The notes under the pieces were generated by a model. It searched no databases, was not told the DNA's origin, and was given only the letters and a program-made list of their open reading frames with translations. The position numbers were made by a program, and so were the translations under genes. This document shows, piece after piece, positions 1 through 64,000 of a stretch of DNA of 64,000 bases; the first letter of the stretch is position 1; each line of letters starts with the position of its first letter. The stretch is from Peribacillus sp. FSL P2-0133 (GTDB taxonomy: Bacteria > Bacillota > Bacilli > Bacillales > DSM-1321): assembly GCF_037975445.1 (NCBI RefSeq), contig NZ_CP150254.1, positions 2,912,001-2,976,000 on the forward strand, written 5' to 3'.

Positions 1-568
1 CTTTATGATGGATTCCGCTTTCAGGATGAATCGACAAATCCCGTGTATGCAATTCATAAATGACTATGTCCTCAGCTTTTTCGAGAGGCGGTTTATCCCG
101 AGTCCACCTTTCAGGGTTCGTATCAGTTAAATCTATCACAACTCCTTTATTACCATTAACAGTAACTGCACGAACATAGGGATCGACGGCTTCACTCCAG
201 GTTTCTCCCACTCTCACTTTATATGTATAAATCAAACCATTCTGATCTCCGTTCAGCTCAATGGTCCAGGTCCCCTTTTCCGAACGAACCATCTGAATCT
301 CCATTCCATCTGTATCATCCCAATGTTTATAAGTGACTAGCTTAGCTTCAGATGCAAGTGGTGCCCATAATCGGAATGCCGTTTTATCTTTAAGATAGGA
401 ATTTCCTAAATCTTTGCCTTCATAGAAATATAGTTCATCCAATTCCGACGGGTTTACTGGATTAATATTTGCAATCGGCAGAAATTCCAACTGATTTTCC
501 GCTTCATTATCCATAGGTTTTCGATTATTTTTATTTTCTTCTTCAAAATAAGAAAGTGAATCTTTAAT
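1..568 (-). CDS. pulA: Type I pullulanase, N-terminal part (runs off window)
   Basis: Leftward frame open to the window edge; only about the first 190 residues are visible. After a charged leader comes a beta-rich CBM48-type region (FRLWAPLASEAKLV, then WTIELNG and YTYKVRVG) and the start of the GH13 barrel (VIYELHTRDLSIHPESGI), the signature of type I pullulanases, which cleave alpha-1,6 branch points in pullulan and glycogen-like glucans. No signal peptide, so cytoplasmic. The frame has no ATG, GTG or TTG before residue 20; the only codon correctly spaced (8 nt) behind a GGAGG is an ATT at 566-568. An internal ATG (about position 510) would leave out part of the leader. Confidence 0.85.
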   Translation of the reverse strand, partial: MKDSLSYFEEENKNNRKPMDNEAENQLEFLPIANINPVNPSELDELYFYEGKDLGNSYLKDKTAFRLWAPLASEAKLVTYKHWDDTDGMEIQMVRSEKGTWTIELNGDQNGLIYTYKVRVGETWSEAVDPYVRAVTVNGNKGVVIDLTDTNPERWTRDKPPLEKAEDIVIYELHTRDLSIHPESGIHHK

Positions 569-784
569 AGGTCATTCCTCCATTGCAATTCCCATTTTGG
601 AACAGGAATTATTAATTTTTATAATCATGAGCGAATCTTCCCTTATGGTATGATTCCACAGGCAATTTCCACCAAAACATTCGATCAGCAAATTATATCA
701 AAAATTCAGAAATCTATATTTATTAATCGAAAGCTGCATGTCAATTAGCTGAACCTTACCTATCATTTTATGAAAAGTGAATTC

Positions 785-829
785 AAAAAAAAATGCCTCC
801 ATAACAGTTTTACGGTCTTGGAGGCATTT
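785..829 (-). terminator. Rho-independent terminator of clpE
   Basis: An 11-bp perfect stem (791-801 with 819-829) is followed on the minus strand by a run of T (785-790), directly after the clpE stop codon. Confidence 0.9.
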
Positions 830-839
830 CTAGTACTCT

Positions 840-2969
840 TTATGGTGTTTTAATAATTTTCACAGAGGTATCCTCAACAATTGCAGTGAAGTTCTTAACT
901 TCAGGCTGCTCAAAGATAAAGTCAGTGATGCCGTCTTCGAGCTGTTCTTGAAGAACACGGCGGAGCGGTCTCGCCCCGAAAGCTGGGTGATATCCGAGTT
1001 CAATTAGCCTTTGTTTCGCTTCATTCGTTACATCTAAAGATAAACCATTTGCAGCAAGGGTTTCGTCTAGCTCGTGAATCATGATATCAACGATTTGCAG
1101 AAGATCTTCCTTTTTCAATGCCGAGAATTCAATGATGCTATCGAATCGGTTCAAGAATTCCGGTTTGAAGAAACTGCCTAAAGATTGTAGGATTGAAGCC
1201 TCTTCCACAGCTGAACTTGTACCGAATCCCATTACTTTTTGTTTCTCTCCGACCCCAGCATTACTCGTCATGATGATCACGGTATCTTTAAAAGTAACGG
1301 TCCGCCCTTGACTATCGGTTAAGCGGCCATCTTCCATGATTTGCAGGAACATATGCAATACATCCGGATGTGCCTTTTCGATTTCATCCAATAAGATGAT
1401 ACTGTAAGGTTTGCGGCGAACTTTTTCCGTCAATTGTCCAGCTTCCTCATGCCCTACATATCCAGGAGGAGAACCGATTAATTTAGAAACACTGTGTTTC
1501 TCCATGAATTCACTCATGTCAAGACGAATCATTGCTTCCTTGTCCCCGAACAATTCCTCAGCAAGAGTTTTCGCCAATTCGGTTTTACCTACTCCCGTCG
1601 GACCAACGAAAAGGAAAGAACCGGTAGGACGATTTTTGGATTTTAACCCTGCACGACTTCTTCGAACGGCCTTGGAAACCTTTTTGACAGCCTCTTGCTG
1701 CCCGATTACTTTTTTCATCAGCTCCTCTTGGAGATGAACCATTCTTTCTTGCTCGTCTTCTTGGAGCTTACCTACAGGTATACCAGTCTTTTGTTCGATG
1801 ATATTTTGAATGTCTTCAACGGTAACTGTTGGCTTAATTGCATCTTCCCCAGCCTGTAAGGACTTTTCCAGTTTTTCTTCTTCATCACGGAGAAGGGCAG
1901 CTTTTTCATATGCTTCTTCTTTCAAGGCCATTTCTTTTTCTTTATAAATTTGCACCAGACGCTCTTTCATCTTTTCTACCTGGCCGTCTTCGATGGTCAA
2001 GTTCAATTTGGAACCAGCTTCATCCATTAGGTCTATTGCCTTATCAGGCAGGAATCGGTCTTGAATGTAGCGGTTCGAGAGTTCAACAGCCGCTTTTAGG
2101 GCTTCCTCACTATATGTTACACCATGATAAGATTCATAACTATCTTTTAAACCATGTAAGATGACCAATGCCTCAGCCGTTGTCGGCTCATTAACGTGTA
2201 CAGGCTGGAAGCGTCTTTCAAGGGCACCGTCTTTTTCAATTTTCCTATATTCGGATAAAGTGGTTGCTCCGACAAGCTGAAGCTCGCCGCGTGCAAGTGC
2301 AGGCTTCAAGATATTTCCTGCATCCATTGATCCTTCGGCTGAACCCGCTCCCACAAGTTGGTGAATTTCATCTATGAATAAAATGACATTTTTTCTTTCC
2401 TGCAATTCGCTGATCAATTGCTTCATTCGTTCTTCGAATTGCCCTCTAATTCCAGTATTCGAAACAAGGGACGCTATATCAAGCATATATACAAGCTTAT
2501 TACGTAATTTAACAGGTACAGAACCTTCAACAATCGCTAAAGCAAGACCTTCGGCAATGGCTGTTTTACCGACACCAGGTTCACCGATTAAAACGGGATT
2601 ATTTTTATTGCGTCTATTTAGAACTTCAATGACGCGTTTGATTTCTTCATTTCTTCCGATAACCGGATCGATAAGTCCTGCTTTAGCAGCATCGGTCAAA
2701 TTGTGGCCATACTCCTCAAGCAATCCTCCGTCCTCGCCATGTTCAGCTGAATCCGGCTTTGGTACATCATTATAATTAAATGGATTGAATGAATTTGGAA
2801 ATCCATTATATTGGAATTTTCCTGTATCCATTCCGCCCATTGCTGCTCCAAGTTTGTTTCGCTCTTCTTTATAACAAGTGGAGCACAGTTTCACATCATG
2901 CTCCTGACCATTCATATTTAGATGAACTTGAATATTTGCTTGGTTTACATGGCATTTTTCACAAAGCAT
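840..2969 (-). CDS. clpE: ATP-dependent Clp protease ATP-binding subunit ClpE
   Basis: 709-residue Hsp100/Clp ATPase that unfolds damaged proteins for ClpP in the cytoplasm. The N-terminus carries the ClpE-type four-cysteine zinc finger (CEKC at residue 3, CSTC near 29). AAA module 1 follows, with Walker A GEPGVGKT near 132 and Walker B ILFIDEIH; then a UVR-like coiled segment around 340-375; then AAA module 2 with Walker A GPTGVGKT and the C-terminal D2-small domain (GARPLRR). Length and order are normal for ClpE, not ClpC, which lacks the zinc finger. The start has a strong AAGGAGG. Monocistronic, with its own terminator and a promoter region occupied by two CtsR-type operators. Confidence 0.97.
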
Positions 2970-3009
2970 GTAGTACTCCTCCTTTTAAAAATTGAATTCA
3001 CTATAAATC

Positions 3010-3065
3010 TTTGACCTTCTTTGACTTTCTGACTTTATTATACATTGACCTTCTTTGACTTTCAA
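3010..3065 (-). promoter_or_regulatory. clpE promoter with two CtsR operators
   Basis: On the minus strand, TTGAAA (3060-3065), a 17-bp spacer and TATAAT (3037-3042) form a near-perfect sigma-A promoter. A 17-nt CtsR heptad pair (AGTCAAAGAAGGTCAAA) matches the consensus exactly at 3010-3026, downstream of the -10. A second copy with one altered end base lies at 3044-3060, inside the spacer. This predicts heat-shock derepression through CtsR, as known for B. subtilis clpE. Confidence 0.9.
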
Positions 3066-3296
3066 TAATTTTGTCTGGGAATTTTTTTGCAATAAAAAAG
3101 AAATTCCTTCGATTTGGTTTGCTAAGCATATTAAACTATCCAATTCCAGTCAAATAAAAAGATTCTATGTATGCCTCTTTGTACATTCAGATATTATTGA
3201 TTACCCACTTCAGGATAACCAAACCTAATCTATTAACATAACATCAATTCCCTTTTTCCTTGCCCATATGCCTCATCCCCTCTTAATATTTAAAAC

Positions 3297-3329
3297 AAAA
3301 AAAGAGACTTCATTAAAGTCTCTTTTTGT
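3297..3329. terminator. Bidirectional hairpin with A/T flanks
   Basis: A 12-bp perfect inverted repeat (3299-3310 with 3316-3327), A-rich before and T-rich after, looks like a terminator in both directions. It lies between clpE control DNA and the NlpC/P60 gene, and may back up the terminator at 3381-3423. Confidence 0.7.
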
Positions 3330-3380
3330 AGAAAACAAGGGAGCGGATTGTCTGCCAAGCAATTTGAACGTTTATAAAGA

Positions 3381-3423
3381 AAAAACTGCAGGGAAACTCA
3401 ATTATTTCGAGTTTCCCTGCAGT
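3381..3423 (-). terminator. Terminator of the NlpC/P60 gene
   Basis: A 15-bp GC-containing stem (3385-3399 with 3409-3423) is followed by a T run on the minus strand, about 54 bp after the stop codon at 3477. Confidence 0.85.
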
Positions 3424-3476
3424 CAGAGATATCATTAAGTCTCTTAGTTTTTTATATTAAGGTTGATTTCCTTCTA

Positions 3477-3920
3477 TTATATACGTTTCGCACCAATATA
3501 CTTTGGCTTCCAATAACTATTATTGGTTTTAGCGTATGAAACTCCTTTAGATGATGATGAGTGTATGAATTCATTGTTTCCTATGTATATAGCCACATGT
3601 GTAGGTTTTTTCGCTTTATTTGGTGCAAAAAACATTAAGTCACCTTTTTGCAGGCTTTTAACTTTCTTTCCTTTTTTATATATGTCAGCAGCGGTTCTTG
3701 GTAAATTCTTACCAGCCTTTTGATATGAATACTTCACTAAACCGGAGCAATCAAAACCTGAAGAAGAAATGCCACCCATTTTATATTTTGTACCTAATTC
3801 ACTTTTAGCCACTTTAATCGCTTTTGTATGATATGAAGCAGCTTCCACTTGGTCCCCAGCAAAAGATGCGGATACAAGCATGATAGCCAATGACAATCCG
3901 ACGACAATTTTCTTAAACAA
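3477..3920 (-). CDS. Secreted NlpC/P60 cell-wall endopeptidase (147 aa)
   Basis: A short exported cysteine peptidase predicted to cut gamma-D-Glu/diamino-acid links in peptidoglycan. A Sec signal peptide (KK then a hydrophobic stretch, residues 1-26) leads straight into a C40 domain: catalytic Cys in FDCSGLVKY, GDLMFF, catalytic His in THVAIYIG and the third polar residue in FIHSSS. It has no LysM, SH3 or PG-binding domain, so it is a minimal catalytic version. Its C-terminus (NSYWKPKYIGAKR) closely matches the larger paralogue at 23044-23727, so the two likely arose by duplication. Single-gene unit with its own terminator. Confidence 0.92.
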   Translation of the reverse strand: MFKKIVVGLSLAIMLVSASFAGDQVEAASYHTKAIKVAKSELGTKYKMGGISSSGFDCSGLVKYSYQKAGKNLPRTAADIYKKGKKVKSLQKGDLMFFAPNKAKKPTHVAIYIGNNEFIHSSSSKGVSYAKTNNSYWKPKYIGAKRI

Positions 3921-4099
3921 ATTATTTTACCCCCTGATGTGATTTGCTAAACTTAATATACTAGAATATGCATATCACTCGCATCACAGGATCTTTACAA
4001 ATATGTTACATTTAGTAGATTTAGGAAGAATGACCATATAAAACATAAAAAAAAGTCGAATCAGGTATCCTTTCAATTTAAATTTATTTTACCTCATAG

Positions 4100-4125
4100 A
4101 AAAAACAGCGGTAAGCGAACCACTG
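4100..4125 (-). terminator. Terminator of the YdjM-type gene
   Basis: A 7-bp stem with one G-T pair (4106-4112 with 4119-4125) abuts the stop codon and is followed by six T on the minus strand. Confidence 0.75.
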
Positions 4126-4752
4126 TCAAAATTCTTTTGAGAAAAATGGAAGAAATAACTTTACCCCACGTTTGTTAAAAGGTAAACATTTCAAATCTGC
4201 AATTAAATGACTTATGTATCCTAATATACAAGTAGTGAAAATTCCGTCAATCCCCATAAAGGCTTCGAATTGATGGGCAATGATGCCAAAGAAAGCGATA
4301 CCTGCAATCGAATGTGTATAACTTCTATGTGGTGTAAAGGATGCTAGGATAATATAAACTCCTAACAGCCACAGCCAGCTTTCCTGCAAAGATAAACCAC
4401 CGCCTAAAACCGCTAATCCAGTCAAGGTCAGCATATGCCTTTGTCTGATGAAAGATGAAATGATGATGATTCCGATTCCTGCCCCTACACCGATCCATTT
4501 TTCCGTTTCAGAGCCTTCAAAAAGACTATAAATGATCATTAGTATCCCAATCGTTTGTGCTATCGTTCGAATAAACTTATGTGAAAAAGTAATCCTATTA
4601 CTTAACTTCCCATCAATATCCATATCGGGCATAAGACCTGAAACTCCCCCAATGCCAACCAAGAATAAAGTGGTAGTTGGATCTGTTTGAAGTGTGTTTG
4701 CCGTCAAGAATCCAACTGTTGCCCCTAATGCCATGTGTGCTGTACCGTTCAC
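4126..4752 (-). CDS. Metal-dependent membrane hydrolase, YdjM/DUF457 family
   Basis: A 208-residue polytopic protein with the family's N-terminal HMALG motif, PDMD(ID) at about 41-46 and HRSYTHS near 143-149. These are the metal-binding His/Asp residues of the YdjM/YfhP-type membrane hydrolases, whose substrate is not known. About five to six hydrophobic helices fill the rest. The E. coli member ydjM is a LexA-regulated SOS gene; here a LexA-type box lies 46 bp upstream, which independently suggests SOS control. Monocistronic with its own terminator. Function beyond the family name is inference. Confidence 0.85.
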   Translation of the reverse strand: MNGTAHMALGATVGFLTANTLQTDPTTTLFLVGIGGVSGLMPDMDIDGKLSNRITFSHKFIRTIAQTIGILMIIYSLFEGSETEKWIGVGAGIGIIIISSFIRQRHMLTLTGLAVLGGGLSLQESWLWLLGVYIILASFTPHRSYTHSIAGIAFFGIIAHQFEAFMGIDGIFTTCILGYISHLIADLKCLPFNKRGVKLFLPFFSKEF

Positions 4753-4798
4753 TGTCTCTCTCCTGTCCCACTAAGAAGTAATCTCTGTTTCCAAGAAA

Positions 4799-4812
4799 CG
4801 AATGTTTGTTCG
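4799..4812 (-). promoter_or_regulatory. LexA (Cheo) box upstream of the YdjM-type gene
   Basis: The minus strand reads CGAACAAACATTCG. It matches the Bacillus LexA consensus CGAACRNRYGTTYG-type box at all but one position and lies 46 bp before the start codon. Confidence 0.6.
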
Positions 4813-5058
4813 AACTCCTGTATTCTAACTATACAATATTTTTGGGGGAATTTCTTTATTTTTTATAAAAAAGCCGTAGTAATCATTAATTTGAGCTAAT
4901 AAATCCCTCGTTCTAAATTAAAATCAATTCTTCTAGAAAGTCTTTAATTGTTTTGTTTAGGTAATTTTCATCACTTAAAACCGCAAAATATTTTTCTGTA
5001 AATTGTAGTTTTTCATGAAATTTTATCCAAAATATGAATATACTAATCTATAAGGGGA
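4813..5058. other. Intergenic DNA, AT-rich
   Basis: Apart from the LexA box and the presumed promoter of the leftward hydrolase gene, nothing recognisable was found. Confidence 0.6.
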
Positions 5059-5241
5059 GTGATTCAGATAGCTTTTTTAAATGCCTTCAATAATTTTAAA
5101 AACGGGAAAAAGTCCAAGAAAATAAAGAACATGGATTTTCGGGAACAACACGTAAAGAAATCGTCTGAGCTCATTGGTAATAATGTAATTGTCCAAAATA
5201 TAATTAACAATCACCTTTCCAAAAAAAATAACCACTTGTAG
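5059..5241 (+). CDS. Possible small basic protein (60 aa), doubtful
   Basis: A rightward frame starting GTG just behind AAGGGGA, Lys/Asn-rich, with no recognised domain. Its stop codon lies inside the hairpin at 5225-5254, which would serve as its terminator. The ribosome binding site almost touches the GTG, a poor spacing. It may be a leader peptide, a sprotein, or simply the tail of an untranslated RNA ending at that hairpin. Confidence 0.25.
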   Translation: MIQIAFLNAFNNFKNGKKSKKIKNMDFREQHVKKSSELIGNNVIVQNIINNHLSKKNNHL

Positions 5242-5254
5242 GGTGGTTTTTTTA
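5225..5254. terminator. Bidirectional terminator hairpin
   Basis: An AACCAC/GTGGTT-type stem flanked by A8 and T7 lies between a possible rightward small transcript and the leftward gene ending at 5252. It can terminate both. Confidence 0.75.
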
Positions 5255-6163
5255 ATTATTAAGGGAAATCGTTTCATTCTTTTCCAGCTTCTCACTCGCA
5301 TCGTAAATATAGTGATACTGTAAATAGTAATCGTATATGACATTTTGCAGGATCTTAAGCAGTGATTTATCGAATGTATCGAATTCAGTTTGGTAACTAT
5401 TTAAGACAGTGACAAATTTCCCGTCAATGTTTTCGAAATAATGGATAAGAAAGTTCTTGTGATATTCACTATCACTATTACTTTTATTCGTAATGCATGG
5501 ATCGCCGGTTTGAATGGATTTATCTAGCATCGCTTTGATGGATTTAGGCAGCTTTGCTTTTTTGAACTGGTTCAGGGTATAAATATCGTAGGTAAATGAA
5601 AGTCCTAATTGATCGGAATAAAAATCTACGGCACAGTCCAATGTATAGATTAAGGGTGTTTTAAAGTCCTTGCTGTTAGCAATTTCCTCTGATATCTCCA
5701 ATTGATATTCCTCGGATGTTAAATACGCAGCAAATTTCATTTTTGAACTGCTCATGCTGAATACTTCATAAACGGCTGCATCTTGTTTTTCAATTTCAAT
5801 TTCGATATTAAAAAATTTAAAGTGTTTTAAACGGTAAAAAGCAATCGGTGCTAATAGGAAAAGCAATATCCAAACAAGGTAAAGAAATAACGTGTTAAAG
5901 ATGATTTGATAAAATTCAGACGTCACAATCGGTTCGATGATTAACGATATCAATGTATGTTCAAAGCCCTGAGATATAGGGGGATTTGTGGTAGGACCAA
6001 CGGCTTCCTCTGGCCTTTTCAAAGTTTGGATACCTAAATGAGCCATTGCAACTAGCGTATAAACAAAAATTAAAATTGTCCCAATCACATAAAATTTCGG
6101 CATGAATCCTATAATCCTGTCGAAAACAGAAATTCGCTTATCTTTCTGCTCCTCTATAGCCAA
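5252..6163 (-). CDS. Unknown membrane-anchored protein (303 aa)
   Basis: No family was recognised. The protein has an N-terminal membrane helix (about residues 23-45), a linker, a second long hydrophobic segment (about 84-112), then a soluble C-terminal domain of roughly 180 residues. That domain's alternating pattern (LIYTLDCAVDFYSDQLG, GKFVTVLNSYQTEF, LLKILQNVIYDYY) resembles a GAF-like sensor fold; this is a guess. The start is TTG, correctly spaced behind AAAAGGAG. It reads leftward alone and ends at the hairpin shared with the opposite strand. Confidence 0.7.
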   Translation of the reverse strand: MAIEEQKDKRISVFDRIIGFMPKFYVIGTILIFVYTLVAMAHLGIQTLKRPEEAVGPTTNPPISQGFEHTLISLIIEPIVTSEFYQIIFNTLFLYLVWILLFLLAPIAFYRLKHFKFFNIEIEIEKQDAAVYEVFSMSSSKMKFAAYLTSEEYQLEISEEIANSKDFKTPLIYTLDCAVDFYSDQLGLSFTYDIYTLNQFKKAKLPKSIKAMLDKSIQTGDPCITNKSNSDSEYHKNFLIHYFENIDGKFVTVLNSYQTEFDTFDKSLLKILQNVIYDYYLQYHYIYDASEKLEKNETISLNN

Positions 6164-6406
6164 TGTGGTTGCTCCTTTTAATATTATTAATATCAGGAAA
6201 AGTCTACAGGGACTTAGAACTTCCTGGAGACTATCTATTTAATTTATATGTTTATAATTATGTGAAAATACGTAAAATTCGTATAATGATTGACATATTC
6301 CAAAATACTTTCGACGTTTTCATTAAAATTAAAAATATTTCGTCGTTAAAAATGCCCAACCTCTTCATTGAAAATGAAAGGATGAGCAAAAGTTTAGGTG
6401 ATTTAT

Positions 6407-7297
6407 TTAGGACGGACCCTTTATCGCAAATTCTTCGACCTTCCTTAAAAACAACTCGATGGCTTTTGAGGCTTCGAGGTCTAACTTTTTCACGATCGAA
6501 AAAGGTCTTATAATGGGTTCATTTTTCAAATGAAAGGTTTTCAATTCATTGGACTTCAGTTCTTTTTGTACAGTCAATCGTGATAACAGGGCAATGCCAA
6601 GCCCAGCCATCACCGCTTCTTTCACTCCTTGGATACTGGTGAAAATAAACGTTTTCTTTATATTTAACTCCAGGCTGCTCAGAAGTTTATCGGAATATGT
6701 ACGGGTTCCAGATCCTTGCTCCCTAAGCACCCACGTTTGGTTTTGGAGCAATGTGCCCTCGATGAGATCCATCTGTGAAAGTGGATGAACCGGGGGGACG
6801 ACGACTATCATCTCGTCATTCATGAATGGTCTGACATCAATATCTTTATAATTCGTTTCACCTTCAATCAAGCCTATATCAAGCTTATTCGAACGTATTC
6901 CTTGTATGACTTCATTGGAATTCGAGATGATGATTTGTATGTCCACCATCGGATATTGAGCCGCAAATTCCGCTAAAACTTTTGGAAGGTAGTATTCCCC
7001 TATCGTGAAGCTTGCTCCTATTTTCATCGTTCCGCTAACCACGTTATTAAATTCATTTATTTCTCTTATTGCTGTCTCATAATGATCAAGCATTTGCTTT
7101 GCATGTCTATACAAAATTTTTCCCGGCTCTGTTATTTGCACTTGTTTGGGAGAACGATAAATTAATTTCGTTCCTAATTCATTTTCCAGATTTCTTATGT
7201 GAAGACTGACTCCTGGCTGAGACAAGTTCAGAATATCCCCTGCTCTTGAAAAGTTTTTCTGTTCGATTACGGTGACGAATACTTTTAACGGATCCAT
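6407..7297 (-). CDS. LysR-family transcriptional regulator
   Basis: 296 residues: N-terminal winged helix-turn-helix (LKVFVTVIEQKNFSRAGD, LNLSQPGVS) and a C-terminal periplasmic-binding-like effector domain. It is divergent from the YeiH-type transporter gene at 7432, the usual arrangement for a LysR protein controlling its neighbour from the shared 134-bp gap. In other bacteria yeiH pairs with the LysR protein YeiE. The effector is unknown; sulphur compounds are a family-based guess. Good AAGGGAGG ribosome binding site. Confidence 0.92.
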   Translation of the reverse strand: MDPLKVFVTVIEQKNFSRAGDILNLSQPGVSLHIRNLENELGTKLIYRSPKQVQITEPGKILYRHAKQMLDHYETAIREINEFNNVVSGTMKIGASFTIGEYYLPKVLAEFAAQYPMVDIQIIISNSNEVIQGIRSNKLDIGLIEGETNYKDIDVRPFMNDEMIVVVPPVHPLSQMDLIEGTLLQNQTWVLREQGSGTRTYSDKLLSSLELNIKKTFIFTSIQGVKEAVMAGLGIALLSRLTVQKELKSNELKTFHLKNEPIIRPFSIVKKLDLEASKAIELFLRKVEEFAIKGPS

Positions 7298-7431
7298 GGT
7301 TACCTCCCTTATTTACCTTTGTGTTTCATTTTATCATAAGTAGAAGTAATCATTGAAATAGCAAAAATATATTTCACTTATTTTTAATTAAGCTTTAAAG
7401 TTAAGGCATCAACATAGATGGAGTGATCACA
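7298..7431. promoter_or_regulatory. Divergent lysR/yeiH control region
   Basis: An AT-rich gap between two divergent starts, expected to hold both promoters and LysR boxes (T-N11-A). Short ATTTCA/TGAAAT repeats around 7325-7380 are candidate sites; none is decisive. Confidence 0.5.
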
Positions 7432-8457
7432 CTGGAACAAACAAACGTTGAAACTAAAAAACTTGGATTTACAAAAGGAATAGCATTGACTTTGCTAATT
7501 GCCATTGCTGCAAAATACTTAGCAGAGCTTCCATTCCTTCATATAATGGGACAGTTAGTCATTGCGATACTGATTGGTGTTGTTTGGAAAGCGATCATTG
7601 GCGTCCCAGCTTACACCGTTGCAGGTACAAATTATTCAAGTAAAGTCCTTTTGAGAGTGGGCATTATTTTATTGGGAATGCGCCTGAACCTAAAGGATAT
7701 ATTTAATGCCGGTCCGAAAACATTTGCAGTGGGTGCAATTTGTCTTGTATTTGCTATATTAGTAGTTTATGGATTGACCCGTCTTTTTAAAGTTGATAAA
7801 AAGCTAGGCATATTGACAGCTTGCGGAACGGGAATTTGTGGAGCTGCTGCCATCCTGGCAATTTCCTCCCAAATAAAAGCAAAAGAAAAAGATACTGCAA
7901 TAGCCGTAGCGACGGTTGCTGTTTTAGGTACAACCTTCACTTTCGGTTATACAATCCTATATCCATTATTGGAGTTATCCGATCAAGGATATGGGATATT
8001 CTCGGGAGCGACACTCCATGAAATCGCTCACGTGATCGCTGCAGCAGCGCCAGGGGGAAATGAGGCAGTTGACTTGGCAGTCGTGGTCAAATTGACTAGG
8101 GTGGCCCTGCTCATTCCCGTTGCCATTTTAATCGGTTTCATCATGAATTGGAAAGATCGATCAAGAGATAACGGAAAGAAATTTTCCTGGAAGTCCATTC
8201 AAATACCTTGGTTTATTTTTGGATTTTTGTTAATGAGTTCCCTCTATTCTACAGGTGCAGTTCCTGAACCCATAGCCGATAAACTTGTTATGCTTTCCTA
8301 TATCCTCATGGCTATGTCCATGGCAGGACTAGGATTGAATATTGACCTTTTAACCTTTAGAAAATATGGCGGTAAACCTTTTATAGCTGGACTGATTGGC
8401 TCTATATTATTGACTTGTCTCGGGTATGTATTAGTTCAGGTTTTCCATTTAAATTAA
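7432..8457 (+). CDS. YeiH/UPF0324-family putative sulphate exporter
   Basis: An integral membrane protein with about ten hydrophobic helices, containing the family hallmarks GTGICGAAAILA and HEIAHVIAAAAPGG. UPF0324 proteins are annotated as putative sulphate exporters; the transported substrate here is not shown by sequence. A GTG at 7423 overlaps the GGAGTG ribosome binding site and cannot be well used. The first codon with normal spacing (8 nt after GGAG) is a CTG at 7432, giving about 341 residues. Ends at a terminator that reaches into the 3' end of speD. Confidence 0.85.
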   Translation: MEQTNVETKKLGFTKGIALTLLIAIAAKYLAELPFLHIMGQLVIAILIGVVWKAIIGVPAYTVAGTNYSSKVLLRVGIILLGMRLNLKDIFNAGPKTFAVGAICLVFAILVVYGLTRLFKVDKKLGILTACGTGICGAAAILAISSQIKAKEKDTAIAVATVAVLGTTFTFGYTILYPLLELSDQGYGIFSGATLHEIAHVIAAAAPGGNEAVDLAVVVKLTRVALLIPVAILIGFIMNWKDRSRDNGKKFSWKSIQIPWFIFGFLLMSSLYSTGAVPEPIADKLVMLSYILMAMSMAGLGLNIDLLTFRKYGGKPFIAGLIGSILLTCLGYVLVQVFHLN

Positions 8458-8470
8458 CTTTTCAATTAAA

Positions 8471-8504
8471 ACAAGCATCCCTTAATCGGCATGCTTGTTT
8501 TTTT
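8471..8504. terminator. Shared terminator of convergent yeiH-type gene and speD
   Basis: An 8-bp stem (8471-8478 with 8491-8498) followed by T7 on the plus strand. One arm lies inside the last codons of speD (stop at 8482), so the two genes overlap at their 3' signals. Confidence 0.8.
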
Positions 8505-9318
8505 CTATAGGATGCGGAACATTGGCACCGTAAAAAATTTCATCCATCTCCGTTCGAAGCCTTTCTATAATTTCTTGCCTTTCATCTGTATTCAGCTTTT
8601 CCTCTGTATAGCCGAATAGGTAATTATTAATATCGAATCTTTTCAGCTTACATTTTGTATGAAATATATTTTCCTGGTATACATTCACATCAATCATGTC
8701 ATATAAACCCTTCACTTCATCAGGAATATAGTTTTGAATGGAATTAATATCGTGATCAATGAACAATTTCCGCCCATCCTTATCTCTCGTAAAGCCTCTT
8801 ACTCGGTAATCGATCGTGATAATGTCGGTATCGAAGGAATGAATGAGATAATTAAGGGCTTTAAGAGGTGATATTTCCCCACAAGTAGAGACATCAATAT
8901 CGGCCCTGAATGTGCTTATGCCTTCATTTGGATGGAATTCAGGATATGTATGTACGGTAATATGGCTTTTATCGAGTTGCATGACCACATTATCAGGTAA
9001 AGGCCCTGGTGATTCTTCATAAGTTCCCGTAGGTACTTCTACGACAGGACCTTCCGAAACAAGAATGGTTACACTTGCGCCTTGAGGGACATAATCCTGT
9101 TTGGCCGTATTTAAAACATGTGCCCCTATTAAATCAGAAACATTGTGCAAGATCTTCGAAAGCCGCTCTGCATTATATTGTTCATCGATATAATCCAGGT
9201 AGGCCTCTCTCTCTTCCCTGGTTTTTGTGTAACAAATATCATACATATTAAAGCTTAAAGATTTCGTAAGATTATTAAAGCCATGAAGTTCAATACGCTG
9301 CTCTGGTGTAAGTTTCAT
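8482..9318 (-). CDS. speD: S-adenosylmethionine decarboxylase proenzyme, long form
   Basis: Makes decarboxylated AdoMet, the aminopropyl donor for spermidine synthesis. The proenzyme cuts itself at the Lys-Ser bond in [12 protein letters not shown] (about residue 113), turning the Ser into a pyruvoyl group. Downstream are the family motifs [20 protein letters not shown] and [11 protein letters not shown]. At 278 residues it is the long, E. coli-type single-chain form, about twice the size of the B. subtilis enzyme. No other polyamine synthesis gene adjoins it, though paiA and paiB lie 44 kb away. Confidence 0.95.
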
Positions 9319-9440
9319 GATTGATTCCCCTTATATTTTTTTACGACTACCCTTATAGTTACCCTTTTTCTGAAATAAAAAACTAAGTCTGCCACTCTAA
9401 GCTTCTGACTTCTAATCGGTATTTGTCATTTCTGGCCATG

Positions 9441-9474
9441 GAAAAGCCATTGCATTAACATGCAATGGCTCTTT
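9441..9474 (-). terminator. Terminator of the osmoprotectant ABC operon
   Basis: An 11-bp perfect stem around 9445-9470 with a four-base loop, A/T-flanked on both sides, just after the last gene of the operon. Confidence 0.8.
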
Positions 9475-9478
9475 TGGT

Positions 9479-10141
9479 TTAGGCAGTATGAATTTTTTTC
9501 TTTTTTATCGGTGAAAGAATTCGTTCCAGCCAGCCGAGTATAAGATCTGAGAGAATGGCCATCAATGCCGTCGGAATTGCTCCTGCAAGTATGATCGCCG
9601 TTCCATTCGAAGCATTCGTTCCCCTGACAATGATATCCCCCAGTCCGCCTGCGCCTACGAATGTACCGACAGCGGTTACTCCAATTGCAACGACAAGCGC
9701 TGTACGTAAGCCAGCCATGATGACAGACAGAGATAATGGCAGTTCGACCATTCTCAGTAATTGGAACTTCGTCATTCCCATAGCCTTGCCAGATTCTAAA
9801 TAAGCATGATCGATACTTGTAATTCCGACATAAGTGTTCCTCAAGATTGGCAGTAAGGAATATAAAAACAATGATAAGATTACCGTATTTGTTCCTAACC
9901 CCATTACTAGCATCAGGAGAGCGAGCATAGCCAATGCTGGTGTGGTTTGTATGACATTCGTTATCGAAAATACCCAATTGCTCAATTTCTTATGTTTCGC
10001 GATGAAAATTCCTAACGGGATGGCTACAATTGCTGCAAATAAAACTCCATAGGCGGACATTAAAAAGTGGCGATAAAATTCAGTAAGTACATACATCCAA
10101 TTTTGGGAATAATAAGTTCCCAGCTGTTGCAAGGTTTCCAT
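9479..10141 (-). CDS. opuCD: Osmoprotectant ABC transporter permease (OpuCD-like)
   Basis: A 220-residue inner permease with five to six membrane helices and the binding-protein-dependent transport loop (GVTAVGTFVGAGGLGDIIVRG; ATP-binding contact TSIDHAYLESGKAMGM). It pairs with the paralogous permease at 11088 to form the channel for glycine betaine, carnitine or choline-type solutes. Last gene of a four-gene operon, 17 bp after the binding-protein gene, followed by a terminator. OpuB and OpuC systems cannot be told apart from sequence alone. Confidence 0.88.
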   Translation of the reverse strand: METLQQLGTYYSQNWMYVLTEFYRHFLMSAYGVLFAAIVAIPLGIFIAKHKKLSNWVFSITNVIQTTPALAMLALLMLVMGLGTNTVILSLFLYSLLPILRNTYVGITSIDHAYLESGKAMGMTKFQLLRMVELPLSLSVIMAGLRTALVVAIGVTAVGTFVGAGGLGDIIVRGTNASNGTAIILAGAIPTALMAILSDLILGWLERILSPIKKKKIHTA

Positions 10142-10158
10142 TAGTGTGCACCTCCCAT

Positions 10159-11741
<1,583 letters not shown>

Positions 11742-11753
11742 CTCATTCACCTC

Positions 11754-12908
11754 CTAAAACATTTCTGCCATTTCTGCCATTTGATTTTCTTCCTCTCCCC
11801 AAATGCTGTCATATACGATGTCCACCAATGTGGCCCTAGTGACAATTCCGACCAAATGTTTATTGTGGTCAACTACCGGCACGTATTTGAATCCTCGTTT
11901 TAAAATCTTCTGAACGGAATCACGGATTAAAGTATCCTGTTTCACTGAATAGACTTCAGTATTGATGACTTCACTGATAAATTTAGCCTTTTTTCGATAT
12001 TCACTGATCGTTTCAACATCCACGAACCCTTTCAACACATTTTGCTCATCGACCACAAGTAAAGAATCTACCCTTTTCTCGCGCATGATCGTAATAGCAC
12101 CTGTAAGGGATTTTTCCTCTGTAATGGATATTGGATTTCGACTCATGATCTGTTCAACCAACTCAACATTTGGTCTTGTTTGAAGCAGGCGATCTTTGCC
12201 GATGAATTCTTCCACAAACTCATTGGCTGGGTTTCTGAGGATTTCATCCGGTGTTCCCACTTGGACGATTTCACCAGCTTTTAAGATGACGATCCTGTCG
12301 GCTAGCTTAATGGCTTCATCCATATCATGGGTAACAAAAACGATAGTTTTATCAAGTGTGCGCTGTAGATTTTTAAATTCCTCCTGAAGGGCATCGCGGG
12401 TGATTGGATCAAGTGCGCCAAAAGGTTCATCCATTAAAATGAGTGGAGGATTGGAAGCTAGTGCTCTGAGAACGCCTATCCTTTGTTGCTGCCCGCCGCT
12501 CAATTCGTAGGGATACCTTTCCAGGTATTCAGGTCCCATATCGACAAGCTGAAGCAATTCCAGTGCACGTTCCTTTTTCTTCTGTTCATTCCATTTAAGA
12601 AGTTTTGGAACGAGGGTGATATTTTCAAGAATCGTCATGTGAGGGAAAAGTCCGATTTGCTGGATAACATACCCGATTTGTCTTCTTAGCTCGACTGGAT
12701 CTTTATCCATGATATTTTCACCATTAATAAGTATCTTTCCTTCCGACGGTTCGATAAGACGGTTAATCATTTTCATTGTCGTTGTCTTACCGCATCCACT
12801 CGGACCAATGAAGCAAATGAACTCCCCTTTTTTAATATCCAATGATATATTTTTTACAGCTTTCTTTCCTCCCTTATAGATTTTCGATACATTTTCGATT
12901 TTTAACAT
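11754..12908 (-). CDS. opuCA: Osmoprotectant ABC transporter ATP-binding protein with CBS domains (OpuCA-like)
   Basis: About 384 residues. The ABC domain has Walker A GPSGCGKTT, signature LSGGQQQR, Walker B LILMDEPFGALDP and the H-loop THDMDEA. It is followed by two CBS repeats (about residues 250-365), which in this family sense ionic strength and gate transport. The ATG at 12906-12908 lies behind GGAGGTG; the longer frame lacks a good site. First gene of opuCA-CB-CC-CD. A sigma-B-like promoter lies upstream. Confidence 0.92.
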   Translation of the reverse strand: MLKIENVSKIYKGGKKAVKNISLDIKKGEFICFIGPSGCGKTTTMKMINRLIEPSEGKILINGENIMDKDPVELRRQIGYVIQQIGLFPHMTILENITLVPKLLKWNEQKKKERALELLQLVDMGPEYLERYPYELSGGQQQRIGVLRALASNPPLILMDEPFGALDPITRDALQEEFKNLQRTLDKTIVFVTHDMDEAIKLADRIVILKAGEIVQVGTPDEILRNPANEFVEEFIGKDRLLQTRPNVELVEQIMSRNPISITEEKSLTGAITIMREKRVDSLLVVDEQNVLKGFVDVETISEYRKKAKFISEVINTEVYSVKQDTLIRDSVQKILKRGFKYVPVVDHNKHLVGIVTRATLVDIVYDSIWGEEENQMAEMAEMF

Positions 12909-12981
12909 AACAAGCACCTCCATCATTCGCATACAATTACAAATTTTACAAATATATTAATTTTCATTTGCACAGTCTCTT

Positions 12982-13007
12982 ATACCCATATAGCAAACTG
13001 TATAAAC
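12982..13007 (-). promoter_or_regulatory. Sigma-B-like promoter of the opuC operon
   Basis: The minus strand reads GTTTAT, a 14-bp spacer, then GGGTAT, close to the sigma-B consensus GTTTAA-N12-15-GGGWAT. It lies about 75 bp upstream of the opuCA start. Listeria opuC is a known sigma-B target, so stress induction is expected. Confidence 0.65.
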
Positions 13008-13057
13008 CTTTTATTTTAAAAAACTAGTTCGTTGGAATTATATTGAATAAATGGTAT

Positions 13058-13087
13058 AAAAAAACCACCTCATGTTAATTGAGGTAG
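13058..13087 (-). terminator. Terminator of the acyl-CoA dehydrogenase gene
   Basis: An 8-bp stem with one G-T pair (13065-13072 with 13080-13087), followed by seven T on the minus strand, 24 bp after the stop codon. Confidence 0.85.
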
Positions 13088-13110
13088 TTGAAAGATTTTT
13101 AAAAGATGAA

Positions 13111-14286
13111 TTAAAACCCAATATTTTTAGCAATCAGGGTTTTTACGGTTTCATCTGTCCCTGTAAAGAAAGTTGTTAAAGGAATGTCCCGGTGACGCTG
13201 GGCAATTTTATCGTCTCCTATATTTCCGTAGCCATCATGTAATTGCATGCACTTATCGGATATTCGCTTAGACATTTCCGTTATCCAATATTTGGCCATC
13301 GATACTTCAGCTATGATATTCTCCCCAGTCATATGTTTACAGATCAAACCATCAACAAACGTTCCTCCCAGATGAATATCTGTCGCTATTTCAGCAATGG
13401 TAAACTGTGCATTTTTAAATTTACTTATTTTCTTATCAAATGCTTTTCGTCCACTTATAAAATTCATCGTTAAGTGAAGCATATCTTTCGCTGCCATTAA
13501 TGACCCAATCGCACACATTAGTCTTTCCTGCTGCAGTTTTTGCATGATATATGAGAGACCCTTCCCTTCCTCCCCAAGAAGGTTGCCAACAGGAACTGAA
13601 GCATCATCGAAAAATAGTTCGGCTGTGTCTGAGCATCCCTGTCCTGTTTTACCAAGCTTTCTTCCCCTTGAAAATCCTGGTGTATCTTTATCAATGAGCA
13701 GCAAACTGATTCCGCACTGGGAAGGAACAGCATTAAGATCAGTTTTGCATGCCACTATCATGAAGTCAGCTTTAAAGCCATTTGTGACAAACGTTTTGGC
13801 TCCATTGACAATATAATACCCATCTTTTTGGATCGCTGTGGTTTGAATATCCCCTAATTCCGAGCCCATTCCCGGCTCTGTCAATGCAAAAGCTGAAATC
13901 AATTCACCAGTAATGAACTTTGGTAAATATCTTTGTTTCTGATCTATTGTTCCGAATGAGGCAATATAAGGGGCTACAATATCAGAATGAATGGATATTC
14001 CTCTTAACGCTGATCCAACCATTTCCAATTCCTCTGCCAGTACAACTGAATATCCAAAATCTGCTCCTATTCCTCCGATTTCCACATCAAGCCATGGACA
14101 TAAAAAACCATTATCTCCAATCTTTCTCCAAAATGAGCGAGGTATTCCCCCCTCCTTTTCCCATTGATCATAAAAGGGGACAGCCTCCTTGGCGAGAAAT
14201 TCACGAATTGATTGTTTAAATAATAAGTGTTCTTCCGTTAGGAAGGAACGAGAATCATCTTTATTGATTGCCATCGTGCTAACCAT
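13111..14286 (-). CDS. Acyl-CoA dehydrogenase family protein
   Basis: 391-residue flavoenzyme predicted to oxidise an acyl-CoA to the enoyl-CoA. The N-terminal helical domain (LLFKQSIREFLAKE), the FAD/acyl contact FALTEPGMGSELGDIQTTA, YIVNGAKTFVTNG and the C-terminal helical domain (QLHDGYGNIGD, FFTGTDETVKTLIA) are all present. In medium-chain enzymes the catalytic Glu precedes the final GT; here that position is Thr (FTGTDE). The base must therefore sit elsewhere, as in isovaleryl- or long-chain-type enzymes, or the substrate is unusual. It stands alone without other beta-oxidation genes. A perfect cre site lies 70 bp upstream. Confidence 0.93.
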   Translation of the reverse strand: MVSTMAINKDDSRSFLTEEHLLFKQSIREFLAKEAVPFYDQWEKEGGIPRSFWRKIGDNGFLCPWLDVEIGGIGADFGYSVVLAEELEMVGSALRGISIHSDIVAPYIASFGTIDQKQRYLPKFITGELISAFALTEPGMGSELGDIQTTAIQKDGYYIVNGAKTFVTNGFKADFMIVACKTDLNAVPSQCGISLLLIDKDTPGFSRGRKLGKTGQGCSDTAELFFDDASVPVGNLLGEEGKGLSYIMQKLQQERLMCAIGSLMAAKDMLHLTMNFISGRKAFDKKISKFKNAQFTIAEIATDIHLGGTFVDGLICKHMTGENIIAEVSMAKYWITEMSKRISDKCMQLHDGYGNIGDDKIAQRHRDIPLTTFFTGTDETVKTLIAKNIGF

Positions 14287-14355
14287 GGGTTAACCTCCAT
14301 TCTCTAACGATTTTATACTAATAATCCACTAACATGCTCAAGTTAAATACCTCGA

Positions 14356-14369
14356 TGTAAACGGTTACA
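14356..14369. promoter_or_regulatory. cre site (CcpA operator) upstream of acyl-CoA dehydrogenase
   Basis: TGTAAACGGTTACA fits the cre consensus TGWNANCGNTNWCA at every position. It lies 70 bp before the start codon, a position that fits carbon catabolite repression. Confidence 0.7.
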
Positions 14370-15004
14370 ACCACAAATATCAAACTGTTAAAATGACCCA
14401 CAATATTCTTGTTCAACAAAAGTATTGAATTCCCTTTTATAAATCAATTTTTTACCATTTTAAATCTTGTTTGTTTATTACTTAACTGCTTGGAATATGG
14501 GTTTATCATATATTCTGTCGAGGTTATTTTTGGAATACACTTGGTATTCATTTAACAAAATTCCTGTTATAATTGCATACTAAAATGGGTGCTTTAACAA
14601 GGGCTGTTAACTCATTAAACCATCTAAAGGTTGTCAATATCTTTGTTTTTTCTCCTCTACTTATTAACCAGTACCCCTGGCCCTCCCTGCAGTGTCATAG
14701 CTTTTGTATGTTATATGATATCTAATTCCCAACCAACCTCCAACATGTTTCTACAAGTAGAGGGCGGACAGTTTTCTTCACGAAATCATGTCCCGCGTAC
14801 CCGTACGTCCTGCCTAGGCTACTGATATATTAGAATTTTTTTTATAAAAAGAATCCCACATAATCTCCATTCGTTTATATTTGAAGCTTGAAATAAATCC
14901 AAGTATCCTCTCAAGCTCATTTAAGAGTGTTTTGCATTTTACCCGTAGCACTTATCTATGTAAAAACAGAAGCGAAAGTATATAACCTAAACTTTTCATA
15001 AAGC
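14370..15004. other. Non-coding stretch with a GC-richer block
   Basis: No convincing gene. About 14672-14822 is clearly richer in G and C than its surroundings (runs such as CCCCTGGCCCTCCCTGC and CCCGCGTACCCGTACG) but lacks a start with a ribosome binding site on either strand. It could be an RNA gene, a relic or a foreign insert. Confidence 0.4.
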
Positions 15005-15047
15005 AAAAAATACTCTGGAGAATATCTCATCCCAGAGTATTTTTTTA
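15005..15047. terminator. Bidirectional terminator after the HU relic
   Basis: A 10-bp perfect stem (15009-15018 with 15032-15041) with A6 on one side and T7 on the other. It directly follows the 3' end of the HU pseudogene on the minus strand. Confidence 0.8.
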
Positions 15048-15062
15048 CGCAATACTACTTTT

Positions 15063-15215
15063 TCATTTAGCCGCCTCTTTTCCTTATCCGGTTTAAAAGC
15101 AGTAAACTTTGGAAGCAGCAATTTGAATTTCTTCCCCTGTATGTGGGTTTCTAGTTTGGTCTGCTCGGTCGTACACTTCAAATGTACCAAATCTAATCAA
15201 ATTACAACTCATAAA
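15063..15215 (-). pseudogene. HU-type DNA-binding protein, frameshifted remnant
   Basis: The minus strand encodes [16 protein letters not shown] then [16 protein letters not shown], the beta-arm region of bacterial HU proteins. One extra base then shifts the frame; TAFKPDKE continues in the next frame. A compensating loss in an A-tract restores the first frame for EAAK and a TGA at 15063-15065. The N-terminal half is absent or unrecognisable. This is therefore a dead C-terminal fragment with two indels, still followed by an intact terminator. Confidence 0.75.
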
Positions 15216-15361
15216 AGTAAGGACTCGAGATTTATTACACTATCTTGGCTCTTTAACAAGCACGTTAATAAACTTTATTATGGCCTTGCACCAATTACTG
15301 TGGTCCAGCCGCTATATACCTTCGCCTTCTATAATGTATATTCTCTATTCCTTCACAAACT

Positions 15362-15589
15362 TTAATGTTGGATTTTTCCATTAATGACAACACACTTCCC
15401 ATTTGTAGGTTGCTTTATCATCCTTCCATCCTTGATGTATACAGTGTAAGTATTATTGACTTTAGCATCTAATCTTGCTAAATCTCCCGTTCTTGCTATG
15501 ATATTTTTGACAGCTTCCCTCTTCAGATTATCCATGACTTTCTTTTTCCATTGTTCCCGTTTGTTTTTTTTCTTATTTTCATCAACCAT
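15362..15589 (-). CDS. Small lysine-rich protein of unknown function (75 aa)
   Basis: No family recognised. The N-terminal third is strongly basic (KKKNKREQWKKK); the rest is mixed, with a possible beta pair (NTYTVYIKDGR, KCVVINGK). There is no signal peptide. The ATG lies about 12 bp behind AAAGGATG, a weak fit. Composition looks coding rather than random. Confidence 0.5.
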   Translation of the reverse strand: MVDENKKKNKREQWKKKVMDNLKREAVKNIIARTGDLARLDAKVNNTYTVYIKDGRMIKQPTNGKCVVINGKIQH

Positions 15590-16505
15590 CAGGATCCCAT
15601 CCTTTTTGTTTGATTTATGTCTTCTCCGATAATAGTGTATTATATTTTTATCATCTTGTTACCTTTATGCTTTTCCTAATTGAGTCTTTTTTTATTTTAT
15701 AATGTAACAGGTAAGTAAAGAGGAAATTAATAAAATGGCTCACGCTAGTGATATCAAGAAATGAACACACATAAAAACAGGATGCAACTGAATGTTGCAC
15801 CCTGCTTGAAAAAGGGGTTTGCTTCATTTCGAATCAGCATAAATTCTCTGCGATAAACACCTCATCTACATTAGAGTAAATACCGGTATCTGACTAGAGT
15901 TTACCATCCAAAGCAACCATCCCCTATATCTTAAAAGTTTTATCAACTTTCAAAGCATAATTGACAATTATTGAATGAGTTTTCTGCTTTTACGTGCAAG
16001 CGAACCATCCCCTTGCTCGAAACGATTTTTTAATGAAGCCTTTCAGTAGTTAAGTTAAACGTCTTTAACTGACACCTCATTTACTATGATAAGAATCATA
16101 CGTAAATCACTAGCCCCTTCTTCTTTATTTATTATGACCATCTGCTGGTAAAATATAATTGGTTATTTATGGATATCAATAATTGTTTAAATCAAGTTAT
16201 TCATGGTAGTTTAAGTACAAATCATTCGCAATCTCAATGGCATAACAAATGCTTAGTTCCCTAACCATCCTTTTTATAAAAAAGTAGCGGAATTAAGCTA
16301 AACGACACAGATAAAATCTACACTAAGATCGACGTTCTCCGTGGAAAGGGCGGAAATGCGCAAAAATAAAAAGGCCGGCAGTCGTTAGTTTTCACAAACT
16401 TTCTGCACACCCCCTTGCATTCCTACTGCATAATTAATAAAGAAACGACAAAGCGAAAAACTCGCCTTGTCCATACCTCAAAGCATTATGAAGACTTCAT
16501 TTGGA
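15590..16505. other. Long intergenic region with one terminator
   Basis: No gene was found on either strand in about 900 bp. The hairpin at 15773-15804 sits some 700 bp beyond the phosphoesterase stop codon, so an untranslated RNA ending there is possible. A 15-bp ATAATTG-centred palindrome near 15957 is the only other structure noticed. Confidence 0.45.
15773..15804 (-). terminator. Orphan terminator hairpin
   Basis: An 11-bp stem (15778-15788 with 15794-15804) is followed by five T on the minus strand, far from any annotated stop codon. Confidence 0.7.
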
Positions 16506-17519
16506 TTATTGTGCATTAGACTCTGAACGATATTCGTCTATAATCGCTTGTACCTCCGAATCAGCTGGCACATTTGTGACGTCGTAGAGGAATCCATCGG
16601 ATTCGACTAACGTCATTTTGCCGTCAACAACTTCAAAAGTCAAATCCAGGCGGCCCAAATAATGTTCTTGTTCTCCGCCGGCTTGAGTAATTGGCACCAT
16701 CACCTCCCCGTTGAATTCGTATTCGGGCGTTTGGATGACCTTGTGTGTATCTGCTCCGATTACCGCTGAAACTCCTGGAACCTGAGCCAACTTGTGGTCT
16801 TCAGTATTTCCGGCATGCGAAAGGACAATATTAATGTCCGACTTTTCACTCACTTCAGGAAGCAACTCATTCAACGCCTCAACCGGTTCGATGAAATCGA
16901 GGTCTGCAACATCATTCCAACCGCGAATTTCCGGCTTCATCGAAGTAAGGCCGATCATGCCGACTTTAACGCCATTGAAAGTAAAACTCTTCCAAGGCTT
17001 GACATTCTGAATGTACTTTCCTGTTTCCCTGTCAATGACATTACCAGTAAGGATGGGGAAATTGACGTTGCGGTGGTAATTCTTTAACTGTTCATAACGG
17101 CTGTCCTGTGTTCCCTCTCCGGCAGGGTAAACGCGGAAGTCGTTGTTTCCGAGAACCATTGCATCATAGCCCAAAGCTTTCAAAAGAGACGTCTCCAACT
17201 CTCCTTGACCCGCCTGAAACTCGCCGCGCAGGAAGACATCCCCGCCATCGACGAGAAGCAGATTCTCCTCTTCATTGCGCACATTTTCAATGATGGTGGC
17301 ATACTTCGCAATAGAATTGTGATGAATGGTTCCATCATCCAGCGTGACGATGTCATCCAAATGACCATGAAAGTCATTCGTCTGGAGAATGGTGAGTTCA
17401 AACTTCTCTCCCTCCTTGAGCTTTTCCTCCGCAGCTGCTGTTACGGGCTTTCCGACAAAAGCAGCAGCCATCGCCAGCGAAAAGCAGCCCGTCAATAAAT
17501 TCATTACCATTTTATTCAT
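16506..17519 (-). CDS. Exported metallophosphoesterase, 5'-nucleotidase-like but single-domain
   Basis: About 337 residues with a Sec signal peptide (ending near TAAAEE), then a calcineurin-like fold: QTNDFHGH, DGGDVF, LGNNDFR, LSHAG and GADTHK supply metal ligands. Full UshA-type enzymes have about 500-600 residues with a C-terminal substrate domain; this one stops after the catalytic domain. The usual GNHE is GNND, replacing the catalytic His, so activity may be altered. Third gene of phoX-tatA-phosphoesterase (47-bp gap), which suggests a role in scavenging phosphate outside the cell. ATG at 17519 follows TTGGAGG. Confidence 0.85.
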   Translation of the reverse strand: MNKMVMNLLTGCFSLAMAAAFVGKPVTAAAEEKLKEGEKFELTILQTNDFHGHLDDIVTLDDGTIHHNSIAKYATIIENVRNEEENLLLVDGGDVFLRGEFQAGQGELETSLLKALGYDAMVLGNNDFRVYPAGEGTQDSRYEQLKNYHRNVNFPILTGNVIDRETGKYIQNVKPWKSFTFNGVKVGMIGLTSMKPEIRGWNDVADLDFIEPVEALNELLPEVSEKSDINIVLSHAGNTEDHKLAQVPGVSAVIGADTHKVIQTPEYEFNGEVMVPITQAGGEQEHYLGRLDLTFEVVDGKMTLVESDGFLYDVTNVPADSEVQAIIDEYRSESNAQ

Positions 17520-17566
17520 ACTATTTCCTCCAAGCAATTACACTAAAAAATGGTAAAACAAGTTAT

Positions 17567-17794
17567 TTAGTTTCCAGTCTTTTCGTTTTTCTCAAGTGCG
17601 ACTAATTTAGTTTTTTCTTCAGAGTTAGATTTTTCTTCTTTGTCATTACTGATCAAATCATTTGTTGCTTTTTTAAATTCATTTAAAGTTTTCCCGAAAG
17701 ATCTTCCGATTTCTGGTAATTTAGAAGGACCAAAAATGATTAACGCTATGACTAGAATGAGAATTAGGCCAGGAATTCCGATACTAGATAACAA
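17567..17794 (-). CDS. tatA: Twin-arginine translocase subunit TatA (copy 1)
   Basis: About 75 residues: an N-terminal membrane helix ([15 protein letters not shown]), the [10 protein letters not shown] hinge, an amphipathic helix ([15 protein letters not shown]) and a charged tail, the normal TatA layout. The start is TTG, 8 nt behind AGGAGG; the GTG of the longer frame overlaps that site. Sits 56 bp after phoX, whose product has a Tat signal, so it is probably a dedicated pore subunit. No tatC lies in the window. Confidence 0.95.
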
Positions 17795-17850
17795 TCTTCT
17801 CACCTCCTAAACCATGATGGTTTGTTCGTACTCAAAAATGCGATCATTAC

Positions 17851-19296
17851 TTATAAAATTGGCATACCATGACGCTCTAAAGCTGCTGCTTCTAATATAG
17901 ACATGCCTTGTTCATCTGCAAATGCAGTAAGTTTTTCCGAAACAACAGGAGCAAGACTTGCTGGCGGCAGAGCCTGGTTCATAGCTCGTCTACGGGTTGA
18001 ATTTCTGCGTGCAAATGGTCCCCAAATCGCAAAGGTGATACCTGGTGTTTGCATATTTACAAAGAAAGTATTTCCATCTGGAGAAAATGTAGGGCCAGCA
18101 AATTCAGAACCGTTCATCATATTTTCAGCGAAAGTATAAATATTTCCTTCAGGAGTTAATCCGACAATACGATCATTACCGCCACCATCTTCGGCGATCC
18201 ATAAATCTCCCCAAGGAGTGATTGTAATGTTATCTGGTGCTTCTAAATCATTTTTATCCGTAGACTCATAAAATAGTTCTAAGGTGTTTGTCGCTGGCGT
18301 GTAGCGATAAACACGGCCAAGGCGTGCTGAACCTGCACTTGTATCATCAAACCATAAAGTACCTTCAGAAAAATAAGCCCCTTCTAAGCGGCTAAACTGA
18401 ATACAGCCTTTTTCCTTAGCGTCTTGCTGTGCGATTTCAGGATTTAATTTTTTCCAAACAATCCCGAATTTTTGTCTAGTACTAAATTGACTTGCAGCAG
18501 CAGCTGGTAATTCATCAATCGCTGCGGCTTCAAGTGTACCGCCCTTTTGCAGAGAACCTAGTTTTTGACTTCGGTCATGTGGTGTAAAACGGTACAAGAA
18601 GCTTGGACTTGCGTCTTCCGTTAAATACCAAATCCCTGTTGAAGGGTCAACATGCCCAGCTTCATGGGAGAAATAGCCCATATCACGGATCGGTGTTCTT
18701 GACATTTCGTTTTCAGGATCAAGCGGATTTACTTCAAATACAAAGCCATGTCCCATATCACGAGTTTCTTCCATTGTTAACCAGGTACCCCAAGTCGTAG
18801 CTCCACCCGCACAGTTACGGATTGTACCTGAACTTGATACATACTGATCAATGACTTTATTATTTTGTCCAACGATTAATGTGGTTGTGCCGCCCGCAGC
18901 ACCAGCGCTCCAAGGTTTTTTTCCGTTTACAGGGTAATCAGAATTTGTCCCATTTTCATGGTTTCTTACAAGAATGGTTGTACCCTTCTCCCCTTTATAG
19001 GCAGCCATTCCATCGTGAGCAGAAGGGACAAGATCACCATTAGGCATGACATCACCAGTTCGTGAAAGCATTTTGTAATGAAATCCGCTTGGCAGATCAA
19101 GAACTCCATTTGGATCCTTTACTAGCGGGCCATATCCACCAAAACCGCTTGTTGGATTGCTAGATTCCACTGCAAATCCTTTTGTAGCTCCCGCAAGAGA
19201 AAATACCCCAGTTGAACCAAGTGTTAATGCTAGAGTGCTCATTCCACCAACTTTTAAGAAATTACGTCTGTTTAAACCACTATTTCTAGATATCAT
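17851..19296 (-). CDS. phoX: Tat-exported alkaline phosphatase, PhoX/DUF839 family
   Basis: About 481 residues. The twin-arginine signal NRRNFLKVGG is followed by a hydrophobic stretch; then the PhoX beta-propeller with LVRNHEN, GGATTWGTWLTMEETRD, YFSHEAGHVDP and APDNITITPWGDLWIAEDGG. PhoX enzymes use calcium and iron to release phosphate from organic esters outside the cell. The start is ATG at 19296, 8 nt behind GGAGG; an ATG six bases upstream is too close to that site. Heads the operon with tatA and a phosphoesterase. No convincing PhoP box was found. Confidence 0.92.
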   Translation of the reverse strand: MISRNSGLNRRNFLKVGGMSTLALTLGSTGVFSLAGATKGFAVESSNPTSGFGGYGPLVKDPNGVLDLPSGFHYKMLSRTGDVMPNGDLVPSAHDGMAAYKGEKGTTILVRNHENGTNSDYPVNGKKPWSAGAAGGTTTLIVGQNNKVIDQYVSSSGTIRNCAGGATTWGTWLTMEETRDMGHGFVFEVNPLDPENEMSRTPIRDMGYFSHEAGHVDPSTGIWYLTEDASPSFLYRFTPHDRSQKLGSLQKGGTLEAAAIDELPAAAASQFSTRQKFGIVWKKLNPEIAQQDAKEKGCIQFSRLEGAYFSEGTLWFDDTSAGSARLGRVYRYTPATNTLELFYESTDKNDLEAPDNITITPWGDLWIAEDGGGNDRIVGLTPEGNIYTFAENMMNGSEFAGPTFSPDGNTFFVNMQTPGITFAIWGPFARRNSTRRRAMNQALPPASLAPVVSEKLTAFADEQGMSILEAAALERHGMPIL

Positions 19297-20096
19297 TAAC
19301 ATTACCTCCAAATTTTTTTTGAGGGATGCTATATTCCTTATAGCAAACTCTACCCTCAAAATTAACAGACCTTTTTAAATACTCTGTTAATACCATGTGA
19401 TTTTATTCCTTTGCATGAAAAATAAGCCAGAAGTCACAGTTTGTACGAAAAAAATGGAGGTTATTACCACATTTGCAGCATGCATAAGGTGGAAATTGAT
19501 GGTATGAGTCCAAAGTGAAGAAAAAACTAAGGATTTTGTCATAAAAAGATTGATGCAGATTATTAAAGCTTATTAATAGTTTGTAAATAATCCACTATGA
19601 CAAACTTGTTAACCTGATTATTTTACTTAACATTAGAACTCTATTATTGACAAGGAATTGCTTCTTTTCATTTCAATTTTTAATCCACATTTTGTATGAG
19701 TAAGCTACAGAAGCACGCTACCTCTAGCTCAACATGGAATTTTTTTCAATGTAAGTTAAAAAAGCAGGTAAAACGAAGCGCGAGGCTATAGAAACTAAAA
19801 GCAGGTATTATGACTGGAGAATACAGCAATCCTTCGATTCAATTAAGGATTATATTAAAAGTGGCTGTACGAGATCCATAGGTTTGAGAAGATTACACAG
19901 GTAAATGAAAGGAGACTTATTGTAGAGTTTCCGATTCATAAGAGCACATATAGTTTTATTTAAAGATGCATAAAAAAACACCCCAGTCTTAATACGGATG
20001 AATCTCCCCCACCTGAGCAATAATTTAATACGAATATGGCCTAAAAAAAGAGTTGACACGAAACTTGTACCTAACTTAAAGTATAGCTTATACAAC
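19297..20096. other. Divergent intergenic region between phoX and multicopper oxidase genes
   Basis: About 800 bp holding both promoters. TTGTAC, 17 bp, TTATAC near 20066-20094 is a candidate promoter for the rightward operon. Apart from the coding-like relic at 19755-19904, nothing else was recognised. Confidence 0.5.
19755..19904 (+). pseudogene. Coding-like relic, unidentified
   Basis: A rightward frame of 49 codons ending in TAA, bounded upstream by another TAA. It reads as a well-balanced protein (for example YYDWRIQQSFDSIKDYIKSG) but has no start codon or ribosome binding site. No family was recognised; a fragment of a mobile-element or phage gene is one possibility. Confidence 0.2.
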
Positions 20097-20122
20097 AAAA
20101 AGTTTCCTTGAGGAAACTTTTT
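20097..20122 (+). promoter_or_regulatory. Leader hairpin before the multicopper oxidase gene
   Basis: An 11-bp perfect stem with a TTGA loop, placed just upstream of the ribosome binding site (GAAGGGGG) of the gene starting at 20139. It may stabilise the mRNA, act as an attenuator or mask translation. Confidence 0.5.
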
Positions 20123-20138
20123 AGAAGGGGGTCAAGTA

Positions 20139-21155
20139 ATGTCTGAAGAGAAAAAGGTTTCCCGCAGAGATATTTTAAAGATGGGGACTGCAGGTGCGTT
20201 TGGAATAGCTGGATCTTATTACTTAAATAAAATGACACAAATTCCAACGGTGGCTCAGGCTTCCAATGATTCGTCTCATAAGAAGGGCAATCATTCCAAT
20301 CATGCAAATATGAGTGATAAGACAATAACAACCGGTTATAAAATGGCTGAACGACTCCTTACTGAGTTTGATTACGGAAAAGTTACCAAGTTGCCAAATG
20401 GCCAAACACTCCGGGAATATGAAGTCGTGGCAATTGATAAGGAAATCGAAATTGCCAAAGGAATTAAATTCCCAGGCTGGACTTATAACGGAACTATTCC
20501 AGGACCAACTTTTCGATGTACCGAGGGGGACCTTTTGCGGTTTAACTTTATTAATGAGGGCAGCCATCCCCACTCTATCCATTTTCACGGAATCCACCCT
20601 CCTGAGATGGACGGTTTAACTTCCATTTATCCTGGACAAAGATTCACGTACGAATTTGAAGCGAAACCCTACGGTTTGCAAATTTACCATTGCCATGTAC
20701 TCCCTCTAGCCCGCCATATCCATAAAGGCTTATACGGTAATTTTATTATTGATCCAAAGAAGCCAAGAGAACCGGCATTAGAGTTAAACATGGTTATGAA
20801 TGGATATGACTTGGATTTAGACGGCGAAAACGAGTTTTATACGGTAAATGGCTATGCCTTCGCATTTATGAATCACCCTATTAAAATCAAAAAAGATCAA
20901 CTCGTAAGAATTTATCTAAGTAATTTAACAGAATTTGACTTATTAAATTCGTTTCACTTGCATGCGAATTACTTTACGTATTATCCAACAGGCAGAAACG
21001 ATAACCCCTCCCAGTTCACAGATACCATTATGCAATGCCAGGGAGAGCGTGGAATTATTGAAGTTCGGTTTCCATACAAGGGAATATATATGTTTCATGC
21101 CCATGTAAGTGAATTTGCTGAGTTAGGCTGGATGGGATTCTTTGAGGTCGAGTAA
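20139..21155 (+). CDS. Tat-exported two-domain multicopper oxidase
   Basis: 338 residues with a twin-arginine signal (SRRDILKMG) and two cupredoxin domains. Copper ligands are visible in HSIHFHGIHPPEMDG, YHCHVLPLARHIHKGLYG, NSFHLHANYF and FHAHVSEFAELGWMGF. This spacing fits two-domain oxidases/nitrite-reductase-like proteins, which work as trimers; the residue at the usual Met axial position is Leu. The natural substrate may be a metal ion or a phenol; this is inference. First gene of an operon with a ZIP-type transporter (15-bp gap) and tatA, so metal oxidation coupled to transport is likely. Confidence 0.88.
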   Translation: MSEEKKVSRRDILKMGTAGAFGIAGSYYLNKMTQIPTVAQASNDSSHKKGNHSNHANMSDKTITTGYKMAERLLTEFDYGKVTKLPNGQTLREYEVVAIDKEIEIAKGIKFPGWTYNGTIPGPTFRCTEGDLLRFNFINEGSHPHSIHFHGIHPPEMDGLTSIYPGQRFTYEFEAKPYGLQIYHCHVLPLARHIHKGLYGNFIIDPKKPREPALELNMVMNGYDLDLDGENEFYTVNGYAFAFMNHPIKIKKDQLVRIYLSNLTEFDLLNSFHLHANYFTYYPTGRNDNPSQFTDTIMQCQGERGIIEVRFPYKGIYMFHAHVSEFAELGWMGFFEVE

Positions 21156-21170
21156 AAAAGGAGGGATAAT

Positions 21171-22340
21171 ATGAAGGGCAAATGGTTAATTACTGTTTTA
21201 ATACCGTTAGTATTACTTATAGGGGTGCTAGGATGGGTGCTAAAGAATGGTGCAGGTGTAGAAAAAGATCCCGCAGCACCGATTGAAGTCTTGAACATTG
21301 AACGCATCAAGGTAACTAAAATCGGTTTCGAATTATTTGTTAGTAATACCGGACCCAAACCTTTAACGATTTCTCAAGTGATGGTTAATGATTCAGTGTG
21401 GAATTTCAATGTCGCTCCTCAAGCAAAACTTGAACGATTTGATGAGGGAAAGGTGACCATCTCTTACCCATGGGTGGAAGGTGATCCACATACCATTAAG
21501 TTAATCACAGAGAATGGGATTATCACGGAAGGTGAAGTGGCAGCTGCCACACTCACTCCGGAAACCACCTGGAGCAACTTTCTTAATTACGGCTTAATCG
21601 GCTTTTACGTTGGTATTGTCCCGATTACATTGGGGCTGTTGTGGTATCCCTTTATGAAACGCTTCTCACGAAAATCCATAAATGGGATTCTTGCCCTTAC
21701 CGTTGGGCTCCTTTTATTCTTATTTGTTGGGACTCTGGCTGATGGATTTGAAATTGGTGCAGAAGCACCTTCTGTCTTTCAGGGAAATATGGTTGTCATT
21801 ATTGCGGCTTCCTTAACGTTCTTATTATTGATCGGATTTGATCAGTATCAACAAAGAAAACAAGAAAAGAAAGGATATTCTCCTTTTGGTCTGGCTTTGT
21901 TGATGGCTACCGGCATAGGGCTTCATAACTTTGGAGAAGGTTTGGCAATTGGTTCTTCCTTTGCACTAGGTGAAGCTGCTTTAGGAACTTTTTTAATTAT
22001 CGGGTTTACCCTGCACAACATTACGGAAGGGATTGGAATCGCTGCTCCTTTATTAAAGACCACACCTCGATTTAGAGACTTTTTATTATTGGGAGTTATC
22101 GCAGGTGCACCCGCCATTGTAGGTACTTGGGTTGGCGGATTCATCTTCTCACCAATTTGGGGAGCTTTGTTCCTTGGTATTGGTGCAGGGGCAATTCTTC
22201 AAGTAATTTATGTAATAACGAAAATGCTCATTGAAGATCATAGAAAACATAATGAAGAATCTGTTTCATGGTTAAACCTCTCGGGATTCGCGATTGGACT
22301 ATTAATCATGTACTTTACTGCATTTTTTGTGAAATTTTAA
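21171..22340 (+). CDS. ZIP-family metal transporter with extra N-terminal domain
   Basis: 389 residues. One N-terminal membrane helix (5-25) is followed by a beta-rich extracytoplasmic segment of about 90 residues (IEVLNIERIKVTKIGFELFV, TISQVMVNDSVWNF), then about eight helices of a ZIP transporter. The two signature metal-site helices are HNFGEGLAIG and LHNITEGIGIAAP. ZIP proteins carry zinc, iron or manganese. The added external domain is unlike ordinary ZuPT and could receive metal from the copper oxidase encoded 15 bp upstream; that link is inference. Confidence 0.88.
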   Translation: MKGKWLITVLIPLVLLIGVLGWVLKNGAGVEKDPAAPIEVLNIERIKVTKIGFELFVSNTGPKPLTISQVMVNDSVWNFNVAPQAKLERFDEGKVTISYPWVEGDPHTIKLITENGIITEGEVAAATLTPETTWSNFLNYGLIGFYVGIVPITLGLLWYPFMKRFSRKSINGILALTVGLLLFLFVGTLADGFEIGAEAPSVFQGNMVVIIAASLTFLLLIGFDQYQQRKQEKKGYSPFGLALLMATGIGLHNFGEGLAIGSSFALGEAALGTFLIIGFTLHNITEGIGIAAPLLKTTPRFRDFLLLGVIAGAPAIVGTWVGGFIFSPIWGALFLGIGAGAILQVIYVITKMLIEDHRKHNEESVSWLNLSGFAIGLLIMYFTAFFVKF

Positions 22341-22549
22341 GGGATGCCTTAATCTTGTTTGGACGCATAAACAATTCGAACTTGGTAGAGCTGTGGGTTC
22401 AACATTGAAGAGGAAAGAAACGGTAATTAAAATAAATCTAGATTTAAAAAAACTTGATAAGAAAATGGATTCAAACGATTTTATTTACTGAGGTTATTCT
22501 AAAAATGAGCTAAAGGAATTACAAAATTTAATTACTTGGGGGAAGCATT

Positions 22550-22774
22550 ATGTTTCAAAGTATAGGTATACCAGGTTTAATTTTAATACTTGTCATTGCC
22601 TTGATAATTTTTGGACCTAAAAAGCTGCCGGAAATCGGTAGAGCCTTTGGACGTACTTTAACTGAATTCAAGAGTGCTACCAAGGGATTAGTAAATGATG
22701 AAGATAAGGATGAAGGGGAAAATCCTGAGTTAACGACTGTTGAAAAGAAGCAGGATAAATCAACAGTTTCATAA
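22550..22774 (+). CDS. tatA: Twin-arginine translocase subunit TatA (copy 2)
   Basis: 74 residues, nearly the same as copy 1 over the membrane helix and hinge ([27 protein letters not shown] is shared in pattern), with a different acidic tail (DEDKDEGE). Follows the multicopper oxidase and transporter genes after 209 bp, and probably serves the oxidase, which has a Tat signal. Ends at a terminator. Confidence 0.94.
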
Positions 22775-22784
22775 GGAATGGATA

Positions 22785-22812
22785 GGCGAGGCAACTCGTC
22801 TTTTTATTTTTC
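22785..22812 (+). terminator. Terminator of the oxidase-transporter-tatA operon
   Basis: A GGCGAG/CTCGTC stem (one G-T pair) with a four-base loop, followed by a T-rich tract. Confidence 0.8.
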
Positions 22813-22994
22813 ATTTTAAAAGGATACATCCACCCATGAAAACAATGAAATAAATCTTATTGAACATTTGGAGAACTTGGTCCACGTTACTTAATGAATA
22901 GTATGGATTTGTGGGGTTTAATGCTAGCATCCTTATTTGATTGATAAAGATCACATAGGACTTCTCAGTATTGCAACCTATTGGTATAACAATT

Positions 22995-23034
22995 TAAAAA
23001 AATAAAAGCCAGTATCTAAAAAAAGAACTGGCAA
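22995..23034 (-). terminator. Terminator of the second NlpC/P60 gene
   Basis: GCCAGT/ACTGGC stem (23008-23013 with 23027-23032) followed by TTTTATTTTTTT on the minus strand. Confidence 0.75.
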
Positions 23035-23043
23035 CTTTCTCTA

Positions 23044-23727
23044 TTACATTCTTTTTGCTCCTAAATATCTTTTCTTCCAATAACTATTATCCATAGAGGA
23101 AATGCTTACACCATTTGATGAGGAGCTGTGTATGAATTGATTACCACCGATATAAACACCAGCATGTGAGGCACCAGGTTTATAGGTTTCATAAAAGACC
23201 AAATCTCCAACTTGTGGTTTGGACACCTTTGTCCCCTTTTTATAAATTTCAGATACCGTTCTTGGTAAAGTGACATCTGCACCTTTATCGAAAACGTATT
23301 TTAGGAATCCACTGCAATCAAAACCTTTTGGTGTAGTTCCACCCCATACATACCGTACATTCAAATGTTTTTTTGCTTCTTTCACTATCGCAGAAGATTT
23401 ATTGCTTGCTTTATTCACATTAGCTACGTTGGATGTCTGCTTTTTTACACCCAATGCTCTATATGTATTCGGACCTACAATGCCATCAGCTTTTAAGCCT
23501 TTACTTTTTTGGAACTTTACAACTGCACTTTTAGTAACCGTCCCAAAATATGTAGTTGTATTCTTACTCTTAAAATATTCTTTTTTCTTTAGAACCTCTT
23601 GTAATTGCTTTACTTCGGTATGGGTCATTCCACTTTTTAATGTACGATCGCCCAATGCAGCATTACTAACCAACGGATTTGATAGTAACAATCCAGACAC
23701 GACAAAAGATGCTATAATTTTTTTCAT
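23044..23727 (-). CDS. Secreted NlpC/P60 endopeptidase with peptidoglycan-binding domain
   Basis: 227 residues: signal peptide (1-23, ending near SNA), a PG_binding_1 repeat (about 30-92; VKQLQEVLKKK, GTVTKSAVVKFQKSKGLKADGIVGPNT), a short linker, then the C40 catalytic domain (FDCSGFLKYVF, GDLVFYET, SHAGVYIGG, FIHSSSS). Expected to cut stem peptides in the cell wall. The C-terminus NSYWKKRYLGAKRM matches the 147-residue enzyme at 3477-3920, which lacks the wall-binding part. Confidence 0.93.
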   Translation of the reverse strand: MKKIIASFVVSGLLLSNPLVSNAALGDRTLKSGMTHTEVKQLQEVLKKKEYFKSKNTTTYFGTVTKSAVVKFQKSKGLKADGIVGPNTYRALGVKKQTSNVANVNKASNKSSAIVKEAKKHLNVRYVWGGTTPKGFDCSGFLKYVFDKGADVTLPRTVSEIYKKGTKVSKPQVGDLVFYETYKPGASHAGVYIGGNQFIHSSSSNGVSISSMDNSYWKKRYLGAKRM

Positions 23728-23858
23728 TTTCTCCCCCGATAAAATCCTTTTTTTTGATTTTATCAGCTTTAAGTGACAAACATATTTACCTAATTTTACA
23801 TTATGATTACAAATTTATGCATAAAGTGTGCAAAAAATACAAAATGCCTAAAATACCC

Positions 23859-23927
23859 CTAAAATTCTTTTTCTTTTTTCTTTTGACTACCAACAAAGCC
23901 GTAAAAAATTGAAAGTATAATCCCCAT
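23859..23927 (-). CDS. Possible 22-residue membrane micropeptide
   Basis: ATG behind AGGAG (10-nt spacing) encodes a short hydrophobic helix (GIILSIFYGFVG) and a very basic tail (SQKKKEKE). That layout is common in real Bacillus micropeptides. It lies in an otherwise empty gap between the VanW operon terminator and the NlpC/P60 gene. It is too short to be sure. Confidence 0.35.
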   Translation of the reverse strand: MGIILSIFYGFVGSQKKKEKEF

Positions 23928-24158
23928 AATTTTAGCTCTCCTAATAAAATTCATTAATTTAAAGTTACCATATAACAGAGCCAGTTTTAAATTAACAAAC
24001 AAAAAAGTTCGTAAAAGTGTACTTTTACGAACATGTTTTTCCTTGTTTTACTAACCTTATTTTTATGGAATATTGTATTAATGGGGCAGTATCTATCTTT
24101 TAAATGAGTATTGGTATCTAGCTCCCCTGGACAGAACATGCTTGCGTTTACTTATTAA
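23928..24158. other. Intergenic region after the VanW operon
   Basis: Contains the strong terminator at 24001-24032 and AT-rich DNA that presumably carries the promoter of the micropeptide. Nothing else was seen. Confidence 0.5.
24001..24032 (-). terminator. Terminator of the VanW operon
   Basis: A 12-2-12 perfect palindrome (24007-24032) followed by six T on the minus strand. Confidence 0.85.
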
Positions 24159-25064
24159 TCACACCGATATTTCTTTTGATATGTGTTTTGAAGCGTTGGG
24201 AACTTTTCGGGTTTCATAATTAATCATATCCGAAGAATACACCGTGATGTTCACAATTCCTCCTTGTGTTGTAGCTCGGATTAGGATAGGTTGATTGTAC
24301 TTGTTTTTAAAGCTAAAATCAGGACCATCCCAGCTTACTGTAGCATCCCGACCAGATGGAACATAAGGAACGCTCCTAGTATGGGAATAGCGTTGAATTG
24401 TTTGCAATCCTGCATTGTCGATAGCATTAAACAGCGTGGATGACACCTGACAGATCCCTCCACCAATCCCTTCAGAAAACTCTCCTTCGACTATGACCCG
24501 AGCAAGCATATATCCTTTGTCTCCTGTCCTCTTGCCAACGGCTTGGTTAAAAGAAAACTTCTCTCCTGGAAACACGACATAATTATTAATGGCTTTTGTA
24601 GCAAGCAAGATATTATTTGAACGATTTTTATTGTTCTGATTAAAATAGGTTCTATATTCACCTATTTTTTTCACACGAATCTGAGCAAGCAATTCGATGT
24701 CAACTTTTGGATAAATAGCAAGCAAAGGCACTTCCAATTTGTATGCTTTACTATTATTCAAAAAGGAATAAAATTGCTCATTAAACGCCTGATGGTAAAG
24801 CTTATAACCTACCCGGCCAGGTAGAATATTACCATATTTATCGATAGTGGCATTTACAGGTTTTTGGTACACTTGGCGGTCTAGTTTTTCGATAAACCGA
24901 TTGTATTTATCCAAGTCCATCATAGGAACATTTAGTATGGGCATAGTAACATCAGCACGGTTGACAGTGGCGATGGTTTGTCCATGTTGAGTTACCGATA
25001 AGCTTTCAGAGATATTCACTTGTTGAACGAATAGTAAAATTCCGGCAATCCATGTTAATCTCAA
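24159..25064 (-). CDS. VanW family protein
   Basis: About 301 residues with an N-terminal hydrophobic segment and a C-terminal VanW domain: LLATKAINNYVVFPGEKFSFN, EGIGGGICQVSSTLFNAI, YSHTRSVPYVPSGRDATV and DFSFKNKYNQPILIRA. VanW proteins are exported and tied to the cell wall, but their reaction is unknown; none of the van resistance genes is nearby. The TTG start at 25064 follows GGGGGTG; the GTG of the longer frame overlaps that site. Probably second gene of an operon with the secreted protein upstream (63-bp gap). Confidence 0.88.
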   Translation of the reverse strand: MRLTWIAGILLFVQQVNISESLSVTQHGQTIATVNRADVTMPILNVPMMDLDKYNRFIEKLDRQVYQKPVNATIDKYGNILPGRVGYKLYHQAFNEQFYSFLNNSKAYKLEVPLLAIYPKVDIELLAQIRVKKIGEYRTYFNQNNKNRSNNILLATKAINNYVVFPGEKFSFNQAVGKRTGDKGYMLARVIVEGEFSEGIGGGICQVSSTLFNAIDNAGLQTIQRYSHTRSVPYVPSGRDATVSWDGPDFSFKNKYNQPILIRATTQGGIVNITVYSSDMINYETRKVPNASKHISKEISV

Positions 25065-25127
25065 TTGAATGCACCCCCACACTAATATAGTTAGGATTAA
25101 TCATTTCAATATCTAACTTACCAAATC

Positions 25128-25982
25128 CTATTTTATGTCTTCATGGAGCGAATCCTGATCAATAAACCAACGATCAGTCAAACTTTCCCTTCGGATCATA
25201 AAATGCATAACCTTTTTTTCTTTGCCTTCTCTCTTCTTATAAATAGCTACTTGAACGGGTACATCCACGAGAAATAGCCCATTTAGTTGTTCCGGCGGTT
25301 GTCTTAAAGGGTCATCAACTCCAAAATATGTAATATCTTTAACAAGTTTATTGACACGATTAGAATGTCCCGGATTTGATAAGGTCATTGCTAATAATTT
25401 CTGATCTCCTTGATTAACGGCAATGGTAAAAATGCGTATAAGTTCATAGGGACTTACCGTTTGTATATAATCATCAAGCTTACCAGCCGCTTTCAATACC
25501 ATTAATTTATGAGAAAGATCTTCGTTTTTCAAACGATGCGTAATGCTTCCAGAGAAATGAACACAGAAATGACCCGAAAAACCATTTTGAAGAGCACCGG
25601 CACCATGTGGCATTCCGTGCATAGATGCAGCAATCATTTGATTATTGATCAATACAATAATGGCTCTTCTATTCCAACTCCATTTATTATTATAAATTTT
25701 CTTCATGATTTGAGTATCTTCTTTGGTTAGTGGCTGTACATCGGCATGATGGCTGCCTGCTCTTCGCTGTACCTTAAATGATAAACCAGTTTCAATATCA
25801 ATAATGGTGAAATTAGTTTTATTAGGAATAATGTTGTTCACAATCTCCCAAGGTAACATTTCAATTTTAAAGCTTATGGGTCCTTCTTCATCTTCCCATT
25901 CCACTGCATAGACCGAGTGATCGACCATTAAGACAAGTATAAAAATAGCGATAATTACTTGATTAAATTTATTGTTTTTCAT
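25128..25982 (-). CDS. Secreted protein with a His/Cys-rich core, function unknown
   Basis: 284 residues with a signal peptide (about 1-26). The conserved-looking core is RRAGSHHADVQPL, W-S-W-N-R-R, SMHGMPHGAGAL and SGHFCVHFSGS (about residues 73-150). This pattern is seen in unannotated exported Firmicutes proteins, often beside cell-wall domains. The clustered His residues and one Cys could form a metal or catalytic site; this is inference. It is followed by the VanW gene, so a shared wall-related role is plausible. ATG behind CGGGAG. Confidence 0.75.
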   Translation of the reverse strand: MKNNKFNQVIIAIFILVLMVDHSVYAVEWEDEEGPISFKIEMLPWEIVNNIIPNKTNFTIIDIETGLSFKVQRRAGSHHADVQPLTKEDTQIMKKIYNNKWSWNRRAIIVLINNQMIAASMHGMPHGAGALQNGFSGHFCVHFSGSITHRLKNEDLSHKLMVLKAAGKLDDYIQTVSPYELIRIFTIAVNQGDQKLLAMTLSNPGHSNRVNKLVKDITYFGVDDPLRQPPEQLNGLFLVDVPVQVAIYKKREGKEKKVMHFMIRRESLTDRWFIDQDSLHEDIK

Positions 25983-26290
25983 TTGGTTTCTCCCGCATTT
26001 TTTTCTTATTATTTCAGAACTTTATCAGTTGAATACCTTTGAATATTTGGAAATTAAACTCCTCCTTGTTCATTCATGTTCGAAACACAAGGTTTTGGGG
26101 AATCAGCTATAAAGGCTTAATAATGCTCAGTCATATTCGTGTTGATGGTCCAATAATCCCTAATCTGAATAACTTGGAAACTGCACAAGAGCGGCGGCGA
26201 TCATGGATATGTTGGCTTCTGCTGTATATGAAAATTCCGACTTTAATTGGTCGGGCTTCTTTTGGCATAAAAACTCATTAAGGAACCCAT
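25983..26290. other. Intergenic region without a supported gene
   Basis: A rightward frame (26039-26281) has no ribosome binding site. Another reading of about 26190-26285 gives protein-like sequence (for example NSDFNWSGFFWHKN) and may be a gene relic. Nothing firm. Confidence 0.35.
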
Positions 26291-26291
26291 C

Positions 26292-26322
26292 AAAAAAACC
26301 CCTTGGCGGCCAAGGGGTTTTC
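26292..26322. terminator. Bidirectional terminator
   Basis: An 11-bp perfect GC-rich stem (26296-26306 with 26310-26320) with A7 and T4 flanks, beyond the nitrilase stop codon. Confidence 0.8.
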
Positions 26323-26416
26323 TCCGTTTATGCATTGAAACAAAGTTTGTTCCTTAATGAACTTACCCACCTTTAATTGAACGCGAGTGCAGTGTATGTA
26401 GTAAATTAAGTTCTCA

Positions 26417-27175
26417 TTATATGTAATCGATGTCGAAATGAGGGGATATTAATTCCATGCTTTGTAAATCCCATTCAAAGGTAAGTATAGCTGATTGTTT
26501 TGATTTATGTGTTAGGAGGGGTACACCATTTTTTATGATCATGCTTTCTGCATCCCAAAAACGGACAGTTTCGTCTTCACCAGTACGATTACAGACAATT
26601 ACAGGCAGTCCTGTTTCTAATGACCTTTGTTCCCATTCTCCCTCTGGACCATGTAATCCTGGACCCCAGGAAGACGGTGCAATTAATATTTTTGCTCCTT
26701 TTTCAAATAAGTTGTTAGCAATATCTTTGGTATATGCGTCAGCACATATCATAATACCAACCTCAACATTGTCTGTTTTTATTGGCTCTATTACATCTCC
26801 CGAAGCTGACCAATCATCAATAACACTGATTTTTCTCTGTTTACCTAATAAATGACCGCTTTTATCTATGACAAGCACAGAATTATACAACTCTCCGTTA
26901 CTGCCTTTTTCAGGGCAACCCAAAAATACAGTGCTTTTCAAATTCTTTAGTTTACGGCTCAAATTACTCATCCAAGCATCAGGTTGCCTGTTAATCCATT
27001 CAGTGCCAATCTTATGATTGAATTGAAGTCCGCTGACACATAGTTCGGGTGTTATAATCCATTCGGCATTATTATTTGATGCTATTTGAATGGCTTGTTC
27101 AATTAGTTTTTGGTTATACTCCACATCACCAGCAATAGGCAATAGGTGTAATAAAGCTATTTTTATTTTTCCCAT
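26417..27175 (-). CDS. Carbon-nitrogen hydrolase (nitrilase superfamily)
   Basis: 252-residue cytoplasmic amidase/nitrilase fold with the full Glu-Lys-Cys triad: Glu in ITPELCVSG, Lys in GKQRKIS and Cys in GIMICADAY. Length is standard. Substrate cannot be read from sequence; the family includes omega-amidases, carbamoyl hydrolases and nitrilases. Good GGGAG site 6 nt before the ATG. Stands alone. Confidence 0.88.
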   Translation of the reverse strand: MGKIKIALLHLLPIAGDVEYNQKLIEQAIQIASNNNAEWIITPELCVSGLQFNHKIGTEWINRQPDAWMSNLSRKLKNLKSTVFLGCPEKGSNGELYNSVLVIDKSGHLLGKQRKISVIDDWSASGDVIEPIKTDNVEVGIMICADAYTKDIANNLFEKGAKILIAPSSWGPGLHGPEGEWEQRSLETGLPVIVCNRTGEDETVRFWDAESMIIKNGVPLLTHKSKQSAILTFEWDLQSMELISPHFDIDYI

Positions 27176-27707
27176 AGTGATCTCCCAAATATCAACTTAT
27201 TTTAATGGCCATGCTTGTAATGATTGTAGCATAGACATTGATTGGCTTGTTCAACTAATCTCCCTCGATAGATTTTGCCATTCGCTGATGTAGAATATAT
27301 CACCCATTTACCACTAAATACTCCGTTGCAGGGTCTGTTTGTTGTATCATCAAGAAATTGAAGTGGAAGGGGTAGAGATGAGGGATTTTGGACGTTAAAC
27401 AGGAGTTTATACTTATACTTATTTCTATTTCAGGTGTTTTTAGTGTTTTTAGTGTTGTTATGTTAATTAGTAAGTGAAAAACATAAAAAGGGCACTTCCT
27501 CGTACAAGGAAGCGCTTCCATGTTATATTAAGCTATTGGACTTTCATTATAGCATGAGTCACCCTTCAAATAACAGGAATTAATGATAAATTTTAGTTAT
27601 TTATATTATATTTTTACATTTGAAAAAGACTTGGGTAGAAGTACTTTTCTCCTTTTGCATTAATGGAGTCACGGGAAAACTACTCCAATTTAATTCAGTA
27701 TCATCAA
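27176..27707. other. Intergenic region with an orphan terminator
   Basis: About 27246-27290 resembles a decayed 5' half of the dispersed repeat described below. A GC-rich terminator-like hairpin lies at 27485-27515, without a gene just upstream of it on the minus strand. No gene was supported. Confidence 0.4.
27485..27515 (-). terminator. Orphan terminator-like hairpin
   Basis: A 9-bp stem (27492-27500 with 27507-27515) is followed by GG then T5 on the minus strand. Confidence 0.55.
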
Positions 27708-27741
27708 AAGACCGTCCAGTTTTTTTAAATCGGACGGTCTT
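27704..27741 (-). terminator. Terminator of tpx
   Basis: A 10-bp perfect stem (27708-27717 with 27732-27741) followed by T4 on the minus strand, about 50 bp after the tpx stop codon. Confidence 0.8.
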
Positions 27742-27788
27742 ACGAATAATAGAATGAAATTAATAATATCCTTCGTGAGGGAAAATGT

Positions 27789-28328
27789 TCATTTAGCTGT
27801 ACCAGCTTTATTTATCACTTCCTTCGCTGCCTGCAATGCGGATTCATAATCTGGGTGATCCGTGACTTCCGGTACGTATTCCACATACTTCATAGTTCCT
27901 TCTTGATTTATTACAAATACTGCCCTGCATTCCAGTCGATGATCTTTTATATACGTTCCATATGCAGTACCGAATGACAAATCAAAATGGTCGGAAAGAA
28001 TGGTTATAGCATCCACATTACTCTCTTTACACCATCTTGCTTGAGCAAAGGGAAGGTCTGCGCTGATTGCCAACACTGCTACATCATCACCCATTTTGCT
28101 TACTTCTTCATTTAAGAGCTTTGTTTGTAAATCACATACACCCGTATCAAGCGAAGGAACAGTCGTGATTATGCATGTCTTATTTTTATAGTCTGTTAAA
28201 TGTGCTTTACGGCGGTCGTTTGTTAATAGTGAAAAGTCAGGGGCCTTATCCCCTACTTCTAGTTCAGGACCAATTAAGGTCACTGGATTACCGCCTAAAG
28301 TCACTACACCAGTACGCTCATGTGCCAA
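27789..28328 (-). CDS. tpx: Thiol peroxidase Tpx
   Basis: 179-residue atypical 2-Cys peroxiredoxin that reduces hydrogen and organic peroxides with thioredoxin electrons. The peroxidatic Cys lies in PSLDTGVCDLQT (family usually DTPVCD), the resolving Cys in ARWCKE, and FVINQEG and YVPEVTDHPDY complete the fold. The TTG start (LAHERTG) follows GGAGGGG at normal spacing. Sits just downstream of the uric-acid genes (30-bp gap), possibly helped by read-through; uricase makes hydrogen peroxide, so the pairing makes physiological sense. Confidence 0.93.
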   Translation of the reverse strand: MAHERTGVVTLGGNPVTLIGPELEVGDKAPDFSLLTNDRRKAHLTDYKNKTCIITTVPSLDTGVCDLQTKLLNEEVSKMGDDVAVLAISADLPFAQARWCKESNVDAITILSDHFDLSFGTAYGTYIKDHRLECRAVFVINQEGTMKYVEYVPEVTDHPDYESALQAAKEVINKAGTAK

Positions 28329-28358
28329 ATTGACCCCTCCAACTCCCTTACTAATTCA

Positions 28359-28718
28359 CTAGCTTCCTCGGTAGGTGCTATAACCTCCTTGAGCAACAAG
28401 CAGAGGAACATGATAATGTTCTTCATTACTTCTTATTCCAAAACGCAGTGGGACCTTATTTAAAAATGGCCTTATATAAGGATCATTCGCTCCATCATTG
28501 AAATATTCCCCAACATAAAAGACAAGCTCATACTCCCCTGGTTTGAGATGATCCCCTTGAAGTAGCGGATCATCCACTCTTCCATCTTTGTTTGTACAGA
28601 CTTCTTTAATGAAAGAATGGTCTCCCTGTTCTCCTATGGCCCAAAGTTCTATCTTCATCCCTTTTGCCGGCAGGCCTTTAGACAGGTCTAAAACATGTGT
28701 GGTCAGCTTACTATCCAT
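28359..28718 (-). CDS. pucM: 5-hydroxyisourate hydrolase (transthyretin-like)
   Basis: 119 residues. Hydrolyses 5-hydroxyisourate, the uricase product, to OHCU. The N-terminal LTTHVLDLSKGLPAKG and the C-terminal YHVPLLVAQGGYSTYRGS carry the catalytic His, Arg and the YRGS tail that defines the enzyme against true transthyretin. The start overlaps the uricase stop codon by one base (TAATG), so translation is coupled. Confidence 0.96.
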   Translation of the reverse strand: MDSKLTTHVLDLSKGLPAKGMKIELWAIGEQGDHSFIKEVCTNKDGRVDDPLLQGDHLKPGEYELVFYVGEYFNDGANDPYIRPFLNKVPLRFGIRSNEEHYHVPLLVAQGGYSTYRGS

Positions 28719-29701
28719 TATCGGGAAACCCCTACAGTTGAATCTGCTGCCTTTTTTTGTTTAACGTCTTCTTGTGTAACGACAAAGCCTTGGAAGCCAA
28801 ACGGAGGACGAGGTTCCTGATAAACACTTCCTTCTGAATTTGGAATAGTATCTACAACCGTTTCCCAGGTACGATTATTGGTTTTAAATTGAACATTCGC
28901 CAGCTGAGGGAAACGTTCCAGAATCCTGATGCCAATATGATAAATGAGCTGCTGAATCGAACGGTTATTCAGTTCATGGAACACTGTGTTTGCAATATCA
29001 CTAATTTGTTCTGCTGCTACATATTTTTCTGGATTTGCTCCAGTGGCATCCTCCCAGCGGCTATATTCCCAATCGAAATCCAAGTAGATAAATAGTGGAC
29101 GATCTTGAGCTTCAGGCAGTGTGGTGTATTCATCTTGAATAAATCCATAAAAAGAGCTTCCTTTAACCTTGATTAACTGGACATCAACTATTCCACTTGA
29201 ATGCTTAACGATTTTGCTTCCGGTAGGTGTCCTTTTCACTTCGATTGTAGTGGTAGCCCTCTCATTTCTGGAACATCGAAACACAACATCACTATTTTCA
29301 TGTCCTTCCCCTTTTGGAACAAGTACATGATCGAAGGGAACTTCATTTGCTGTCAATTCTACTGCATCTATGTGGCTATACTTATCAAGGAAAACTTCAC
29401 ATAAGAACTTTAAAAATCCTTCCGCCGTATTTCCTTGATAATTGGCGGCCTGGCGATGAATGATGTTTTTCATGGAATCCGTTGCAATCACTAAGCTATT
29501 ATCTCCTTCCGTAAAAGAAGATAAGAAAGCTTCCCCTTTCAGAGAAATCCGGCAATTAAATCCAAAAATAGTGTTATCTCTTTCTGTGAAACCTGATTCC
29601 GGTATTTTCCTCAAACCTGTAAGAGGCTGCACAAAAGTCCTATATACAAATACATCCCCTTTACCGTAATACATCGTTCTGTTTTCATTTTGAACTGTCA
29701 T
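28718..29701 (-). CDS. pucL: Urate oxidase (uricase)
   Basis: About 327 residues, the cofactor-free tunnel-fold enzyme oxidising uric acid to 5-hydroxyisourate plus hydrogen peroxide. Family marks: YGKGDVFVYRT near the start, LVIATDSMKNIIHRQAANYQGNTAEGF, SSFYGFIQDEYTTLPE and DRPLFIYLDFDWEY. ATG at 29701 follows GAGGAGG. In B. subtilis the decarboxylase domain is fused in front (PucL); here it is the separate gene upstream, 13 bp away. Middle gene of uraD-uricase-pucM. Confidence 0.95.
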   Translation of the reverse strand: MTVQNENRTMYYGKGDVFVYRTFVQPLTGLRKIPESGFTERDNTIFGFNCRISLKGEAFLSSFTEGDNSLVIATDSMKNIIHRQAANYQGNTAEGFLKFLCEVFLDKYSHIDAVELTANEVPFDHVLVPKGEGHENSDVVFRCSRNERATTTIEVKRTPTGSKIVKHSSGIVDVQLIKVKGSSFYGFIQDEYTTLPEAQDRPLFIYLDFDWEYSRWEDATGANPEKYVAAEQISDIANTVFHELNNRSIQQLIYHIGIRILERFPQLANVQFKTNNRTWETVVDTIPNSEGSVYQEPRPPFGFQGFVVTQEDVKQKKAADSTVGVSR

Positions 29702-29714
29702 ATTATTCCTCCTC

Positions 29715-30212
29715 CTATTTAATAAAATCAGATAACCTGTGGGTAGCAATTAAGTGGATTTGCTTGATCGCTTCCTTAAGTTCATTTGCCTGATCCAAAA
29801 CAATCCTTCTTTTCATCTCTGCCTTTATCAACGTTTTATCGCTGCCACGGACAGCAAATATGAACGGAAATCCAAACTTTTCTTTATACTGATTATTTAA
29901 CGCATGAAATTCTTCATATTCATCCGGAGAAAGCGAATTCAAACCTGCTGCGGATTGTTCTTTAACTGATGCTTCAGCCATATCAATCCGGGCTGCTAAG
30001 TCCGGGTGAGACTTGATTAATTGGAGCTGTTCCGATAATGAGGCATTCTGCACAACTATTTCCATTTTCTCTTTTAGGTCCTCTAAGGAAATGAATGGCT
30101 TGTAATCCCATGAACGCTCTGCTATCCATGGAGAATCTTCATATACCCATCCTAACTTTTGGATGAATTCCTCCTTGTTCAACTCATTTATGCTATTAAG
30201 GTCAGATATCAA
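29715..30212 (-). CDS. uraD: OHCU decarboxylase
   Basis: About 165 residues. Decarboxylates OHCU stereospecifically to S-allantoin, the third step of urate breakdown. The all-helical fold shows FIQKLGWVYEDSPWIAE, SHPDLAAR with the catalytic His, SADEF-type LSPDEYEEF, and KFGFPFIFAVRGSDK. Start TTG, 6 nt behind GGGAGGG; the longer frame lacks a site. First gene of the degradation operon, divergent from a PucR regulator. Confidence 0.93.
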   Translation of the reverse strand: MISDLNSINELNKEEFIQKLGWVYEDSPWIAERSWDYKPFISLEDLKEKMEIVVQNASLSEQLQLIKSHPDLAARIDMAEASVKEQSAAGLNSLSPDEYEEFHALNNQYKEKFGFPFIFAVRGSDKTLIKAEMKRRIVLDQANELKEAIKQIHLIATHRLSDFIK

Positions 30213-30450
30213 TACGGGCCCTCCCTTCTTCCGATTATTTTTACAATTCAAAACATTCTTAACTTAATTGAATTATATACGTGTGTTTATTTATAGGTCA
30301 TTAGCTGAAAAAGCTAATATTTTTCCAAACACTTTGTGCTCACCGCACTCACCTATAAAGAACAGGCTATCCTTATAGCTTATTTTCAGTTGCCAATATT
30401 CAAAAAATTAGTTAAATTAGAGAAAAAAGCCACAGCGAAGGGGACCTATC
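30213..30450. promoter_or_regulatory. Divergent uraD/pucR control region
   Basis: 238 bp between divergent starts. A perfect TTAGCT/AGCTAA hairpin (about 30300-30318) is a candidate operator; no other site is clear. Confidence 0.45.
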
Positions 30451-31641
30451 ATGCATTTAACGATGACTGATGCATTAAAATTACCACAGATAAAACAATG
30501 CCAAGTGGTAGCTGGCATTCAGGGACTTTATAGAGAAATAGAATCCATCAATAGCTTTGATGCTCCTGATGTGCTTTCCTGGTTGAAGCCAAATGAATTG
30601 ATTCTAACAACAGGATACTTATTTCAAGATAATCCGCAACAATTGGACCAATTCGTAATCGAATTAGCAAAAATGAATTGTTCAGGACTGTTCATCAAAC
30701 TTGAAGAAATTCCACAAACTACTATCAGCATCGCCAATATGGCCAATTTGCCCATTCTCAAAATCCCCCCTGAGTTTTCGCTATCAGATATCATGTCTCC
30801 CCTACTTCGTGAAATTGTAACGAGACAGAATGAACAAAAAGAGTCGAGTTATAGTATTGAAGATATTTCAGGAGTTGGTGCTGAAAATATAAGTTACGGG
30901 ATTTTAGGGATGACGGAGGTCAAATCCAGCTTCCCTCAAATTACTGGAGGATACATATGTACTGTTTTACCTTTAACGCTGCAATGGAATCAAAGGAATG
31001 ATTCCATTACTTATAAACAGCTTATCAAGACAATTGAAACATTAACCGAGCAATATAAAATCGATAAGCTCATAAGGAATATCAAGGGCAGTCTAGTCAT
31101 CATTTATCTGGAAACCATCCCCCTAGGGAACACCCACTTTTATTCACAAGTCACCCAGATAAGCCAACAAATTATCTCCACTTTATCTAAACACCTGCCA
31201 ATGAAACTTATGCTGGGAGTCGGTAACTATCATACAGGTATTAATAACCTAGCTAATAGCTTACAGGAAGCTTTACAATCTATTGATTTGGGAAAACGAT
31301 TGAACCCAGGAAAGGAAATTTACAGCTACAAAGAATTAATAACATTTAAAATTTTGCAGTATGCTCCAAAAAATGTACTCATGGATATTGTTACAGGTAA
31401 TTTAGCACCGCTGAAGGACTATGACGATGAAACCCAGTCTGACCTTATCAAAACCTTGGAGGCATTTTTGGAATGCAATCTTCGACCTGCTGAAACGGCC
31501 AGAAAAATGGGGGTACATCGAAACACTATCCATTTTCGAATAAAAAGCATAAAAAAACTATTAGGAATGGACTTAAGCAATGATGATCTGTTCACTTTAA
31601 AACTTGCACTATATGCCAAACGACTACTGGATAACCGATAA
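30451..31641 (+). CDS. pucR: PucR-family transcriptional regulator (1)
   Basis: 396 residues: an N-terminal PucR domain (LTMTDALKLPQIKQCQVVAG, LILTTGYLFQDN), a central GGDEF-like remnant (LGVGNYHTGINNLANSLQEAL) and a C-terminal helix-turn-helix (NLRPAETARKMGVHRNTIHFRI). In B. subtilis PucR senses purine catabolites and activates the puc genes. Divergent from uraD-uricase-pucM, so it very likely controls them. Ends at a terminator. Confidence 0.9.
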   Translation: MHLTMTDALKLPQIKQCQVVAGIQGLYREIESINSFDAPDVLSWLKPNELILTTGYLFQDNPQQLDQFVIELAKMNCSGLFIKLEEIPQTTISIANMANLPILKIPPEFSLSDIMSPLLREIVTRQNEQKESSYSIEDISGVGAENISYGILGMTEVKSSFPQITGGYICTVLPLTLQWNQRNDSITYKQLIKTIETLTEQYKIDKLIRNIKGSLVIIYLETIPLGNTHFYSQVTQISQQIISTLSKHLPMKLMLGVGNYHTGINNLANSLQEALQSIDLGKRLNPGKEIYSYKELITFKILQYAPKNVLMDIVTGNLAPLKDYDDETQSDLIKTLEAFLECNLRPAETARKMGVHRNTIHFRIKSIKKLLGMDLSNDDLFTLKLALYAKRLLDNR

Positions 31642-31662
31642 GAAATAGTCCATACCATATGA

Positions 31663-31702
31663 AAAACTGCCAGAGAAACCTAATTCCCTGGCAGTTTTTT
31701 TC
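31663..31702 (+). terminator. Terminator of pucR (1)
   Basis: A 10-bp perfect stem (31664-31673 with 31688-31697) followed by seven T. Confidence 0.85.
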
Positions 31703-31753
31703 TAAGTTCAGTAACACTTGATTCCCGATTCCTTCAAATACTGCTTCCTTTAC

Positions 31754-32941
31754 CTAGTCATGTAATAATAACTTCGCAGCTTTTATACTAAACTGCAATT
31801 TAAAAGCAATATCCCTCGATTTTAAATCAACTCCCAATAAGTCCTCAACTCTAGACAAACGGAACTTTACAGTATTTCGATGAACAAACAAAGCTCGTGC
31901 CGCATCTTCTATTCTCCCTCTAGAAAATAGATATGTTTCTAGCGTTTTTAACAACTCCCCCTCATTTTCCCTATCATATACAATAATCGGTTGAATCATG
32001 GATAGCACGTATTGAGTTATTGCATCCTTAGGGATTTGATTTATTAAATCTTCAACTTCAATGCTTGCGTAATCATTGATATTAGTCGGGTTGACCCTCG
32101 AGCCAAGTTGAATAGCCTTTTTAGCTTCAATAAACCCTTCTTTCAAATTGTAGATTTCTTTTTTTACCTTGCTTAACCCCATGGATAGTGAAGTGCCAGG
32201 ATTATCTTCGGATATAAGACCTTCTAAAACGCCGGCAATTCTTTGAGCCTGCAGAAGTAGGTGTTCATCAGTCACCATTCCTTTTCCTTGTAGGATAATC
32301 AATTGACCATCGAAGTTGATATTCCAATACTTAAAATCTTTTTTTTCCGTTTGGTTTAATTTCTCCAACATTCTACCAATTGGAAAGAATGAATCCCCTT
32401 CTTTTTTCGTTTCATTTATTAAGAGAAGAATATATGGCCTATCGGGATTAAAGCCAAATTCCTGTAATTGGGGGATAAAAGATGAACTCCTATTTTCCCC
32501 TTTCAAAAGAGAATGAAAAACTTTAAAACTTCCTTTTTCATTGTTTTTCACTTTCTCCTTATTAACAAGTTCATGTGTAAAGCTGAATAATAAGTCGGAT
32601 AAAGGCATTTCATAGGGAATCTCCAGTAATGGGAAATTGTACTTGTTCGCTTCTTCTACCATTCCAGGAGGAATCGTAGAAAGAAACCTCTTAATCTTGA
32701 TAGCTAATCCAGCACTTCCTCTTTTCGACAATTCCCTAACAAGATTGATTTGAGCATTCAGGTCATCTTTAAACACATAACCAGTTGTCAGTAGGAGTTC
32801 CCCTCGTTTAATCCATGATATATCCGGATGATCCATTATACTTACTGAATTAATTACCCGAGCTAACCCTTGATTCCCTCCAATAACTTCCACTTGGTTT
32901 AGGGCAGGAAGCTTCAAAGCTTTTTCGATCGTTAAATACAT
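31754..32941 (-). CDS. PucR-family transcriptional regulator (2)
   Basis: About 395 residues, paralogue of the regulator at 30451: PucR domain (LTIEKALKLPALNQVEVIGG, LLLTTGYVFKDD), central domain (MGLSKVKKEIYNLKEGFIEAKKA) and the HTH tail (RIEDAARALFVHRNTVKFRL). ATG at 32941 follows AGGGGGAG; the longer frame adds 29 unlikely residues. Divergent from the urate permease gene at 33189, which it probably controls. Confidence 0.9.
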   Translation of the reverse strand: MYLTIEKALKLPALNQVEVIGGNQGLARVINSVSIMDHPDISWIKRGELLLTTGYVFKDDLNAQINLVRELSKRGSAGLAIKIKRFLSTIPPGMVEEANKYNFPLLEIPYEMPLSDLLFSFTHELVNKEKVKNNEKGSFKVFHSLLKGENRSSSFIPQLQEFGFNPDRPYILLLINETKKEGDSFFPIGRMLEKLNQTEKKDFKYWNINFDGQLIILQGKGMVTDEHLLLQAQRIAGVLEGLISEDNPGTSLSMGLSKVKKEIYNLKEGFIEAKKAIQLGSRVNPTNINDYASIEVEDLINQIPKDAITQYVLSMIQPIIVYDRENEGELLKTLETYLFSRGRIEDAARALFVHRNTVKFRLSRVEDLLGVDLKSRDIAFKLQFSIKAAKLLLHD

Positions 32942-33188
32942 ATTTCTCCCCCTATTCCTCTTAATTATAAACAGGATGTAATTAAAATAATATTCATATT
33001 TTTCCAAAAAATAGTCTTGATTTAGCATTATGGCGGTGATAATATAAAAACATCTTAATTTTGTAAATGCTGTTTCTTAATAAGCAACGATAAAACCGAC
33101 CATAAGGAAGCGTTTACAAATTCACAAGGAGGCGATTTCATTAAATCCACATAATTGGAAAGCTCTTACTAATTAAAAGGGGGCAATC

Positions 33189-34529
33189 ATGGAAAATTTG
33201 AGCAAAGTAAACACGCTATTGTTAGGTTTACAGCATGTTTGTGTAATGTATGGAGGAGCGGTAGCTGTTCCACTAATCGTCGGTCCTGCAATCGGCTTGA
33301 CACAAGAACAAATCATATACCTGATCTCGTTTGATTTACTCGCCTGTGGGATAGTCACCTTGCTTCAAGTTATTGGCGGTAAAGGATTTGGTATAAGATT
33401 ACCGGCCTTAATGGCTGTTTCTTTTATCGTGGTTGAGCCAGTAATAGCTATAGGAACAGTCCATAGTATAACCGGGGTTTTAGGCGCAGTTATGGTATCT
33501 GGAGTAATTGTTGCTATTTTATCAGGAGTAATTGGTAAATTAATCCCCTTTTTCCCACCAATTGTTGCAGGGTCCGTCATTTTAATTATAGGCGTGTCAT
33601 TAATGCCAGTTGCCATGAAAAATGCAGCGGGTGGAAGCGGTTCCCCCACCTTTGGAGATCCTATGAATCTAATGCTAGCTTGTTTTACACTACTGTGTTT
33701 CCTTCTGTTGAATACACTTACTAAAGGTTTCTCGAAAGCGGTTTCAGTGCTTTTTGCCATGGTTCTTGGTACTATATTGGCTGGTTTCTTAGGTATGGTC
33801 GATACCTCTGGCTTTACAGAGGCCAGCTGGTTTACAATGGTGACTCCTTTCTATTTTGGGGTACCCACCTTCGACTTCTCATCTATTATCACTATGACAA
33901 TCATATCTTTAATCATTGCTGTTGAAAGCATAGGCGTCTTTTTGACACTCGGGGAAGTATGCGGGAAGGAAATAACCGAAAAAGATGTGGAAAAGGGGCT
34001 CCGGGCAGAAGGAATAGGGAGCTTCATAAGTGGCATCTTCAACTCTTTTAACCATTCTACCTTCTCACAAAATGTCGGCTTGGTCCTGCTGACAAAGATA
34101 ACTCAGCGCTCGGTAGTAGTCACGGCAGGTTGTATTCTAATCACTCTAGCTTTTGTGCCTAAGGTTGCCGGTCTTACGACGATGATCCCTTTACCCGTTC
34201 TGGGTGGGGCTATGATACCAATGTTTGGAATGCTTCTATCTGCAGCTTTGGGAATGGTAGCCAAAGCTGATTTAAGCAAACCTTCCAATCAATTGACGAT
34301 TGCACTTGGAATAGGAGTCGGTCTAGCAATCAAGGGGGTCCCAGAAGCATTCGATAAATTCCCTGAAACAGTCCAATTAATATGTGGAAATGGAGTAGTA
34401 ATGGGTACAATAACTCTAGTTGTGCTAAATGCCATCCTGAATGGAAAATCAAATCCATCTATTACACACCATCATTCCATACCCGATATTCAACCAAGTA
34501 TGAGCCAGAACATTAATATACACCCTTAG
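33189..34529 (+). CDS. pucK: Uric acid/xanthine permease (NCS2 family)
   Basis: 446 residues with about 12-14 membrane helices. NCS2 motifs include LGLQHVCVMYGGAVAVPLIVG near the N-terminus, VIGGKGFGIRLPALMAVSF, and the substrate-site helix (FNSFNHSTFSQNVGLVLLT) with the QNVG signature. Imports urate or xanthine using the proton gradient. It could equally be named pucJ; B. subtilis has both. Context with two PucR regulators and uricase fixes the role as urate uptake. Confidence 0.92.
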   Translation: MENLSKVNTLLLGLQHVCVMYGGAVAVPLIVGPAIGLTQEQIIYLISFDLLACGIVTLLQVIGGKGFGIRLPALMAVSFIVVEPVIAIGTVHSITGVLGAVMVSGVIVAILSGVIGKLIPFFPPIVAGSVILIIGVSLMPVAMKNAAGGSGSPTFGDPMNLMLACFTLLCFLLLNTLTKGFSKAVSVLFAMVLGTILAGFLGMVDTSGFTEASWFTMVTPFYFGVPTFDFSSIITMTIISLIIAVESIGVFLTLGEVCGKEITEKDVEKGLRAEGIGSFISGIFNSFNHSTFSQNVGLVLLTKITQRSVVVTAGCILITLAFVPKVAGLTTMIPLPVLGGAMIPMFGMLLSAALGMVAKADLSKPSNQLTIALGIGVGLAIKGVPEAFDKFPETVQLICGNGVVMGTITLVVLNAILNGKSNPSITHHHSIPDIQPSMSQNINIHP

Positions 34530-34870
34530 AAAGTAGCGGACAAGGCAATTCTCTAAGGGTGTCTGGTTGGCTAGATTCTCCAACACTTTTAATTATAACC
34601 TTATTCAGATAATTTTCAAACAAATAATACAAGCACCTTGCAACAGCCTATTTAATAGGTAAGCAAGGTGCTTTTTTTCGCTCAATTTCAGGGCAAAGTC
34701 TGATGGCTTTTCGACTTGTTTCATTTGAAAAGAGAGCGATATAACCCTCCAAAAATTCGGAAAATCATTCCCGGACTTCTCGAGAAAAATGTGGAAAATG
34801 ACCTTTTTTTGAGTCGGGAAATGACTTTGTTATTTCTCTTATTTTGCTAAAGCATCTGTTACTTCAAATT
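34530..34870. other. Intergenic region between convergent genes
   Basis: Holds the permease terminator at 34631-34679 and otherwise unremarkable DNA. Confidence 0.6.
34631..34679 (+). terminator. Terminator of the urate permease gene
   Basis: An 11-bp perfect stem (34631-34641 with 34663-34673), with a second inner stem in the loop, followed by seven T. Confidence 0.88.
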
Positions 34871-36142
34871 TTATTTTTTACTTCCCCGGGACCAGATAAC
34901 CACTGGAATCAATAATAAAGATAATAACCCTCCAATAAATGATAATGTTGTATAACTTGAACCAGCCACAATCATTCCGGATAAGGCTCCGCCAGAAGCT
35001 CCTGATAATGCAATTAAAACATCCACTTTACCTTGAGTTTTAGCACGAGTTGAAGTTTCAGTTGAATCAACAATAAGAGCAGTCCCACTTATTAAACCAA
35101 AATTCCAACCTAATCCAAGTAATGAAAGAGCAATTACTAGGAGAATCATGGAATCACCTGGTGCAATCGCTGATACTAAGCCTGCCAGAAGCAAAGTGGA
35201 CCCAGAGGCAATAGCCATAGCAGTACGACCAAACTTATCAACAAGGACACCTGTAACTAGTGAAGGGAGATACATGGCACCTACATGAAATCCAATTACA
35301 AGACCTATTTCACCCAAGTTATGTCCATGATGTCCCATATGAACTGGTGTCATTGTCATGATAGCCACCATTACGATTTGAGTAAGAACCATAATTGTCG
35401 CACCAACAATAATACCTCTTTTGTTTGCTATTTGTTCAGTATCCGTCGAATGTTCTATTCGCTTACTTTCTTGGTTGGACGCTTCTATCGTTCTTGCGAT
35501 AACTAATGGGTCTGGGCGTAGCATGACGAAAAGTACAAGACCTGCCAGGATAAATGCTGCTGCTGATAAAATGAAAGGACCAGCAAGTGATGGTATGCCA
35601 ATAGAAGTAGCAAACCCCCCCATTACATTCACTAAATTTGGACCTGCAACTGCACCAAATGTTGTAAACACCATTGTAATACTAATAGCAGTAGCTCGTT
35701 GTTTATTGTTCGCTAAGTCCGTACCAGCGTAACGAGCTTGTAAATTTGTCGCTGTTCCTGCACCATAAATAAGCAGGGAAGCAAATAAAAGGAAAACACT
35801 ATTTATTATAGCTGCAGTTATGACTCCTATTGCCCCAAGTCCACCTATCATAAAACCAGCTGTTAGACCTGTACGACGACCGTAACGTTGAGAAAGTCTC
35901 CCTACGATTAAAGCAGCCCCTGCAGACCCTAAAGTAAATAAACCCGAAGGAAGTCCAGCAAATGCATCTGTGCCAAGCATTTGTTGTGCAAGAAGTGCCC
36001 CCACCGTAATTCCAGCCGCTAATCCAGCACCACCAAAAATTTGTGAAATACTTACAATAATTAATGTGCGTTTGTATAACATTTTTTGTTTTTCTTGAGA
36101 ATCTACATAACTCTGATTCAATTGATATGCTTTATTAGACAT
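34871..36142 (-). CDS. MFS transporter
   Basis: 423 residues, 12 predicted membrane helices, with the MFS loop motif GRLSQRYGRRTGL between helices 2 and 3. A His-rich loop (TPVHMGHHGHNLGEIG) lies between helices 6 and 8. Encoded 11 bp downstream of an ArsR-rhodanese regulator, so it is probably an efflux pump induced by whatever that regulator senses: a thiol-reactive, sulphide- or metal-type stress is suggested by the rhodanese part. Substrate unknown. Confidence 0.9.
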   Translation of the reverse strand: MSNKAYQLNQSYVDSQEKQKMLYKRTLIIVSISQIFGGAGLAAGITVGALLAQQMLGTDAFAGLPSGLFTLGSAGAALIVGRLSQRYGRRTGLTAGFMIGGLGAIGVITAAIINSVFLLFASLLIYGAGTATNLQARYAGTDLANNKQRATAISITMVFTTFGAVAGPNLVNVMGGFATSIGIPSLAGPFILSAAAFILAGLVLFVMLRPDPLVIARTIEASNQESKRIEHSTDTEQIANKRGIIVGATIMVLTQIVMVAIMTMTPVHMGHHGHNLGEIGLVIGFHVGAMYLPSLVTGVLVDKFGRTAMAIASGSTLLLAGLVSAIAPGDSMILLVIALSLLGLGWNFGLISGTALIVDSTETSTRAKTQGKVDVLIALSGASGGALSGMIVAGSSYTTLSFIGGLLSLLLIPVVIWSRGSKK

Positions 36143-36153
36143 TTGTTAATACC

Positions 36154-36807
36154 TCATTTATCATTCTGTAATTTCCAATCATGTACACCTTCCTCTAGAC
36201 GAAATGCATTAAAACCTTTGGATCTTAAAAGTTCAACAGCTTCCACTGACATTAAACAGTAACAACCGCGACAATAAGCAACAACATCACAATTGCTTGG
36301 TAAAGTTGAAAGTTTCTCGCTTAACTCTTCAATTGGCATAGAAACTGCACCAGGAATATGGGCTTCTTCATACTCCTCCATAGGTCTTACATCCAACAAA
36401 ATAACTTCACCTTTATCCATCCGATCTTTAATTTCTGAAAGTGAAATCCCATCCATTTCAAGATTGACATTTAAGAACTTTTGCTTGATTTGTTGAACCT
36501 GTACAAACTGTTTTTCTGATAATGTATGCAAGGAAGTTAAAAAATCCGAAATGGCTGCATCTGCTAGTTCGTAAATGACGTAGTTCCCTTTCTTCTGAAA
36601 CTTTACCAATCTAGAATTAGCAAGGGTTTGTAAATGTTGAGAAACATTCGCCACAGACATATTAGCAGCTTTAGATAATGCCTCCACCGACTTTGGACCT
36701 TGAGATAAAATATCAAGAATTTCCAATCGTTTTGGACTAGAAAGACTTTTACCTATTCTTGCGAACTCTTGATACAATAAATCTTTTAAATATCGTTCAT
36801 TAAACAT
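36154..36807 (-). CDS. ArsR-family HTH regulator fused to a rhodanese domain
   Basis: 217 residues: a winged helix (about 10-95; RLEILDILSQGPKSVEALSKA, ANMSVANVSQHLQTL) followed by a rhodanese domain (about 118-213; ILLDVRPMEEYEEAHIPGAVS) with active-site loop YCRGCYCLMS. The two extra Cys around the catalytic one suggest redox or persulphide sensing. An inverted repeat in front of the gene looks like its own operator. Co-transcribed with the MFS gene downstream. Confidence 0.9.
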   Translation of the reverse strand: MFNERYLKDLLYQEFARIGKSLSSPKRLEILDILSQGPKSVEALSKAANMSVANVSQHLQTLANSRLVKFQKKGNYVIYELADAAISDFLTSLHTLSEKQFVQVQQIKQKFLNVNLEMDGISLSEIKDRMDKGEVILLDVRPMEEYEEAHIPGAVSMPIEELSEKLSTLPSNCDVVAYCRGCYCLMSVEAVELLRSKGFNAFRLEEGVHDWKLQNDK

Positions 36808-36825
36808 GTAAAATCACCATCTATC

Positions 36826-36847
36826 TATTCAAATGTTTTATTGAATA
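36826..36847. promoter_or_regulatory. Candidate ArsR operator
   Basis: TATTCAA, 8 bp, TTGAATA is a perfect inverted repeat 19 bp upstream of the ArsR-rhodanese start, with a further half site (TTGAATA-like) just beyond. Confidence 0.55.
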
Positions 36848-36910
36848 CTTGAATATTAATCAAAACCATAAGAATTGTCAAACAATTCCTTGACTAACCG
36901 TTTGTTAAAA

Positions 36911-36990
36911 GTTCCCCTTTAGTTCCATAATAAAAAGACGCCTTAAAGACAGCCCTGATCATCAGCTAAGGCACCTGTCAGTTCAACAAA
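36911..36990 (-). repeat. Dispersed terminator repeat, copy 1 (type A)
   Basis: A divergent copy: the core stem (CGCCTTAAAGACAGC on the plus strand) is weakened. It lies 57 bp after the DUF1259 stop codon. General description under copy 14. Confidence 0.75.
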
Positions 36991-37046
36991 ACCAGTATTT
37001 TACCGTGAATTATGTTCATTAAAAAATCAGACAAGTGGGAAATCCA

Positions 37047-37433
37047 TTAGTTCCTTAGCGCTTTTCTGACTTTCTTTGCAAAAACTAATGGATCATCAAC
37101 AGCTTCGATATTAACGTAAATCAAATTCGGATTATCAAATAGCCACTCATTGTGTATGGATGAAACTATTATTCCTTGTTTAAGAATCAAAGCAACAAAA
37201 TTCTCGACTTCACTTTGCAAGAGTGCAACCCTACCTAGGCACAATGCTCGTCCAGTCTGATTATCTCTTGATTCAAATGAGAAAGAAGAGGTTACTCTAA
37301 AACGTTTTCCTAAAATTTTTGCTTTTATTTCATTTCGATTTATGGTTGTCACACATTTTCCACCCGCAAACCCTTCTTGTCCGCCGATAATTCTAGCAAA
37401 CTTTTGACAAATTAATTCATCATTAGATGCCAT
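37047..37433 (-). CDS. DUF1259 (LppY/LpqO-like) domain protein
   Basis: 128 residues without a signal peptide. The C-terminal HNEWLFDNPNLIYVNIEAVDDPLVFAKKVRKAL matches the DUF1259 pattern (HNHW-type, then IY-H/N-EG-type, then DPL-FA). Typical DUF1259 proteins carry two such halves in about 280 residues; this is a single half. Function unknown. Good AGGGGACGAATAG-spaced start. Confidence 0.75.
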   Translation of the reverse strand: MASNDELICQKFARIIGGQEGFAGGKCVTTINRNEIKAKILGKRFRVTSSFSFESRDNQTGRALCLGRVALLQSEVENFVALILKQGIIVSSIHNEWLFDNPNLIYVNIEAVDDPLVFAKKVRKALRN

Positions 37434-37536
37434 CTATTCGTCCCCTCCCTAATATTAATAGGATATGAATCAATGAATAGATCCGAAACGGATATGAATC
37501 TATTTTGAAATGAAAATTATTTTTATATCTTATTTA

Positions 37537-37620
37537 AACTATCCTGCTCCTGTTAGCTCCATAAGAAAAGAGCTGATCATCAAAACTCACTAATGAACTA
37601 ATGCACCCGATGGTTGTATA
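37537..37620 (-). repeat. Dispersed terminator repeat, copy 2a (type C)
   Basis: First of two overlapping copies in tandem. The body reads GAGCTGATCATCAAAACTCACTAATGAACTAATGCACC, the type C variant, with the usual ends. Confidence 0.75.
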
Positions 37621-37680
37621 AGAAAAGGAGCTGCTGATCAGCTTCTGATAATGAAATATATCACCCGTTAATTCAACAAA
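37612..37680 (-). repeat. Dispersed terminator repeat, copy 2b (type B-like)
   Basis: Second tandem copy; ends one base before the lipoprotein stop codon at 37682. Core stem GGAGCTGCTGATCAGCTTC. Confidence 0.75.
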
Positions 37681-37681
37681 A

Positions 37682-38146
37682 TCACTTAACTTTATTATGC
37701 AGTTCAAATGACTCATCAAAGCCATCCCATTTTACAATAATTTGTATAACTTCATCTTTACTTACTTTTGATCCACCTTCTGAACTTCCACTATTTGTAA
37801 ATACCTTTTCGCTAGGTGGTTCAGTGTATGTCTCTGTTTTACTACCGCTTTCAGTGATTGTTTCATAAGTGTATTCAAGTTTTTTCATGGAAGACAGCTC
37901 TTCCAAAGACCCCTTATATTTTAATATAAGTTCATAGCTATCTTCGTTAGAGTATGCAGTTTTACCGTCATCTTCTTCCCATAATTCGGTTCCTTTATAA
38001 GAATATTCGGCTTCCCAATGTTCGCTTTCTCCTATGAATTTATAATCATTGTTAATGGTTTTCGGATTATTATCTTTGTTAGTGGTGTCCGAACCACAAG
38101 CTGTTAAAACCATTATTATAAATAATACGGTGAGTATTTTTTTCAA
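37682..38146 (-). CDS. Small lipoprotein, function unknown
   Basis: About 154 residues with a lipoprotein signal (lipobox VLTAC, Cys near residue 17), then a hydrophilic beta-rich part (YKFIGESEHWEAEYSY, YELILKYKG, QIIVKWDGFDESFEL). It resembles the many small Bacillus lipoproteins without known role. TTG start at 38146 lies 7 nt behind GAGGAGG. Follows the HTH gene and its broken partner in the same direction; the repeat pair follows at once. Confidence 0.8.
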   Translation of the reverse strand: MKKILTVLFIIMVLTACGSDTTNKDNNPKTINNDYKFIGESEHWEAEYSYKGTELWEEDDGKTAYSNEDSYELILKYKGSLEELSSMKKLEYTYETITESGSKTETYTEPPSEKVFTNSGSSEGGSKVSKDEVIQIIVKWDGFDESFELHNKVK

Positions 38147-38188
38147 CTTCACTCCTCCTCAATGATCGAATTGAATCCTTGTTCAATT

Positions 38189-38473
38189 TTACCATTTAAA
38201 GGGTTTCGGTTGGATTTCTATTGGGAAATTTTTTTGCACCTATCCTCCCCCTTTATTTTTATCAATACTTTTATCAATAGCAATGATATTCTCTTTTTCT
38301 ACAATCTTTTTATAATCTTCACTCTCAACCGTTTTTTGAACCATTTCACTTAACATAATCTATTCTTCAGAGGAAGGTTCATACCATTGTTCAGCCAGAA
38401 ACTATTTTCCGAATATATACAAATTTGCTCCTAAACTTATTATCAATAGAAAAAGCAAAATCTTATTCTTCAT
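38189..38473 (-). pseudogene. Membrane-anchored small protein with three in-frame TAG codons
   Basis: The ATG (38471-38473) overlaps the stop region of the HTH gene, as in coupled genes. The frame reads MKNKILLFLLIISLGANLYI, stops at TAG 38402-38404, continues FLAEQWYEPSSEE, TAG 38360-38362, IMLSEMVQKTVESEDYKKIV and on to TAG 38240-38242, then 16 codons to TAA. Composition stays protein-like throughout: one N-terminal membrane helix and a charged outer part. The first TAG most simply replaces a Trp codon. TAG is an ordinary stop elsewhere here (opuCA), so decay is the simplest reading. Confidence 0.65.
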
Positions 38474-38957
38474 ATATCCCTATACCTTTGTCTTTCTCGA
38501 TAGTCCCCGCCTCGTGTAATTCATTTAAACGACTTAAACTCTCTTCTTTATTAAAAGAACTATGCCAACGATAATCATATTGATCCAATATACGGTAATG
38601 GTTACTAATCAAATTTTGTTGCAAACGAAAATCCCCTCTATACTCGATTTCTTTCCACCATATCTTACCACCCATTGTTTTTTCTTTAGGCGTACCACCA
38701 TTTTTTATAGCAATTAACTGAACAAATTCAACTGGATTGTCACCAATAGATGCTACCAACAATTGGCTATGATTAAACAAAGCACAAAATGCAACAACGG
38801 TGGTCCAATTGGCTTCTGTTCTTCTTTTTTCAATTTGAACTAGTGTTTTTTTTGAAATCCCTAGAATTTCAGACATCTTATCTTGAGAAAAACTTTGTTC
38901 TGTTCGGACAAGTTTCATTTTTTCTGATATTAAATTGATGAATTCTTCTTTTTCCAT
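38463..38957 (-). CDS. XRE-type helix-turn-helix regulator (164 aa)
   Basis: N-terminal HTH (about 10-65: LVRTEQSFSQDKMSEILGISKK) followed by a domain of about 95 residues with no family name known to me (GGKIWWKEIEYRGDFRLQQNLISNHYRI). The last codons overlap the start of the small membrane protein relic at 38473, so the two were once a coupled pair. A perfect 24-bp palindrome covers the ribosome binding site region, which suggests autoregulation. Confidence 0.85.
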   Translation of the reverse strand: MEKEEFINLISEKMKLVRTEQSFSQDKMSEILGISKKTLVQIEKRRTEANWTTVVAFCALFNHSQLLVASIGDNPVEFVQLIAIKNGGTPKEKTMGGKIWWKEIEYRGDFRLQQNLISNHYRILDQYDYRWHSSFNKEESLSRLNELHEAGTIEKDKGIGIYEE

Positions 38958-38974
38958 ATATACTAAATACTCCT

Positions 38975-38998
38975 TTTTAGTGTAATTTTACACTAAAA
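38975..38998. promoter_or_regulatory. Perfect 11-2-11 palindrome, probable autoregulatory operator
   Basis: TTTTAGTGTAA, TT, TTACACTAAAA: a perfect inverted repeat ending 17 bp before the HTH gene's ATG and overlapping its ribosome binding site (AAAGGAG). Confidence 0.75.
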
Positions 38999-39116
38999 GT
39001 ATTATTTTTCAACAAAAAATCCTATTTTTGAATAAAAAGCAACTTTAAAACAGAAAAAAGCATGAAATAACTTGCTCTAAATAAGTTTGAGATGGGAATA
39101 TTTCTTAATTAAAGCT

Positions 39117-39203
39117 TGTTGAACTAACGCCCCGTTAGCTATATAAAAAAAGAGCTGCCGAAGCAACTCCCTTATTGAAGTAAAGCACCTGATTGTTGAA
39201 TAA
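39117..39203 (-). repeat. Dispersed terminator repeat, copy 3 (type B)
   Basis: Body GAGCTGCCGAAGCAACTC then TTATTGAAGTAAAGCACC. It begins 10 bp after the stop codon of the small membrane protein at 39213, supporting that gene. Confidence 0.85.
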
Positions 39204-39212
39204 GAACAATAA

Positions 39213-39377
39213 TTATAAACTCATTAAATTCACAGTAACAATTATTGCTAATGAAGCCCATACAAGAAAAAGGATTGCAGCAAGATGCTGGGATACTTCC
39301 TCTTTTATAGCTTTTATTAATGTTAATATAAAACTATATCCAAAAATGAAAAATAAAATTGTATATAAGAAAAACAA
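39213..39377 (-). CDS. Small two-helix membrane protein (54 aa)
   Basis: Below the usual length cut-off, but well supported. TTG lies 9 nt behind AAAGGA (an ATG at 39386 sits too close to that site). It encodes two hydrophobic helices (FLYTILFFIFGYSFILTL and AILFLVWASLAIIVTVNLM) joined by a charged loop (KAIKEEVSQH). A terminator repeat follows the stop codon by 10 bp. Function unknown. Confidence 0.6.
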   Translation of the reverse strand: MFFLYTILFFIFGYSFILTLIKAIKEEVSQHLAAILFLVWASLAIIVTVNLMSL

Positions 39378-39472
39378 TATATACATTCCTTTCGTAATAC
39401 GTTAGTTCTATAAGTCTTGCAGAGGTGACACAAACTGTGAGGTAAAATTTAAGTTAAAAAGGACAAAAAAGA

Positions 39473-39655
39473 TTACTCTTTCTTATCCTTTTCAAGTAAC
39501 ACAATTATTCTATCAAGTTTTTGTTCGATACGATCTGACTTGCTTGGCTGTTTAGTAACGAGTGACCGTACAAGAAAAAACACTCCAGAAAATATCCCAA
39601 ATATACAAATAAGGAAAAATATCGAATATATTGCATCGCCGCCATTAATGGTCAT
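39473..39655 (-). CDS. Small membrane protein with coiled-coil tail
   Basis: About 60 residues: one membrane helix (IYSIFFLICIFGIFSGVFFLV) then a charged helical tail (KSDRIEQKLDRIIVLLEKDKKE) with a heptad-like pattern. ATG at 39655 follows AAAGGTGGG. No function known; this shape is common among Bacillus small proteins. Confidence 0.65.
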   Translation of the reverse strand: MTINGGDAIYSIFFLICIFGIFSGVFFLVRSLVTKQPSKSDRIEQKLDRIIVLLEKDKKE

Positions 39656-39800
39656 AATAGTTCCCACCTTTACAGATTGACTAAGTATACCATAATTATC
39701 CAAAACACAGTTCGACTATACAGCGCTTAATGAATTAACCTCCAGTTTTTAGCCTTGAAATAAAGTTTGATTAAATTAATGAACCTTGTAAAAAGCAAAT

Positions 39801-39848
39801 AGAAAAAGCGTGTTTTGAAAAAAAGATCGATCAAAACACGCTTTTTCT
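39801..39848. terminator. Strong bidirectional hairpin terminator
   Basis: An 18-bp perfect stem (39801-39818 with 39831-39848) with T/A-rich arms, 110 bp beyond the stop codon of the CMD gene. Confidence 0.8.
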
Positions 39849-39958
39849 ATATTCAATTGAATCATTCTTTTATAAAAAAGTTTGATCATTCCGTGATTCT
39901 TATGCCATTAAAGCGCCCGCTTGCTGAAAATTTTTACTTATATAGAGATAAAAACTTC

Positions 39959-40405
39959 TTATTTTTCGGCAGTTGCGAAATTCCCCATTGAAATGGAGAG
40001 TCTATTCCAACTATTAATTTGATTGATCAAAATAACAAGATCTACATAGTCTTTTTCACTAAAATGGATACGCACTCGATTATAAAGATCATCAGGTACA
40101 CCCTTAGTTGGAACTAACGTCACATGTTCAGTTAATTCTAATGCCGCTTTTTCAGCATCTGTGTAAAAATTACAATCTCTCCATGCACTTACGCAGTATA
40201 AACGCTGTTCCGTTTCACCCATTTTTCGTGCCTCAGAGGTATGCATATTAAGACAAAAAGCACAGCCATTAATTTGAGAAGCACGGATTTTAATTAGTTC
40301 ACGCAGTTTACGGTCTATTTCAGTAGATTTAGTATACTTCTCCATTTCCATCATAATGTTAATTGCTTCAGGTGCTACTTCAAGATAATTAATGCGTTGT
40401 TCCAT
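39959..40405 (-). CDS. Carboxymuconolactone decarboxylase/AhpD-like protein
   Basis: About 148 residues, helical, with the AhpD-type redox motif CAFCLNMHTSEA (CxxC plus His). The family contains alkylhydroperoxidase D-like enzymes and true decarboxylases; the CxxC-x3-H form suggests peroxide or disulphide reduction. The second ATG (40405) has an 8-nt gap behind AGGAGG; the first is too near. Divergent from the MocR regulator at 40598, its likely controller. Confidence 0.88.
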   Translation of the reverse strand: MEQRINYLEVAPEAINIMMEMEKYTKSTEIDRKLRELIKIRASQINGCAFCLNMHTSEARKMGETEQRLYCVSAWRDCNFYTDAEKAALELTEHVTLVPTKGVPDDLYNRVRIHFSEKDYVDLVILINQINSWNRLSISMGNFATAEK

Positions 40406-40597
40406 TTCCATTCCTCCTAAAATAATTAAAAGCTTATATTACCCAAAAGAGGGAATTATATTAATAAAGGACTTTTTGAAATTCCATGTTACATTCCCCT
40501 TTTCAATGAATTATATATAATGCTATTATTCACTTCCGTTGTCATTTCGAAAAGGTACAGTTTATACTATTTAAAAATGACAGATGAGGTGCATAGA
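40406..40597. promoter_or_regulatory. Divergent CMD/MocR control region
   Basis: 192 bp holding both promoters. No repeat stands out enough to name an operator. Confidence 0.4.
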
Positions 40598-41998
40598 ATG
40601 AAAGAACTTGTATTTAATGTTGATCGAAATAGCACTCTTCCTATGTATCAACAAGTTTATCGCTATATTAAAGCCCAAATTGTCTCAGGTAAAATTGCAG
40701 AGAATTCGAAATTGCCATCTGTTCGGCAGCTTGCAGAGCTGCTACAAGTGAGCCGTAATACCACACAGCTGGCGTATGAACAATTACAAGCAGAGGGTTA
40801 CATTCGCAGTGAATATAAAAAAGGGTATTATGTACAAGCTTCTATTTCGGAACTATTATCTATTTCCGAGATAATCCCTCATACCAAAGCTTCCTCCAAG
40901 AATATTGTAAATCCTACAATTGATTTTCAAGCTGGAGCTGTAGATGGAATCAATTTCCCTCTTGCGAAATGGCGCAATCTTTCGAATAAAGTCCTAAAGG
41001 ATAATCTGATTTATCAATATGGAGAGAATCAAGGGGATTTATTATTACGGGAATCTTTAGCAAAGTATTTATTTCAATCTAGAGGGGTAAGAGCAACCAG
41101 TGACCAAATTGTTATTGGTAGTACCACACAGCAACTTTTGACGATCTTATCCATCCTTTTAAAAGAAGAACATACTCAAATCGCTGTAGAAGATCCCGGA
41201 TATAATGGGGCCAGAGAACTTTTTTCATTACAATCCTATTCAGTTGTCCCCATACCAGTTAAAGAGGACGGTATTGACATCACACACTTAGATATGTGTA
41301 ATGCCCGGTTGGTTTACGTAACACCATCACATCAGTTTCCACTAGGGATAACAATGCCTATCAACAAAAGATATAATCTAATTGAATGGGCTGAAAAAGT
41401 GAATGGATATATCATTGAAGATGACTACGATAGTGAATTTCGCTATAAACAGCAGCCTATACCTTCATTACAAAGTTTAACAAACAGCGAGCATATCATA
41501 TACTTGAGTACTTTTTCTAAGGCATTATTGCCTTCCATTCGGCTTAGCTATATGGTGTTGCCAAAAGAAATACTAGTTAGATATCATCAAATTTCATCAT
41601 TACTACAGCAAACAGCTTCAACACTTCACCAACGTACAATCCATCATTTTATAGAAGAAGGACATTGGTATGCCCATTTACGTAAAATGAAAACAATATA
41701 TAAACGGAAAATAAAGGTGTTATGTGACACCATTCATATGCACTTTAAAGATACTGTAAAAATAATAGGTGGCTCCTCTGGCATCTATATTGTCATTGAA
41801 GTTGCAACAAAGCAAAGTGAAGAGTGGCTCGTCAAAGAAGCGCTCAAAAACGGCGTTAAAGTATATCCATGCTCCCCATTTTACATGGAGAAATTCCCGA
41901 GTCACCCCACTATTCAACTCGGTTTTGCCGGCTTAGAAGAATTGGAAATACGTAAAGGAATTGAAAAGTTGGCAGACGCTTGGTTAAATATAGAGTGA
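40598..41998 (+). CDS. MocR-type regulator (GntR HTH fused to aminotransferase fold) (1)
   Basis: About 466 residues: an N-terminal GntR winged helix (YRYIKAQIVSGKIAENSKLPS, LLQVSRNTTQLAYEQL) and a C-terminal fold-type I aminotransferase domain. The PLP lysine region is YLSTFSKALLPSIRLSYMVLP and the cofactor Asp region is EDDYDSEF. Such proteins sense PLP-linked ligands (as PdxR and GabR do). ATG at 40598 follows GAGGTG. Paralogue of the protein at 52873. Likely controls the divergent CMD gene. Confidence 0.93.
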   Translation: MKELVFNVDRNSTLPMYQQVYRYIKAQIVSGKIAENSKLPSVRQLAELLQVSRNTTQLAYEQLQAEGYIRSEYKKGYYVQASISELLSISEIIPHTKASSKNIVNPTIDFQAGAVDGINFPLAKWRNLSNKVLKDNLIYQYGENQGDLLLRESLAKYLFQSRGVRATSDQIVIGSTTQQLLTILSILLKEEHTQIAVEDPGYNGARELFSLQSYSVVPIPVKEDGIDITHLDMCNARLVYVTPSHQFPLGITMPINKRYNLIEWAEKVNGYIIEDDYDSEFRYKQQPIPSLQSLTNSEHIIYLSTFSKALLPSIRLSYMVLPKEILVRYHQISSLLQQTASTLHQRTIHHFIEEGHWYAHLRKMKTIYKRKIKVLCDTIHMHFKDTVKIIGGSSGIYIVIEVATKQSEEWLVKEALKNGVKVYPCSPFYMEKFPSHPTIQLGFAGLEELEIRKGIEKLADAWLNIE

Positions 41999-42231
41999 AC
42001 AACCTATTAATGAGTATTTTATTGAATTATTCATCCTTAAAAACAGCATTTTCCAGAAAAATAAAAGACCATCTCTTAAAAATTGGTTTTCTAGAAGATG
42101 GTCTTTTACGAATATTTTTTTCTATCTTTTTTGCAAATGACCAAAGTATTTTCAACCTTTATTTTAAATCTACACCAGCCTGTATTGTTCAACATCCTAA
42201 GACCAATTGTAGAACCAAGAGCAAACAGCAC

Positions 42232-42316
42232 TCGTTAACTAGCCTGCCCTTCATTTCCATAAGAAAAAAGCTGCCTTAAAGACAGATCCGCTCTACAGCT
42301 AACTCACCTGTTAGCC
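42232..42316 (-). repeat. Dispersed terminator repeat, copy 4 (type A)
   Basis: Ends 12 bp before the stop codon (42328) of the leftward DUF3888-type gene. An extra upstream segment (ACCAATTGTAGAACCAAGAG, 42201-42220) is shared with copies 7 and 13. Confidence 0.85.
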
Positions 42317-42327
42317 TAATACTGACA

Positions 42328-43077
42328 TTACATATACCAAATCAATTCATTTTTCATTTTCTTACCTTGTTTGTCTTTCTTTTCTACGACCACCCATTTA
42401 TCAATTTCCTTAGCCACATGCAAAACTATATTTGTTCCATCAGACCTTTTAAAAAGAATGTATCCTTGGTTACCCTTAATGAAAGTAACTGGATCTATGA
42501 CATTTTTATATGGAGGTTTTATATTAGAATTTAAATCATTTTCTATAATGTCAGTTACAATATCTGAAAGAACTTTGTATTCTTTTTGTTTTTCTGATTT
42601 ATATAGTAGTTGTTCATAACTATATTTTGAAAAGGATTCCAACCTTAAATTGAATGTTTGAAGTATATCTAACAGAACCTCCTTGTAAAATTCATTAATT
42701 TTCTTTTCCTCTTCATCCCCTTTATGAATAAAATTAATCATTTTTACACCAAAAGGGCTTACATCAAAAGTGATAGTTTCTTTGCCATATGGAGGATTAT
42801 GAGCGTGTTCAAATGTAATTACTTGAACTGTTACCCAAAAACTAAAACCTCCTTCACTTTTCCTAATTAACCTTATGATTTTGGCATCAAATAAACCGTA
42901 CTGTTTATGATAGCCATAATAATTAATCACTTCTTCTGAAATATATGGGTCAAGTAAAGTCAATAATGTATCATAAACTAACTTATTATTTAATTCAGTT
43001 TTTGCTGAAGTAATCATAATAGGTCGAACACTCAATAGTAACAAACTTATGGACAGACCTAAGAAGAATTTATTCAA
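42328..43077 (-). CDS. Secreted DUF3888-type protein
   Basis: 249 residues with a signal peptide (about 1-25). Residues 33-125 fit the DUF3888 pattern (YDTLLTLLDPYISEEVINYYG, LFDAKIIRL, VTVQVITFEHAHNPPYGKETITF). The rest has a helical segment and a possible second beta domain (IVLHVAKEIDKWVVVEK). Function of the family is unknown. A terminator repeat lies at its 3' end. Confidence 0.8.
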   Translation of the reverse strand: MNKFFLGLSISLLLLSVRPIMITSAKTELNNKLVYDTLLTLLDPYISEEVINYYGYHKQYGLFDAKIIRLIRKSEGGFSFWVTVQVITFEHAHNPPYGKETITFDVSPFGVKMINFIHKGDEEEKKINEFYKEVLLDILQTFNLRLESFSKYSYEQLLYKSEKQKEYKVLSDIVTDIIENDLNSNIKPPYKNVIDPVTFIKGNQGYILFKRSDGTNIVLHVAKEIDKWVVVEKKDKQGKKMKNELIWYM

Positions 43078-43150
43078 GATATAACCTACCTAATATTTTT
43101 TAGGTTTACTGTTCCCATAAGTTTTAAAAATAATTATTTGTATTTTCTTT

Positions 43151-43240
43151 ATGAACTAAACTACCTCGATAGCTCCATAAAGAAAAAGCTGACTTAAAGA
43201 CAGCTCTGATCTTCAGCTAAAGCACCCGATAGTTCTATAA
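43151..43240 (-). repeat. Dispersed terminator repeat, copy 5 (type A)
   Basis: Begins 47 bp after the stop codon of the DedA gene (43287). Core AAAAAGCTGACTTAAAGACAG on the plus strand. Confidence 0.85.
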
Positions 43241-43286
43241 GCTCTAAATATAATTTTATTAAAGTCTTCCATCTAAACCGTCACTT

Positions 43287-43895
43287 TTATGAAATACCCC
43301 TTCTTAATCGATTTCTTCTCCTCCATAAAAAATAAATGAATATTGAAAGGAGCAATAAACTCGTAATTACATAAATACTATATGTTGACATATATAGTTC
43401 AACATTGTTCCAATTTTCCCCTAATATTCTTCCTAATGTGATAAAAGTAAAACTCCATATTAATGCACCAGTATAGGCGTAAACAACAAATTTTCTAAAA
43501 GGGAAGCGATTGACAGATGCTATATACGCTGTAAGGTGCCGTACCCCAGGAATAAAATAACCAAATAATAAAAGATAGGGTCCAAATTTCTTGAATAATT
43601 TCTTTGTTTTATTAATTTTTTGTTCGGTTATGTGAAGTTTTGGTCCAAACTTTTCTAATAAAGGCAACCCAAATTTATAACCAATGAAGTAGCTAAGCGA
43701 AATCCCCCCCGTTGCTCCTACAAAGGCACTTACTATTGAAATTAAGTAAGATAATTCACCCTGAAACACACTGTAACCAATATATGTAAGAAGAACCTCA
43801 TCTGGTATAGGAAGTCCTACAATACCTCCGATTAAAGCAAATATTATTCCGAAGTACCCATAATGTTCTAGAAGGTAAGCAACATGATTTTCCAC
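43287..43895 (-). CDS. DedA-family membrane protein
   Basis: 202 residues with about five hydrophobic segments and the DedA core: GGIVGLPIPDEVLL, GATGGISLSYFIGYKFG, and FGYFIPGVRHLTAYIASVNR, which holds the conserved Arg/His. DedA proteins are membrane-lipid (flippase-type) transport proteins affecting envelope homeostasis. GTG start behind GGAG at 7-nt spacing. Confidence 0.9.
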   Translation of the reverse strand: MENHVAYLLEHYGYFGIIFALIGGIVGLPIPDEVLLTYIGYSVFQGELSYLISIVSAFVGATGGISLSYFIGYKFGLPLLEKFGPKLHITEQKINKTKKLFKKFGPYLLLFGYFIPGVRHLTAYIASVNRFPFRKFVVYAYTGALIWSFTFITLGRILGENWNNVELYMSTYSIYVITSLLLLSIFIYFLWRRRNRLRRGIS

Positions 43896-43990
43896 TTTCT
43901 CACTCCAACTTTTAGGTAATGTCTAACAATCATTTCTGATTATTTATTATCAGCAGTATTTAAATAATAAAAAAGAAAATTTACTCTTCA

Positions 43991-44033
43991 TTGGGGATAA
44001 TACCTTTAACAATATTAAAGGTATTATCCCCAA
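43991..44033. repeat. Perfect 19-bp inverted repeat
   Basis: Arms 43991-44009 and 44015-44033 are exact reverse complements with a five-base loop. T5 follows on the plus strand, while on the minus strand there is no T run. It lies between the GNAT and DedA genes, both leftward. Probably a hairpin terminator or processing site for GNAT mRNA; a tiny transposon relic is an alternative. Confidence 0.7.
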
Positions 44034-44053
44034 TTTTTGATTTCTTATTGCAC

Positions 44054-44072
44054 AAAACTGCCCCGTTAGTGG
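44054..44072 (-). repeat. Partial dispersed repeat (end only)
   Basis: AACTGCCCCGTTAGT matches one end of the 85-bp element; the terminator body is missing. It lies 56 bp beyond the GNAT stop codon. Confidence 0.5.
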
Positions 44073-44127
44073 AGGAATGCTGCCCAGTTTAGTAGGTTTC
44101 ACCCTTATCCACTACAGAGTAAAAGAA

Positions 44128-44625
44128 TCAATTCTTACCCTCTCTTAATTTGACCAAGTTGTACCAGCTTACTCCACCATGCTTTGATTCAGACATGCCA
44201 TGGCTAACAAATCCAAATTTTTCATAGAAAGAAACTAATTCCTGTTTACATGTTAAAGTGATTCCTTCTCTTCCATTTTCTTCTCCAAGTTTTTCCATTT
44301 TCTTAATTAAAATCTTTGCAATTCCTTGATTTCTAGCCTGTTTGGACACTGCTAACCCTAAAATACTCTGATATCCTCCTCTTTTCGGATTCTTTTTGAT
44401 TTCCTCAAAAAGATCATCAGTTATATAAGGTTGATTAATAATAGGACCATTAATATAACCAAGTATTTCCCCTTCCTTTTCTGCCACAATAAAGGTATCA
44501 GCTATCAACTGAATCCTCTCCACTAATGCTTCTTTTGTGGCAGCTTCTTCTATTGAAAAGCCTTCATTCTCAATAAATAACAGCTGTTCTAAATCTGTAG
44601 TTTGAACATTTCTTAAAGAAATCAT
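44128..44625 (-). CDS. GNAT N-acetyltransferase (arylalkylamine type)
   Basis: 165 residues. GNAT motif A is visible as ILGLAVSKQARNQGIAKIL (acetyl-CoA loop QxxGIA) and motif B as LVSFYEKFGFVSHG. The overall pattern is that of serotonin/arylalkylamine acetyltransferase-like GNATs. The substrate is unknown. Two MarR-type operators lie in front, and a frameshifted MarR gene lies just upstream in the same direction. Confidence 0.9.
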   Translation of the reverse strand: MISLRNVQTTDLEQLLFIENEGFSIEEAATKEALVERIQLIADTFIVAEKEGEILGYINGPIINQPYITDDLFEEIKKNPKRGGYQSILGLAVSKQARNQGIAKILIKKMEKLGEENGREGITLTCKQELVSFYEKFGFVSHGMSESKHGGVSWYNLVKLREGKN

Positions 44626-44712
44626 CTTGTCTAAAACCCCTTTCCTAACTGGATTGACCTAAAAACATTAGTAGTAATAATTTTATGGGCTTTACTACTA
44701 AAACAAAAAAAT

Positions 44713-44750
44713 GTTTAGGATCTAAATAATAAATAGTTTAGAAACTAAAC
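44713..44750. promoter_or_regulatory. Tandem MarR-type operators before the GNAT gene
   Basis: GTTTAGGATCTAAAT (44713-44727) and GTTTAGAAACTAAAC (44736-44750), both of form TTTAG-N3-CTAAA, the second a perfect palindrome. They lie 88-125 bp upstream of the GNAT start. Confidence 0.6.
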
Positions 44751-44775
44751 AATATTTTGTTAAGAAAGCTTTAAT

Positions 44776-45298
44776 TTATGTTTGACTACTTCCACATCTT
44801 TTTTTTTCTATATCAGGCATATCCAACACCTCAGTATACTTTTGCATAACTTTATAAAATAGATTAATCTCTTCAGGAGTAAAACTCTTACGCAATGTTT
44901 TATCAGCCCAGGTGAGTTCTTTAATATCATAATCTTTATGTGCTTTACTTAGAAGTTTTCCTTTATCAGTGACATACAAATGTACGTTCTTGGCATTCCC
45001 AGCTTCTTTTTTTTCGTATAATCAAACTTCGCTTTTCTAGTTTGGTAATAATCTGTGATACAGCACCTTTTGTACGCTTCCACTCCGACGCTACTTCAGT
45101 AACAGTGATTCCCGGATTCTCTTCAATAACCGTAAGAGTATGTACTTCAACCATATTAATGATTTCCCCTGTACCATAATCACGAGCTGTTTTTATATAA
45201 TCATTGTAATTCATAACAAATTTATAGATAATATTCGCCTTTGCATCTAATTCATGATACTTAGCATTTGTTTGAATCACATTTTCAGTATCTTTCAT
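44776..45298 (-). pseudogene. MarR-family regulator split by a frameshift in an A8 tract
   Basis: The first part (to about residue 96) is a normal MarR fold (NPGITVTEVASEWKRTKGAV, ITKLEKRSLIIRKK). At 45007-45014 the minus strand has eight A; with seven, the frame continues EAGNAKNVHLYVTDKGKLLS into the second open frame, which ends at 44776. As written, translation ends 14 residues later. Causes could be a true mutation, a sequencing error, or RNA-polymerase slippage on the A8 run making some functional protein. Confidence 0.85.
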
Positions 45299-45496
45299 TT
45301 CGCCTCACAACCTTTCGACTATAACAGTAAATTACACAATATTAGTTTTTTTATTATATCATCATGCATTAATCTTTTAGTCTTTCTACTTTATCCTCTA
45401 TGTGGTCTTAATTTAACTTCATCTCTTTTTGACCAAGTTCCATTTAATCACTAGATTGAATAATTAAAGGTTCTTCTCCATGGAAAGTTTCTTCTT

Positions 45497-45584
45497 AAGC
45501 TAACCTGTCCCGCCAGTCCCAATAGAAAAAAGCTGCCTTAAAGACAGCTCCGCTCTACAGCTAACGTACCCGTTAGTTCATTAA
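45497..45584 (-). repeat. Dispersed terminator repeat, copy 6 (type A)
   Basis: Begins about 62 bp after the VOC gene stop codon (45647). Core AAAAAAGCTGCCTTAAAGAC, then CAGCTCCGCTCTACAGCTAA. Confidence 0.85.
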
Positions 45585-45646
45585 GAAAAGCTTATGTGAG
45601 TAGTACAAACTGGACATGCGTTAAGCTAAAATGCCGACAGCTCGAA

Positions 45647-46066
45647 TCACGCTTTTCTGGTCGAACCTAGAACCTCCAAATAATGCTGATTGTACATAAT
45701 GCCTAGGATGTTCCCAAAGGGATCAACCACGGAGGCAGTAATGAACCCCTCACCGCGAACTGTGGGTGCTTCGTGTTCTTTCGCTCCCATGGACAACAGC
45801 TTCTCGAAAGTTGCTGTCACATCATCGACGTGCCAGTACACGACAGCACCACCGGCCTGACCGGTCGACGAACCATCGGGCGCGTAGCTGCTATCGATCA
45901 GGCCAAGCTCGTGCTGGTAGTCGCCGATGCGAAACTCGGCATATCCTGGGCGTTCGAAGTATGGGTCGATACCCAACAGCTCGGCGTACCACTTCTTCGC
46001 CGCCACTAGATCAGCCGCCCAAAAACTGACGGTGGTAAGTCCTCGTAATGTCTTTGTGTCGCTCAT
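45647..46066 (-). CDS. VOC/glyoxalase superfamily protein, foreign composition
   Basis: About 139 residues, one beta-alpha-beta-beta-beta pair: LTTVSFWAADLVAAKKWYAE, FRIGDYQHELGLI, VVYWHVDDVTATFEKLL, SVVDPFGNILGIM. VOC proteins bind a metal and act as dioxygenases, lyases or drug-binding proteins; His and Glu ligands are partly present. The DNA is strikingly rich in GC (runs such as CGCCGCC, GGCGCGTAGC) against AT-rich neighbours, which indicates recent transfer. ATG at 46066 follows GAGGAGG. Confidence 0.88.
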   Translation of the reverse strand: MSDTKTLRGLTTVSFWAADLVAAKKWYAELLGIDPYFERPGYAEFRIGDYQHELGLIDSSYAPDGSSTGQAGGAVVYWHVDDVTATFEKLLSMGAKEHEAPTVRGEGFITASVVDPFGNILGIMYNQHYLEVLGSTRKA

Positions 46067-46317
46067 ATTCGATATCCTCCTCAATGTCGAGTATGTAACT
46101 GTACTTTAATATTTAGGGTCGCCGGGTTATTTCCTAGTTGCTGTTCCAATAGCTATTGTTAACGTCTAATGCTAACAACAGTATGTCAGTGGAGGTGAAT
46201 ATTTTTCAAAAGTGCTTTGAACATTTATTCCTTTGATTAACTTCGATTTCCTTACGAAAGATCCCTTCTCTTATTCAAGAAAATGGCCCAATTGTTGAAC
46301 AAAAATCAAACTGCACG

Positions 46318-46403
46318 GTTGAACTAGCTTGCTTTTAGCTCCATAAGAAAAGAACTGCTGATCAGCTCCTGCATTGAAGTAAAGCACCTGTTAGTTCTAT
46401 AAA
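46318..46403 (-). repeat. Dispersed terminator repeat, copy 7 (type B)
   Basis: Ends 7 bp before the stop codon of the gene at 46410. Preceded (46284-46317) by the extra GGCCCAATTGTTGAACAAA segment shared with copies 4 and 13. Confidence 0.85.
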
Positions 46404-46409
46404 GAGATT

Positions 46410-46676
46410 TTATTTTTTAACCTGTTTATTTAAAAATACAAGAAATACTCTTTGAGATTTTTCCTTTTTTATAATTCTTTTTACACGCATTGTACTTTGT
46501 AAATACTGCCTAACATTTCTATTTACAAAAAACAGTCGATGATATTTTTCATCTTCGTAAATATTTTTAAACCAAGTGTGATTCTTGAGCATTTCTATAT
46601 TTCGATCAATTTTTCGAGTATCCAAAGAATTATCACCGAATCCTGCGGAAAAAATGCCTAAAAGAAAATCTAACAT
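46410..46676 (-). CDS. Unknown small protein (88 aa)
   Basis: No family recognised. N-terminal hydrophobic start (MLDFLLGIFSAGFG), then a polar helical part and a basic C-terminus (MRVKRIIKKEKSQR). The ATG lies 11 nt behind AGGGGG. A terminator repeat directly follows, which supports it as a real transcription unit. Confidence 0.55.
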   Translation of the reverse strand: MLDFLLGIFSAGFGDNSLDTRKIDRNIEMLKNHTWFKNIYEDEKYHRLFFVNRNVRQYLQSTMRVKRIIKKEKSQRVFLVFLNKQVKK

Positions 46677-47076
46677 AGCTAAATTATCCCCCTGAATATA
46701 TTCAACTACTTGTACAAGTAATATATAGCATTTTTATGCTTCGATGATTTCTTGTTAACTAATCTGCCCCTACAGTTTAAGTACATGCTTTCACAATCCC
46801 AATAGTGTAGAGCCTTTTGAGACACAATCTAATCACATAAAAAATAGAGTTCAATATTCTCATATGACTTGTATCAGAGCGCTTATCCTTTTCAGGATAG
46901 CGTCCTTTAATGGAATAGCTTGAATTTATCCTCATTCTTATAAATTTCACTTATTTCAGTTCAACTAACGCACTCCTTTAGTTTATTTACGCTCGTTTTC
47001 CCGGCCTAATTTGGTACTAATAGACGGTTCTATTCATATTCTTATAAGAAAACAATGAGAAGGAGTGCAAAGTCAG
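46677..47076. other. Intergenic region before the sugar dehydrogenase gene
   Basis: Contains a hairpin-forming GCGCTTATCC/GGATAGCG pair near 46878-46907 and a partial dispersed repeat (about 46959-46985, GTTCAACTAACGCAC). No gene was seen. Confidence 0.45.
46959..46985 (-). repeat. Partial dispersed repeat (end only)
   Basis: GTTCAACTAACGCACTCCTTTAGTTT-type sequence matches the ends of the 85-bp element joined without its terminator body. Confidence 0.4.
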
Positions 47077-48489
47077 TTGATAAAAGTTAAGGTTGGTTTA
47101 CGGCCCATTGTAAAGAATATAAATTTACCTACTGTTTTAAAGACAACTATACTTCCAGGTGACTCAGTTGAAAGATTATTTATTGCAACCCAGGTAGGAG
47201 AGATCTTTTACATAGGAAACGGAGTTATAAGGACTTTTTTAGATATTCGCCAGCGAATCCTAAAACTAGGTACTTCTGGTGGCGGATATGATGAACGGGG
47301 ATTGCTGGGGCTAGCGTTTCATCCCGAATTTTATTATAACGGTCTGTTTTATCTTCATTATTCAGTAGCTGGAACACAAGGACCAGGTGCTCTTCCTGAA
47401 TCTTTTAATCCTGACCCGTGTGATCCTAGAACTTTAAACCTAAGGTGGATGAATAGAGAAACTCAATATAATCATATTGATACAATTGAAGAATGGATTT
47501 TACAATCGAATGGTCAACCCCAAAAACGACGGACTTTACTTAACTTAAGAAGACCATTTTTAAATCATAATGGGGTCAATAGTTTAAACTTTTCACCTGA
47601 AACAGGAAAACTTGTTTTAACAACCGGGGATGGTGGATCAGGCTATAGTCCATTTAACTTAAGCCAGGACGATCTGGAAATCGCCGGTAAAATAATTGAA
47701 ATTGATGTAGATAAGAATATATCCTTCAATAATCCACCCATTGTCACACGTTTTAATGAACTTCCCACAACTATTCAGGAAACGCTCATGGTAATGGCCA
47801 AAGGGGTTCGCAATATACCAGGCATTTCATTTCAAAGGTTTTATAATCAGTATATTAAATATGCGGGAAATGTCGGCCAAAATTTGGTCGAATCGATTTT
47901 TTCATTCGTTCATTATAAACCAATACCGGTTACTGAGCTTGTTCAAGCTTCTTTCATGAATTCTGAAGCTGACAAAGAAGGATTCATTAACTTTGGCTGG
48001 CGAGGTTGGGAAGGTTCTTTTCCTACTTCGATTATAAGAGGCTGCACTGAAAATCAGACCTTGGATGAGAAAACAATTGCATATTTCAATGAAGCAGTAA
48101 CACTTTCAGCGAGTCGTCTTCAGCCTTTAACCAGTTATTTTCATAAAGATACCAGACCCGATAAGTTTGGAGGAACTGCACTTACAGGAGTGCAAGCCTA
48201 TATGGGGAATACAATCCCTGGTTTAACAGGAAGCGTTGTGTTTACCGATCTTGCTCGGAAAGAATCTCAACCTCAGGTTAGAGGGGCTTTAGCTTATACC
48301 ACCTTAAGACCAAATGGTGAACAAAATGATTTTAGTGTGATACAAACCGATTATGATTTTGGGTCTCAATCAGCCTATTATGTTAGTTTGGGAACGAATC
48401 TGAATCAAACCAGCTTATATTTAGCGGTTTATGGCTCTATGAAAGTGACTGATTTTAACCAAGGCACTGTTTTTGAATTAGTTCCATGA
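47077..48489 (+). CDS. Soluble PQQ-type sugar dehydrogenase-like protein
   Basis: About 470 residues, a beta-propeller of the glucose/sorbosone dehydrogenase family: LFIATQVGEIFYIGNG, DERGLLGLAFHPEFYYNGLFYLHYS, NHNGVNSLNFSPETGKLVLTTGDGG and GKIIEIDVD. These contain the catalytic His (AFHP) and PQQ/Ca-site regions. No signal peptide is visible, unusual for a family that normally acts outside the cell. No PQQ synthesis genes were seen. The GTG of the longer frame overlaps AAGGAG, so the TTG at 47077 is preferred (11-nt spacing). Confidence 0.85.
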   Translation: MIKVKVGLRPIVKNINLPTVLKTTILPGDSVERLFIATQVGEIFYIGNGVIRTFLDIRQRILKLGTSGGGYDERGLLGLAFHPEFYYNGLFYLHYSVAGTQGPGALPESFNPDPCDPRTLNLRWMNRETQYNHIDTIEEWILQSNGQPQKRRTLLNLRRPFLNHNGVNSLNFSPETGKLVLTTGDGGSGYSPFNLSQDDLEIAGKIIEIDVDKNISFNNPPIVTRFNELPTTIQETLMVMAKGVRNIPGISFQRFYNQYIKYAGNVGQNLVESIFSFVHYKPIPVTELVQASFMNSEADKEGFINFGWRGWEGSFPTSIIRGCTENQTLDEKTIAYFNEAVTLSASRLQPLTSYFHKDTRPDKFGGTALTGVQAYMGNTIPGLTGSVVFTDLARKESQPQVRGALAYTTLRPNGEQNDFSVIQTDYDFGSQSAYYVSLGTNLNQTSLYLAVYGSMKVTDFNQGTVFELVP

Positions 48490-48572
48490 AAACAATAAAT
48501 TTCCACTTATTCTTGATAAATCTCTTACATGGATCTAATGAACCGAAATTAAAACCATGTGATGGAGAATCA

Positions 48573-49124
48573 CTAAATTATAATCATTTTTAATCTTTTA
48601 AAAATGATTATAGCAATTTCAACCCATAACCAGCTATAAATGATGGCAAATAAAAAGCCAAATATAAGAAATGAAAAGGAAACAGAGACGGCTGGACCTA
48701 AAACCGGAAAGTGAAAAATAAATATTAGACTTATAATTCCTAACATTAAAAGAATGGCACCAGTAGCAATAATACTTAACCTCTTCTTAAAAAGGCAAAA
48801 GGATGCCCCTATTCCAAGTCCTAACAATCCTGTTGTAAAAGGAAATATAATTAGTTCAGTTGGCTGTAGGATGAATAACAGCATAATTGTCAGAAAGCAG
48901 GACATTGCTCCTAATGGAATGGAAAACATGGAACATAACAGGATAGGTGCAGTGGCCAGCGGACTTATAAAATATCCTATCCCTGGTAAAACCCCAGCAG
49001 CCTGCAGAATAGCAGCAATACAGGCAAAAATAGACACTAAAATGAGCTTCATCGTTTTTTTATGTTTATTGAATATTATTTGAGATAAACGAACCTCATC
49101 AGAAATAGGTTTAAAAAAATACAC
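48573..49124 (-). CDS. Polytopic membrane protein of unknown function
   Basis: 183 residues with about five hydrophobic helices after a short charged N-terminus (LSQIIFNKHKKTMK). The pattern (small residues, GIGYFISPLATAPIL, TTGLLGLGIGASF) is like YybS or ECF-transporter substrate subunits, but no motif decides it. Start either GTG at 49124 behind GAGGTG or the internal ATG (MKLILVSIF). Confidence 0.65.
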   Translation of the reverse strand: MYFFKPISDEVRLSQIIFNKHKKTMKLILVSIFACIAAILQAAGVLPGIGYFISPLATAPILLCSMFSIPLGAMSCFLTIMLLFILQPTELIIFPFTTGLLGLGIGASFCLFKKRLSIIATGAILLMLGIISLIFIFHFPVLGPAVSVSFSFLIFGFLFAIIYSWLWVEIAIIIFKRLKMIII

Positions 49125-49329
49125 CTTTCCACCTCATTCTAAATGGTTTATGCGTTACTTTACATTATATTTACCATTTATTAGAGGTGGAACAATTATT
49201 ATTAATCCAAGCATCAATATCCTCTGTAATGAAAAAATAAGCTTAATAAAAAACCTCTCTAAACCTTGATCAATCATACAAAGTAAAGAAGTCCATTCGC
49301 GGAGGAAGTAAGTAATTTCCTTTGCCTAT

Positions 49330-49355
49330 AAAAAAACAAGGCCTTATTGGCCCTG
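49330..49355 (-). terminator. Terminator of the cupredoxin gene
   Basis: A 7-bp stem with one G-T pair (49337-49343 with 49349-49355) followed by seven T on the minus strand, just after the stop codon. Confidence 0.85.
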
Positions 49356-49359
49356 CATT

Positions 49360-49749
49360 TTATTCGACTATTACTTTCCCAACCATTCCTTCCTGGAAAT
49401 GGTACCGACATATCAGTTCATATGTACCGGGCTGTTTCGGATTCACGTTAATGTTTTTTTCTTCACCTGGCTGGACCTCAACGTCAATTCCGAGCTTTTC
49501 AACTGTGAAGGTGTGCTCTTTACTGCCTTTGTTTTTCAATATCACCGTTGTGGCTGTTCCATTCGGAATAGTGATGACTTTCGGATTAAAGAAATCATCG
49601 TTCAACTCGAACTCAATCGATTTCCTTGTCTCCATAGGCTGTGTTACAACACCGGATTCGGCAAATACACCGAGTGGGCCTAGTGTTGTCACAACTACAA
49701 ACATTGCAAGTACACCGACCAATCCTGTTACCCACTTTTTCACAGACAT
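49360..49749 (-). CDS. Secreted cupredoxin (plastocyanin-like)
   Basis: About 129 residues: a signal peptide (to about residue 30, ...GVFA) and one cupredoxin barrel. Type-1 copper ligands: His in SKEHTFTVE, Cys in ELICRYHFQEGMVG, followed by His and Met (C-x2-H-x4-M). Probably an extracytoplasmic electron carrier or copper-binding protein. ATG at 49749 sits 7 nt behind GGAGGG. Not linked to the multicopper oxidase at 20 kb. Confidence 0.88.
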   Translation of the reverse strand: MSVKKWVTGLVGVLAMFVVVTTLGPLGVFAESGVVTQPMETRKSIEFELNDDFFNPKVITIPNGTATTVILKNKGSKEHTFTVEKLGIDVEVQPGEEKNINVNPKQPGTYELICRYHFQEGMVGKVIVE

Positions 49750-49902
49750 TCGCAATCCCTCCTTTCCTCTATTTTTTTCTAATTCATAAAATATTATTAC
49801 TATAAATTTGGTTGCGTGCTTTCAGATAGTAACTTTTTTATCTGAAACAGTGAAAAGAAAAGGATCTACTCTAATGACGTTCTTCTAGAATCCTATTCTT
49901 AT

Positions 49903-49990
49903 GCAACTAAACTGCCTGTTTAGCTCCATAAGAAAAAGAGCTGCCAAAGCAACTCCCTTATTGAAGTAAAGCACTTATTATTTGAATAAG
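49903..49990 (-). repeat. Dispersed terminator repeat, copy 8 (type B)
   Basis: Body GAGCTGCCAAAGCAACTC then TTATTGAAGTAAAGCAC, nearly the same as copy 3. Ends 10 bp before the stop of the gene fragment at 50001. Confidence 0.85.
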
Positions 49991-50000
49991 TAGTTACCTT

Positions 50001-50172
50001 TTATTTCTCGTTTAATTGCTCTAACCACTCTATAAAATAGAGGTCTAAGATTCTTTTAATGATTAAGTATTCACCAAAAACAAATCCCATTGACATTCAA
50101 TATCTTGTGCTATTCCTAAAGCCATTTCATCAAATTCATTAAATTCTCCAGCTTCATCTCCCTCAAAAGCCA
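50001..50172 (-). pseudogene. C-terminal gene fragment with frameshift
   Basis: The minus strand reads AFEGDEAGEFNEFDEMALGI then AQDIECQ in one frame and, after a one-base shift, GFVFGEYLIIKRILDLYFIE then WLEQLNEK and TAA at 50001. The sequence is clearly protein-like with no start. A type B terminator repeat follows the TAA by 10 bp, as at intact genes. Family not recognised. Confidence 0.5.
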
Positions 50173-50199
50173 GTTATGCAAGTCCTTGTATTTTCCCCT

Positions 50200-51801
50200 T
50201 CATTCTTTCAATGAACGGAGAGAAATTTCATCGGGATACTTCTGTTGGATATAGCGTATAAGTGCAGTGACAACTTGTGGACCGGATTCCACTAGCCTGC
50301 CTTGTTTAAATGCAGTGAAGTTATCACCTCCTGAAGCTAAATAATTACTAACCGCTACTTCATATTCGTTGTTTGGCTGTATCTCTTGACCTTTCATGTC
50401 TTTCAGCCCAACAATGCGGTTGCCAATTGGAGCATTTGGGTCCCAATTATACGTTAAACCAACCGTTTGTAACCTATTTTCATAATCTTTCGCCCACTGC
50501 TGTTCTAAAGCAAGTTTTATTTGGTTTCCTGTTAAAATTAACTTACTGACACTATGACCCATAGGCAAGTCTGTATAAAGGTCTTCTACAGTGATGTCCC
50601 CTTTTTTTAAATTTTTCCGCATTTCTCCTTGATGGACAAAAGCTATATCTACCCCCATGGCTTCCCGCTCAGATTCTGCAATCATTTTCGCTAATGGGGA
50701 TTCACCGTTTGCATTTTGATTTCGTGAGATTTCTTCAGGCATTTCTCCTATTATTTGATTAAAATAGCTCCCCAATCTTTTTCTATATTTATTTAGAAGA
50801 GCAACTGTTTCTTTATCTCGTTTTATTTTATGATGTGAAGTGACAATAATCTTTGCTTGTTTCTTAACAATATTTTTAGTATGTGGGTCAATTTCAAGAT
50901 TTACTTGAGAAAAGGCTTTCCCATTAGAATATGCTTGAACGATCAGTTTACCGGCTACAACGGTATTGGCATATTCATGGCTGTGACCGGCAAAAATGAC
51001 ATCGACCTCATCATCGATTTTTGGAGCCATCTCCACTAAAGCTCCACTGGAATTTGCTCCTGACTGATCTGATTTAGCTGATTCATGTGCAAGTACAACA
51101 ATTACTTTAATCCCTTTTTCCTTTAAAAGCTTAACGGTTCGGTTAATGACTGAAACTTCATCCGTAATTTCTACTTCTTTTCGATTTTCAGGTGCCACAT
51201 ACAGGTTGGTCTCTTTTGTGACGACACCGATAAATCCAATATTAATTCCGTCAATTTGTTTAATAACATACGGTGGTAACAAGGGTGTACCCGACTTTGT
51301 ATCGATGATATTTGCAGAACTGTAAGAAGTATTGGCTCCTTGAAAATAACCTGTTTTTTTATTGAAGCCTCCATAAATAAGACGTTTCATTTCATTTACG
51401 CCTTGGTCTAATTCATGATTTCCAGGTGTCCCGACATCAAAGTGCAGGAGGTTTAAAAACTCGATCGTGGGTTCGTCTTTAAATTGAGAAGAGATTGGAG
51501 GACTTCCTCCTACCATATCACCAGAATGAACAAGTAGTGTATTCGGGTTTTCTTGTATATATTTTTTTAAATAGGCAGCCAGGTATTCAGCCCCCCCTGC
51601 CATGGTTCCTGAAACCATTTGATATTTGTTTAGTTGGCCGTGAAAATCATTAACGCCTAACAATTGTACTTGAATGAGGCGGTTGGATGTGGAATGATTC
51701 GTTGTGGAATGCTTGGATGAGTGTGCTGTGATTTTATAAGTTACGAAAATGATAATAAATACCAAGATGAACAAAGAAGTTATGGCCTGAAATTTTGACA
51801 A
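50200..51801 (-). CDS. Membrane-anchored 5'-nucleotidase/2',3'-cyclic phosphodiesterase (UshA-type)
   Basis: 533 residues: one N-terminal membrane helix (7-25), a metallophosphatase domain (VNDFHGQ, SGDMVGG, GNHELDQG, LAHES, AGHSHEY) and a complete C-terminal 5'-nucleotidase domain (NGESPLAKMIAESERE, VSNYLASGGDNF). Hydrolyses nucleotides outside the membrane. Unlike the shorter protein at 16506 it has the standard GNHE motif and both domains. TTG start 8 nt behind GGAGGG. Confidence 0.92.
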   Translation of the reverse strand: MSKFQAITSLFILVFIIIFVTYKITAHSSKHSTTNHSTSNRLIQVQLLGVNDFHGQLNKYQMVSGTMAGGAEYLAAYLKKYIQENPNTLLVHSGDMVGGSPPISSQFKDEPTIEFLNLLHFDVGTPGNHELDQGVNEMKRLIYGGFNKKTGYFQGANTSYSSANIIDTKSGTPLLPPYVIKQIDGINIGFIGVVTKETNLYVAPENRKEVEITDEVSVINRTVKLLKEKGIKVIVVLAHESAKSDQSGANSSGALVEMAPKIDDEVDVIFAGHSHEYANTVVAGKLIVQAYSNGKAFSQVNLEIDPHTKNIVKKQAKIIVTSHHKIKRDKETVALLNKYRKRLGSYFNQIIGEMPEEISRNQNANGESPLAKMIAESEREAMGVDIAFVHQGEMRKNLKKGDITVEDLYTDLPMGHSVSKLILTGNQIKLALEQQWAKDYENRLQTVGLTYNWDPNAPIGNRIVGLKDMKGQEIQPNNEYEVAVSNYLASGGDNFTAFKQGRLVESGPQVVTALIRYIQQKYPDEISLRSLKE

Positions 51802-52022
51802 CTTCCGATCCCTCCCTCTGGATGTAAATTAAGAATAACTCTAGAATTTTATATCCGTATAAAGGGACCGTGATTTTTTGTTATATTTTATATAACGATT
51901 GTTAAATTAAGCCAGCATGTGCATATCTTTTTAAAAATGTTCATAACCCGATAGTGAAAAAAATGTTACTGCTAATTACAGTTAGTATTGAAATCTGCTC
52001 CGTTGTAAAAGTAGTTCAACAA
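51802..52022. other. Intergenic region before the 5'-nucleotidase gene
   Basis: AT-rich DNA that should hold the 5'-nucleotidase promoter; nothing else was recognised. Confidence 0.5.
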
Positions 52023-52054
52023 AAAGAGTGTAAATCCTTAATGGATCAACACTC
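52021..52054 (-). terminator. Terminator of paiB
   Basis: A 12-bp imperfect stem (52026-52037 with 52043-52054) followed by five T on the minus strand, about 25 bp after the stop codon. Confidence 0.8.
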
Positions 52055-52078
52055 ACGTTAGTGCAGTAACATTCAACG

Positions 52079-52690
52079 TTATTTTTTTAGGTTTTCCTTC
52101 ATTAAAAAGGAAATTTTTTGCTCATCTGTATTTTGGATCTGTTCCAGCTGATTAATAACCAGCTCTTGCCGATGTAAAGAATGGTTTTGACTTAACTTCG
52201 CTTTCCCCTCTATCTTGTTGATTTTTATTTTGAAGCCTTGAATTCCTTTGTTCATCCCAGCGAGAAAGCCAGCATCTAAATCTTGCAAATTGTATGAACT
52301 ATCAGGGGCTTCATACTTCAATACCATGTCATCCAAGGTATCCGTTAACTCTTGTTCATCCTCAATAAGTTCAACTTCGCCGTATACATGAACAGTCACA
52401 TAATTCCATGTTGGTACTGCTTGGTTCGTCTCATACCAAGAGGAAGAGATATAACAGTGAGGACCATGAAAGACTGCTAAGACTGTTTGATTTTCAATAT
52501 CTTTCCATTGAGGGTTCGGACGAGCAAAATGACCATACAAATAGGTTTTCTCCTTATTCAACAGCAGTGGTAAATGTGTAGCAAAAGGCATGCCTTCATG
52601 CATTGAACACAATGTTGCAAAACCATTCTCCTGTATTATATCGTAGGCTACTGCTAATTCTTTTATTTCAAATTGTTTAGGGATATACAT
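52079..52690 (-). CDS. paiB: PaiB family FMN-binding protein
   Basis: About 203 residues. PaiB pattern: [27 protein letters not shown] [53 protein letters not shown]. subtilis PaiB is linked to PaiA and to repression of sporulation and protease genes; structurally it is an FMN-binding split barrel. Here paiA lies about 2 kb away and is not in the same operon. ATG at 52690 follows AAAGGAG. Divergent from a MocR regulator, its likely controller. Confidence 0.93.
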
Positions 52691-52872
52691 AAAAAATCTC
52701 CTTTCATCCGTCAATATTATTCCATTCACAATCATAGCGTCTTTTACTAAGTGCCCATCCTCATTTCTACCTTGAATACCCGAGAACCTCATCTGTAAAA
52801 TATAGTATTATACAAACTGACATATAAAAAGGTACAATTCTAAATAAATAAACATGTCAAAGGAGATCTTAA

Positions 52873-54258
52873 ATGATAAATACCATCTTTGCTTTTAAGG
52901 AGGATTCTCCCAGATACAAACAAATTTACGAACAGTTTAAGTTATTTATTGAACGGGGTGACTTACTTGCTGATGAACAATTGCCCTCCATCCGTCAACT
53001 TGCAGATTCCCTTCAAGTAAGTCGCAATACGACATTAATGGCTTATGATCAACTTGTAGCTGAAGGCTATATTCGTGGAGAAGGGAGAAAAGGTTATTTT
53101 GTAAATGAATTAGAACCACTTTTATCCCATGATGAGTTAATTCCTCATAATAAAACGCAAAGAGAGCCAGTTACACCTACCCTCATTGATTTCCGGGCTG
53201 GTGCCGTAGATCAAGCACATTTCCCTCTGAAAATTTGGAGGAGGATTGCCAATCAAGTATTAACGTTACAGGAGAGTTTTCAATATGGGGAACCCTTTGG
53301 TGAGGTGTGCCTACGTGAACAAATTGCCACATACTTACTCCAATCTCGTGGGGTGAAAACAAATGCAAATGCCATTATTATCGGCAGCAGTACCCAACAA
53401 ATGCTTATCAATCTTGGACATATACTGAAGGATGATTTTCCAAGCATTACAGTAGAAGACCCTGGATATGATGGCGCTAGGGAAGCTTTTCAATTCCATT
53501 GTTTTACGATTGAAACTTTACCAGTTTATGAGGCAGGTGCTGATTTTTCACAATTGGAACAAATCAAATCACGATTAATCTATGTAACACCTTCCCATCA
53601 CAGTCCATATGGGGTAAGCATGTCCATTCACCAACGGCAAACGCTTATTCATTGGGCTAACAAGATGCCAGGGTATATTATCGAAGACGATTATGATAGT
53701 GAATTTCGTTATACGCAACAACCATTTCCAGCTCTCGCTTCCATTGATTCTGCAAGAGTCATTTATCTAGGGAATTTCTCAAAGTCCTTTCTTCCAGGAA
53801 TTCGTTTAAGTTATATGGTGTTGCCCGAGCCGCTTTTAAACCGTTATATAAATCAATTTCTTCATTTCGAGAGTACCACTTCACTTCTAAGCCAACTCAC
53901 AATGGCTAAATTTATGGAAGAGGGAGAATGGAATCGCCATATTAATCGTATGCGTCTTGTTTATAAACGAAAAATGCAGCACTTGGTATCAGTATTAAAA
54001 AAGCAATTCGATCAACATATATCCATTATCGGTAATCAGTCCGGTTTGTATTTATTAATCAAAGTACACCTGAACCGTTCAGAAGAATGGCTAATAGAGC
54101 GCGCTTCCTTTCATGGTGTTAAAGTGTATCCTACCTCACTCTACTTCATTAAAAATAATACCGATAAACCAATTATCAAACTTGGTTTCAGTAATCTTTC
54201 TTGTGAGGAAATCGAGCTTGGCGTGGAGCTCCTAAAAAAGGCTTGGTTATCCCCGTAA
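52873..54258 (+). CDS. MocR-type regulator (GntR HTH fused to aminotransferase fold) (2)
   Basis: 461 residues: GntR winged helix (YKQIYEQFKLFIERGDLLADE, LQVSRNTTLMAYDQLVAEGY) and aminotransferase-fold domain (VEDPGYDGAREAF, IIEDDYDSEFRYTQQPFPAL, YLGNFSKSFLPGIRLSYMVLP with the PLP Lys). About half identical by eye to the protein at 40598. Divergent from paiB across 180 bp. Its ligand is unknown. Confidence 0.93.
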   Translation: MINTIFAFKEDSPRYKQIYEQFKLFIERGDLLADEQLPSIRQLADSLQVSRNTTLMAYDQLVAEGYIRGEGRKGYFVNELEPLLSHDELIPHNKTQREPVTPTLIDFRAGAVDQAHFPLKIWRRIANQVLTLQESFQYGEPFGEVCLREQIATYLLQSRGVKTNANAIIIGSSTQQMLINLGHILKDDFPSITVEDPGYDGAREAFQFHCFTIETLPVYEAGADFSQLEQIKSRLIYVTPSHHSPYGVSMSIHQRQTLIHWANKMPGYIIEDDYDSEFRYTQQPFPALASIDSARVIYLGNFSKSFLPGIRLSYMVLPEPLLNRYINQFLHFESTTSLLSQLTMAKFMEEGEWNRHINRMRLVYKRKMQHLVSVLKKQFDQHISIIGNQSGLYLLIKVHLNRSEEWLIERASFHGVKVYPTSLYFIKNNTDKPIIKLGFSNLSCEEIELGVELLKKAWLSP

Positions 54259-54319
54259 TTGCAGCTTATATCAAATAATGGCGGGGCAAATCATGGACTT
54301 TTAAAACACAGGTCCTTAT

Positions 54320-54394
54320 TCCACTGACATGCCCCGTTAGCTCCATAAGAAAAGAGCTGCTGATCGTCACAGCTCTCTAATGAACTAACGCACC
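54320..54394 (-). repeat. Dispersed terminator repeat, copy 9 (type C)
   Basis: Body GAGCTGCTGATCGTCACAGC, then TCTCTAATGAACTAACGCACC, the type C variant. Lies between convergent mocR and paiA genes, 200 bp after the paiA stop codon. Confidence 0.8.
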
Positions 54395-54423
54395 ATGGAC
54401 TTTAAGTACAATCCTTTACAAAC

Positions 54424-54455
54424 TGAAGAGAAGCTGCCAATATGACAGCTCCGTT
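54424..54455 (-). repeat. Partial dispersed repeat (terminator core only)
   Basis: AAGCTGCCAATATGACAGCTCCG carries the type A hairpin core without the outer ends. Read leftward it could terminate paiA. Confidence 0.55.
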
Positions 54456-54595
54456 CCGTTCTTTAATTCTTGATAATCCGTTTCATTTCGGTCCTGACTT
54501 ATTTTATATGCAGCCTAAATTTCTCCCGCCTTAATCTTAAATCAAACTATACCTTTCAGTTCACTTTTACATAATAATCCACCCTTCCAAAAAAG

Positions 54596-55114
<519 letters not shown>

Positions 55115-55151
55115 TTAAATATGTCGCTCCTTTATATAATCAATAATTTCT

Positions 55152-55511
55152 CTAGTTTTCCTTTTTAACAAACTCCCAGTCTTTTTCTATATTTTTTCTT
55201 ACTCTTTGAAGAAGATTGAAAATGGTTTCTACTGCTCTTTCGGAAAATACTTCTATGCAATGATTGTTATGTTTTTCTCCTTTCTTTTCAATAAAGCCAT
55301 TAATTTCAAGTTCTTTTATAGCACAAGCTGCTGTTGTTCGATCTACTTTTATCATCTCAGCTAACTTTTCTTGAATGATTCCTCGGTTTTCCCATATTCG
55401 CACAAGGTAAAAATACTGTCCTTTTGTAAGGTCATATTCTTTAAATTCTTTTTTACTTATAGAATCTAATGCCCTTGCCATCATTCCAATTTCACGAAGA
55501 ATTCACTTCAT
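55152..55511 (-). pseudogene. MarR-family regulator with a TGA at codon 3
   Basis: The ribosome binding site AAGGAG and ATG (55509-55511) are intact, but codon 3 is TGA (55503-55505). Beyond it the frame reads ILREIGMMARALDSISKKEF and a full MarR winged helix (KVDRTTAACAIKELEINGFI) to the stop at 55152. The upstream residues match the usual MarR start, so the TGA is a nonsense mutation. Translation could restart at the ATG-ATG pair (55479-55484), but no site precedes it. Divergent from the YczE-type gene, with two palindromes between. Confidence 0.75.
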
Positions 55512-55534
55512 AATTAACTCCTTAGCTTGGATTT

Positions 55535-55600
55535 TTGTTGTAAATGCAATAAAAATAGCATATATTAAATTTAACCTTACTTTGTTGCGTTTGCAACAAA
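55535..55600. promoter_or_regulatory. Two MarR-type operators between marR and yczE-type gene
   Basis: TTTGTTGC-GTTT-GCAACAAA (55581-55600) is a perfect 8-4-8 palindrome. TTGTTGTAAATGCAATAA (55535-55552) is a looser second copy. Confidence 0.65.
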
Positions 55601-55628
55601 AAAAATAAAGATAAAGGGGTCGAGCAAA

Positions 55629-56273
55629 GTGAAATATGTTTTTTATGTATTAGGAATTTTAATACTAACTCTTGGTATTTCTTTCACTATACAATCAGAC
55701 CTTGGAACTTCACCATTTGATGCACTTTTGGTAGGACTGTCCATAAATGTGGGGCTTACTGTCGGAAGTTGGGAAATAATAATAGCTTTAATATTGATAT
55801 TTTGTAATTCATTTTTAAAAAGGCAAAGACCAGAAGTTTTGGGGTTGTTAACAGCATTTATAACGGGTATTGGTATTGATATGTGGCTTTTTTTATTGCA
55901 CAATTTGATAACACCTGAACTATGGTACAGCAAAGTTTTTTGTTTTGGAATCGGCTTGGTTACTATAGGATTAGGAACTGCAACATATTTGCATACAAAT
56001 TTTGCACCGATTCCAGTTGACCGATTAACATTAATCATACAAGAATTAACTAGAACAAATATATTTTATTCGAGAACATTCATTTATCTCGTATTCTTGA
56101 TAATGGCAATGATTTTAAATGGACCAATTGGCGTTGGAACTTTATTAACCGTTTGTTTAGGGGGGCTAATACTTAATTACTTTATGCCATTTACTGAAAA
56201 AGTATTAGACCGCATATTAACACACTCTAGTCCATCACCAAATTATGATAAAGATAAAAACCATTCAATATAG
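55629..56273 (+). CDS. YczE/YyaS-family membrane protein
   Basis: 214 residues, about five to six hydrophobic helices. Family pattern SDLGTSPFDALLVGLS near residue 25, GIGIDMWLFLLHNL, and APIPVDRLTLIIQE. YczE is needed for full surfactin production in B. subtilis, but the biochemical role of the family is not known. GTG start behind AAAGGGG. Divergent from a broken MarR gene, so expression may be unrepressed. Confidence 0.85.
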   Translation: MKYVFYVLGILILTLGISFTIQSDLGTSPFDALLVGLSINVGLTVGSWEIIIALILIFCNSFLKRQRPEVLGLLTAFITGIGIDMWLFLLHNLITPELWYSKVFCFGIGLVTIGLGTATYLHTNFAPIPVDRLTLIIQELTRTNIFYSRTFIYLVFLIMAMILNGPIGVGTLLTVCLGGLILNYFMPFTEKVLDRILTHSSPSPNYDKDKNHSI

Positions 56274-56290
56274 TATGCTCCCTATTTTTC

Positions 56291-56379
56291 TTGTTCAACT
56301 AACCTGTCGCTATAGTTGCATAAGAAAATGAGCTGCCTTTAAGGCAGCTCCGATCCTCAGCTAACGCACCTGTTAGTGC
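56291..56379 (-). repeat. Dispersed terminator repeat, copy 10 (type A)
   Basis: Ends 3 bp before the stop codon of the nucleotidyltransferase gene (56382). The core stem GAGCTGCC-TTTAA-GGCAGCTC is perfect here (compensated pair), showing the stem is kept. Confidence 0.9.
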
Positions 56380-56381
56380 CA

Positions 56382-56951
56382 TTATTTTAAGAATTGAAGC
56401 CATTTATGTTCTGGTTCGTGCAATTGTATAGCATACTGAAGCCATTTTTTCCTCTGGTTATCTAGATTGTCTAATATCGTCATAAAGTCTTGATGGTCTT
56501 TTTCTCTTGTGTTTTTTACTTTATATAAAAGTACAATTTCTGGATTTAGATAAGGAATGCCTGTATCAGAATAACTCCAAACTGACTTAAGCGGATGAGA
56601 AATCGTTAAATCCCTTCTGAATTTCCAATCATAAAACCTTGTTTCATTTAGAAGAACTTCTAATTTATCTCCATTTGACTTATTCAAAGCGTGTATTTCG
56701 TGAATAGGTAACTCTAAAAACTCATTTTCCCAAGTATAGAATTTACCTTTAATAACCTTTTTAAAATCCCATTCTTTAAGATTTTCCTTCAAATATAATT
56801 TGTCTTTTCGAAATAGTGCAATCTCTATATCTTGATGTTGTCTTGTTTCTCTACCAATAAAAAGATCAATTGCCCAACCACCTGCAAAGAACCACGTTTT
56901 ATTAAATCCTGCCATTAAAGAAGTAATGCTATGACATTGCTCAAATGACAT
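56382..56951 (-). CDS. Nucleotidyltransferase-fold protein (aminoglycoside adenylyltransferase-like)
   Basis: 189 residues. The N-terminal motif FFAGGWAIDLFIGRETRQHQDIEIALF has the GG/W and the two catalytic Asp/Glu residues (DIEI) of this polymerase-beta-like family. LEVLLNE and PEIVLLYKVKNTREKDHQDF complete the core. Members modify small molecules such as aminoglycosides or lincosamides; the substrate here is unknown. Directly followed by a terminator repeat. Confidence 0.85.
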   Translation of the reverse strand: MSFEQCHSITSLMAGFNKTWFFAGGWAIDLFIGRETRQHQDIEIALFRKDKLYLKENLKEWDFKKVIKGKFYTWENEFLELPIHEIHALNKSNGDKLEVLLNETRFYDWKFRRDLTISHPLKSVWSYSDTGIPYLNPEIVLLYKVKNTREKDHQDFMTILDNLDNQRKKWLQYAIQLHEPEHKWLQFLK

Positions 56952-57026
56952 ATGAACCCCCAGACTAAAAAACTTATATCCTTATCTATTCTTTTTCTAT
57001 TTTGAATAACCTCTATACTGAAACCT

Positions 57027-57118
57027 TCTTCAACTAAACTGCCCCTTTAGTTGCATAAGAAAAAGCTGCCTAGAAGACAGCTCCGATTTTCAGCTAACTC
57101 ACCCGTTATGGCAACAAG
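57027..57118 (-). repeat. Dispersed terminator repeat, copy 11 (type A)
   Basis: Typical copy with core GCTGCC-TAGAA-GACAGC. Lies 58 bp after the stop codon of the small membrane protein relic at 57176. Confidence 0.9.
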
Positions 57119-57175
57119 AAAACAGCTTACTAATAGAGTTTAGAGATTTATTTCAAGCACCTATTAGTACAATTA

Positions 57176-57340
57176 TTATTTTTCCCTAAGATGATTTAAT
57201 AGTGCACTAGCTAATAAAAGTATTGATAGGCCAGTCCCTCAACTATCAGGTCCTACATCGAAGAAAATTGGATAAACAAAGTGATTTAAAACTATAATGA
57301 TTACGGCAAATGTAACCAAAGAAATATTTGTTTTCTTCAA
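57176..57340 (-). pseudogene. Small two-helix membrane protein with an internal TGA
   Basis: The TTG start (57338-57340) lies behind GGGAGG. The frame reads MKKTNISLVTFAVIIIVLNH, FVYPIFFDVGPDS, TGA (57239-57241), then GTGLSILLLASALLNHLREK and TAA. Both halves are hydrophobic helices of one small protein; a single base change from a sense codon (for example GGA or CGA) explains the break. A terminator repeat follows. Confidence 0.55.
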
Positions 57341-57344
57341 AGGA

Positions 57345-57620
57345 AAAAACCTCCCATAAAATACCGAAAGTATGTAAAAATTCCCCTTTTAAATTATACC
57401 CTGGATTGCAACACTCTTCCTTTAACCCAGGAGCTGACATTGAGGCCGAAAATATACGAGTAACTGCTTGGTTCGGTTCAGGCTCTTCTGCAAAGAAATA
57501 AGTGTCTCCTTTGTTTCCAAAAATCGCCTTATCATCAAGACCAGGCAATACCTTTTCTTGTCCATGGCTATCATATATAAAATCTTTTTTACTCATATCA
57601 TAAAATATATTCAAATTCAA
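57345..57620 (-). CDS. Unknown protein or fragment (about 80-120 aa)
   Basis: A leftward frame from TTG (57620) or ATG (about 57596) with protein-like sequence (KDFIYDSHGQEKVLPGLDDK, NPGYNLKGEFLHTFGIL). Its nominal end at 57246 runs over the start of the small membrane gene, so the true 3' end is unclear and a frameshift is possible. No family recognised, no clear ribosome binding site. Confidence 0.35.
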
Positions 57621-57632
57621 ATACAGGACATG

Positions 57633-57779
57633 TTATGTGTTTTTATTAAATAGCTTCAAATTCAAGAACCTAATAAGAAAGGTTACTAAGACATTTCCAA
57701 AAATAATAAAAAAAGTTAAAATTACCCACAACAAACTGATTTCGGCATGTATAATGATAGATAGCAAACTCACCATTGT
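57633..57779 (-). CDS. Possible small membrane protein (about 47 aa)
   Basis: From an internal ATG (near 57779) the frame gives one or two hydrophobic stretches (ISLLWVILTFFIIFGNVLVTFLI) and a short basic tail. No ribosome binding site stands out. Divergent from the secreted protein gene at 57815. Confidence 0.3.
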   Translation of the reverse strand, partial: TMVSLLSIIIHAEISLLWVILTFFIIFGNVLVTFLIRFLNLKLFNKNT

Positions 57780-57814
57780 TTTGCAGCCAAACTGTTGAAT
57801 AAAAAGGAGTGGCA

Positions 57815-58273
57815 ATGTTGGAAAGGAAAAAAATCTTCTATTGGATCATCCCGATGCTATTAATTGTCTTTTTAGGAAATGCTGTGTACGCTACAGAACA
57901 ACAAGAAACATCTAAAGTGAAACAATCTTCCGCATTAAAGGAGCAATTCTACCTAGAAGATGTAGTAAAAATTTACGTACCATCTACATATAATGTTAAC
58001 CAACCAATTGATAATACTCCATATGTTAACAAGTCGTTAGAAGAATTCTCAAGAATGTTTGGAGGAGCAACAGCGATCGATGGGACAGGATCGTGGTTAT
58101 CTGATGATAATCAATTGGTCAAGGAGAAAGTAACGATTGTATATAGCTATGCAGAAGATTTGGATAAGAAAAAAATTAATCAAGTAGTTGCCTATGCCAA
58201 GTCTCTAAAGGAAGAGATGAAACAATCATCAGTATCTCTTGAAGTAAATGGGAAGATGTATTTTATTGAATAA
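57815..58273 (+). CDS. Secreted protein of unknown function (about 152 aa)
   Basis: Signal peptide MLERKKIFYWIIPMLLIVFL... with cleavage near VYA, then a small soluble domain: LEDVVKIYVPSTYNVNQPID, LEEFSRMFGGATAIDGTGSW and VTIVYSYAEDLDKKKINQVV. No family recognised. AAAAGGAG precedes; ATG 57815 or TTG 57818 are both possible. Ends at its own terminator. Confidence 0.75.
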   Translation: MLERKKIFYWIIPMLLIVFLGNAVYATEQQETSKVKQSSALKEQFYLEDVVKIYVPSTYNVNQPIDNTPYVNKSLEEFSRMFGGATAIDGTGSWLSDDNQLVKEKVTIVYSYAEDLDKKKINQVVAYAKSLKEEMKQSSVSLEVNGKMYFIE

Positions 58274-58283
58274 CTGATGTAAG

Positions 58284-58318
58284 AAGCCTAGAGATTTTAT
58301 ATCTCAAGGCTTTTTAGT
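58284..58318 (+). terminator. Terminator of the secreted protein gene
   Basis: A 12-bp stem with an A-A mismatch (58284-58295 with 58301-58312) followed by T4. Confidence 0.8.
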
Positions 58319-58463
58319 CTTTAAGAATAAGAGTTTATTGGTGAAATGAAGGTTCCAATAGGGTAAGCTGTCCGTTGTTTATAACGAAACATAGTTTTTA
58401 CGTGAAAATTCCTGCTGTTATTCAATTATCTGGCCCAATTGTTAACAAAGGTCAAACAGCACT

Positions 58464-58550
58464 CTTCAACTATCCTGCCCCGATAGTTCCATAAGAAAAA
58501 GCTGCCTTAGAGACAGCTCCGATCTTCAGCTAACGCACCCGTTTGTTGAA
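58464..58550 (-). repeat. Dispersed terminator repeat, copy 13 (type A, near consensus)
   Basis: Ends 9 bp before the stop codon (58559) of the cysteine hydrolase gene. Preceded by the extra GGCCCAATTGTTAACAAAGG segment (58434-58463) shared with copies 4 and 7. Confidence 0.9.
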
Positions 58551-58558
58551 GATGATTA

Positions 58559-59116
58559 TTATCGGTAATTATTGTGAACAGGGTTAAACAATTCTTCATA
58601 AGAATTTCTAACAAGTGAAAAATTGTCTACATTATAGTGACCGTGAAGGGTTTCATTGTGATGAAGGATTATTTGTTTTGCAGATAAGTTTTTGGAATCA
58701 GAAGTAGAATGTCCATCACCAACTAATGTCACATCAAAATGATTGATTGTTGCTGTTCTAACAGCTGTATCAATACAATGTTCCGTCTTACATCCCATTA
58801 TTACAATATGATCTACATTGTTTTTACTTAAATGTTCGAGTAATGGAGTGCCATAAAATGAATTTGTGGCAGCTTTATCAAATATGATAGCAGTTGATGG
58901 TACTTTAATATCCCTGTGTATCTGGAATCCAGGTCCTTCTCCTTTTGAAACATCTAAATCTCTTATAAAAACAACGGTGATACTTTCATTTATCGCTTTT
59001 TCAATTACAGTATTAATGTTATTAACGATTTTTTCTTTCTCAAAGACTCCTTGTTCTTCTTTATTACCTTCTATTAATTCCTGTTGAGCATCGATTATCA
59101 GTAATGTTTGTTTCAA
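58559..59116 (-). CDS. Cysteine hydrolase (isochorismatase-like)
   Basis: 185-residue cytoplasmic enzyme with the Asp-Lys-Cys triad: LLIIDAQQELIEGN, FDKAATNSFYGTPLLEHL and IMGCKTEHCIDTAVRTA. Family members split isochorismate, nicotinamide, ureidoacrylate or similar; the exact substrate is unknown. A terminator repeat follows at 9 bp. Confidence 0.9.
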   Translation of the reverse strand: MKQTLLIIDAQQELIEGNKEEQGVFEKEKIVNNINTVIEKAINESITVVFIRDLDVSKGEGPGFQIHRDIKVPSTAIIFDKAATNSFYGTPLLEHLSKNNVDHIVIMGCKTEHCIDTAVRTATINHFDVTLVGDGHSTSDSKNLSAKQIILHHNETLHGHYNVDNFSLVRNSYEELFNPVHNNYR

Positions 59117-59237
59117 TATTTTCCCCCCTAAAGTTATTAGCAGTTAGTTTTTTCCTGTTTTTCATTAAATATCAGATAGTATTTTAAGCACTTCTTACTA
59201 AGCTCTTTATATTTTCGTCAAAAGATTTACTAATACC

Positions 59238-59323
59238 TTCTTGAACTATCCTGCCCCTTTAGTTCCATAAAGAAAAAGCTGCCTTAAAGACAGCTCCGAT
59301 CTTCAGCTAACGCACCTGTTAGT
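59238..59323 (-). repeat. Dispersed terminator repeat, copy 14 (type A, reference copy)
   Basis: Reference for the family. Read on the minus strand: CTAACAGGTGCGTTAG-like small hairpin, a GAAGATCG spacer, then GAGCTGTC-TTTAA-GGCAGC plus a T-rich run (a Rho-independent terminator), a TTATGGAACTAAA piece and a third pairing element around AACTAAAGGGGCAGGATAGT. Lies 117 bp after the MFS stop codon (59440). Confidence 0.9.
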
Positions 59324-59439
59324 ATGGTGCGATTCTTATAAAAGAATCGCGCGTTTAATGGAAGCAAATTCATTTTTTGTTCATAATCTGCTTAACTACT
59401 CATGGAGACGTTATATAAGAATATATCAATCATTAAGAT

Positions 59440-60609
59440 CTATGTTGCTTTTCTTACGTTAATAGAGAGCATTCTAAATAACAAAATAGATGCAAACAAT
59501 GCGATGATCCCATTAATAAGGAATGAAACTTCAGCGCCAAATATCTGCCATAACAAACCTGTAAGCAAAGAAGCCGGAAATAGACCAATCCCCGTAATCA
59601 TAGCATATAAACCAAGTGCAGTTCCTTTACTTTCTGGATTGGATATATCAGCAACCAGCGCCTTTTCAACCCCTTTAGTAAAAGCTGAATAAAGCCCATA
59701 TAATGTAAATAGACCGATTAAACCAATCGTTGTATTTACTTCCGCAAAACCAATATATACAAATCCATATAACGCATATCCTACAGTTAGTATACCTCTT
59801 CGTCCGTATCGATCTGAAAACGCTCCGGAAATATATGAAAATAAAGACGCAGTAAGGTGAAAGAGTAGATATAATAATAGAACATTGGCAGTAGAAACTC
59901 CTAAATCTGCTGCTCTTAGTAAAAGAAACGAATTTGATGAATTCACAATAGTAAAGAGAAAAACAATAAACAATAATTTTTTCACATTCGGATTTAGAAG
60001 TTTCACGTCAAGTTTAGGTTTCGTGGTAGGCGGCATTTCTTTAACTATTGGTTCATACTTTCTTTCCTTTATGCCCAATAACAGTAACCAACCAATAATT
60101 ACAGGGATTAAAGAATACAGGAAAACATCATGAATGTTTTGATTTCCATTCATCTGTAATATGAAATAAGCAGTTCCAATCCCGATAGAAGCACCCAACA
60201 TATCCATCATTTGATGTAATCCGAAAACTCTTCCTTGTTTATTTTTTCCTCCAGACTCAGATATAAGAGCATCTCTTGGAGCCGTTCGTATCCCTTTTCC
60301 CGTACGATCTATCAGTTTCCATATGAAAACGCCGACCCAGGAACTTGAAATAATCAAAGATATTCTTCCTAAACCTGATAAGCCATAACCAATCAAAGCA
60401 AACCCTTTTCTATTTTTCAAACGATCCGAACGACGACCAGAGAAAAATTTCAAAAAACTTGCCAAGGTTTCTGATAAACCATCTACAATCCCAATAATTA
60501 AAGGGCCTGACGAAGCAAGAATAATTGGTATTAAAGGAGTCACCATATAGGTGCCCATATCTGTAAAAAAACTAACGAAGCTTAATATCCAAATGTTGCT
60601 GTTTTTCAA
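59440..60609 (-). CDS. MFS transporter
   Basis: About 389 residues, 12 predicted helices. MFS motifs: FFSGRRSDRLKNRKGFALIG (loop 2-3), DRTGKGIRTAPRDALI and AFSDRYGRRGILTVGYALYG (loop 8-9). The RTAPRDALI stretch is typical of a group of uncharacterised MFS exporters. TTG start at 60609 behind AAGGGG. Substrate unknown. Confidence 0.9.
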   Translation of the reverse strand: MKNSNIWILSFVSFFTDMGTYMVTPLIPIILASSGPLIIGIVDGLSETLASFLKFFSGRRSDRLKNRKGFALIGYGLSGLGRISLIISSSWVGVFIWKLIDRTGKGIRTAPRDALISESGGKNKQGRVFGLHQMMDMLGASIGIGTAYFILQMNGNQNIHDVFLYSLIPVIIGWLLLLGIKERKYEPIVKEMPPTTKPKLDVKLLNPNVKKLLFIVFLFTIVNSSNSFLLLRAADLGVSTANVLLLYLLFHLTASLFSYISGAFSDRYGRRGILTVGYALYGFVYIGFAEVNTTIGLIGLFTLYGLYSAFTKGVEKALVADISNPESKGTALGLYAMITGIGLFPASLLTGLLWQIFGAEVSFLINGIIALFASILLFRMLSINVRKAT

Positions 60610-60631
60610 TTCGAAACCGCCCCTTAAATAT

Positions 60632-60682
60632 AAATTGCTGATGATCAACTCTGGTAATGAACTAAATCACCCATTAGTTCAA
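60632..60682 (-). repeat. Partial dispersed repeat (type C half)
   Basis: GCTGATGATCAACTC then AATGAACTAAATCACCCATTAGTTCAA: the gene-proximal half of a type C copy, here just upstream of the MFS start rather than after a gene. Confidence 0.6.
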
Positions 60683-61197
60683 GTGAACCACTTCACAATA
60701 ATGAACAATTTACAAATGAAGAAATATTAATAAAATTTCCCAATAAATGAAATTATATCATTTTATAAACTATAGAGTAAGCACCAAAATTTCTGAACGT
60801 TCAAAATATTTAAGTTTAATCATTGTTCTCCCCTTCCTTGTTTTTTTCATCATTTATTATGTTTTATTTCCTCTTCAACTAAAATGCCCGATACATTCCC
60901 TACTCCGAGTGTTATTGAACAATCGCCTTAATCATATCTTCGTCTTTAACCAACTTTATTTAATGCAACATCTTTATTGTCATTAACATTATCAGGTCTT
61001 TTGAATCGGTCACCATCTTCCTATTTAAATATTATTTGGTAAAAAATGTAGGTTGATAGCATTATTTGATTTGGAATGTATTGTAAAACATTTTATTTTG
61101 TAGTAACCTATCAGCGATTTAAATCGCACCGACCTAATAGCGCACTAGTCCATGGGTAATAAACAGCTGTTACTATTTCAATAAGGGAGGAATTGTA
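60683..61197. other. Divergent intergenic region
   Basis: Contains one more end-fragment of the dispersed repeat (60872-60896, CTTCAACTAAAATGCCCGAT), a perfect 14-bp palindrome GCGATTTAAATCGC (61114-61127) and AACAGCTGTT (about 61165). The palindromes are candidate operators for the nuclease gene at 61198. No gene was supported. Confidence 0.5.
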
Positions 61198-62877
61198 ATG
61201 TCCAGGTTACACAAGCAATTATTTTCAATTGTCCTTGTCATGATTTTGACCCTTGGCATCTTTGCACCTGTACAGACACAGGCAACTTCAGAAGGTGGAG
61301 GATACTGGGTCCCAGACGGCAAGATCAAGAAGGCAACCGAACTGATGAAGCAAGGTAAATCCCTCGGGGAGCTCGAAATCAAACAAGATCAAATCCAGCA
61401 AAAAGAAGGCATTCAGACATTAGATGAATTGATGGAAGTAGACCAGCAAAGTAAAGCGACATACAGAGCGAACTTGGCACCTCCGATCAAGACGGCGGTC
61501 GGATGGGTACCCCCGGAATTTGACTATGATCATATCCAGACTGTAGATGAATGCCGGAGAAGTCCTGACAGCAGTTCAGAAACAGGGTATATCAAGAACC
61601 GTTATTCCTTCTGTTGGTCCCATGTTGCGACATATCAAGTCCCTGTAAAATGCATCGGAGGAATCTGTATAAACGCAGGAGTTCAATTTCAATTCACGGA
61701 AATAGGTTATGGTTCCAACCAAAGCCGGAACATGAGAATCTATTATACACTTGACGATATCATCGTGACCGATCCAGCTTTAAATGGAGCCAAGTTGAAA
61801 ATCGATATGGTATGTGAATCGAAATTGAACGCAGGTGACTGTAAAGAGGATCCCGACTATCCACCGACGGAACGAACGATCGCCCACTGGAAAAACACAA
61901 ATTTCGATACAGAAATCTTCACCTCAGAAGCGCCCCCAGCAACTGATTCAAATCCTGACCAGTTGGGATACATGGAATTTTGGCCGAAACTCACCCTTAC
62001 CCATTCAGCAAGGAAATACAAAAAAAGCATAGATGGCATTAAACAGACCGTCCGTTATGACTCTGCAAAATACATGTTCGCTTTCCCAGATCAATATTTC
62101 TGGCAAGGAGCCGTATTCAGCAAAGCCACACCGGTCTTCAATGTCCCGATCACGAAACCGGAATTCGAAATGCTAACTGAAGCCGGCCAGCATTGGAAGG
62201 ACGCTATGGACCACCCAGAACAGACAAAGCCTCAAATGGTTGGAAAGAAAATACCGGGAGCTGTAGGAGACAGCACACTGACACGGATGTATACAAAACG
62301 TCATCAGGAGGAATACAACCGTAATAGAAACAAGACAAGAAGGATTTGTGACCGGGAGTTCGGAGATGAGGATCGGACAGGAAAGCAGTGTGACGAATAT
62401 CCTTTCGCTTCCACCTGGGAAGGTTCATCGACGAACGGATCGGATAATTTTTCTGTAAGAATGATTTCCGCTGATTCGAACGGTGCTGCAGGGACATGGC
62501 TCGGTGCCTGGTACGCCTATGACCGGATTCTGGATGGAGATGCTTTTAATGTGGAGGTCGAAGCTCCTGAGAAAATCGCGACGATCCGATCGGAAGGTCA
62601 GCCTCAGGACGGCCAGGATAACCGATCAAGTGATAACTTCACGATCGGGAACATCCCTACTTACGCGACCAAGTTACAATGGAAAATCGTCGACGGTCCT
62701 AAAGATGCAAAATTCGATGTCATGAAAGACATCAGCTTCGGTATCGACGAAACGATCTTCTATGATCTTACAGACGGGTCCGAGTCAGAAATCAAAACGA
62801 GTGAAGATTTCTACATCGCCAGACCGGAAAACACCGATGGAGAAAGCTTCACTGTCGAAGTCTATGCAATCCCTTAA
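61198..62877 (+). CDS. Secreted protein with C-terminal NucA/NucB nuclease domain
   Basis: 559 residues with a Sec signal peptide (about 1-31). The N-terminal and middle part (about 32-380) is cysteine-containing and unrecognised (for example VDECRRSPDSSSETGYIKNR, YQVPVKCIGGICINAG). From about 380 a NucA/NucB-type DNase region follows: CDREFGDEDRTGKQCDEYPFAST, NFSVRMISADSNGAAGTWLG. A beta-rich tail of about 100 residues follows. It resembles secreted nuclease toxins or DNA-scavenging enzymes. Codon use is richer in G and C than in neighbours, suggesting transfer. GGGAGG site before ATG. No immunity gene is evident. Confidence 0.8.
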   Translation: MSRLHKQLFSIVLVMILTLGIFAPVQTQATSEGGGYWVPDGKIKKATELMKQGKSLGELEIKQDQIQQKEGIQTLDELMEVDQQSKATYRANLAPPIKTAVGWVPPEFDYDHIQTVDECRRSPDSSSETGYIKNRYSFCWSHVATYQVPVKCIGGICINAGVQFQFTEIGYGSNQSRNMRIYYTLDDIIVTDPALNGAKLKIDMVCESKLNAGDCKEDPDYPPTERTIAHWKNTNFDTEIFTSEAPPATDSNPDQLGYMEFWPKLTLTHSARKYKKSIDGIKQTVRYDSAKYMFAFPDQYFWQGAVFSKATPVFNVPITKPEFEMLTEAGQHWKDAMDHPEQTKPQMVGKKIPGAVGDSTLTRMYTKRHQEEYNRNRNKTRRICDREFGDEDRTGKQCDEYPFASTWEGSSTNGSDNFSVRMISADSNGAAGTWLGAWYAYDRILDGDAFNVEVEAPEKIATIRSEGQPQDGQDNRSSDNFTIGNIPTYATKLQWKIVDGPKDAKFDVMKDISFGIDETIFYDLTDGSESEIKTSEDFYIARPENTDGESFTVEVYAIP

Positions 62878-63038
62878 TAATAGAAGGTTAGTTGAATAAA
62901 AGACCAAGGCTAGTCAAAGAGCTTGGAGACTCCTATCTAAGCTCTTTTGACTAGGTATTTATAGTGACTACTTCCACCATATCCCCGATAACGAAATAAA
63001 CAAAAATGTCTTATTCACAGATAACATTCCATTAATTT
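62878..63038. other. Region after the nuclease gene
   Basis: Holds the long hairpin at 62910-62954 and otherwise featureless DNA. Confidence 0.5.
62910..62954 (+). terminator. Long hairpin after the nuclease gene
   Basis: A 15-bp stem with one bulged T (62910-62924 with 62939-62954). No strong T run follows, so termination may be inefficient or depend on the stem alone. Confidence 0.6.
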
Positions 63039-63268
63039 TTAAAAGACTTCTTCAATGTTAAGCATCCTATTATTCTCAACACGCATTTTTGCATTTTCAA
63101 GCGAGTTAACAACACTTCTTAATTAATATCTGTATTAATTCTCTTCTACATTTATATCTCCTTTAGTTCTTGTTTCACTAATCTGATACGTTGTTTTTTC
63201 ACAGCTACCACTTTTATCCCCCTTAATGACAACTTTATTTCTTGTTTTTTCCTCCTTTGTATCCTTTT
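63039..63268 (-). pseudogene. Small gene relic with two internal TAA codons
   Basis: One minus-strand frame reads TRNKVVIKGDKSGSCEKTTY, QISETRTKGDINVEEN, TAA, YRY, TAA, LRSVVNSLENAKMRVENNRM, LNIEEVF and TAA at 63039. No start codon fits. Protein-like on both sides of the stops; family unknown. Confidence 0.35.
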
Positions 63269-63600
63269 AAGAGAAAGAAGTATGTATTACAATATATCAA
63301 TAGTTATAAAATGGAATATTAGTTAATGATTACATATCACTAATAGGGGGCTAAGTAGGGGAATTTTCTGTAATTCACAGCAGTTATCATTTGAATCGTA
63401 ATCATGGTAGTAACAATCTGCTTGTCGTTAAAATTTGAAAGAACCTTATTGCATATTAAATAAGGCCGCCCATAAGGAAAAACTTAAAAAATTAATTTTA
63501 TCAGGTCATTATACAATCTTATGTATTAAGTTTGTGATCATTTTTTTGAAAATTATTTCTTTTTTAAAGTAAAATTTTGTTCTTTCATGGAGGTTTTAAT
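63269..63600. other. Leader region of brnQ
   Basis: AT-rich, with one CCTTATT/AATAAGG hairpin (about 63443-63466). No T-box motif (GGGTGGTACCGCG) or other riboswitch was seen. A sigma-A promoter is assumed but not assigned. Confidence 0.45.
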
Positions 63601-64000
63601 TTGGCTACTAGAGTACCATTTTCATTTATATTAGTTATTGGGTTAATGTTATTTGCTCTATTTTTTGGTGCAGGAAATTTAATTTTTCCACCAATGCTTG
63701 GTCAATCAGCAGGAATGAATATTTGGTCAGCAAATGCAGGGTTTTTAATAACAGGAGTTGGCTTACCGTTACTTGGTGTGTTAGCACTTGGTTTTTCGGG
63801 GAAAGATGATTTACAGTCGTTAGCAAGTAGGGTACATCCTGTATTTGGTATTGTATTCACAACCGTTCTTTATTTAGCCATTGGTCCTTTATTTGCTTTG
63901 CCTAGATCAGGAAACGTTTCTTTTGAAATCGGTGTAAAACCTTTTTTGTCCGAAAATTCAGGCCCTCTACCTTTACTTATTTTCACAATCATCTTTTTTA
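63601..64000 (+). CDS. brnQ: Branched-chain amino acid carrier BrnQ, N-terminal part (runs off window)
   Basis: First 133 residues visible. LIVCS-family pattern: FALFFGAGNLIFPPMLGQSAG near residue 20, GVGLPLLGVLALGFSG and LYLAIGPLFALPRSGNVSFE. Sodium-coupled importer of leucine, isoleucine and valine, with four membrane helices in the visible part. TTG start 7 nt behind GGAGG. Confidence 0.93.
   Translation, partial: MATRVPFSFILVIGLMLFALFFGAGNLIFPPMLGQSAGMNIWSANAGFLITGVGLPLLGVLALGFSGKDDLQSLASRVHPVFGIVFTTVLYLAIGPLFALPRSGNVSFEIGVKPFLSENSGPLPLLIFTIIFF

What the first reader, a model, noticed from the sequence alone, without database searches (positions are those of the whole stretch)
36911..60896. 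A dispersed 85-bp repeat that is a portable, orientation-fixed transcription terminator
Fourteen near-complete copies and about six partial ones lie between 36.9 and 60.9 kb; at most a decayed trace (27246-27290) lies in the first 36 kb. All have one orientation. Read on the minus strand each has a small hairpin, then a GAGCTGTC-loop-GGCAGCT stem with T5 (a Rho-independent terminator), then a third inverted pair. Most begin 3-60 bp after the stop codon of a leftward gene (37682, 39213, 42328, 46410, 50001, 56382, 58559), even where the gene is tiny or broken. Copy 10 has a compensated stem pair, which suggests selection on the fold. This looks like a small mobile or recombining 3'-end element that spreads terminators. 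Dispersed Bacillus repeats (bcr-type) are known, but I know of no description of one as a terminator family.
Basis: partly seen in the sequence, partly recalled or inferred. Interest (0 to 1): 0.75.

Follow-up and report, generated by a model that had tools for sequence, protein, structure and literature searches.

The report
Integron-like gene cassettes in Bacillaceae
The repeat is not just a spreading stop signal: it looks like the recombination site of a little-noticed gene-shuffling system in soil bacilli, which works much like integrons but seems to use a different enzyme and puts a transcription stop inside the site.

Summary
The repeat is real: 13 near-complete copies plus partial ones lie in the window, all read on the minus strand. 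They belong to at least 148 copies in this 5.8-Mb genome (Peribacillus by its named relatives), mostly packed in arrays. Each ~100-bp element is palindrome P1 (CTTATTGAACTAAC-GGGTGC-GTTAG...), a terminator hairpin that covaries, and palindrome P2 (CTTATGGAACTAAC-GGGGCAG-GTTAGTTGAATAAG). A 279-aa Xer-like tyrosine recombinase lies inside such arrays in Peribacillus and other genera; the copy found here is frameshifted.

The DNA between elements behaves as cassettes. Of 559 intervals in 39 array segments, 209 recur elsewhere; their neighbours differ in 218 of 250 comparisons. Without IS110 and recombinase segments, 517 of 1264 ends of shared segments fall inside an element, against 5% by chance. 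One cassette gain/loss leaves a single hybrid element joined at P2. Element orientation follows replication direction: 144 of 145 copies here, 119 of 120 in four other complete genomes.

I conclude it is an integron-like gene-cassette system whose double-core sites carry a terminator. The IntI family and attC-type covariation were tested and not met, so I do not file it as an integron. Recombination is inferred, not demonstrated, and joints are not resolved to the base.

The parts
36911..36990 (-). element copy (P1-terminator-P2, decayed ends)
   Evidence: nhmmer, genome 2948911-2948990, 63.5 bits
37529..37624 (-). element copy
   Evidence: 47 bits
37613..37680 (-). partial tandem element
   Evidence: 16-34 bits
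39114..39206 (-). element copy (P1 near-palindromic over its whole length)
   Evidence: 57 bits
42231..42321 (-). element copy
   Evidence: 66 bits; terminator hit 42285-42271
43144..43241 (-). element copy
   Evidence: 84 bits
45488..45587 (-). element copy
   Evidence: 81 bits; terminator hit 45551-45529
46317..46404 (-). element copy
   Evidence: 47 bits; terminator hit 46370-46350
49895..49991 (-). element copy (G001 has the same copy without P2)
54312..54410 (-). element copy with an extra terminator-like hairpin at 54430-54452
   Evidence: 77 bits; terminator hit 56350-56330
57023..57119 (-). element copy
   Evidence: 87 bits; terminator hit 57084-57062
58460..58556 (-). element copy
   Evidence: 100 bits; terminator hit 58520-58498
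59234..59325 (-). element copy
   Evidence: 101 bits; terminator hit 59297-59275
60619..60684 (-). partial element
   Evidence: 15-28 bits
36992..37528 (-). cassette: DUF1259 (PF07485) gene 37047-37433; homologous intervals in arrays of G001 and G020
45589..46316 (-). cassette: glyoxalase/VOC gene 45647-46084; homologous interval in an array of G016
56382..57022 (-). cassette-like interval: gene 56382-56951 resembling aminoglycoside-2''-adenylyltransferase (PF10706); no homologous interval in the sampled arrays
58558..59233 (-). cassette: isochorismatase gene 58559-59116; homologous intervals in arrays of G023 and G024
46405..49894 (.). multi-gene interval between two elements (genes on both strands); no homologous interval in the sampled arrays

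Best explanation
The repeat is the site of a gene-cassette shuffling system of Bacillaceae. Each full site has two palindromes that look like recombinase-binding sites, P1 with spacer mostly GGGTGC and P2 with spacer mostly GGGGCAG, around a transcription terminator. A Xer-like tyrosine recombinase (279-280 aa), itself carried in the arrays, most likely joins one site to another (P1 with P1, or P2 with P2) on double-stranded DNA. This cuts out, inserts or swaps the gene lying between two sites. The terminator ends each cassette's transcript at its own border. Sites of an array share one orientation, which the asymmetric spacers would enforce. Arrays in both chromosome arms point the same way relative to replication, perhaps because other orientations allow harmful inversions or, as in chromosomal integrons, make excision too frequent. 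Shown: arrays, anatomy, terminator covariation, recurrence of cassettes with changed neighbours, ends of shared DNA inside elements, the replichore rule, a recombinase inside arrays. Inferred: that this recombinase acts at P1/P2, the strand chemistry, terminator activity, and the cause of the orientation rule. In the regions I fetched, this genome has only a frameshifted copy of the recombinase, so its arrays may be frozen unless the enzyme comes from elsewhere (a P. simplex plasmid carries an unbroken copy).
For: At least 148 copies in the own genome (150 of 2693 candidates scored), mostly clustered. 35 of 36 genus genomes (E<=0.01) and 42 of 43 family genomes (E<=1e-4) have it. Recombinase copies in arrays of G007, G016, G017, G020, G028 and G034, some of them broken; element parts lie close on both sides in G007, G017, G028 and G034, only downstream in G016 and G020. 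54 of 78 recombinase loci from named contigs have at least one element (E<1e-3) in the fetched flanks (up to 8 kb); 37 of 38 with two or more are uniformly oriented. 140 elements from 42 loci not labelled Peribacillus give the same P1/P2 consensus with a different terminator. Ends of shared segments (>=90% identical, 300-6000 bp): 652 of 1711 inside elements, null 5.0%; without IS110 and recombinase segments 517 of 1264, null 5.3%, maximum 7.8% in 200 shifts. Intervals: 209 of 559 recur, neighbours same 32, different 218, unknown 104; without IS110/recombinase 196 recur, same 31, different 203, unknown 92. A hybrid single element at a 524-bp cassette difference between G000 and G001, joint at P2. 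Orientation: 144 of 145; by dif position 23/24, 37/37, 28/28, 31/31 in G001, G016, G019, G020. Terminator stem covariation z 11.7.
Against: No recombination assay. The crossover is not resolved: per-pair change-point estimates put 64 of 83 (5' ends) and 35 of 54 (3' ends) in P1 or P2 and 16 and 14 in the terminator part, but the palindromes make up about two thirds of the element, so this estimate alone does not single them out; only the averaged profile shows its main steps at P1 (3' side) and P2 (5' side). The hybrid element has one contrary base in P1. Of 37 length differences between collinear stretches only 8 rows (about 6 separate events) show two or more elements against one, and 17 involve no element. 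Shared-segment ends are not independent of each other, and 'different neighbour' depends on the thresholds used. 24 of 78 recombinase loci show no element by this model, among them Lysinibacillus, Sporosarcina and Sutcliffiella loci. 8 of 11 window intervals have no homologous interval in the sample. Exceptions to orientation: one in the own genome (5 kb past dif), one in G001, 1 of 14 on contig 1 of P. loiseleuriae, one of 39 in Neobacillus DY30 even if the terminus is placed to suit, and mixed contigs L161 and G007:C133.
Confidence: 0.8

Rival explanations
1. One reading: a small mobile element (P1-terminator-P2) that inserts after genes and spreads terminators, perhaps a non-autonomous derivative of a mobile element in which the recombinase lies between the palindromes.
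For: In several copies the recombinase gene lies between a P1-bearing part and a P2; 15 copies that I counted as outlying exist outside the arrays in this genome (from the list); the terminator covaries.
Against: The recurring unit is the DNA between elements. The two element-only differences I aligned (region R7 70947; window copy 54312) are not precise insertions. Random copies average 73.6% identity, so this is no recent burst of identical copies. The terminator part follows either neighbour.
Confidence: 0.12
2. Ordinary homologous recombination or natural transformation shuffles genes, and the repeats are just the short homology used.
For: Dispersed repeats can seed such events; long collinear blocks are shared with G001; per-pair joints are spread over the whole element, terminator included.
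Against: Random elements average 73.6% identity over about 100 bp, poor substrates. Ends of shared DNA concentrate in the elements. A recombinase of one family sits in the arrays in many genera.
Confidence: 0.1
3. It is a true integron: attC sites recombined as folded single strands by an IntI-type integrase.
For: Similar layout: one site per cassette, one orientation, orientation tied to replication; core boxes AACTAAC/GTTAGTT resemble the integron boxes (recalled) at 6 of 7 positions; P1 left arm is largely complementary to P2 right arm; IS110-family ISs sit in the sites.
Against: Recombinase scores 95 bits against the integron-integrase model (cut-off 265) but 202 for XerD and 200 for XerA. 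No covariation between P1 left and P2 right arms (z -0.7) or P1 right and P2 left arms (z 1.0). No attI or single platform was seen (not searched systematically); many arrays per genome.
Confidence: 0.08
4. Intergenic REP-type palindromes moved by a RAYT (Y1) transposase.
For: Palindromes in intergenic space.
Against: No Y1 transposase match in the genome (the same search rang in 5 of 14 control genomes). A tyrosine recombinase is associated instead.
Confidence: 0.01

Closest known systems
Sedentary chromosomal integrons / cassette arrays (attC, IntI)
   Same: Arrays of small genes with one recombination site behind each, one orientation, content reshuffled; orientation tied to replication (25 of 30 such integrons in PMC5371416, passages read; inversion is costly and selects integrase loss in PMC11023631, passages read). 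IS1111/IS110-family insertions in the sites (PMC11187229, passages read).
   Different: Recombinase is Xer-like, not IntI; the site carries a terminator between two cores; no attC-type covariation; several arrays and outlying copies per genome; recombinase inside arrays; Firmicutes hosts, where IntegronFinder 2.0 reports one complete integron (Limnochorda) and a few attC clusters (PMC9024848, passages read).
Acinetobacter pdif / dif modules (XerC-XerD)
   Same: Xer-type recombination at short two-arm sites with 6-bp spacers, modules exchanged between sites with like spacers, two alternating module kinds (PMC13141974, passages read).
   Different: P1/P2 are not dif-like; an array-borne recombinase distinct from the xer-like chromosomal genes; the second module kind would be a terminator (or the recombinase); chromosomal arrays with orientation tied to replication.
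Dispersed Bacillus repeats (bcr type; recalled, not tested)
   Same: Dispersed intergenic copies with hairpins.
   Different: Clustered arrays with recombinase, double palindromes, cassette shuffling.
REPIN/RAYT (recalled)
   Same: Palindromic intergenic repeats.
   Different: No Y1 transposase match.

Membership tests
Integron | IntI-type integrase (integron-specific family) | tested here: not met
   TIGR02249 94.8 bits, cut-off 265; XerD 202.1 and XerA_Arch 199.8, both also below their cut-offs. Foldseek best match is XerA 5hxy; IntI4 2a3v ranks 15th (model pLDDT 83.1, pTM 0.58).
Integron | attC-type site recombined as a folded single strand (outer and inner arms paired) | tested here: not met
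   Only the sequence trace of such a fold was tested: no covariation, P1L:P2R z -0.7, P1R:P2L z 1.0 (323 elements). The biochemistry is not testable here.
Integron | attI platform next to a divergent integrase gene with cassette promoter | tested here: inconclusive
   Recombinase inside arrays; it points with the elements in P. frigoritolerans-type loci and against them in e.g. most Neobacillus loci. No base-by-base attI search was made.
Integron | Tandem cassettes, one site each, uniform orientation, shuffled content | tested here: met
   median interval 745 bp; some intervals are multi-gene.
Xer-like tyrosine recombinase | PF00589 domain with R-K-H-R-H-Y catalytic residues and no extra arm-binding domain | tested here: met
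   PF00589 135 bits; R138, K162, H228, R231, H254, Y263 invariant in 28 aligned sequences (which residues are catalytic is recalled); 279 aa.
XerC/XerD housekeeping recombinases | equivalog score over cut-off | tested here: not met
   XerD 202 of 330, XerC 200 of 335 bits; two other strongly matching genes at 1719360 and 3798214 are 29-32% identical to it.
pdif modules | sites resemble dif (XerC and XerD boxes) | tested here: not met
   The dif pattern finds one site in the own genome and in 7 of 8 other Peribacillus genomes, four in G017; P1/P2 arms differ from it by inspection.
REPIN/RAYT | Y1 (PF01797) transposase in the genome | tested here: not met
   0 matches.
Rho-independent terminator | G+C-rich stem followed by T run on the gene strand, conserved as a structure | tested here: met
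   RNA 3' ends not testable here.
Rfam RNA family | match over gathering score | tested here: not met
   No match in the window.

The most novel reading that the evidence does not exclude
Bacillaceae and relatives own a counterpart of the integron that arose separately: a Xer-lineage recombinase and double-core sites P1-terminator-P2 shuffle up to hundreds of cassettes per genome. Arrays are scattered along both replichores and held in register with replication. Cassettes are insulated by a terminator that is itself an exchangeable module.
Probability: 0.7. Interest if true: 0.92.

Novelty: new variant of a known kind. Interest (0 to 1): 0.86.

Why it matters
Integrons are a main route of gene capture in Proteobacteria and are very rare in Firmicutes by current tools (PMC9024848, passages). 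A working counterpart in soil bacilli would explain part of their strain-specific gene content and give a marker set (P1/P2 model plus recombinase) to find it. It offers a second case for testing why cassette arrays are tied to replication direction, and a set of portable terminators and recombination sites for bench use. Seven text searches of the open-access library aimed at such a system found no description of it (I saw listings and abstract starts only); three more looked for comparators. Subscription papers and preprints were not covered.

Tried and rejected
RAYT/REP idea: dropped after no Y1 transposase was found. Single-strand attC fold: attractive by complementarity, dropped for lack of covariation. 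RNAalifold on the 13 window copies shows only the terminator stem, so the covariance model is in effect a sequence model. The 1.6-1.7-kb segments shared by many arrays were first taken for cassettes; they hold IS110-family transposases and were removed for the clean counts together with recombinase segments. Upstream-gene co-orientation alone is a weak signal (126 of 146 against about 80% of random intergenic points). A single sharp crossover base was sought and not found. Viral contigs gave 2 loci, at 34-36% identity. A survey paper on tyrosine recombinases (PMC8138268, passages) names no such group in the passages seen. One search printed 296 recurring intervals; on checking, that number was inflated by empty entries, and one search gives 209; the pair and neighbour counts were unaffected. 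The dif pattern failed in Neobacillus DY30, so its orientation rests on blocks only: 34 plus and 5 minus, with one minus copy at 1.416 Mb inside the plus block.
Full report
THE OBSERVATION. The window is bases 2,912,001-2,976,000 of a 5,810,370-base single-contig genome. Named relatives place it in Peribacillus: contigs of G007, G017 and G034, genomes of the same genus, coincide in length and gene position with GenBank records of P. frigoritolerans RU293, a P. simplex plasmid and Peribacillus sp. Bi96. A profile built from the repeats finds 13 near-complete copies and two clear partial ones between 36.9 and 60.7 kb, all read on the minus strand, and nothing significant before 36 kb. No Rfam family matches the window.

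GENOME-WIDE PICTURE. A model of the 13 copies finds 148 matches (E<=1) in the genome, a lower bound because 150 of 2693 candidates were scored. Most lie in clusters at about 1.03-1.11, 2.81-2.82, 2.95-3.06, 3.48-3.55, 4.60, 4.72-4.74, 4.91-4.98 and 5.12-5.13 Mb. The terminus site dif (B. subtilis sequence recalled, one mismatch) is at 2,796,205. In the seven fetched regions 32 copies (>25 bits) before dif are plus, 112 after it are minus, and one, 5 kb past dif, is plus. Of 15 copies of the list that I counted as outlying, 14 follow the same rule. In other complete genomes of the genus, taking the origin as the antipode of dif, the P1 core fits in 23 of 24 (G001), 37 of 37 (G016), 28 of 28 (G019) and 31 of 31 (G020) cases; the listing for G000 was cut and that for G024 not shown. 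In P. loiseleuriae contig 1, 13 of 14 fit. In Neobacillus DY30 dif was not found; copies lie in a plus block and a minus block with one exception. Genes in the fetched own regions are less strict, 331 of 437 co-directed by a crude ORF caller, so site orientation is not simply inherited from gene orientation.

ANATOMY. The consensus of 519 copies (>35 bits) from 39 segments of 14 genomes is CTTATTGAACTAAC-GGGTGC-GTTAGCTGAAGATC (P1), a hairpin AGCTGTC...GGCAGCT with a T run, then CTTATGGAACTAAC-GGGGCAG-GTTAGTTGAATAAG (P2). The P1 spacer has the GGTG core in 380 of 453 copies and the P2 spacer ends GGCAG in 357 of 444, so they are two distinct sites. The same P1/P2 consensus, with a different terminator, comes from 140 elements in 42 loci not labelled Peribacillus. 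The terminator stem covaries (z 11.7, 0 of 300 shuffles), while the palindrome arms do not covary in any of the four pairings tested (z -1.6 to 1.0). The arms therefore look like protein-binding boxes and the hairpin like a conserved fold.

A RECOMBINASE IN THE ARRAYS. A 279-aa tyrosine recombinase, intact in some copies and broken in others, lies inside arrays in G007, G016, G017, G020, G028 and G034. In G007, G017, G028 and G034 an element part (P1 side and terminator) ends about 90-100 bp before it and a half element, usually P2, follows just after its own terminator; in G016 and G020 only the downstream part is close. This genome has a frameshifted copy at 3,482,526-3,483,359 with the same surroundings on both sides; I found no second close relative in the fetched regions. 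The scan of 84,980 species genomes found 189 relatives of a recombinase alignment; the best 80 gave 78 loci from many genera. In 54 of 78 at least one element lies in the fetched flanks, and in 37 of 38 loci with two or more they share one direction. The gene points with the elements in P. frigoritolerans-type loci and against them in, for example, most Neobacillus loci and P. glennii. It is closest to XerD/XerA by family models, below their cut-offs, and far below the integron model. A predicted structure matches XerA best.

CASSETTES MOVE. Between elements lie 559 intervals of 200-3500 bp (median 745) in the 39 segments. 209 have a homologue (>=85% identity over most of the length) in another place, 177 pairs, and neighbours are the same in 32, different in 218 and unknown in 104 comparisons; without IS110 and recombinase intervals 196 recur, with neighbours same 31, different 203, unknown 92. 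Of 11 such intervals in the window, 3 have a homologue in the sample. Ends of shared segments fall inside elements in 652 of 1711 cases against 5.0% when elements are shifted; without IS110 and recombinase segments 517 of 1264 against 5.3%, maximum 7.8% in 200 shifts. These ends are not all independent. In the averaged profile the P1 outer arm is shared at the 3' end of a shared gene and similarity is at baseline by the P2 right arm, while at the 5' end the P2 outer arm is shared and the P1 outer arm is at baseline; the terminator part is shared above baseline on both sides but in a minority. Per-pair estimates put 64 of 83 (5') and 35 of 54 (3') joints in P1 or P2 and 16 and 14 in the terminator part; as the palindromes are about two thirds of the element, the exact crossover stays open. 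The cleanest event is a 524-bp cassette between two elements in this genome where G001 has one element, whose front matches the first copy, apart from one base in P1, and whose end matches the second copy, the change lying in P2. Of 37 length differences between collinear stretches, 8 rows (about 6 separate events) are of this whole-cassette kind and 17 touch no element.

WHAT THE WINDOW CARRIES. Between the elements lie small accessory genes: DUF1259, a putative lipoprotein (my reading; no Pfam match), HTH (below cut-off), carboxymuconolactone decarboxylase, DUF3888, VTT, two GNAT acetyltransferases, VOC, cupredoxin, MarR, 5'-nucleotidase, an aminoglycoside-adenylyltransferase-like gene, isochorismatase, MFS. 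Some intervals hold several genes on both strands.

INTERPRETATION. The fuller reading is a gene-cassette system: two recombination cores around a terminator, such a site behind each cassette, a Xer-like recombinase in the arrays. It works like an integron in layout and replication register (PMC5371416, PMC11023631: passages read) and like Acinetobacter dif modules in site type (PMC13141974: passages read), but fails at least one defining test of each. A further parallel is that IS110-family insertion sequences sit in P1/P2 arms, as related ISs do in attC sites (PMC11187229: passages read). That the recombinase acts on these sites, and that the hairpin ends transcripts, is inferred.

Noticed in passing
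L124 3364-5029 and 5054-6849; L106 13177-14798; L111 18201-19842: Three kinds of IS110-family insertion sequences lie next to or inside the P1 or P2 arms of elements; one kind (L106, L111) sits at the same place in the left arm of a P1 and of a P2. The exact ends of the other two were not mapped. A parallel to the IS1111-attC group of integrons.
   Followed up: partly
own genome 3,482,526-3,483,359 (minus; locus L084): The own copy of the array recombinase is frameshifted; other broken tyrosine recombinases lie in arrays at 4,965,932 and 1,097,005.
   Followed up: partly
own genome 2,796,762-2,797,289 (L077): A tyrosine recombinase gene with a stop codon lies about 0.5 kb from the dif site.
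   Followed up: no
G017:C2 48596 and 56446 (P. simplex plasmid): The 176-kb plasmid carries two dif-like sites (2-3 mismatches) in opposite orientation as well as the recombinase and elements: possible Xer modules.
   Followed up: no
L161 (Bacillus sp. OV166); L094/L095 (G007:C133): Contigs with elements in both orientations, exceptions to one direction per locus.
   Followed up: no
window 54430-54452: A second terminator-like hairpin with the element's stem sequence lies just upstream (on the minus strand) of the 54312 copy.
   Followed up: no
window 61198-62877: A NucA/NucB-like DNase domain protein just outside the array.
   Followed up: no
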